Positions 1 to 28,592 of a stretch of 28,592 bases of DNA are shown here, in pieces (positions within the stretch are counted from its first letter, which is position 1; each line of letters starts with the position of its first letter). Location: contig JAPLNJ010001162.1 in the NCBI GenBank assembly GCA_026692885.1, forward strand, positions 1 through 28,592, read 5' to 3'. The notes below the pieces were generated by a model. It was not told where the DNA came from, searched no databases, and worked only from the letters and a program-made list of their open reading frames with translations. Origin of the DNA: Planctomycetota bacterium (lineage in GTDB: Bacteria; Planctomycetota; Planctomycetia; Pirellulales; Pirellulaceae). Both the position numbers and the translations under genes were made by a program.

Positions 1-1
1 T

Positions 2-120
2 GTTTCGCCCCTTCAGGGCTGGCGTTCCTGATACTCTCCTAACCCAGGGCGGCGCTGCGCGGCTAACGCCGCTACGCTCTGCCCTGGGCTGTCATGTGGC
101 TGCCCCTATCGGGGCGAAGA
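2..120. repeat. Nested inverted-repeat element (REP-like)
   Basis: Three nested inverted arms are visible. TTCGCCCC (4-11) pairs with GGGGCGAA (111-118), CCCAGGGC (43-50) pairs with GCCCTGGG (81-88), and GCGGC (59-63) pairs with GCCGC (68-72) around a TAAC loop. No coding frame fits. The arrangement is typical of a GC-rich structured intergenic repeat. That it is multi-copy in the genome is inferred; only one copy lies here. Confidence 0.6.
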
Positions 121-140
121 ACTTGTGTATAACGACGAGG

Positions 141-175
141 GACAAGCCGGGGGCATTCACCAGCCGCGGCCGGTA
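141..175 (+). repeat. Dispersed repeat, copy A (part 1)
   Basis: The segment containing ACAAGCCGGGGGCATTCACC recurs on the minus strand at 17185-17219, followed in both copies by GCGGCCGGTA. In both places it is followed in the same orientation by a GGGAAGTTATTTCG motif (352-365 here, reverse complement of 17147-17160 there). The two motifs are therefore parts of one longer mobile or repeated element. Confidence 0.6.
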
Positions 176-202
176 AGACGCCCGAAGCGCGCAACCCAAA
201 AC

Positions 203-306
203 TAGCACGGATGGCAAAGCCGGGGCACGGATGAAGACCCCAGAATCTTCACAAATTGTCCGACACCTCGCTGCTCATCCGTGCCCCGGCTCTGCCATCC
301 GTGCTA
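203..306. repeat. 32-bp inverted repeat with 40-nt loop (MITE-like)
   Basis: The arms at 203-234 and 275-306 are reverse complements over 32 nt with a single mismatch; both begin TAGCACGGATGGCA when read inward. The 40-nt loop has no gene. The element sits between the two parts of the dispersed repeat, at 141-175 and 352-376, as though inserted there. It could be a miniature inverted-repeat transposable element or a large palindromic intergenic repeat. Confidence 0.65.
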
Positions 307-672
307 CTCGATTCGTCCCCGATGCCGCCCCCTTGGCCGGCGCCGGAAACCGGGAAGTTATTTCGGCCACCGTTGCTACGGAACTTGGAGCTTCACGGGA
401 GTGGCGACATCCCAGCGGTTCGAAGTGGAACCGATGCCGGTCGTCGCCGGGAAACCGTGTCACATGCTGGGGGGAGACGCTGAGTTCCGGCAGCGACTCT
501 TGGAGATCCTGGACGCTAGTTTGAACCGATGGTCCACTCACGCTGTCATGGCGCGAATCACACCGCGGATCAATCGATAGGCGCCGCCCCCCATGGCACC
601 AGTGGCGACCCAGAATGTTCTATTACCCAAGATGGTCGGACCGGATTGAGCTTGAGTCATGTTGAGTGTTGG
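307..672. other. Stretch without a recognisable gene
   Basis: Apart from the repeat motif at 352-376, nothing recognisable was found. A plus-strand frame around 415-580 reads like eroded protein (a VEPMPVVAGKPCHMLGGDAE-like stretch) but has no credible start, ribosome site or known family. It is best treated as relic sequence. Confidence 0.4.
352..376 (+). repeat. Dispersed repeat, copy A (part 2, GGGAAGTTATTTCG motif)
   Basis: GGGAAGTTATTTCG is followed by a CGTTGCTA-like segment, as in the copies at 1096-1125 and, on the minus strand, 17131-17160. It probably marks an end of a transposable element or an element-associated repeat. This is the most diverged copy: the sequence after TTTCG carries a small insertion relative to the others. 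Confidence 0.5.
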
Positions 673-930
673 TCACACGATGAATTCATACAGTTCCCGC
701 TCCACGTCGCTTTGAGCCAACATCTTCAGTACTCCCATCGCTTTGCGCTGCTCCGGCCGATTTATCGCTTCCGGCAATGCATCCGCGTCCAACCCTGCTC
801 CATTCTTGAAGAAGTACAGCCAAAAGTCCAGTGGTGTGCGGAGTTCCCCCAACGTCCGCGTGAACTTCGGGAGCTCGATCACGTGGATCAGCGAGGCCTT
901 CTGGTCGTTCCTCGAACAGAGCGGCGTGGA
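673..930 (-). pseudogene. C-terminal fragment of an Rpn/PD-(D/E)XK nuclease-family transposase-like protein
   Basis: The minus-strand reading contains IHVIELPKF, then a TPLDFWLYFFKNG stretch, then an ALPEAINRPEQRKAMGVLKM-like helix and a stop at 673. This is the conserved C-terminal part of the Rpn family (recombination-promoting nuclease / PD-(D/E)XK transposase). The upstream catalytic nuclease half is absent: recognisable homology stops near 915-930 and is followed directly by an unrelated IS fragment in the opposite orientation. No start codon or ribosome site fits. It is a truncated, surely inactive remnant. Confidence 0.6.
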
Positions 931-949
931 GCCGATTCGACTTCCGGCC

Positions 950-1078
950 CGTTCACCCAACCGCAAGGCGATTGCCAAGCGATTCGTCCGGCCCGTCCGC
1001 TCGGAATGCGTCGATCGGATGATCTTTTTCGGCGAGACGATGCTCCGCCGTGTGCTTCGGACGTACCTCGACCACTAA
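950..1078 (+). pseudogene. Fragment of an IS3/IS481-type integrase core (rve) transposase
   Basis: The plus-strand frame reads RSPNRKAIAKRFVRPVRSEC followed by VDRMIFFGE and LRRVLRTYLDH before a stop at 1076-1078. This matches the C-terminal part of DDE integrase-core transposases, whose usual form is ERFVRSIKSECLDRMIFFGE with a final HYHxERNHQGL. Here the reading ends at YLDH and the final motif is lost to a stop or frameshift. Only about 43 residues remain of a protein normally around 300 long, so it is a relic. Confidence 0.65.
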
Positions 1079-1095
1079 ACGCAACGCGAACGAAT

Positions 1096-1125
1096 GGGAA
1101 GTTATTTCGTGAGCGTTCCTACCTG
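1096..1125 (+). repeat. Dispersed repeat, copy B (GGGAAGTTATTTCGTG motif)
   Basis: Starting with GGGAAGTTATTTCGTG, this segment matches 27 of 30 positions with the reverse complement of 17131-17160. It follows the IS integrase fragment directly, consistent with an element end. Confidence 0.6.
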
Positions 1126-1161
1126 CCAGAAACCGCGGCCACACACTCGACGCCCGCGTGG

Positions 1162-1190
1162 TGGCGATTAGCGGCGGCGGACGGTAGAAT
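1162..1190 (+). promoter_or_regulatory. Possible sigma-70-type promoter of the GH32-like gene
   Basis: TGGCGA (1162-1167), a 17-nt spacer, then TAGAAT (1185-1190), 34 nt before the gene start. The -35 box is a poor match to TTGACA. The same TGGnGA-N17-TAGAAT layout occurs at 9300-9328, which slightly strengthens the call. A GCGGCGG/CCGCCGC inverted repeat flanks the -10 box. Confidence 0.3.
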
Positions 1191-1224
1191 CACCGCCGCA
1201 CAACACAACAACAGGAGAGACTTT

Positions 1225-3516
1225 ATGAACAAACTGATTCTTCGCACGCTGTGGACCTGTGTCACACTCGCCTCGGCTGCCGTCGGCGTTGAGGCCAACA
1301 ACGAATCGCCACTGGCGGACAAAACGCTGGTTGTGTGGGCGTCGCCCGCCAACCTCACGCAGGCGGGTGGATCGGCGCTGACCGTCAACGACACGACCGT
1401 CGACCGCTTCGACGGCGTCGTATTCGGGGAACTGGCACCGCAAGTCTGGATGCCGGGCAGCAACGGCCACAGCCACACGGAGAAGGATCAGGCCAAGTGG
1501 CCGCAGGAGACCGTAGCGGCCGACCAGTTCGTGCAGTTGGCGATTGTCTACAAGGGGTCCCAGATCACGGTCTACCGCAACGGCGAATTGTACGCCGACT
1601 ACCGCACCAACGGTGGCCCGTCGGCCTACGGCCCCAACACCGCGATCCTGTTCGGCCAGCGACACCTGCAGCAGAACGTCGCCTGCTTTTTGGGACGCAT
1701 CCGCGACGCTCGCGTGTATGCCCAGCCGCTGGACCAGGCCACCATCGCCGCGATGCAGCCGAGCAAACCGGTCGAACAAATCGAGCCTTGGGCGTGGTGG
1801 GACTTCGCCACGACCGGGATTTATGATCGGGCTGGACGGTTCAATCAAATCAAACTGTCGGGCGGCGCGAAGCTTGAAGGCGGCTGCCTGGTCCTGGGTG
1901 GGAAGCAGCCGACGATGCTCGCCATGCGGGACGGCGAGGGCTTGAACACCGCCCAGGTCCCGACCACTTGGTCGAACACGGATCCGGTCCCCGCCGCGGT
2001 CGTGCAATCGACGCGGTTGTTCCGCGAGAAGCTGCTGACCGATCCCTATCGGCCGGGTTACCATTTTTGCGTTCCGGAAGATAACGGCCGGCCCGGCGAC
2101 TCTAACGGCTGCTTCTACGCCAACGGCCGTTATCACTTGATGTACCTGTACAACCGCCACGGGGTCGGCTTCTGCTGGGGGCATATTTCCAGTCAGGATC
2201 TGGTTCACTGGCGGCATCATCCTGACGCGATCGGGCCTGGCGACGGCGACGAAGGCTGCTTCAGCGGGGGCGGCTTCGTCGACGACGATGGGACCGCTTA
2301 CCTGTCCTACTGGATGCTTTGGGGCGACAAGGGCATCGGCCTCGCCAAGAGCAGCGACCGGCACTACGACCGCTGGCAGAAATTGGCCGCCAACCCGGTC
2401 ATCAAGTCGACAGAATGGGGCCTCACGGAAACGACCGACGAAGCCGGCAACAAGCTGATCTATGGCTCGGCCGACCCGACCAACGTCTGGAAGAAGGGCG
2501 GCAAGTACTACATCCTGACCGGCAACCTGCTGGTGTTGAACAAGTATGGCCGCAAGCCGGATGCGCCTGCGGACATGAAGGGCGACCGGCTGTATCTGCT
2601 GGAATCGGACGACTTGGCCAAGTGGCGGTACCGGGGCATCTTCTACCAGCGGAATCCCGCTTGGACCGACGACAGCGAAGATAATATGTGTCCGAGCTTC
2701 CTGCCGCTGCCCGCCAGCGCCGACGGCGGCCGGCCGAGCGGCAAGCACCTGCTGCTGTTCATCAGCCACAACAAAGGCTGCCAGTACTACGTGGGTCAGT
2801 ACGATACACAGAACGACAAATTCATCCCGGAGAACCACGGCCGCATGACCTGGGTCGATAACACCTACTTCGCACCGGAAGCGTTGATCGACGGCAAGGG
2901 CCGGCAGATCATGTGGACCTGGTTGACCGACAATCCCGGCGGCGAAGAGGCCCGCGGCTGGTCGGGCGTGTATGGTCTGCCGCGTTCGCTGTGGTTGGGC
3001 GACGACGGTACGTTGCGGATGGCGCCCGTGGAGGAGCTGAAAATGCTCCGCGGCGGCGAAAAGACCTGGAGCGACATCGCACTCTCCGACGGCGTCACGA
3101 AGCCGGTGGACGGCGTGGTGGGCGATTCCTGCGAGTTGGAGCTGACGATCGATCCGGGCGCGGCCAGGCAATGCGGAGTGCAGGTGCGGACGTCGCCCGC
3201 CGGCGAGGAGTCGACGTTGCTGTACTACGACGCCGCAGCCAAGCAACTCTGTTTCGACTCGACCCACAGCGGCATCGACGGGCGGCGCACACTAGAACAA
3301 GCGCCGTTCAGCCTGCAGGACGGCGAGCGGCTGCGGCTGCGGGTGTTGATCGACAAGTCGGTGGTCGAGGTCTACGCCAACGACCGTCAGGCAATCTGCC
3401 GCCGCGTCTATCCCGGCCGGTCGGATAGCCTGGGCGTCGCTCTGTTCGCCACCGGCGGCGACGCACGAATTGCCAGCGTCAAAGCTTGGGAAATGATGCC
3501 GTCGAATCCGTATTAG
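1225..3516 (+). CDS. Exported GH32-like glycoside hydrolase with N-terminal LamG-like domain
   Basis: A 763-aa protein likely to cleave fructan or a related oligosaccharide outside the cytoplasm. The start at 1225 is supported by AGGAGA 6-7 nt upstream and an immediate signal peptide (MNKLILRTLWTCVTLASAAV); the frame stays open far upstream, but that part is repeats and relics. Residues about 30-210 resemble a laminin-G/concanavalin-like sandwich (FVQLAIVYKGSQITVYRNGE, then FLGRIRDARVY). Residues about 270-620 form the five-blade GH32-type domain: GDSNG near D292 stands for the nucleophile motif NDPNG, FSGGG follows, and SADP with D417 stands for RDP. The C-terminal part is a beta-sandwich with VVEVYAND. 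The acid/base motif EC reads MC (residue 488), with a Glu three residues earlier (E485), so it is a divergent member. Substrate unknown. The last 38 nt overlap convergent kdpC. Confidence 0.85.
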   Translation: MNKLILRTLWTCVTLASAAVGVEANNESPLADKTLVVWASPANLTQAGGSALTVNDTTVDRFDGVVFGELAPQVWMPGSNGHSHTEKDQAKWPQETVAADQFVQLAIVYKGSQITVYRNGELYADYRTNGGPSAYGPNTAILFGQRHLQQNVACFLGRIRDARVYAQPLDQATIAAMQPSKPVEQIEPWAWWDFATTGIYDRAGRFNQIKLSGGAKLEGGCLVLGGKQPTMLAMRDGEGLNTAQVPTTWSNTDPVPAAVVQSTRLFREKLLTDPYRPGYHFCVPEDNGRPGDSNGCFYANGRYHLMYLYNRHGVGFCWGHISSQDLVHWRHHPDAIGPGDGDEGCFSGGGFVDDDGTAYLSYWMLWGDKGIGLAKSSDRHYDRWQKLAANPVIKSTEWGLTETTDEAGNKLIYGSADPTNVWKKGGKYYILTGNLLVLNKYGRKPDAPADMKGDRLYLLESDDLAKWRYRGIFYQRNPAWTDDSEDNMCPSFLPLPASADGGRPSGKHLLLFISHNKGCQYYVGQYDTQNDKFIPENHGRMTWVDNTYFAPEALIDGKGRQIMWTWLTDNPGGEEARGWSGVYGLPRSLWLGDDGTLRMAPVEELKMLRGGEKTWSDIALSDGVTKPVDGVVGDSCELELTIDPGAARQCGVQVRTSPAGEESTLLYYDAAAKQLCFDSTHSGIDGRRTLEQAPFSLQDGERLRLRVLIDKSVVEVYANDRQAICRRVYPGRSDSLGVALFATGGDARIASVKAWEMMPSNPY

Positions 3517-4627
3517 GGGGGGCACGGCCGGTCGTGACGGGTTCGGGCCGGCGCGGCTCAACGCTGTTCGTGGCATGGAGTGCCTGCGCCAAACGGTCGA
3601 GCCCGTCCGACGAGGCTGCCCTCTCATAGCGATCCCGCAGAACCAAGTTGATTTCGAGCACATTGACCAACGGCACCCCGACGAGACCACCCAGGGGCGC
3701 ATGGATTCTCTCCCGCAACCATTGGTCGATCTGGCGGCGCAGTTGCTGTTCGTCGCTACCCGTCTTCTTAGCCCAGGCGGCGGCGACCCGCGGCAACTGA
3801 TACAAAGCGCTGCTCAAGGTAATGTCGGGATCAAGGCCCGAACCGGAAGCCATCACCATATCTGCAGGGACCGGCTCGAGCTCCAGATCCCCATGTTCCT
3901 GCATCCACATGTCGAAGAAGCCGGCCTGGATGTCGGTCCCCGCCGTTGCCGACTCGAGCGTCTGCTCCGTTTTCCCCTCCGACGTTGCCTGCTCGATCAG
4001 GCAGGGGAACGTGCCGGGATGCGTGTGGGAGTAGTCCGTAAAGAAGGACGTCGCCAGGTCTTCGGGTTTCGGCTCGGTTGTCCCTGGGTGGGCCTTGATC
4101 CATTCCGCGATTTCTCCCGGATGCGTCTTCCGCCATTCCGCGACATGGGCGGTGTTCCGCGGATCAGCTTTCACCCAGTTCTGAGCAACCACGGGATGCA
4201 AAGCCGCCCACTGTGCAACAATGCTCGGCTTCCCCGCAAACCGATCGTGTTGAAACCAGCTTTCGATGTCAGGACCAACCAACCGGCCTGCCTGCGGCCC
4301 GCTCCGATACTTGACCAACGGGCCGAGTTGGCGCGCCACGCGGTCGCGCAGCAGGTAATTACTGGCCGCCCAGTTCGAGGCACCAGAAGCCGTAGCGTTG
4401 TACGAGACGGCCGAAGGGCGGGGCCAGAAATACTCGTCGGCCGTGAACGGCTGAGCGATCAGACGCGATCCCCGCGGACGCCCTCCCGCATCCATCACTA
4501 GGCTGCCTTGCGATTGGTCGTGGAACACGAGTTGGCCGACGCCGAGCAGGGCCAGGGGATACAACACCGAGCAGAGCAGCACGGTCAGGACCAGCAGCCA
4601 CAAATTCGCACGCAAATGAGCCTTCAT
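3479..4627 (-). CDS. kdpC: KdpC subunit of the K+-transporting ATPase, enlarged form
   Basis: Stabilising subunit of the KdpFABC high-affinity K+ pump, one N-terminal membrane helix (residues about 8-32) with the rest outside. AGGAGT precedes the start, 10 nt after the kdpB stop. The N-terminal part (GSRLIAQPF, YFWPRPSA, YNATASGASN) and the C-terminal part (SGSGLDPDITLSSA, then GVPLVNVLEINLVL) are classical KdpC. At 382 aa it is about twice the usual ~190: roughly residues 104-253 are an insert holding four W-x3-(H/D)-P units at W140, W151, W165 and W176, and there is a Pro-rich tail after about 338. The identity is secure because both conserved halves are in frame. The gene end overlaps the convergent GH32-like gene by 38 nt. 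Confidence 0.93.
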   Translation of the reverse strand: MKAHLRANLWLLVLTVLLCSVLYPLALLGVGQLVFHDQSQGSLVMDAGGRPRGSRLIAQPFTADEYFWPRPSAVSYNATASGASNWAASNYLLRDRVARQLGPLVKYRSGPQAGRLVGPDIESWFQHDRFAGKPSIVAQWAALHPVVAQNWVKADPRNTAHVAEWRKTHPGEIAEWIKAHPGTTEPKPEDLATSFFTDYSHTHPGTFPCLIEQATSEGKTEQTLESATAGTDIQAGFFDMWMQEHGDLELEPVPADMVMASGSGLDPDITLSSALYQLPRVAAAWAKKTGSDEQQLRRQIDQWLRERIHAPLGGLVGVPLVNVLEINLVLRDRYERAASSDGLDRLAQALHATNSVEPRRPEPVTTGRAPPNTDSTASFPKL

Positions 4628-4637
4628 CGTTCGACTC

Positions 4638-6887
4638 CTAGACCAGATGTACGGCGACTAAGATCAGGTCGATCAGCTTGATGCAGACAAACGGCGCGGT
4701 CACCCCGCCCAGCCCCCAGACCAGCAGGTTGCGGCGGAGCAAGGCATCGGCGCCGACGGGCCGATACTTGACGCCCTTAAGCGCGATCGGGATCAGCAGC
4801 GGAATGATCAGCGCGTTGAAGATCACGGCCGACAGGATGGCCGAGGTGGCGGAATGCAGGTGCATGACGTCCAGCGGTTTCAGCCAGGGGAGTGTGGCCG
4901 CGAACAGGGCCGGGATGATCGCGAAATACTTGGCCAGATCGTTGGCGACCGAGAAGGTCGTCAGGGCACCACGGGTCATCAGCAGCTGCTTGCCGATCTC
5001 CACCGTTTCGATCAGTTTGGTCGGATCGCTATCCAGGTCCACCATGTTGCCGGCTTCCTTGGCGGCCTGAGTGCCCGAGTTCATGGCGATGCCCACGTCG
5101 GCTTGCGCCAACGCCGGCGCGTCGTTGGTGCCGTCGCCCATCATGGCGACGAGCTTGCCACCCGCCTGCTCCTGGCGGATGTAGGCCAGCTTGGCTTCCG
5201 GCGTCGCTTCGGCAATGAAATCGTCGACACCGGCTTGCCTGGCAATCGCGGCCGCCGTCAGGGGATTGTCGCCGGTGACCATCACCGTACGCAGTCCCAT
5301 GCGGCGCAAGCGGGCAAACCGCTCGGCGATTCCCGGTTTGAGGATATCTTCCAGGACGACCATCCCGGCGATCCGGTTACCCTCGCCGACCAACAGCGGC
5401 GTGGCGCCTTGGGAAGCGACATCCGCCACCCGCGTTTCCACGTCCTTCGGCTCCGCTCCGTCTTGCTGGCGGACGTACCGGAGGATGGCATCGGGTGCCC
5501 CTTTCCGGATCTGATGACCGCTGGCCAGGTCGATCCCACTCATCCGCGTTTGAGCCGAGAAGGCGATGAAGCGTGATCCGGCAGGAACCAGAGCGTCCCC
5601 CTTGGCGGTCCACACCTCGCGCCGGCCGCCGGACTTCCCAGTCTGGCTCAGGCGATGAAACAATTCTACGATGCTCTTGCCCTCAGGCGTCTCGTCGGCT
5701 TCGGAAGCCTGGGCGGCCAACCGCCCGACCTCGATGGCCGTATAGCCGTCAAACGGCAGGAACTGCGTCGCTCGGCGATTGCCCACGGTGATGGTCCCCG
5801 TCTTGTCGAGCAACAACGTGTCCACGTCGCCAGCCACTTCCACGGCCTTGCCGCTCTTGGCGATGATATTGGCCCGCAGCGCTCGGTCCATGCCGGCGAT
5901 ACCGATCGCGGACAGCAGCGCGCCGATGGTCGTGGGAATCAAGCACACCAGCAAGGCGATCAAAGTGGGCACGTCGGTGCCGAGGCTCAACATTCGCTGG
6001 TCCTGTCCCAGATAGTCCTGCATGTAGAGTTCCACGTGGTAGGCCATCGGCCACAGCGTCGCGGTCACCATCAGGAACATCAGCGTGAAGGCGGCCAAGA
6101 CAATCGACAGGGCGATTTCGTTGGGCGTCCGCTGCCGAATGGCCCCTTCCACCAAGGCGATCATGCGATCGAGGAACGATGTACCGGGACTGGCCGTGAT
6201 CTGAACCACGATGCGGTCGGACAGGACCCGAGTGCCGCCGGTGACGCCCGAGCGGTCGCCGCCCGCCTCGCGGATCACGGGAGCCGACTCACCGGTGATG
6301 GCCGATTCGTCGATCGAGGCCACGCCTTTGACGATCTCTCCATCGCCGGGAATCACTTCGCCGGCGACGACTTCGACGAGATCTCCGGCTCGAATGGCCG
6401 TCGAGACGGTTTGTTCGGTCGTGCCATCCGCATGCCACCGCCGAGCCGGTGTCGTCCGCCTGGTCTTGCGCAGTGCGTCGGCCTGCGCCTTGCCGCGCGC
6501 TTCGGCAATGGCCGAGGCGAAATTTGCGAACAGCAGCGTCGCCACCAGCCAGACGTCCAAGGTCAGCAGATAGCTCAGCCCCGCCGCGCTGGGGTAGCCC
6601 AAGAGCGAGGCCACCGTATAGATCACGGCTAGCGCCGTCGCGACCTCGACCACAAACATCACCGGATTCTTCCACTGAAGATCGGGACGGAACATGATCA
6701 GCGACTGCGCGAACGCGGTCTTGAGCAACTCCCGGTCGAAGAGTCCGGCCTTGCGACTGTGCCGCCGCGCCAGTTTGAGTTCTTCCCGCGGCGGCGCGGG
6801 GCCAACGCTCGGTGGTCGTTCCTGCAGCAAGGTGCCAGGCATGGTTCCTTTCCTTGTCTCGCAGTGTTGAAGCGTGCTGATGTTCAT
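4638..6887 (-). CDS. kdpB: KdpB, catalytic P-type ATPase subunit of the K+ pump
   Basis: Hydrolyses ATP to drive K+ uptake by KdpFABC in the inner membrane. Visible motifs are TGES (198-201) in the actuator domain, [11 protein letters not shown] in the membrane region, the phosphorylated aspartate in DKTGT (D361), a [13 protein letters not shown] nucleotide-binding segment and GDGTNDAPA in the hinge. The serine of TGES, the inhibitory phosphorylation site in E. coli KdpB, is kept (S201). The 749-aa reading starts 3 nt after the kdpA stop with GGAGG 7 nt upstream. A second start at 6842 (MPGTLLQ) also has a purine-rich site and would give 734 aa, nearer the family's usual ~680-700. The operon position between kdpA and kdpC is standard. 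Confidence 0.97.
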
Positions 6888-6890
6888 GGT

Positions 6891-8729
6891 CTAACCTCCG
6901 AACGGCAGGGGGCCGAAGTGCTCCGCGACCGGGCCGAGCGCCGCCACCGGCAGGAACAGCAGAGCTCCGACAAGCAGGATCGTGCCCAGCAGGACGCAAC
7001 CGAAGGTGACGGTATTGGTCCGTAGCGTCCCCACCGTGATCGGTGTGGGTTTTTTCGCCGCCAAGCTGGCCGCGACAGCCAGCGGCGCGATAATCGGCAC
7101 GAAGCGGCCGACCAGCATCACCAGGCCACACACGATGTCCCAAGGGCGGCTGTACGGGGCGGGCGCGGAGGGGTTATCCTCGGGTTTGTTGAACCCCCAA
7201 GTGTCCCCCAGGCCCTCGCAGCCAGAGCCGTTGTTGGCCGAGGCCGAACTGAACTCGTACAGGACCTGCGAGAAGCCGTGCGCCGCCGGGTTACTCTCGG
7301 CTTTGAGGCCCCAGTTCGTCGCGGCGAACAGACCGGTGGGAATCAAGACCAACAGGGGATGTACCAGCATCGCCAGCGACGCCAGCTTCATCTCGCGAGC
7401 CTCAACTTTCTTGCCCAAGTACTCGGGCGTGCGTCCCACCATCAGGCCCGCCAGGAAGACCCCGATGATCAAGTACACCAGCAAGTTGATGAGTCCGACA
7501 CCGACACCGCCCCAGATGCAGTTGAGCCACATGCCCGCCAGTGGCGCGATTCCGGCCAGCGGATTGAGGCTGTCGTGCATGGCATTGACCGACCCGTTCG
7601 AGGTGTTGGTGGTCAGGGCCGCCCAGGTCGCACCGGCGGCCGTGCCAAATCGCAGTTCCTTACCTTCCAGATTGCCCAAGGTCTGGTCGACGGGAAGGGC
7701 GGCCACGGCGGAAATCGTCACGTCGCGCTGGCCGCCAGTCGTCGTCGCAGCGGGGATGGAATAGACGCGCGCCGGATGGGCCGTCAAAGCCGCGTTGGGC
7801 TGCAACGTGTCGTAGCAGATCGCCCACGCCACGCTGGCCACAGATAGCACGAGCATCACACCGAAAATCACGGCTGCGTCCCGGTAGCGGTTCAGCATCT
7901 TGCCGAACATGACCAATGCCGCAACCGGCAAGAGAAAGAGACCGACACAGCTCAGCAGATTGCTGAACGCATTGGGATTTTCAAAAGGATGTGCGGAATT
8001 GGCGCCGAAGAACCCGCCGCCATTGGTGCCAAATTGTTTGGCTGCCACGATGGCAGCGACAGGCCCGCGGGCGATGGATTGGACCAGCGTGGCTTGACCA
8101 TCACTGCCCATCCCCATCGCACCAGGTTCAAGCGTTCTCGCCTCGGCCTGCCCCTCCAGGGTCATCGGTACGCCGCTGGCAATGAACAGTACGCCCATGG
8201 CGAGACACAACGGCACGAAGATATATGCCGTCCCACGCCAAAGATCGACGTAGAAATTACCCATGTGCGAGTCGCCCCGTAGACCGCGAATCACCGCCAG
8301 TAATGCCGCCATGCCGATCATCGGCGACAGCACCTGCTTCCAGCAAATGAAGAACAGCTGGCTGAAATACGAGAGATGGACTTCGCCCGAGTAGTGCTGT
8401 TGGTTGGTATTCGTCAAGAACGAGATGACCGTGTGAAAGATCATGGTCGGCCCAAGCATCTGCTTGCCGTCGGGATTCAGCGGCAGGTAGGGCTGCAGGG
8501 CCAACACCACGAAGCCCACCAGAAACGTCACGGCATGGAACGCCATAAAGGACAGGGCGTACTGCTTCCAGTTCTGTGGGCCGGTATCCAGGCACGCCTC
8601 GATCGACCGTAACCATTTCGGGACACCGAGTCGGGCGTCGAAGACCTTGGCCAGGGTCAACCCGAGGGGGATAGCCAGAACGAAGGCGGCACTGAACACC
8701 AGGAGCGGAAGAAGCCAAACCTGGGACAT
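6891..8729 (-). CDS. kdpA: KdpA, K+-channel-like translocating subunit
   Basis: Binds and translocates K+ in the KdpFABC complex; related to the SKT transporters, with four pore loops. Filter regions are visible as TNTNQQHYSGE, then NGGGFFGANSAHPFENPNA, then TNTSNGSVNAMHDSLNPLAG, and finally SSASANNGSGCEG. Many hydrophobic helices follow one another along the protein. I place the start at 8729 (MSQVWLLPLL) because AGAAGG lies 9 nt upstream; starts at 8738 and 8756 are in frame, but the first has no spacing from that site and the second would overlap kdpF. This gives 612 aa, a little over the usual 560-600. The stop is 3 nt before kdpB. Confidence 0.96.
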   Translation of the reverse strand: MSQVWLLPLLVFSAAFVLAIPLGLTLAKVFDARLGVPKWLRSIEACLDTGPQNWKQYALSFMAFHAVTFLVGFVVLALQPYLPLNPDGKQMLGPTMIFHTVISFLTNTNQQHYSGEVHLSYFSQLFFICWKQVLSPMIGMAALLAVIRGLRGDSHMGNFYVDLWRGTAYIFVPLCLAMGVLFIASGVPMTLEGQAEARTLEPGAMGMGSDGQATLVQSIARGPVAAIVAAKQFGTNGGGFFGANSAHPFENPNAFSNLLSCVGLFLLPVAALVMFGKMLNRYRDAAVIFGVMLVLSVASVAWAICYDTLQPNAALTAHPARVYSIPAATTTGGQRDVTISAVAALPVDQTLGNLEGKELRFGTAAGATWAALTTNTSNGSVNAMHDSLNPLAGIAPLAGMWLNCIWGGVGVGLINLLVYLIIGVFLAGLMVGRTPEYLGKKVEAREMKLASLAMLVHPLLVLIPTGLFAATNWGLKAESNPAAHGFSQVLYEFSSASANNGSGCEGLGDTWGFNKPEDNPSAPAPYSRPWDIVCGLVMLVGRFVPIIAPLAVAASLAAKKPTPITVGTLRTNTVTFGCVLLGTILLVGALLFLPVAALGPVAEHFGPLPFGG

Positions 8730-8746
8730 GGACAGCATCCTTCTGC

Positions 8747-8836
8747 TTAGAACCACTCTGGCCGCAATAAGGCGGCGGTCAGATAACCCAGCAGCAACAA
8801 CGTCGTCGCGGCGGTAAGTACCTGCAAAGCATCCAT
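8747..8836 (-). CDS. kdpF: KdpF, small membrane subunit of the K+ pump
   Basis: A 29-aa peptide: it begins MDALQVLTAATTLLLLGYL and ends LLRPEWF. One membrane helix followed by the (L/Y)xxLLRPExF ending is the KdpF signature. KdpF is a lipid-like stabiliser of the KdpFABC complex. It lies 17 nt upstream of kdpA, its standard position. Confidence 0.9.
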   Translation of the reverse strand: MDALQVLTAATTLLLLGYLTAALLRPEWF

Positions 8837-8849
8837 CAGCCAGCCCTCT

Positions 8850-8945
8850 CTAAATCTTGTCACAGGCAGCCACAAAAGCCGTTAGCAGCCCCAACGCGGC
8901 GAGGCCTAACGCGAACATCACGGGCAACCACATCAGCAGGTCCAT
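8850..8945 (-). CDS. 31-aa membrane peptide of the kdp operon
   Basis: The peptide starts MDLLMWLPVMFALGLAAL and ends in TAFVAACDKI: a single hydrophobic helix with a short charged C-terminus. It is in the operon, 5 nt after the preceding 72-aa gene and 13 nt before kdpF. Short single-helix peptides ending in a Cys-Asp/Glu-(K/R)-(L/I) motif occur upstream of kdpF in other bacteria as I recall them; the role is unknown. A ribosome site is plausible (AGGAGTGACTCGC upstream of the ATG). It could be an extra structural or regulatory peptide of the pump. Confidence 0.7.
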   Translation of the reverse strand: MDLLMWLPVMFALGLAALGLLTAFVAACDKI

Positions 8946-8950
8946 GCGAG

Positions 8951-9169
8951 TCACTCCTGCGATAGATAGTCCTGGCATCGGTCGCAGGCCCAGACGTAGA
9001 CCGCCAGAACAGCGAAGACCGCGATGGCCAAGACTGCCCTCGCGGCGAAGACCGCCAGGTCCGACCGCTGAGCGGTCAGGTGATCAAACTCGAAGGCCAC
9101 GCCGACTAATGTGCCGACAGTGGCCAACGAAAAGCAGACGACAAGAATTCTGTTCCAGACTCGCCACAT
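8951..9169 (-). CDS. 72-aa two-helix membrane protein, first gene of the kdp operon
   Basis: Hydrophobic segments at about residues 7-27 and 40-61 indicate a small inner-membrane hairpin protein; the C-terminus (YVWACDRCQDYLSQE) is hydrophilic and has two cysteines in CDRC. AGGGGG lies about 8 nt before the ATG. It is the first gene after the inferred sigma-54 promoter and only 5 nt ahead of the next small gene, so it is very probably co-transcribed with kdpFABC. I recognise no family. Its position suggests an accessory subunit or a regulator of the pump; that is inference. Confidence 0.65.
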   Translation of the reverse strand: MWRVWNRILVVCFSLATVGTLVGVAFEFDHLTAQRSDLAVFAARAVLAIAVFAVLAVYVWACDRCQDYLSQE

Positions 9170-9262
9170 CGGTTGGCCCCCTAGTCATCGCCAGCCGCAG
9201 CAAGGAGTACTCAGCGCTGACCGGCTCGTTCGTTCACGGTATCGAAACTGCACATCATCAAA

Positions 9263-9276
9263 GCAAGCGACGTGCC
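9263..9276 (-). promoter_or_regulatory. Sigma-54 (-24/-12) promoter of the kdp operon
   Basis: On the minus strand 9276 to 9263 reads GGCACG-TCGC-TTGC. The consensus is TGGCACG-N4-TTGC(A/T); here every core position except the first T matches, the next base is T, and the GG-N10-GC spacing is exact. It faces the kdp operon, with a predicted start near 9251 and a leader of about 80 nt before the first gene at 9169. The divergently encoded sigma-54 activator at 9476 makes functional use likely. Confidence 0.7.
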
Positions 9277-9299
9277 GACGCTGGCACAAAAGTCACAAG

Positions 9300-9328
9300 T
9301 GGTGAGTCTCGCAAGGGTTCAGTAGAAT
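9300..9328 (+). promoter_or_regulatory. Possible sigma-70-type promoter of the regulator operon
   Basis: TGGTGA (9300-9305), 17 nt, TAGAAT (9323-9328) on the plus strand, directed at the response regulator gene. The layout matches the one at 1162-1190. The predicted start near 9335 would put the tandem repeats at 9350-9393 in the leader. The -35 box is weak. Confidence 0.3.
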
Positions 9329-9349
9329 GGCATCACGGGGCTTGGCCCC

Positions 9350-9393
9350 TGCAAATTGCAGATTGCACGATGAGTCATGCAGGATGCACGATG
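9350..9393. promoter_or_regulatory. Candidate enhancer (UAS) cluster for the sigma-54 activator
   Basis: TGCAAATTGCA at 9350-9360 is an odd-centred palindrome. TGCACGATG occurs at 9364-9372 and again at 9385-9393, exactly 21 bp apart (two helical turns). Relative to the inferred kdp start near 9251 these lie at about -99 to -142, where NtrC-type enhancers normally sit. The function is inferred from position and periodicity only. Confidence 0.4.
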
Positions 9394-9475
9394 GACCGTG
9401 GATCGCAGTGGCTTGTCACGGCGTGAATCGACGACTTACACGGCTTCCGAATCCGTCAAGCTGGAACGGGAAAAC

Positions 9476-10810
9476 ATGAACATCCTGGTGATTGACGACG
9501 ATGCGAGACTCCGGCGCACGCTGCGCATGTCGCTGGAAGTCTTGGGACATCGGGCCGTAGAAGCTCGAGACGGTGTCCAAGCTGTCGAATTGTTGGGACG
9601 TCAGCCGTTCGAGATGGCACTGCTGGACCTGCGATTGGCGCGAGAACACGGTCTGGAACTCTTGCCGCGTTTGCTAAGTCTGGCGCCAGGCTTGTGCGTG
9701 GTGATCGTCACCGCCTATGCCACCATCGAAACGGCGGTGGAGGCCATGCGGCGTGGAGCCTTTGACTATCTGCCTAAGCCCTTCACGCCGGATCAACTGC
9801 GCGCGATTCTCGACCGGATCGCCCAACTGCGGCGGCTGGAATCCCAAGTCGCCGACTTGGAAGAACAGGTTCGCTCGAGCGTGCCTGAAGTCGACCTCCA
9901 GACAACGGAGCCGAAAATGCGTGCGGTTCTGGACATGGCATTCAAAACCGCGGCCACGGAAGCCACCATCCTGCTGCGCGGCGAAAGCGGGACGGGCAAA
10001 GGGGTCTTGGCCCGGGCGATCCATGCTCGTAGCCAGCGCGCCGGCCATCCGTTCGTCACCCTGCACTGTCCCAGCCTATCGGCCGAGTTGCTGGAAAGTG
10101 AACTCTTCGGACATGCGGAGGGCGCCTTTACCGGTGCCGTGCGTGATACCGTGGGCAAGGTAGCGGTCGCGGAAGGCGGGACCCTGTTCCTTGACGAAAT
10201 CGGGGACCTGCCCCTGGCGCTGCAGCCGAAACTTCTGCGACTTCTCCAGGAACGGTGCTATGAGCGAGTAGGCGAGACTCAGACCCGGGCGGGCAACATC
10301 CGGGTGCTGGCAGCGACCAATCGCAATCTGGAGGCCGAACTGGCTACCGGCCACTTCCGCGAAGACCTCTACTATCGACTAAACGTAATCGAAGTGACGG
10401 TGCCGCCGCTGCGCGACCGGCCGGGTGATATTCTGCCCCTGGCGGAACACCTGTTGCGGTTCTTTGCCCAGCAAAACGCCAAACCGCTTTCCGGGTTCGC
10501 CGAGCCGGTGCGCGAGGCGCTCGTCCGTTACGCTTGGCCGGGAAATATCCGCGAACTGCGCAATACGATTGAGCGGGGCGTCATTCTCGCCGCCGTCCCG
10601 ATCGTCCAATTGGCCGATCTGCCGTCGCAGGTTGGCAGCCCTAACCAGACCAGGCCCGGCGCAACGAGTGAACCGCAGACGCTCGACCAAATGGAAGCGG
10701 AAACCATCCGTCGCGTCTTGGCTTCGGCCGCGACGTTGGACGAAGCCGCGGTCAGGTTGGGCATCGATCCCAGCACCTTGTATCGGAAACGTAAGAAGTA
10801 TGGCATCTGA
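9476..10810 (+). CDS. NtrC-type sigma-54-dependent response regulator
   Basis: A 444-aa activator that should remodel sigma-54 RNA polymerase when phosphorylated. Domains: receiver (residues 1-120; acidic pocket D7-D9, phosphoacceptor D51, T79, K101 in LPKPF), AAA+ domain (about 140-375; Walker A GESGTGKG 169-176, the sigma-54 contact loop GAFTGA 216-221, Walker B near 235-240 in GGTLFLDE) and a C-terminal Fis-type helix-turn-helix (about 405-444, ending STLYRKRKKYGI). The start at 9476 (MNILVIDDD) begins exactly at the receiver; the frame is open upstream, but that is regulatory DNA. It stands where KdpE, an OmpR-type regulator, would be expected. With the kinase behind it and the sigma-54 promoter in front of kdp, it is very probably the kdp activator (inference). 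Confidence 0.93.
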   Translation: MNILVIDDDARLRRTLRMSLEVLGHRAVEARDGVQAVELLGRQPFEMALLDLRLAREHGLELLPRLLSLAPGLCVVIVTAYATIETAVEAMRRGAFDYLPKPFTPDQLRAILDRIAQLRRLESQVADLEEQVRSSVPEVDLQTTEPKMRAVLDMAFKTAATEATILLRGESGTGKGVLARAIHARSQRAGHPFVTLHCPSLSAELLESELFGHAEGAFTGAVRDTVGKVAVAEGGTLFLDEIGDLPLALQPKLLRLLQERCYERVGETQTRAGNIRVLAATNRNLEAELATGHFREDLYYRLNVIEVTVPPLRDRPGDILPLAEHLLRFFAQQNAKPLSGFAEPVREALVRYAWPGNIRELRNTIERGVILAAVPIVQLADLPSQVGSPNQTRPGATSEPQTLDQMEAETIRRVLASAATLDEAAVRLGIDPSTLYRKRKKYGI

Positions 10811-10829
10811 GTCACGGCCGAAAAATAGC

Positions 10830-10871
10830 TCCCTCGCCCCGGTACTCCGGGGAGAGGGTTGGGGTGAGGGG
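10830..10871. repeat. REP-type hairpin between regulator and kinase genes
   Basis: CTCCCTCGCCCC and GGGGTGAGGGG flank a GGTACTCCGGGGAGAGGG core, giving alternative stems. Sequences of this pattern (CCCTC...GAGGG around a CCGGGG core) are widespread intergenic repeats in high-GC bacteria. It lies in the 117-nt gap inside the regulator operon and could affect transcript stability. There is no U-tract, so it is not a typical terminator. Confidence 0.5.
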
Positions 10872-10927
10872 CAGAGCAGCAAATGCCGAAGTCATCTTTC
10901 GGCCGGTCCTAAGCGAGGAATCTGGCC

Positions 10928-12781
10928 ATGACTTTTCGTCTGCGAATCCTGGTGGCCATGCTCCCCCTGGTGGCCCTGCTGTTGACCCTGGGCGGGACGG
11001 GGACCCTGCTAATCTACCGGCTCGGCAATCGCATCGACGTGATCCTGCGCGAGAATTATGCCAGCGTGAGCTACATGCGGGACCTGAACGAGGCGTTGGA
11101 ACGCATCGATTCGTCGTTTCAGTTCGCGGTGGCCGGTCGCGATCAGGAATCCCACAAGCAGTACCAGACGAACTGGAAACTGTACGATGCGGCCCTGGCC
11201 CAGGAGCAGAGCAACATCACCGTGCCGGGAGAAGCCGAGTTGGTGGCCAGCCTGACAACGCTTAGCGGCCAGTACCGCCGCCAGGGCGAGGAGTTTTTTG
11301 ACCAGGCGGGCTCGCCCTTGAGTCGGCTGTATTTTGGCGAGCGAAACACGCCGGGACTCTACCACCGGTTCCGTGAGATCAAAGCCGTTTCAGGTGAGAT
11401 TCTGCGGATCAATCAGGACAACATGGAGGAAGCCAACCGGCAGGCACGCCGCCTGGCCCACTCCTCCCTGATTTGGTATGGCGGCGGCTTGGCGGTCGGG
11501 ATCGCCCTGGCCGCGTTTCTCGTGGCCAGCACGATTCGCACCATCCTGAACCCGATTCGTGCCGTCACCGAGTCAGTCGCCGCCATCGGAACGGGAGACC
11601 TCGATCAGCTCGTTCCGGTGACCTCGGAGGATGAACTTGGGCAGTTGGCCAGCGCGTTCAATTCCATGGCCCGCCAACTTCGGGATTATCGCCGGTCCCA
11701 CCGGGCCCAATTGACTCGTGCGCAGCAGACGAGCCAGGCCACAATCAACTCGTTCCCCGATCCGGTCTTGGTGGTCGACACCCTGCAGCACGTGGAACTG
11801 GCCAATCCCATGGCCCGCCGCCTGTTCGGCGTTCTGCCGGCCGAGGCGGAGGAAGGTACACCGCTGGTCTGGCAGCCGCCTGATCAATTGCGACAACCGC
11901 TACGGGACGTGCTGCAAGACCGCCGCGAGTACCTGCCGGAAGGCTTCGACAATGTCATCGTGCTCCCACTGGGCGAAGAGCCACGCTCGTTCCTGCCGCG
12001 AATCTTGCCCATCCACGATGCGGACGACGCTACCATCGGGGCCGCCGTGCTCTTGGAAGACGTGACTCGTTTCCGCCTGCTCGACGAGGTCAAGAGCAAT
12101 CTGGTGGCGACGGTTAGCCACGAACTAAAGACGCCTCTGACCAGCATTCGACTTGTGCTGCATCTCCTCCTGGAGGAGACCGTGGGGCCGCTGGCTCCGA
12201 AGCAACTCGAGCTACTGGTGGATGCGCGTGACAATGCGGAGCGGTTGTTGGGCATGATCAACAATCTCCTGGATCTAGCGCGACTGGAACAGGGCAGGAT
12301 TCAGCTCCAACTGCGTCCGGAGCGGCCGCTGGCTTTGTTGCAGCCGGTCGCTGACTCCTTCCGACCGCGAGCTATCGATGGGGGCCTCGAGCTGACGCTG
12401 GATGTGGCCGACGAACTGCTCCCGGTGTCCGTGGATGCCGAGCAATTCCAGCATGCCTTGCTGAATCTGTTGGACAACGCGCTAGTCCACACTCTGCCTG
12501 GCGGACGGATCACCCTGTCCGCCCGGGCGGCTGACGGTCGCGTCGTCATCTCTGTCGCGGATACAGGCTCTGGTATTCCCGCTCAGTACCTGCCCCTGGT
12601 CTTCGACAAATACTTCCGCGTGCCGGGAGACACCAGCCGAGGCGGTAGCGGCCTCGGGCTGGCGATCGTGCGAGAAGTCATCACGGCTCACGGAGGCACG
12701 GTGACGTGCGAAAGCCAGCCGGGTGTGCGGACCGTATTTCGTTTGGAACTACCCCTCGATAACGGAGGAGCGGCCGAGTAA
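10928..12781 (+). CDS. Membrane sensor histidine kinase (HAMP-PAS-HisKA-HATPase)
   Basis: 617 aa. Two membrane helices (about 4-30 and 179-205) enclose a mostly helical periplasmic region, followed by HAMP (about 203-257), a PAS domain (about 268-385, SFPDPVLVVD), the dimerisation/phosphoacceptor helix with H398 in VSHELKTPLTSIR, and the ATPase domain with N-box NLLDNALVHT, G1 DTGSGIP, F-box FDKYF and G2 GGSGLGLAI. GAGGAA precedes the start. It lies between the sigma-54 regulator and the KdpD-domain gene, so it should phosphorylate that regulator. Unlike E. coli KdpD it has no fused KdpD/Usp module; that is encoded by the next gene, 23 nt downstream. What it senses (K+, turgor or another cue) cannot be read from the sequence. 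Confidence 0.92.
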   Translation: MTFRLRILVAMLPLVALLLTLGGTGTLLIYRLGNRIDVILRENYASVSYMRDLNEALERIDSSFQFAVAGRDQESHKQYQTNWKLYDAALAQEQSNITVPGEAELVASLTTLSGQYRRQGEEFFDQAGSPLSRLYFGERNTPGLYHRFREIKAVSGEILRINQDNMEEANRQARRLAHSSLIWYGGGLAVGIALAAFLVASTIRTILNPIRAVTESVAAIGTGDLDQLVPVTSEDELGQLASAFNSMARQLRDYRRSHRAQLTRAQQTSQATINSFPDPVLVVDTLQHVELANPMARRLFGVLPAEAEEGTPLVWQPPDQLRQPLRDVLQDRREYLPEGFDNVIVLPLGEEPRSFLPRILPIHDADDATIGAAVLLEDVTRFRLLDEVKSNLVATVSHELKTPLTSIRLVLHLLLEETVGPLAPKQLELLVDARDNAERLLGMINNLLDLARLEQGRIQLQLRPERPLALLQPVADSFRPRAIDGGLELTLDVADELLPVSVDAEQFQHALLNLLDNALVHTLPGGRITLSARAADGRVVISVADTGSGIPAQYLPLVFDKYFRVPGDTSRGGSGLGLAIVREVITAHGGTVTCESQPGVRTVFRLELPLDNGGAAE

Positions 12782-12804
12782 CGCGCACGCCCCCAGGACC
12801 TGTC

Positions 12805-13986
12805 ATGGACCCAAAGATTACTCCCCGAACAACCGCGGCCGACGAAGAATCGCAGCCTAAGCCGGAGCACTTCCTGGATCTCATTCGACGCCAGCGGCGC
12901 GGCCGGTTGAAGATCTACCTGGGCTTCGCGGCCGGAGTGGGCAAGACCTACGATATGCTCCAGGAGGGCAACCGGTTACACAAACAGGGTGTGGACGTCG
13001 TGATCGGCTTCGTGGAAACGCACGGGCGCGCCGAGACGATGGCTCAAATCGGCGAAGTGGAACAGGTTCCACGTAGCCGCATTGAGTACCGTGGTATCGT
13101 CCTGGAGGAACTGGACCTGGAGGCCGTGCTGCAGCGGCGGCCGACCATTGCCCTGGTCGACGAACTGGCACACACGAATGCCCCTGGCAGCCGCAATGGC
13201 AAACGGTATCAGGACGTCGCCGAAATCCTGCGGGCCGGTATCAACGTCATCACCACGCTGAACATCCAGCATCTGGAGAGCCTGCATGACATCGTCGAAC
13301 GCGCCACGGGTGTGCGCGTCAAGGAACGGCTGCCCGACTACGTGGTCACGATGGCGGACCAGATTGTCAACGTCGACCTGTCGGCCGAGGACCTGCGGGA
13401 GAGGCTGCAGCAGGGGAAGATCTATCCGCCCGAACGCATCCAAACGGCGTTGGAGAACTTCTTTGCACCGGAAAAACTGACGCAACTTCGCGAGCTGGCG
13501 ATGGAGGAGATCGCGTTCCGGCTCGACCGGTCCCGGCGCGAAGACGAGCAGCGGGGCGGCCCGCCCGCTTCCGCCTCCGAACGCGTGATGGTCTGCCTGA
13601 GTTCGCGGAGTCCCCAGGCTTCGGCGTTACTGCGCAAAGCCTCTCGCATCGCCGACCGCTTGGGCGCTCCCTGGTATGCGGTCTACGTGCAAACGCCCCG
13701 CGAGGCACCGGAATACGTCGCTGCAGCCACGCAGCGCCAGATCGGAAACAGCCTCGATCTGGCCCGGCAGTTGGGTGGCACGTCGCTGGCCTTCAAAGGG
13801 ACCGATCTGATCACTACCATCGCGGCCTTCGTCGGCGAATACGGCATCACCCACGTCATTCTCGGCCGCACGCGGCAGCCGTGGTATCGTCGCTGGTTCG
13901 GTCGGTCCATCCTGGATCGATTGTTGCAGGCCGTTCCGGGCGTCGACGTGACCGTCGTGGACAACGGCCCGCCTCGGTCCGGCTGA
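12805..13986 (+). CDS. kdpD: Stand-alone KdpD sensor domain plus Usp domain, no kinase
   Basis: A 393-aa soluble protein equal to the N-terminal half of KdpD. Residues about 33-245 are the KdpD domain: Walker A GFAAGVGKT with K47, THGR, ALVDELAHTNAPGSR as Walker B, TTLNIQHLESLHD, and a VDLSAEDLRERL region. Residues about 255-390 are a universal-stress-protein fold (VMVCLSSRSPQASALLR, HVILGRTRQPWYRRWFG). The four membrane helices, GAF and histidine kinase of full-length KdpD (~890 aa) are absent, and the stop is followed by non-coding DNA, so this is a designed short form, not a broken gene. N-terminal-only KdpD proteins are known from cyanobacteria. It probably acts with the separate kinase upstream; KdpD Usp domains bind c-di-AMP in some Firmicutes, which may or may not apply. 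Confidence 0.93.
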   Translation: MDPKITPRTTAADEESQPKPEHFLDLIRRQRRGRLKIYLGFAAGVGKTYDMLQEGNRLHKQGVDVVIGFVETHGRAETMAQIGEVEQVPRSRIEYRGIVLEELDLEAVLQRRPTIALVDELAHTNAPGSRNGKRYQDVAEILRAGINVITTLNIQHLESLHDIVERATGVRVKERLPDYVVTMADQIVNVDLSAEDLRERLQQGKIYPPERIQTALENFFAPEKLTQLRELAMEEIAFRLDRSRREDEQRGGPPASASERVMVCLSSRSPQASALLRKASRIADRLGAPWYAVYVQTPREAPEYVAAATQRQIGNSLDLARQLGGTSLAFKGTDLITTIAAFVGEYGITHVILGRTRQPWYRRWFGRSILDRLLQAVPGVDVTVVDNGPPRSG

Positions 13987-14376
13987 AACAGGGGCCAAAG
14001 CGGTCGCATCGAGAGCACATTTCGGGCCAATTTTCTTGGCGGCCGCGACCTCGATTTGCGGGTGGCCGACGGGATGTCGGACATGGGGCGTGGGACGTGG
14101 GGACTATTCGGCTCGACTGCGGTGAGCTAGAATTCCCCACGTGCAGCCTAATTCTCCCAAACGGGGAGAAGCGGGGGAACCAACGAATCGGCTTGGGCCG
14201 ATTCCGGGGCGCAGGGCGGCTTGAGCCGCCCGGGATACTTTCAAGTCCTAGCCCGTCAGCTAACCTCGTCGGTATGGCCGGAGCGTTTTGTCCGGACCGG
14301 ATTGAAAGGGCCTGTTCGTTTCTGCACCGACGCAGTGCCTGCGATTTCTGGGATGTTGCGTCCCGTACGGTGTTCT
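13987..14376. other. 390-bp gap with several hairpins
   Basis: No gene. Three inverted repeats are visible: ACGTGGGGA (14095-14103) with TCCCCACGT (14134-14142); AATCGGC (14186-14192) with GCCGATT (14197-14203); and GGGCGGCT (14214-14221) with AGCCGCCC (14224-14231) around a 2-nt loop. None has a downstream U-tract. The CCCGTCAGCTAACCTCGTCGG segment after the last hairpin resembles repeated intergenic DNA of planctomycetes as I remember it. The gap may separate a second promoter for the permease from the sensor genes. Confidence 0.45.
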
Positions 14377-16953
14377 ATGTCCCCTTCGGATAACCCCGGC
14401 GAGGGTTCTGCGCGCAGCCGACGGCTGCGTACGTCTCAAGTGATCATCGTCAGCAGTGTGATGTTCACTTTCATTTCCTACTGGCGAACCGCCGCCATCG
14501 TGCTGTCGGACCTGGGCAGTACAGCCTATTACATCGGCGGGATTGTTGAACAGGCGATCGGTCCGGCGGCTCCCTGGTTCATCCTGGCGGTGATGGTGTT
14601 CAGCTACGCCGTACGGGCCGTGTACATCGAGAGCGTCTCGTTGTTCGTCCGGGGCGGCGTCTACCGGGTGACGCGAGAAGCCTTGGGCGGCTTCGCGGCG
14701 AAGATCTCGGTGTCGGCGCTGTTGTTCGACTACGTGCTCACGGGCCCGATCAGCAGCGTGTCGGCCGGACAATACATCATGGGCTTGCTCGCCGAACTCA
14801 GCGGTGGCCACATTCCGCCGGGAGTCCGCAACTGGGGCGCGGTGTTGATTGCCGTGGGAGTCACCGTCTACTTCTATCGGCAGAATCTGGTGGGAATTCA
14901 CGAGTCCAGCGATAAGGCCATGAAGATCATGATCGCCACGACGGTGATGGCAGTGGTGGTGCTCGGCTGGGGGGCGGCCACGTTGGTCATCGACGGTCCC
15001 CGGAATGCGGTGCCTTGGCTGCCGGATCTAACGCCGAAGATGAATTTCGCGCTGGGGCACGAAGAAAGTCCGCTGGGATTTCTTCGTGGCACGGCCTGGG
15101 GCGATAGTCTCGAGGCCCTCCACGGCAGCCAGTTCCTGAGCCTGCTGGGCGTCTTTGGCATTCTGGTGGCCTTTGGGCATTCGATTTTGGCCATGAGTGG
15201 CGAGGAGACTCTGGCCCAGGTGTACCGCGAGGTGGAGTCGCCCAAGCTCAAGAACTTCAAAAAAGCGGCCTTCATCGTTTTTCTCTACAGCTTGATCTTT
15301 ACGGCGGGTATCAGTTTCCTGGCCGTGCTGATCATCCCGGACGACGTCCGCATGTCCCATTACGCCGACAATCTGATCGGCGGGCTGGCGATGAGCTTTG
15401 TGGGACCGCACTGGGTCCGACTGATCCTCAACGCGTTCGTGGTCGTGGTCGGGTTCCTGATTCTTTCGGGAGCCGTGAACACGGCCATCATCGGTTCCAA
15501 CGGGGTGCTCAATCGTGTGGCCGAAGACGGCGTAGTGCCCGCCTGGCTGCAACGGCCTCATCCCCGGTATGGCACCACCTACCGCATCCTGGGACTGATC
15601 TTACTCCTGCAACTGGCCACGCTGCTGGTCAGCGGCGGCGACGTGCTCGTGTTGGGCGAGGCCTATGCGTTCGGGGTGGTCTGGAGCTTTGTCTTCATGA
15701 CCGCTTCCATGCTCATCCTGCGTTTCAAGAACCGCCAACCCCGCGAGTTCTCCGTCCCGCTGAACATCCGCCTCGGCCGCTGGGAACTGCCGCTCGGACT
15801 GGGGTTGGTCTTTCTGGTTCTGCTCCTGTCCGCGCTGGCGAATTTGTTGACCAAGGACACTGCGACCAAGTGGGGCGTAGGCTTTACCGCCGCATTCCTG
15901 GTCGTCTTCGCGGTTACCGAATGGATCAATCTGCGGCGTCGGCGAGGCGCGGCGCACGCGCACGTCGAACAGTTCAACCGGGAGAGTACCGCCCAGGTCT
16001 CGCTCGAAGTCCTGGGCCTAGACAAACCCTACCGCAAGCTGGTCGCGATTCGTTCCCCGCACAGCATGTACATGCTGGAAAAGGCGCTGGCCGAAACCGA
16101 TCCGCAAACGACGGAACTGGTGGTGATGACCGCCAAGTTGACGCTGGCCGACGAGACTCCCGGCCAGGATATCCCGGTGTTGAGCGACTATGAGCAGCAG
16201 CTGATGACCGCCGTGGTCCAGCGCGCGGAACTGGCGGGCAAAGAGGTCAAGCCCTTGATCGTGCCCACGAACAATCCGCTGCACGCGGTGCTGCGCACGG
16301 CCACCGACTTGGGGGCCCAGGAGGTCGTGCTGGGCGCGTCCAACAAGTTCACGGCCGAAGATCAGATCGATCAGGTGTCACTCTATTGGGTGAGCCTGCA
16401 CGGAGGCGCCCCGGCGCCGTTGACGGTCCGTATTGTCAGCCGCAACCGCGACCTCTACTTCGACCTGTCCGGTGGCAACCGCATCCCGAAGATCAGTGAG
16501 CGCCGCGCGCGCAACGTGGCAGAACTGAGGGCCGCCGGGGTCGGCGCCGATCGGGTGCTGTTCGTACACGACGGCAGCCCCGCCGGGCACGACCTGTTCC
16601 TGGCCCTGCTGACCGCCCTCGATCCGGACGTCCAGCTGACCGTGGTTCGCCACGAGGCGCCGGCCGAGGGTGTGGCACCGGAGCACGACCGCATTGCGGA
16701 GGATCACGCACGGGCTCAGCAGCTCAAGCGAGACATGGATCTGCTGACGCTGACGGGTCCCTGGGGGCCGGCCATCGTGGAAGCGGCTCGGGCCGGCAAC
16801 CACGACCTGATCGTACTACCGTTGGACCGCGAAGCATCGGCTGCGGCCGATGCGCTCCGAGAGCCCTGGGTCGAATACATTCTGAGCCATGCGGCGAGTT
16901 TCGTTCTGTTTGCGGTGGCCCCGTCAATTCCCGCCTTGACGGAGGACCAGTGA
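14377..16953 (+). CDS. APC-superfamily permease with C-terminal Usp-like domains
   Basis: An 858-aa membrane protein. About twelve helices span residues 20-510, with typical APC sequences (VLSDLGSTAYYIGGI, GGVYRVTREALGG, LLFDYVLTGPISS and GSNGVLNRVAEDGVVPAWLQ). The soluble C-terminus (about 545-858) contains two Usp-like folds: one around KLVAIRSPHSMYMLEKALAE, one around RVLFVHDGSPAGHDLFLALL. I choose ATG 14377 (MSPSDNP); the frame is open to a TTG at 14221, but that part overlaps a repeat hairpin. Substrate unknown. The neighbourhood of the kdp regulators and the APC fold of the K+ importer KimA make K+ a reasonable guess; an amino acid is the conventional alternative. A Usp domain also occurs in the KdpD-like protein just upstream. 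Confidence 0.85.
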   Translation: MSPSDNPGEGSARSRRLRTSQVIIVSSVMFTFISYWRTAAIVLSDLGSTAYYIGGIVEQAIGPAAPWFILAVMVFSYAVRAVYIESVSLFVRGGVYRVTREALGGFAAKISVSALLFDYVLTGPISSVSAGQYIMGLLAELSGGHIPPGVRNWGAVLIAVGVTVYFYRQNLVGIHESSDKAMKIMIATTVMAVVVLGWGAATLVIDGPRNAVPWLPDLTPKMNFALGHEESPLGFLRGTAWGDSLEALHGSQFLSLLGVFGILVAFGHSILAMSGEETLAQVYREVESPKLKNFKKAAFIVFLYSLIFTAGISFLAVLIIPDDVRMSHYADNLIGGLAMSFVGPHWVRLILNAFVVVVGFLILSGAVNTAIIGSNGVLNRVAEDGVVPAWLQRPHPRYGTTYRILGLILLLQLATLLVSGGDVLVLGEAYAFGVVWSFVFMTASMLILRFKNRQPREFSVPLNIRLGRWELPLGLGLVFLVLLLSALANLLTKDTATKWGVGFTAAFLVVFAVTEWINLRRRRGAAHAHVEQFNRESTAQVSLEVLGLDKPYRKLVAIRSPHSMYMLEKALAETDPQTTELVVMTAKLTLADETPGQDIPVLSDYEQQLMTAVVQRAELAGKEVKPLIVPTNNPLHAVLRTATDLGAQEVVLGASNKFTAEDQIDQVSLYWVSLHGGAPAPLTVRIVSRNRDLYFDLSGGNRIPKISERRARNVAELRAAGVGADRVLFVHDGSPAGHDLFLALLTALDPDVQLTVVRHEAPAEGVAPEHDRIAEDHARAQQLKRDMDLLTLTGPWGPAIVEAARAGNHDLIVLPLDREASAAADALREPWVEYILSHAASFVLFAVAPSIPALTEDQ

Positions 16954-17032
16954 GCGCCTCGTCGGGGCATGAACTCGCGTCAACATGCGGAGCAGGCCAT
17001 CCGGTTCCGTGCGCGTCTCGCGCAGAACTGTA

Positions 17033-17054
17033 GCATGGCTCTCCAGAGCCGTGC
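17033..17054. repeat. Hairpin after the permease gene
   Basis: GCATGGCTCT pairs with AGAGCCGTGC across a CC loop, with one G-T wobble. It lies 80 nt after the permease stop. There is no U-tract, so termination is uncertain; it may be a structured intergenic repeat. Confidence 0.45.
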
Positions 17055-17130
17055 AGTTCGTCACGACATCACCGGCAAATCTCGCACGAGATAGTAAGGG
17101 CCCAGAATCGGCGCTGAATTCTGGCGAAGT

Positions 17131-17219
17131 CAGCTAGCAACGCCCACGAAATAACTTCCCCGTTTGTTCTGGGGGTGTCGCGAATACCGGCCGCAACTGG
17201 TGAATGCCCCCGGCTTGTT
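17131..17219 (-). repeat. Dispersed repeat, copy C (both motifs)
   Basis: On the minus strand ACAAGCCGGGGGCATTCACC (within 17185-17219) is followed by GGGAAGTTATTTCGTGGGCG (end of 17131-17160). The pair matches 141-175 plus 352-376, and the second motif matches 1096-1125 at 27 of 30 positions. It lies next to the ISAzo13 relic and may mark an end of that element. Confidence 0.6.
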
Positions 17220-17445
17220 CGGGGGATACTTCCGTTTCTTGCTACCCACACGCGGATCCCATTCCCGCCTTCCTCCAAGGCATCCGTCGCTACTTTTGTG
17301 CGACGCGTTGGTCGGCGAGGTGGAAGTCCAGCGCGAGGGAGTCGCCGGCATGCACGTGGACCACCTGCGTGTCGCTCAGACGCTGGCCGGACGGAGCTAC
17401 ATGCCCCTGTGTTTCTGGTCCTTGGACAGTAGCTGGTTGGACTCG

Positions 17446-18056
17446 CTATCGATCGTATTGCAGGGCGTGCCGTTCGTCCAGAGAATCCGTACCACATCGG
17501 CGTGCGAGTAAGCACCCAAGCCAATCCCGCTGTTCGGCAAGATATTCGAACTGCCCGTTGCGGAAGGCGTAGTGGCAAGTCGCCTCCTCCTTGCGGGCCT
17601 GTCGGACTCCAAGCTTCAAATCTTCCAGCAACATTCTTCTAACGGTATCCTCGCAAACCGAAAAACCTGTTTGCAGCAACTCCTCAGAAATCTCTCGCGG
17701 CGAACGATTGGTCCAACGAATACCCTCCCGGACTGGAGAGCCTGCCGTGTGGTTTGCAACCACCGATTTCAAAGCATCCTTCAACCCGGGCTGAACGGTG
17801 CTAGCTTTCTTGCGACCGCCCCTTCTTTCCGGACTCGGCCAGTCGCCTCGTCCGTGGGCAACTCCTGTACGTCGCTGTACCCTTGGCGGATCGTATCCGG
17901 ATCGCAAACGAACAACTCCGCGATATACTGCGCGCCTCCATGCCCCAGCTTTTCGGCCTCGACGGCCGCATAACGACGACGGTCCTTTTCCGACAGCGAA
18001 TTGTAGAAAGACTTCATGTGGTGTTCGACTTGTCGGGGATACGGCGCCATGAATAT
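17446..18056 (-). pseudogene. ISAzo13-family transposase remnant, frameshifted and truncated
   Basis: The minus strand reads SLSEKDRRRYAAVEAEKLGH, then QYIAELFVCDPDTIRQG, which is the N-terminus of ISAzo13 ('Rhodopirellula') transposases. Near 17815-17840 the frame changes and continues RRGGRKKASTVQPGLKDAL, then REGIRWTNRSPREISEELL and GQFEYLAEQRDWLG before running out near 17510; a stop follows at 17446. The expected DDE core (usually beginning VISIDTKKKE) and C-terminal half are missing, and 17220-17445 has no recognisable continuation. It carries at least one frameshift and a large deletion, so it is inactive. Confidence 0.75.
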
Positions 18057-18064
18057 GCACCCAC

Positions 18065-18226
18065 TCAATCACGTTCATCATAGTCGTCCGCACGGGCCTT
18101 GCGCCAACCCTCGTCCCACGCGAGACGGTTCTCGGCTTCCGTGTCTGGATCGAACGGGTTGTCGCTCTCGTCAACGCCCTCCCAATAGGCATCGTAACCC
18201 AGGGCATTGGCATCATTCTCGTTCAT
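18065..18226 (-). CDS. 53-aa RMF/CrpP-like small protein
   Basis: The short protein contains GYDAYWEGVDESDNPFD followed by ENRLAWDEGWRKA. The spacing G-x2-A-x2-(E/D)-G ... NP(F/Y) ... W-x2-G-(W/F)-x2-(A/G) is that of the ribosome modulation factor / CrpP group, small proteins that bind the ribosome in stationary phase or were first described in plasmid quinolone resistance. AAGGGG lies about 8 nt before the ATG. It is intact between two decayed genes. Assignment is by motif only; function is uncertain and it could be an unrelated phage or island protein. Confidence 0.6.
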   Translation of the reverse strand: MNENDANALGYDAYWEGVDESDNPFDPDTEAENRLAWDEGWRKARADDYDERD

Positions 18227-18306
18227 CGATTAGCCCCTTCGTTCCGCTATGTCCATGACTCGTCTACGGATTTATTTTCGCCATGCGCTGGGCGACGGTT
18301 CGGCAA

Positions 18307-19230
18307 TCACCCGCCTCCTCGCCTTTTTCTGATTATTCGCCGTGCCGCCGCCCGTGTATCGTCGTCGCCGTCCCACGCACATTCGGCCAATTGGAACTTG
18401 GACAGTGCGTCCCACTTCACGAGCCTGCTAAAGGCACCGTTTCGGCAGAATGAGCAGGGATTGTACTCGTAGACCCACTTGGCAAGCTCCACATCCCTTG
18501 GCTGACGGTCGGTAATCATCATCAACTTGGTAGCCATCCCGTGCAGCACATTGGGCGGTCCTGCCTTCGGAAGTGCGGCTACGATTCGCGGGATGTCCTT
18601 GGACTTGTGGTTCACGTACAGAAGTTCGATGCCGTCTTTCCGCAGGGCTAAATCCTGTTCTTCCAGCAATCGTAGCCCCAGTTCTCGAACGGCTTTGGCC
18701 TTGACCTGTGCTAAGGCGGTACATGAAGGAACCCGCTCAAGCCATCAAGCATCATGATCTGCGGCCCACCAATGTCGGGGTCGTAGAGTTGCTCGCCAAA
18801 CTTCTCGTAGATGATCTGGTAAGCCTCCTTGCTTCCCTCATCCGCGTAGATGTGAGCCAAGACCATCAGTTGGCAGCAATCCCAGTAGGGGACGGCCTCA
18901 GGGGTGGCGTTCTTCAACTTCGCCAGGATCGGCTCACGGGAGTCTTCGACGTGGCCAGTCCGTTTCAGGAGCTTGAACAGCCACCAGCCGCGAATGCCTT
19001 CCATCTGGGGATCATGCACGCGGTTGTGCAGACAGGCATCAAGAATGTCGTCTTCAAGCCCGTCCGTCCCAAACCGACGAACGTGAAGCATTGCCCGCCC
19101 GAATCCCTTGCAGAGGGCATCGCGGAATTGCTCGCGGGACAGCGGTAATGGACGCCACCCGCTTCATCGCCTCGGCACGCGATACGCCAGCCTGCTGTAG
19201 GTGACGAATGGCCTTCCTCGTTGTGGCGAA
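18307..19230 (-). pseudogene. Frameshifted gene for a HEAT-like repeat protein of unknown function
   Basis: Three frames on the minus strand join into one protein. KAIRHLQQAGVSRAEAMKRV comes first (near 19215-19160), then LSREQFRDALCKGFGRAM through EPILAKLKNATPEAVPYWDC to GPQIMMLDGLSGFLHV (about 19140-18715), then TALAQVKAKAVRELGLRLLE through DGIELLYVNHKSKDIPRIVA to a stop at 18307. Frame changes occur near 19140 and 18715. Paired amphipathic helices suggest an alpha-helical repeat (HEAT-like) fold. I recognise no family. Two independent frameshifts indicate a pseudogene; sequencing error is a possible alternative. Confidence 0.5.
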
Positions 19231-19505
19231 TTGCCGCCCAAAGGGATTTAACGTGGGACAACGGTTCCCTGGTCAGATTTTCGGGGATGTTTTTCGTGTT
19301 CAGGACAGTGCCAGCCGTTTCCCCGTACTTACACCCCGTCAGTTCAAATCATGCCGTAGGACACCATGCCGCCCAAATGCCAACCAAGCAGGCCGACAAT
19401 CCACATCGCGGCAACACACGAGGGACCGCGTGCCGAGAGGCAGCTTGGTGACCGCTTTTCCGTGTCAAGAATGGTACGAGTGACCACTACCACCAGTGGG
19501 ATTTC

Positions 19506-19538
19506 TTGGGCGAATTCTTGGGCGAATTTGGGCGAATT
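19506..19538. repeat. Three tandem TTGGGCGAATT units
   Basis: TTGGGCGAATT starts at 19506, 19518 and 19528, so with spacings of 12 and 10 nt. It may be a short protein-binding array or simple sequence slippage. The surrounding 19231-19791 region has no gene. Confidence 0.5.
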
Positions 19539-19562
19539 TCGGTTTTCTTGTTTTGGCGTAAC

Positions 19563-19579
19563 GTGTTTCCTGCAAACAC
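19563..19579. repeat. Short hairpin before the RNA-gene-like end
   Basis: GTGTTT (19563-19568) pairs with AAACAC (19574-19579) around CCTGC. It lies just before the RNA-gene-like 3' sequence and could be part of the same relic. Confidence 0.35.
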
Positions 19580-19594
19580 CTTACAGAATCGAAA

Positions 19595-19617
19595 GTTCCA
19601 TCCCGCTCGTCTCCACT
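19595..19617 (+). other. Possible attachment-site core: tmRNA/tRNA 3'-end-like sequence
   Basis: GTTCCATCCCGCTCGTCTCC followed by ACT resembles the T-loop plus acceptor end of a tmRNA (usual form TTC-RAN-YCC then CGCC-GTCTCCACC). No matching 5' half, T-stem partner or tag reading frame is found upstream, so it is not an intact RNA gene. A detached 3' end followed by a terminator is what remains after an element integrates into such a gene. The call is tentative. Confidence 0.3.
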
Positions 19618-19624
19618 CAACTAA

Positions 19625-19665
19625 ACCTTACGCAGTAACGACTTGCGTAAGGTCTTTCTTTTTCT
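19625..19665 (+). terminator. Rho-independent terminator
   Basis: ACCTTACGCA (19625-19634) pairs perfectly with TGCGTAAGGT (19644-19653) over a 9-nt loop and is followed by CTTTCTTTTTCTT. It is a strong terminator for plus-strand transcription, yet there is no gene just upstream other than the RNA-gene-like 3' end at 19595-19617. Confidence 0.75.
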
Positions 19666-19668
19666 TGC

Positions 19669-19739
19669 GGGTACAATCCAAGAAGAAGATTCCGCGGTCA
19701 TAGTCGGCGGGTACAAACGAGATTTGTACCCCTGTACCC
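19669..19739. promoter_or_regulatory. Cluster of four GGGTACAA sites
   Basis: GGGTACAA occurs at 19669-19676 and 19709-19716 (plus) and as its complement at 19724-19731, with a one-mismatch complement at 19732-19739. The middle pair forms a perfect palindrome of 9-bp arms (19709-19717 and 19723-19731) around 5 nt. This suggests an operator or arm-type recombinase sites. Confidence 0.5.
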
Positions 19740-19791
19740 CCTTTTCCAGTGATGGTCAATTCATCCTGTTACCGACAGCTTATAATCCTAC

Positions 19792-20067
19792 ATGCTGCTC
19801 GGCCTGCTCATCGGCGTGGTCGGCGTTTGCACGGGAGGTCCCGCCCGTATCCGTGGCCGCGTCATCGAGTTCTACGGCGGCGGCGTGAAGTGGCTCCTGT
19901 TTCGGTTTCCCGATGGGCAGTTCACGCTGGCGTTCACCTTAGTAGTTGCTGAAGAGGAACCGGCTGGCGTCACCAGTGCCCTATGGTCGCCCTGGCGATT
20001 CTTGGATGGCATTCTGGGGGTGGCGGGTGCATTGGGTCGGCAGAGTGGTCTGCTGGCGGGCGATTAG
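19792..20067 (+). pseudogene. N-terminal fragment of a small membrane protein
   Basis: The reading begins MLLGLLIGVVGVCTGGPARI and contains GRVIEFYGGGVKWLLFRFPDG. This start resembles a planctomycete protein of about 130-150 aa with a hydrophobic N-terminus, GRVIEFYGG, and a later HExxH-like segment (I recall ...DHELVHVRQYERWGP). Here only 91 codons remain and the conserved C-terminal part is absent; the residues after about 60 look unrelated. TATAAT lies at 19781-19786, a few nt before the ATG, too close for a normal leader. It is likely a truncated gene; a real short protein is possible. Confidence 0.35.
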
Positions 20068-20100
20068 GACATTTTGTCCGATTTCGGGATTGTCCTCGGA

Positions 20101-20120
20101 TTCCACGGACGTCCGTGGAA
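20101..20120. promoter_or_regulatory. Perfect 20-bp palindrome upstream of the TPR gene
   Basis: TTCCACGGAC joined directly to GTCCGTGGAA is fully self-complementary with no loop. It ends 110 bp before the TPR gene start. A gapless palindrome of this length suits a dimeric repressor operator better than an RNA hairpin. Regulator unknown. Confidence 0.5.
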
Positions 20121-20230
20121 AGGTTACCTTTGGCCAAGGCCATTTCGGTCGCGCGCTGAAAGGCCGCTTACATCCGCACGGACTATCGCACAATAATGCT
20201 ACGCAGACCTTGGCCCATTTGGAGGTGACC

Positions 20231-21079
20231 ATGCGGAATTCAGGAGAATGGCGATTGACGTTGGTGGCACTGACTCTGGGCCTGAGTTCCGCCTTCGCGG
20301 CGGATGCCCCCGGACCGTTGGTTCACGCCGAGGCACGATACCGGGAAGCGAAGTACGACGAGGCGGTGCAATTGGCGACCGCAGCGATCCAACAGGATGC
20401 GGAATTGACCGCTGCGTACCGTCTCCGGGCTGCGGCCTACGAACAACTGGGCAAGCTCGACTTGGCGATCGCCGATCTGACCCAAGTTGTCACCCGTCAT
20501 GCCGAGGAGGCGGATGTTGTTCAGCATCGCGGAGAACTGCACTTCGAAGCCGGACACATCGTTCGATCGATTGAGGATTTCGATTGTTACTTGAAGGCCC
20601 GACCTGACCAAGAGCCGTATCATTGGCAGCGTGGGATCAGTTACTACTACGCGGGCGAATACGCTAAGGGCACGCGGCAATTTGAGATCCACAAGACCGT
20701 GAATCCGCAGGACGTCGAGAATGCCGTCTGGCACTACCTCTGCAAGGCCCGCCTGGAAGGCGTCGAGCGAGCCCGCACCGCACTGATCGAAATCGACCGG
20801 GACGGCCGCCCGTGGGCCTTGCCGGTCTACCGCATGTTCCAGGGGCGGCGGACGCCCGAGGAAGTGCTCAAACAAGCAGAGCAAGAGAGCCGCTCCGAGG
20901 CGATGCGTAAGGACAGTCTCTTCTACTCGCACCTCTACGTCGGCTTGTTCCATGAAGCAGCCAGTGCAAAGGAGTTGGCGCGCAAGCATATCGAGACCGC
21001 CGCCACGCAATATCCCTCCCCGCACTACATGGGGGCCGTGGCCCGCGTTCACCTGCAGCGTCTGAAGACGACGCGCTGA
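20231..21079 (+). CDS. Exported tetratricopeptide-repeat protein
   Basis: 282 aa with a signal peptide (MRNSGEWRLTLVALTLGLSS, probable cut after AFA). GGAGG 5 nt before the ATG fixes the start. Several TPR-like helix pairs follow: AEARYREAKYDEAVQLATAA, AYRLRAAAYEQLGKLDLAIA, RGELHFEAGHIVRSIEDFDC, RGISYYYAGEYAKGTRQFEI. The second half (VNPQDVENAVWHYLCKARLE, then LFYSHLYVGLFHEAAS) resembles NlpI-type TPR proteins. TPR modules bind other proteins; the partner is unknown. There is no obvious operon partner: the next gene is convergent. Confidence 0.8.
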   Translation: MRNSGEWRLTLVALTLGLSSAFAADAPGPLVHAEARYREAKYDEAVQLATAAIQQDAELTAAYRLRAAAYEQLGKLDLAIADLTQVVTRHAEEADVVQHRGELHFEAGHIVRSIEDFDCYLKARPDQEPYHWQRGISYYYAGEYAKGTRQFEIHKTVNPQDVENAVWHYLCKARLEGVERARTALIEIDRDGRPWALPVYRMFQGRRTPEEVLKQAEQESRSEAMRKDSLFYSHLYVGLFHEAASAKELARKHIETAATQYPSPHYMGAVARVHLQRLKTTR

Positions 21080-21177
21080 CATCCTTCATGCACACTGGGT
21101 CTATCGCGGTGCCGGTCATTCGCAGGTGGCCTTGTTCGACGTCGTGAAACTGTTCATGAGTGCCCCAGCAGGCCAAG

Positions 21178-23076
21178 TCATCGCCCGGCCGGGTGACTGA
21201 CGGCCAGCCGGATCTCTACAGACCATTGCTTCCCGGCAGGCACCTCGCCCTGTACTGGATAACCGGCCAGCAGGTATTCCTCAGTTCCCCAGCGGCGATG
21301 ATCCACAAGGGATAGCGGCAGGGAAGTCTCGAGGGCAATCACCGCTTCGCCGGTCGTGATGGTCAGCTGCTTGGCGGCGGGCAGAAGGGGCTCACTCGTT
21401 CGCTCCTTGGGGAGCTTCACGGTCACGGCATCGCCCCGTGCCTCGGCGCCAACGTAAGTCGACACCGGCAGGGCAAAGTAGTGCCGCCACATCCGCAACT
21501 TGAGGGCCGTCTCGGCGGTGAAGTCGAAGCGTAGCGTGAAGGAGTTGTCTGGCCGGGCGGTGCAGGTTTCGACGTACTTCACCCGCTGCTCTTCGGAGGT
21601 CAGTACGCCCTGGAACTTGAGTACGGCCATTTCGGCGTTGGCTTGGACTTCCGCGGGAGCGTTGGTCTGGGCCGCAAACGACCGCTGCGAGGTCGCCAAG
21701 ACGACGGGCCAGCCGCCCGTGATCAATCGTCGGCCGTGCCAGAAGATGTGCGACAACTCGCCGTGCTCGGCCATGCGCAGTTCCAGACCGCTCGGCGTTT
21801 GGATCGCCCACTGGCCGTCATCCAAAGGCGTGGCACGCAGCGTCTGCGGCAGCTGATACGTAATCCGCGGAGCAGGATCGGCGCCGGGCGAGAGCGGTTC
21901 GTCAGTAGGAACCAGGATTCGCCCGTCAAAGCTCGGCACGGTGAACTGGGTCCGCACATCCCCTGTGCTGAAGTTGCGATGCGGCTTCTCCAGTCGCACG
22001 ACCGCATCGTACAGCGTGCCGTTCACGATCACCAACCCGCCCTGAAAAGCCCGCTGCCAGGTTCCATCGAAGTTCTTCTTCGCTGGGCCGCAAGGATCGC
22101 CCAACGGGGCCTCGTACTCGGGATACCACCACCAGTCGCCACGCCCCAGGTTCGCGCTGTCGTAGCCGAAGTAGCCGTCGCCCAGCAGCGTCGTGCATAG
22201 GCCGAATCGCATCGTTTGGAGGTCGGACCTTTCCAAGCCGGCACGAACTTCCGTACGCTCGCGCCAAGGCGTCTTGGCCCAATGCCAGGGGTCCATGTCG
22301 AGCCGCCGCGGGTGTCCGACCAGCATGGTCACGACCGGGCGGCGGCTGTCGCGGCACCAACGCAGGTACCGGTTCAGGAACTCCTCAAAGTCGACCTTCC
22401 CCTCGATCACGCGGTTTAACTCGTCTTCGGCGAGACAGCCGTTGAGATGCTCCCACCCGGTAGTCGGCAGGTTCCAATCGTTGATCATGACGATGGCCCG
22501 GCCATCGCGGAGTTGGGCCGTTTTGGGTACCAGCCAGGAATCGGGGCGCCAGCAGTCGTAGAACACTCCGTCGAAGCAACTTCGGCTCAGGATCTCGGAT
22601 TGCACCTTGTCGAGGTTGAACTGCAGCACTTCGGGCAACGCCGTGTCGATGCGGAAATAACCCGGCCAGCCGCTCCACCGCTTTCCTTCCTTCAGTGCCC
22701 ACCAGCGGTTAGGGACGTTCGGGTTGTCGGGGCCTTCGACGACATCCACGTACGGCAGCACGATCACCTGCGGATTCACTTGGCGGAGTTGGGTCAGGTT
22801 CTGTTCCACTCGCTTGAGCACTGCTTGCCAGCGAGCGTGTTCCCAGTCGTAGTGCAGGTCGTAGCCGCCGCCAATAATCAGGCCCAGCTTCGACCAATAG
22901 CGACCACCTTTCTCCCAGCTTTCGCTGCCCAGTTGAGCGCCGTAACAGTTACCGATCCGGGGGAACGGCGGTGGGATCCTGTCCGGCTCGGCTGCCTGGT
23001 CACGAACTGCCACAGTCAGCAGCAGTATGCTCCCGATGAGCACGCGAATTCCGAATTGTCCTGCGACGCTCGACAT
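21178..23076 (-). CDS. Exported putative glycosidase (GHL15-like)
   Basis: 632 aa. GGAGGAAAG before the ATG at 23076 and the following hydrophobic segment (GIRVLIGSILLLTVAV) fix the start and indicate export; an in-frame start at 23145 is less likely. The fold appears to be a TIM barrel: FDGVFYDCWRPDSW with a likely strand-end Asp, MINDWNLPTTGWEHLNGC, then GYFGYDSANLGRGDWWWYPE and WQRAFQGGLVIVNGT, resembling the putative glycoside hydrolase group GHL15. A beta-rich C-terminal part follows (about 400-632). The substrate and catalytic residues cannot be fixed. It starts a region of carbohydrate-related genes. Confidence 0.6.
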   Translation of the reverse strand: MSSVAGQFGIRVLIGSILLLTVAVRDQAAEPDRIPPPFPRIGNCYGAQLGSESWEKGGRYWSKLGLIIGGGYDLHYDWEHARWQAVLKRVEQNLTQLRQVNPQVIVLPYVDVVEGPDNPNVPNRWWALKEGKRWSGWPGYFRIDTALPEVLQFNLDKVQSEILSRSCFDGVFYDCWRPDSWLVPKTAQLRDGRAIVMINDWNLPTTGWEHLNGCLAEDELNRVIEGKVDFEEFLNRYLRWCRDSRRPVVTMLVGHPRRLDMDPWHWAKTPWRERTEVRAGLERSDLQTMRFGLCTTLLGDGYFGYDSANLGRGDWWWYPEYEAPLGDPCGPAKKNFDGTWQRAFQGGLVIVNGTLYDAVVRLEKPHRNFSTGDVRTQFTVPSFDGRILVPTDEPLSPGADPAPRITYQLPQTLRATPLDDGQWAIQTPSGLELRMAEHGELSHIFWHGRRLITGGWPVVLATSQRSFAAQTNAPAEVQANAEMAVLKFQGVLTSEEQRVKYVETCTARPDNSFTLRFDFTAETALKLRMWRHYFALPVSTYVGAEARGDAVTVKLPKERTSEPLLPAAKQLTITTGEAVIALETSLPLSLVDHRRWGTEEYLLAGYPVQGEVPAGKQWSVEIRLAVSHPAGR

Positions 23077-23253
23077 GGCTCTTTCCTCCGGCCGCATTCT
23101 ATATCGTGTGCAGACTGCGGGGAATGTGCCCAAGTGCTGGATCACCGCCGATCAGACTTACTGGGTTCAGCGATTCGATCCAGGTATCGGGAGGGTCTGG
23201 ATTCCCGGCGTGCTGGCGGCCCCAGCCTCTCGCGCGCCGATTGCGTGATTGGC

Positions 23254-24015
23254 CTACCGCAGGAACCGACCGCCGTTGATGTCGATCAACGCGCCGTTGA
23301 TGAATTTCGCCGCATCACTGACGAGAAATAGCACGGCCGAGGCAACTTCTTCTGCCGTGCCATTGCGGCCCAAGGGCGTCTCGGTGCGATACTGCTGCAT
23401 TCGCTCGGTCGTCGAGAAGACTTCGTGATGACGGGTCTCGATCACACCGGGCATGATCGCGTTGGTGCGGACGGCAGGTGCCAATTCGCGGGCCAACGTG
23501 CGCGTCATGACCTGAAGTCCACCCTTGGCAATCGCGTACGGACCCGCGCCGTTCGCGCCGCCCGTCTGGACCGAAAGCGATAGATTGTTGATGATCGCGC
23601 CGTTGCCGGTGGCGTGAAGGTGCGGGATGGCTGCCTGCGTGACGAGGAAAGCGCTCGTGAGGTTCGTGGCGATCACCTCCTGCCATAGATCGAGTGCACA
23701 GTCCTCGATACGCGACCGACGGATGGGTGACCCAGCATTGTTCACAAGGATGTCCAGCCGACCTGTCTGTTGCACGAGTCGTTCGACGAGCGTGCCGGCC
23801 TGTGCAGGATTGGCGAGGTCGGCTTGCAGCAGGACCGCTTGGCCGCCGCGGACGCGGATCCCCTCGACGACTTGTTCCGCCTCACTCAGGCTGCGGTGAC
23901 AATGGACGCCGACGATGGCTCCGGCCGAGGCCAGGGATTCAGCGACCGCACGTCCGATCCCGCCGCCAGCTCCGGTGACCAGGGCTACACGATTCGATAG
24001 GTCGGGAGCGTTCAT
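23254..24015 (-). CDS. Short-chain dehydrogenase/reductase (SDR)
   Basis: 253 aa, classical SDR: cofactor motif TGAGGGIG near residues 14-21, NNAG near 94, and the Ser...Tyr-x3-Lys active site (Ser in NLSLSVQTGGANGAG, then YAIAK). AIMPGVIET follows, and the end (DINGGRFLR) is typical of 3-oxoacyl-reductase/glucose-dehydrogenase-like SDRs. I place the start at 24015 (MNAPDLSNRVALVTG); a longer reading to 24063 adds 16 residues of atypical sequence. It probably oxidises a sugar or sugar acid, judged from its neighbours; the exact substrate is unknown. Confidence 0.88.
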   Translation of the reverse strand: MNAPDLSNRVALVTGAGGGIGRAVAESLASAGAIVGVHCHRSLSEAEQVVEGIRVRGGQAVLLQADLANPAQAGTLVERLVQQTGRLDILVNNAGSPIRRSRIEDCALDLWQEVIATNLTSAFLVTQAAIPHLHATGNGAIINNLSLSVQTGGANGAGPYAIAKGGLQVMTRTLARELAPAVRTNAIMPGVIETRHHEVFSTTERMQQYRTETPLGRNGTAEEVASAVLFLVSDAAKFINGALIDINGGRFLR

Positions 24016-24249
24016 ACGTGGCGCGACAGGCCGCTGTAGGTGCTGGGGTTGAATTCGGCACATTGTACCGCCACGCCGGAGACCGCACCATCGGGAACGT
24101 CACGAACTCGCTGAGGCGGCCGATCTACTGCCTCGCCTGCCCAGACACTTCCAGCCCGTGGGCAGATGAGGCGATTCTCCCGCTGATGATTCCGCGGAGT
24201 CGCTGGGGCGATAGACACGGGCGGTGAGCTTGTTGGTAAGATGCAGGAG

Positions 24250-24378
24250 AACAACACCGTCCGAGTTGACACTGTCGGAGGCCTGGCCGCGGTCCGCGAT
24301 GTCGATCCGGCTGTGTTGGACAGTGTGGTCGAGACGGTCCCGTGGGGCGGCGAACAGTTCCGCGGGTTCCAGGACATC
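24250..24378 (+). pseudogene. Eroded duplicate of a Gfo/Idh/MocA N-terminus
   Basis: The frame reads NNTVRVDTVGGLAAVRDVDP, then AVLDSVVETVPWGGEQFRGF and QDI, parallel to the intact oxidoreductase at 26283. Nucleotides 24281-24378 match 26476-26573 at 86 of 98 positions. The segment encoding the intervening strand-helix is missing, as if removed by a deletion. There is no start, stop or ribosome site of its own. Confidence 0.65.
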
Positions 24379-24409
24379 GGAAACCGCGTTCACCAGGGAG
24401 GCACACGAT

Positions 24410-25257
24410 ATGGGCGATACCATTCTGCGCAACAGCGTGAGCCGGCGCCGCTGGCTGGGATCGGCTGGCGTGGCGGCGCTGGGCACAGTGCTGGCCGGGA
24501 AGAACGTCGGTAGCGCCGCGGACGGGTCGGCTGGCGTCGAGGATCGTGGGGCAAACCTGCGCATCACGGCGTTGCGCGGCTTCCGCGTTGGCACAAAGGC
24601 TTACGTGAAGGTCGAGACCAATCGCCAACTGACCGGCTGGGGCGAGGTGACGGGATTGGACCCGAGCGTAGCTGTGGCACTGGCCCACTCCCTGTTCGAG
24701 CTGCTCGATGGCGAGAACCCGACGCGCGTCGAGCACCTGTGGCAAAAGCTGTACCGGGCGCACCGCGACATGCGAGGCGGGCCGTTCATGACCCATGTCA
24801 TCTCCGCCATCGACATGGCCTTGTGGGACATCACGGGCCGGGCCTGGGGTGTGCCCGTGTATCGGAACGATGCGTAGACATTCTGCAACCGGACTGCGGC
24901 CACGCGGGCGGAATCAGCCAAATGAAGAAGATCGCCACGTTGGCCGAAGCCTTCTTCGTGCCGCTGGCGCCCCATTGCACGATGTCGGAACTGGGGCTGA
25001 CCGCCAGCCTCCATGTGACCGCATCGATTCCGCTGTTCCTGATCCACGAGGCCTATCTCGACGGCCACCTCATGCCGCCTGGTGTAGCGCGGAAGACGTG
25101 GGAGGTCGACAAGGATGGCTACGCGACGTTGCCTCAAAGTCCGGGGCTGGGCGTGGAAGTGGACGAATCCATGTTCGAGAAAGTCAATGCCGATCCAAAA
25201 CGGAAGTTCAAATGGCCCACACCCGTGTCACCGGACGGGGCGGTCCGCGATTACTGA
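24410..25257 (+). pseudogene. Galactonate-dehydratase-like enolase-superfamily gene with a large internal deletion
   Basis: The start at 24410 has GGGAGG 8 nt upstream and a twin-arginine signal (SRRRWLGSAGVAALGT). The first part (AYVKVETNRQLTGWGEVTGL; AIDMALWDITGRAWGVPVY) is the N-terminal capping domain of mandelate racemase/muconate-lactonizing enzymes. A stop follows at 24877. In another frame the C-terminal part continues as VDILQPDCGHAGGISQMKKI, then FFVPLAPHC and MPPGVARKTWEVDKDGYATL, ending at 25257. About 165 residues containing the metal-binding Asp/Glu/Glu of the barrel are missing between them, and the frames differ. It is therefore inactive. The family acts on galactonate and related sugar acids. 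Confidence 0.75.
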
Positions 25258-25324
25258 GTGGCGGTGCCCCAACGCCTAAGTAACAGAGTCACAAAGCCTC
25301 CCGACCGTTTCCAGGAGAGTGCTC

Positions 25325-26281
25325 GTGCTGCACATGTCGAGCTATGTTGTCATGTTCGCTTTGGTCACTGCCGGGCCAACGCACGCTCTTGCGGCAGACA
25401 CGAGATTCTCGTCCGCTCAAGTATCGAGCGGGAACACGTTCGATGTTACTGCGTACGGAGCCGTGGGCGATGGTGTCGCCGATGACACACCAGCGATTCA
25501 ACGGGCTATTGATGCCGCCACGAAAGCTGGCGGCGGAAGCACCGTGCATTTCCCGGCACGCACCTACCTGCTGAATTCGCACTCTCCGAGCCGTCATCCT
25601 TGGATGTTCTACAACCTGATCGTCGGGTCGAATGTGACGCTGTCCGGAGAGCAGGGCGCCAGGCTCCTCCAGGGTCCAGGGGGTCGACACACCCTCCCCG
25701 ATCGAGCGACGGAGGTCCGCAATACGATGCTCGCCTTCGGTTTGGATTACACCACGATTCGATTTCAGAATGCCGCCTACAACGGTGGTTTTCATTCGCT
25801 GAACCCCACGCAGGCAAGCGCCACGACGGTGACGCTTGTCCAGCCTCGGGACGCATCGCACTTTACAGCAGGCGATTATGTGGCCATCTATGCCCAGAAC
25901 ATCGGCGACGTCATCCCAACGGAGACGTCGCAGATCACTTCTGTGGAGGCTGCCACAGGCGTTCTCGGCCTGAAGAATCCTCTGGCGCGTTCGTTTCTGG
26001 CCCCGCTCATCGCCAACGTGACTTCCCTGGTGACGACCCACGTCGGCGTGAAAAACCTGATTGTGCAGGGCCCGGAACCGCTGGCGGTCACGGAATCGTT
26101 CGGGTTCACTGCCCAGGACAACCAGTTCACCATCGACACTTCGATCGGCGGCCGCAATGTCACCGGCCTGAATCTGAACACGTTGAACGGTTTTCAGTTT
26201 ACGGGGAACACGATTACGTGCGTCGGCCCTTCGTTTTCCATCTTGGAATTGCCTCAAACACAGTCCGAGTTGACGCTATAG
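25325..26281 (+). CDS. Exported pectate-lyase-like (right-handed beta-helix) protein, probably truncated
   Basis: About 318 aa. I choose GTG 25325 because AGGAG lies 7 nt upstream (25313-25317); ATG 25334 is the alternative. A signal peptide (MSSYVVMFALVTAGPTHALA) precedes VTAYGAVGDGVADDTPAIQR with AIDAATKAGGG, the N-terminal cap of Pectate_lyase_3 proteins. Beta-helix coils (VTGLNLNTLNGFQFTGNTIT) run to the end, where the protein stops after ELPQTQSELTL. Family members are usually 450 aa or more, and the last bases in another frame read SNTVRVDAIG, like the start of a Gfo/Idh protein. The C-terminal coils were probably lost. The next gene starts 2 nt after the stop. Confidence 0.65.
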   Translation: MLHMSSYVVMFALVTAGPTHALAADTRFSSAQVSSGNTFDVTAYGAVGDGVADDTPAIQRAIDAATKAGGGSTVHFPARTYLLNSHSPSRHPWMFYNLIVGSNVTLSGEQGARLLQGPGGRHTLPDRATEVRNTMLAFGLDYTTIRFQNAAYNGGFHSLNPTQASATTVTLVQPRDASHFTAGDYVAIYAQNIGDVIPTETSQITSVEAATGVLGLKNPLARSFLAPLIANVTSLVTTHVGVKNLIVQGPEPLAVTESFGFTAQDNQFTIDTSIGGRNVTGLNLNTLNGFQFTGNTITCVGPSFSILELPQTQSELTL

Positions 26282-26282
26282 G

Positions 26283-27806
26283 ATGTCTGCCATGTTGCGA
26301 GTCAGTCGGCGTCGTTTTCTGGCCACCGCTGCCTCCGGCGCCGCGGGAACCATCGTTGGAAGGCGGGCCGCCAGTCACACGTTGGACGCCAATAATGCGG
26401 TCCGCGTGGGAGTCGTCGGACTGCGCGGCCGTGGCCAGTTGCATTTGTCGATGGTCTCCAGCATTGCCGGGTTCCGCCTGGCCGCGGTCTGTGATGTCGA
26501 TCCGGCTGTGCTGGGCGGTGTGGTCGAGACCGTCCGGAATCGCGGCGAACAGATCCGCGGGTTCCAGGACATCCGCGACTTGATTGCGTGCAAGGACGTC
26601 GATGCGATCACCATCGCCACGCCGAACCACTGGCATGCGTTGGCCGCGATTTGGGCTTGCCAAGCAGGCAAGGACGTCTACGTCGAGAAGCCCGTCTCGC
26701 ACAACATCTTCGAGGGCCACCGACTCGTCCAAGCCGCTCGCAAGTACCAGCGAATGGTCCAAGTCGGCACTCAGGCTCGGTCGAATCCCGACCTAATCGA
26801 GGCGGTGGCATGGGTGCGGGCCGGAAATCTGGGGAAAATCGAATACGCGCGGGGCACGTGCTACAAGCCGCGGATGTCGATCGGCAAGGCTGGGACAGGG
26901 CCGATCCCGCCGGGGCTGAACTACGATCTCTGGCTTGGTCCAGCGTCTAAGAAGCTGCTGACCCGCAAGAACCTGCACTACGATTGGCACTGGATGTACG
27001 ATTACGGCAACGGTGATCTGGGCAACCAGGGAGTCCACGAGATGGACATCGCCCGGTGGTTCTTGGGTCAGGCCGCCGTGTCGCCGCGGGTGATCAGCAT
27101 CGGCGGACGGCTGGGCTACGACGATGATGGCGAGACGCCCAACACGCAACTGATTTACCATGCCTACGAGGGACCGCCGCTGGTGTTCGAAGTCCGGGGG
27201 CTGCCGACGTCCAAGGAGTTTCAGGCGTCGGGGCAGCTGTGGGGCGAAAACATGGACACGCTTGAGGGCTTCAGCCGCGGGCGGGGCGTGGGGGTGCTCG
27301 TGGTTTGCGAAGGGGGACGGTTGGCCGTGATCGAAGGCGGCGAGTCGCTGGTGGCCGTTGATCGCGAGGGCAAGACGATCCGCCGTTTCGACCAAGTCCA
27401 TCCGCAATTCGGCCGCGGCTGGGGCAAGGGCGATAACTACCACTTCCGCAATTGGCTCGAAGCGATCCGCACTCGCAATCCGGCCGGATTGACAGCCGAG
27501 GCGCTCGAAGGGCACGTTTCCGCGGCGTTGTGCCACATGGGCATGATTTCCCATCGGCTGGGACAACCCTTGCCCGCCAGTCGCATCCGCGAGCAGGTCC
27601 AGAGTCACGCGTTGTTGGCCGAGCGTTTCGGAGCATTCTGCGACCATTTGTCCCACAATGGCATCGACCTGGAGCAGACTCACGCCACGCTCGGACCATG
27701 GTTGGCCATGGACCCGATGCAAGAGCAGTTCGTCAACAGTCCCGCCGCCAAGGCGCTGATCAGCCGCCCCTATCGCGAGCCGTTTGTCGTGCCGGCGATC
27801 GAATAG
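26283..27806 (+). CDS. Tat-exported Gfo/Idh/MocA-family oxidoreductase
   Basis: 507 aa NAD(P)-dependent sugar or cyclitol dehydrogenase family. The Tat signal (VSRRRFLATAASGAAGT) is followed by VRVGVVGLRGRG (dinucleotide-binding loop), DVDAITIATPNHWHALAA, and the EKP motif in GKDVYVEKPVSHN. The substrate domain contains GNGDLGNQGVHEMDIARWFL, the typical planctomycete form. The start at 26283 is 2 nt after the preceding stop; ATG 26292 has AGGA 8 nt upstream and is equally good. Members of this exported group are abundant in planctomycetes and linked to sugar-degradation clusters. Substrate unknown. A degraded copy of its N-terminus is at 24250-24378. Confidence 0.9.
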   Translation: MSAMLRVSRRRFLATAASGAAGTIVGRRAASHTLDANNAVRVGVVGLRGRGQLHLSMVSSIAGFRLAAVCDVDPAVLGGVVETVRNRGEQIRGFQDIRDLIACKDVDAITIATPNHWHALAAIWACQAGKDVYVEKPVSHNIFEGHRLVQAARKYQRMVQVGTQARSNPDLIEAVAWVRAGNLGKIEYARGTCYKPRMSIGKAGTGPIPPGLNYDLWLGPASKKLLTRKNLHYDWHWMYDYGNGDLGNQGVHEMDIARWFLGQAAVSPRVISIGGRLGYDDDGETPNTQLIYHAYEGPPLVFEVRGLPTSKEFQASGQLWGENMDTLEGFSRGRGVGVLVVCEGGRLAVIEGGESLVAVDREGKTIRRFDQVHPQFGRGWGKGDNYHFRNWLEAIRTRNPAGLTAEALEGHVSAALCHMGMISHRLGQPLPASRIREQVQSHALLAERFGAFCDHLSHNGIDLEQTHATLGPWLAMDPMQEQFVNSPAAKALISRPYREPFVVPAIE

Positions 27807-27877
27807 GAGGCTGTCCGCCCTATCCGGGGCCCCGCTGTGTCGCTACCGACGCGAGTTAGACGGCTCGAATTGCCGCT

Positions 27878-28592
27878 CTACCACGAACCAGCGTCCTTCA
27901 GCAGCACCCAGGCGGCGAACTCGCCGGCGACGGGGACCGAGATCGGCTGGCCTTGGTAGACGCCCTGCGTTACCGGCGCACCAAAGAACTCGCGCGGATT
28001 CAGCAACCGATACCGCTCGCCGGTTTTCAGAAACTTGTCCACGGGCAACTCCACCTTCGCCTGCTCTGACCAGTTGAACACAGCGACATGGGCCCGCCGC
28101 GAATCGTAGCGGCTCGGCCGAACTTCCACCCGCACCGGGCCGTCCGGGCGCGGGTCGCCCTTGCCCAACACCACGTTGCCTTCTTTCACGACGCGCTGGA
28201 ACTTGTTGATCGATAGACCGCCGTTCACGATCAGATTGTCACGCACCTCACAGTCCTCGTTGCTCGGCGCCGAGTAACCCAGTTGCATGCCGACGCCGTA
28301 AAGCGAGTTGCCCAGCACGCGGATGTTCTGGCTCGGCCGCCCGCCGCCGACCAGGAACGGCCCGGCATCATAGCAGATATTGCCGTTGATCAGATAGTTG
28401 TCGACATAGGCTCGCGACGAACCATAGGCGTGCATCGTGTAGCTGAAGCCCCCCGTCATGATGCAATCCGAAATGGTCTTTACGCCGTTCTGGTTCTGCG
28501 TGTAGATCGCGTGGCCGTGGCCCCGGTCGGGCGCGTTCCAGCCGTTATCGTAAATGACCGCGCCGTAGACCTCGCTGTCAGTCGCCCCACTC
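27878..28592 (-). CDS. Right-handed beta-helix protein, C-terminal part (runs off the window)
   Basis: The reading frame is open to the window end, so the N-terminus is missing. It contains EVYGAVIYDNGWNAPDRGHG, HAIYTQNQNGVKTISDCIMT, then VDNYLINGNICYDAGPFLVG and EDCEVRDNLIVNGGLSINKF. Such strand-turn repeats with N-rich ladders are typical of parallel beta-helix polysaccharide-active proteins. The final ~110 residues (VRVEVRPSRYDSRRAHVAVFNW; YRLLNPREFFG) form a separate beta-sandwich-like domain seen at the end of such proteins. At least 237 residues are in the window. The specific substrate cannot be told. Confidence 0.75.
   Translation of the reverse strand, partial: SGATDSEVYGAVIYDNGWNAPDRGHGHAIYTQNQNGVKTISDCIMTGGFSYTMHAYGSSRAYVDNYLINGNICYDAGPFLVGGGRPSQNIRVLGNSLYGVGMQLGYSAPSNEDCEVRDNLIVNGGLSINKFQRVVKEGNVVLGKGDPRPDGPVRVEVRPSRYDSRRAHVAVFNWSEQAKVELPVDKFLKTGERYRLLNPREFFGAPVTQGVYQGQPISVPVAGEFAAWVLLKDAGSW

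Follow-up and report, generated by a model that had tools for sequence, protein, structure and literature searches.

Kdp is a standard model of ion-pump regulation in bacteria and is mostly told in terms of KdpD/KdpE. In E. coli the control of kdp is of the sigma-70 type, and in B. subtilis a c-di-AMP riboswitch lies ahead of kimA. E. coli KdpD has been described as carrying an N-terminal domain that acts as an atypical serine kinase, phosphorylating Ser162 of KdpB and thereby inhibiting the pump subunit, and a short KdpD/Usp protein of Deinococcus geothermalis phosphorylates KdpB when c-di-AMP is given (PMC11018627). The same paper (Silberberg et al., 2024) finds serine kinase and histidine kinase on separate chains in some species and reports that, where KdpE is missing, most KdpD versions have no histidine kinase part. 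A sigma-54-dependent regulator targeting kdp, DVU3334, has been described in D. vulgaris (PMC3333781; PMC4641369).

Here we describe a kdp locus from a Planctomycetota bacterium. The window, by which we mean the whole stretch of DNA analysed, comprises 28,592 nt (contig JAPLNJ010001162.1). In the kdp direction, its minus strand carries a 72-aa ORF, a 31-aa ORF, kdpF, kdpA, kdpB and kdpC; the plus strand carries an NtrC-type regulator, a histidine kinase, a KdpD/Usp protein and then a permease. The features are as follows.

3479..4627, minus strand: kdpC, enlarged (Pfam PF02669 in two stretches)
4638..6887, minus strand: kdpB, P-type ATPase at the KdpB position (Pfam)
6891..8756, minus strand: kdpA (PF03814, 646 bits), probably starting at ATG 8729
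8747..8836, minus strand: kdpF, 29 aa (translation)
8850..8945, minus strand: small membrane ORF of 31 aa with C-terminus ACDKI, upstream of kdpF (translation)
8951..9169, minus strand: small membrane ORF of 72 aa (translation)
9262..9277, minus strand: sigma-54 -24/-12 element CGGCACG-TCGC-TTGCT (11/12 consensus positions)
9357..9388, minus strand: tandem enhancer-like palindromes TGCATCCTGCA and TGCAATCTGCA (shared-element reading and scans)
9476..10810, ORF open from 9377, plus strand: NtrC-type enhancer-binding response regulator (Pfam, motifs, PDB match)
10928..12781, plus strand: membrane histidine kinase (Pfam)
12805..13986, plus strand: stand-alone KdpD/Usp protein, predicted atypical serine kinase for KdpB (PF02702 and PF00582)
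14135..14290, plus strand: c-di-AMP riboswitch aptamer RF00379 (56.9 bits)
14377..16953, ORF from TTG 14221, plus strand: APC-fold permease with C-terminal Usp-like domains (Pfam AA_permease_2 and Usp)

This is in agreement with an earlier note on this DNA, made from the letters alone. It had listed kdpFABC with two small membrane ORFs on the minus strand (now borne out by Pfam and the translations), a divergent NtrC-type regulator with an intact GAFTGA (Pfam, motif), a membrane kinase with HAMP and PAS (Pfam: HAMP, PAS, HisKA and HATPase), a KdpD-domain/Usp protein without histidine kinase (Pfam: KdpD and Usp) and a permease with Usp-like domains (Pfam: AA_permease_2 and Usp). Its contrast with E. 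coli stands insofar as the locus has neither KdpE nor a full-length KdpD, but the precedent of D. vulgaris DVU3334-3339 had been overlooked.

With E. coli the locus shares the pump, the residues of the KdpD N-terminal serine kinase (W39 apart) and the KdpB TGES serine; it differs in having no KdpE or full-length KdpD, in its predicted sigma-54 control and in its enlarged KdpC. In D. vulgaris Hildenborough (DVU3334-3339), an NtrC-type GAFTGA regulator adjoins and targets kdp as in the window, and the KdpD-domain/UspA protein and the histidine kinase are likewise separate genes, which the authors take to be one kinase split into two ORFs. There, however, the regulator is described as lying inside the kdp operon and two further regulators target that operon, whereas in the window the regulator is divergent and the enhancer intergenic. 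With DVU3334 as a precedent, neither the control of kdp by sigma-54 nor a KdpD in separate parts is new as such. The D. geothermalis KdpD/Usp protein has the domain order and catalytic residues of the window protein (PMC11018627); the difference is that in the window its gene goes together with those of a kinase and a regulator and with a sigma-54 promoter. Bacillus thuringiensis kdpFABC resembles the window in its control of kdp without KdpDE and in a c-di-AMP riboswitch in a K+ locus, the riboswitch being described ahead of kdp there and lying ahead of the permease here (PMC6488665). Literature searches on kdp with sigma-54, RpoN or enhancer-binding proteins and on planctomycete KdpD, in which subscription papers were mostly outside the scope, found no description of the module, and a full-text search on c-di-AMP riboswitches and planctomycetes found no paper. 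As far as we have seen, what is new is that the module occurs in several groups of planctomycetes, that its tandem enhancer keeps a near-fixed distance, that it is linked to a predicted stand-alone serine kinase and that KdpC is enlarged.

The earlier note had suggested searching planctomycete genomes for this gene order. We scanned the KdpD/Usp protein against one genome per species (84,980 species), a search that reaches close relatives only. It yielded 12 loci, all with planctomycete names except one labelled 'Bacterium'. The divergent order recurs: on six of the 12 contigs the full set is present, with kdpC-B-A running away from regulator, kinase and KdpD/Usp, and gene order is therefore not due to chance. 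Three contigs end before the full order could be present. In one locus (L005) a match to the regulator is absent, in another (L004) kdpA and kdpB are absent from that stretch, and in L010 kdpB, kdpC and KdpD/Usp all lie on the same strand of a short contig without a kinase. The permease had no match in the 12 stretches. We also considered the permease as a member of the conserved module and rejected this, as 5 of 20 genomes had an orthologue (E <= 1e-30) and no match lay beside kdp in the loci compared.

To compare kdp loci more widely we searched for KdpA. In the phylum of Limnoglobus 61 of 392 sampled genomes gave hits at E <= 0.001, many of which were weak and partial. At E <= 1e-40, KdpA was found in 47/102, 68/396 and 37/170 genomes of the orders surrounding three of the relatives. 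The loci compared were 37 stretches from the phylum sample and 60 from the order searches, the latter picked toward KdpA scoring like that of the window, so that the set is not random among kdp loci. Loci with a KdpA at least 55% identical to the window's are called window-type (45 with enough upstream sequence), and all promoter and enhancer counts are confined to rows that have at least 250 bp upstream. A divergent regulator was found within the stretch examined in 30 of the 45, and the kinase and KdpD/Usp genes adjoin in the same order in many relatives. In four window-type loci (L055, L057, L059, L093) no regulator was found in the stretch searched. Among 56 loci with a KdpA unlike the window's, 29 showed KdpD-KdpE signals and 13 a KdpD without the kinase end.

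The pump itself is unusual in KdpC, which carries about 148 additional residues (105-251) inside the KdpC fold, flanked by the parts to which PDB KdpC can be aligned (5-104 and 252-331). The insert is modelled with high confidence, and the enlargement is also present in 30 of 36 window-type loci. When the enlarged KdpC was compared whole with known folds, only KdpC itself was prominent. Window KdpB has the TGES motif, with its serine equivalent to S162 of E. coli KdpB; TGES is found in 40 of 41 KdpB sequences (the window's and relatives at least 66% identical). A pattern search with a KdpF C-terminal pattern built for window-type loci detected a KdpF-like C-terminus in 39/46 of these and in 1/56 others. 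For the 31-aa ORF, the C-terminal pattern was matched at 36/46 window-type loci and at 9/56 of the other kdp loci, and the 72-aa ORF has no obvious equivalent among the ORFs tabulated for other loci.

Ahead of the permease, the c-di-AMP riboswitch scores 56.9 bits against a gathering cut-off of 38 (E 6.6e-11). As TTG 14221 sits within the riboswitch, the permease most likely starts at ATG 14377. Its predicted fold looks most like that of the K+ importer KimA, described as a c-di-AMP-inhibited K+/H+ symporter of B. subtilis (PMC6994465, PMC10284832). The likeness may extend to the transmembrane fold and putative K+-site residues, and a c-di-AMP riboswitch is present in both cases; the two differ at the C-terminus, which is PPAT-like in KimA and Usp-like here. 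PDB searches gave no sequence match between the permease and KimA. A KimA-like K+ importer is possible on these grounds. That the protein is instead an ordinary amino-acid permease and a mere neighbour of the module is a serious competitor, to which we would give slightly less than even credence.

The KdpD/Usp protein consists of PF02702 and PF00582 and lacks the TM/GAF and histidine kinase parts of KdpD. It scores 365 bits with NF038185 ('KdpD-like non-kinase potassium sensor'), below the cut-off of 550. We found the features of the KdpD serine kinase in it, i.e., Walker A GX5GKT, Walker B DE and the adenine-contact Arg, together with the TGES serine in KdpB. In all 34 KdpD/Usp proteins at least 49% identical to that of the window (window included), G30, G36, K37, T38, D109, E110 and R190 are kept. 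The position of E. coli W39 holds Y, F, C or T in these relatives and is Y also in the D. radiodurans and cyanobacterial proteins. In a midpoint-rooted FastTree phylogeny of 81 sequences, with D. radiodurans as the Deinococcus representative, one clade (support 0.997) unites the window protein, all 33 short proteins from the loci compared and the stand-alone D. radiodurans and Picosynechococcus proteins. Placed outside this clade are 29 full-length and 15 truncated KdpDs as well as E. coli KdpD. Because of the retained serine-kinase residues and the stand-alone placement, the protein is better read as an independent pump brake than as a broken-off sensor, and it is probably an off-switch on the pump.

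This brake may have a c-di-AMP input. The Usp motif for c-di-AMP in Firmicutes KdpD is given as (A/G/C)XSXSX2N...(Y/F) in PMC8214093; of its positions, S244 is kept in 33, S246 in 26 and Y271 in 32 of the 34 proteins, and A242 and N249 in none. A diadenylate cyclase domain was found in 20 of 20 genomes.

Two other readings assign the KdpD/Usp protein a part in signalling. In the first it would be both the KdpB serine kinase and a c-di-AMP-dependent brake on the kinase and regulator. Its gene is linked with the kinase gene, and full-length E. coli KdpD is described as acting both ways; L010, however, is a kdp locus with KdpD/Usp and no visible kinase, and we regard the dual role as possible but doubtful. 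The second reading was that of the earlier note, in which a KdpD split into separate proteins supplies the sensor half of the kinase, so that K+ would be sensed by a two-part unit of kinase and soluble KdpD domain, with KdpD/Usp gating kinase activity toward the regulator. The adjoining genes in the same order in many relatives would suit it, as would the D. vulgaris KdpD-domain/UspA protein and separate kinase, called a split kinase by the authors, and the lowering of S. aureus kdp expression when c-di-AMP binds the KdpD Usp domain. A splitting of KdpD in place was nevertheless rejected on the tree, which puts the protein with stand-alone Deinococcus and cyanobacterial proteins and apart from full-length and truncated KdpDs. 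Nor does the assignment as a sensor half find support in a protein of this clade in which all serine-kinase residues tested except W39 are kept. In L010, moreover, KdpD/Usp lies directly behind kdpB-kdpC on its short contig without a kinase, and KdpE-less species mostly have a KdpD lacking the histidine kinase part (PMC11018627). We thus consider the two-part sensor unlikely, and retain the independent brake as the preferred reading.

The regulator has PF00072, PF00158, PF25601 and PF02954 (Response_reg, Sigma54_activat and HTH_8), which gives it the NtrC-type composition of a receiver, an AAA+ domain with GAFTGA and a Fis-type HTH; its best PDB match is the NtrC-family structure 4l4u. It most likely starts at ATG 9476, residue 34 of ORF 9377-10810, because the matches of most relatives begin at residues 27-34. 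The phospho-acceptor Asp, the Walker Lys and the Thr of GAFTGA are kept in 29 of 29 sequences. The kinase has two TM segments with an intervening loop of about 150 aa, followed by HAMP, PAS, HisKA and HATPase, and the SHELKTPL motif is found in 25 of 26 relatives. No OmpR-type KdpE is present at the window locus, where the regulator is of the NtrC type by Pfam.

Both parts of the expected target promoter, a -24/-12 element and an upstream enhancer, are present at the sequence level. Sites were scored on both strands with a 12-position consensus that we take to represent the -24/-12 element. CGGCACG-TCGC-TTGCT at 9277-9262 is the only site in the window reaching 11/12, a score with a chance of 0.0028 in first-order Markov simulations of the 306-bp intergenic region. 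The first 12 loci together with the window, 433 kb of both-strand sequence, contain three such sites, each of them upstream of kdp. When nine intergenic regions were read, a pair of TGCA-N3-TGCA palindromes with a spacing of about 21 bp emerged as another element in common. In the window the palindromes are 21 bp apart and lie 111 bp upstream of the -24 element.

Both elements distinguish window-type loci. Sites of at least 10/12 were found in 29/45 window-type and 5/56 other kdp upstream regions, against 5/45 and 3/56 on the opposite strand. Of the 31 loci classed as having a divergent regulator (30 of them window-type), 26 show the tandem enhancer (at least 13/16), against 1 of 30 KdpD-KdpE loci, 0 of 13 truncated-KdpD loci and 2-5% of Markov shuffles. 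Among window-type loci, a composite of enhancer and -24/-12 element (score of at least 22) was detected in 7 of the 8 used for discovery and in 26 of the remaining 37. None of the 56 non-window-type loci and 0 of 4040 shuffles had it; the reverse strand gave 3/45 and 1/56. The difference between window-type and other loci has a Fisher value of 1e-14, which is overstated since the loci are related. The distance is 110-112 bp in 29 of the 33 loci having the pair, under a limit of 105-116 bp that was chosen after the distances in all loci were known. When distances of 60-200 bp were scanned with thresholds of 13 and 10, 20 of 27 kdp-upstream pairs lay at 110-112 bp, and ten pairs occurred elsewhere in the loci. 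Three of these ten are farther upstream in window-type kdp loci (L092, L093, L095). Two (L086, L090) are near kdp genes, for which we have no explanation.

Eleven of the 37 non-discovery window-type loci fall below the composite threshold. In L076 the pair is present at 112 bp, beyond the stretch scanned; in L085 a palindrome spacing of 23 bp caused the scan to miss it; and L062 and L008 have the tandem element with a weak -24/-12 match. The composite is apparently absent from L080, L052 and L089. L080 has a window-type pump with KdpD-KdpE directly upstream, and the absence of the composite there is what a switch of regulator would predict. The alternative that the palindromes bind another factor, the -24/-12 match is incidental and kdp is transcribed from a sigma-70-type promoter could draw on the fact that 11/12 is reached in only 9 of 45 window-type regions and on the ten pairs elsewhere, but is very improbable, as two separately scored elements stay 110-112 bp apart in loci with just 56-72% KdpA identity to the window and the pair is missing from the 56 other kdp loci.

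The palindromes and the -24/-12 element are thus laid out as expected for a sigma-54 enhancer-binding protein, to judge from the DNA, and a conserved site of this kind fits a regulator whose DNA-binding end, LGIDPSTLYRKRK or a close variant, is itself conserved. The proposal, made in the earlier note, that the adjoining regulator controls kdp through sigma-54 gains support from this conserved pair at a near-fixed distance. Further support comes from rpoN, found in 8 of 8 genomes tested, and from the rarity of KdpE-like proteins (E <= 1e-40 to E. coli KdpE): among the candidates scored, 148 in the larger genomes, 2 of 20 related genomes carrying all or most of the module had one. One of them (G003) has a KdpA of ordinary score elsewhere and only the module's regulator genes. 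The other (G511) is a point against the proposal, as it carries two KdpA loci of window type; the gene for its KdpE-like protein is on another contig beside a KdpD-type DUF4118 frame. We consider the sequence support for sigma-54 control of kdp to be strong.

A wider regulon of the regulator was also considered and rejected. With one mismatch at most, the tandem pattern occurs at ten places in 20 genomes, five of them upstream of kdpA; the other five have no -24/-12 match of at least 8/12 at 100-120 bp on either strand. A reversed control pattern gave six places, so the tandem pattern alone is not specific genome-wide.

Taken together, the parts of the locus, a conserved promoter-enhancer pair, the catalytic residues and a riboswitch are observed, and we think it likely that they form a two-layer K+-homeostasis locus, with sigma-54 control of transcription and post-translational control of the pump by KdpD/Usp. 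The HAMP-PAS kinase would detect limiting K+ or turgor through some extracytoplasmic or membrane cue, and would phosphorylate the NtrC-type regulator. This in turn would bind the two palindromes about 110 bp upstream of the -24/-12 site and activate sigma-54 RNA polymerase there, ahead of the small ORFs and kdpFABC. The regulator may also control its own gene, since the palindromes sit about 90-120 bp ahead of it. At high K+, c-di-AMP would be made and would probably bind and stimulate KdpD/Usp, which would phosphorylate the TGES serine of KdpB and stop the pump; c-di-AMP would also act on the riboswitch of the adjoining KimA-like permease, a possible K+ carrier. More tentatively, and with considerable doubt about the whole, Kdp in a broad group of planctomycetes could be run by a dedicated sigma-54 module with an enhancer at about 110 bp and be checked by a c-di-AMP circuit. 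In this circuit KdpB would be silenced by a free serine kinase, KdpD/Usp, and the host of the window would also use the riboswitch to control a second, KimA-like K+ importer. The module would be coupled to a lineage-specific enlargement of KdpC, and the additional folded domain, which by prediction faces outward, could inform the kinase of pump occupancy or of K+.

The locus would represent a second wiring of Kdp that several planctomycete groups have in common, and its promoter and enhancer are laid out precisely enough for direct testing. In it, the transcriptional job of KdpD would be separated from its post-translational job. KdpD/Usp, the riboswitch and the permease form a candidate set of c-di-AMP targets in a phylum where c-di-AMP seems little studied. 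K+ uptake here appears to be wired unlike the textbook E. coli system.

The kdp locus of the window contains an enlarged kdpC and a small membrane ORF, and further genes lie around it:

3479-4627, minus strand: kdpC, enlarged by ~148 residues
8850-8945, minus strand: 31-aa membrane ORF ending in ACDKI, preceding kdpF
529-3516, plus strand: GH32 glycosidase that carries a LamG-like domain, its gene converging on kdpC
17446-18216, minus strand: ISAzo13-type transposase, partial, located downstream of the permease gene
21178-27806: GHL15-like, SDR, pectate-lyase-like and Gfo/Idh/MocA genes

The enlarged KdpC is typical of the clade of window-type loci (KdpA at least 55% identical to that of the window), and its insert was predicted confidently by structure modelling. 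The 31-aa ORF is likewise kept before kdpF in many of these loci. The glycosidase gene and kdpC overlap by 38 bp. For the four gene types at 21178-27806 a connection to K+ is not visible.

Variant kdp loci were found in related genomes. In L004 (5723-9918) the NtrC-type regulator, the kinase and the KdpD/Usp protein are kept, as are the enhancer and a remnant of kdpC; kdpA and kdpB are absent from this module, and an ordinary kdpA lies elsewhere in the same genome. In L013, L016, L018, L101-L106, L109 and L110, the match to the C-terminal half of E. coli KdpD ends ahead of the histidine kinase, for some of them with a contig end close by. KdpD retains the serine kinase domain in these loci, which are otherwise ordinary.

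The kdp loci of L095 and L093 carry second composites of enhancer-like palindromes and a -24/-12 element; the stretches concerned are:

L095, 3681-3805 and 4534-5331
L093, 2015-2143

Downstream of the second composite lies a Band 7 gene in L095; in L093 the genes that follow it encode a protein whose peptidase-like match is weak, two P-II-like proteins, of which one scores below its cut-off, and a CNNM protein.

The window also contains a feature additional to those named in the earlier note:

14135-14290, plus strand: c-di-AMP riboswitch, immediately 5′ of the APC-Usp permease gene

Such riboswitches are present in 8 of 20 other planctomycete genomes. Among the five non-permease riboswitch loci put through Pfam, four (L134, L138, L139 and L141, with L138 counted although its match is slightly below the cut-off) have a Band 7/SPFH (flotillin-like) gene behind the riboswitch.
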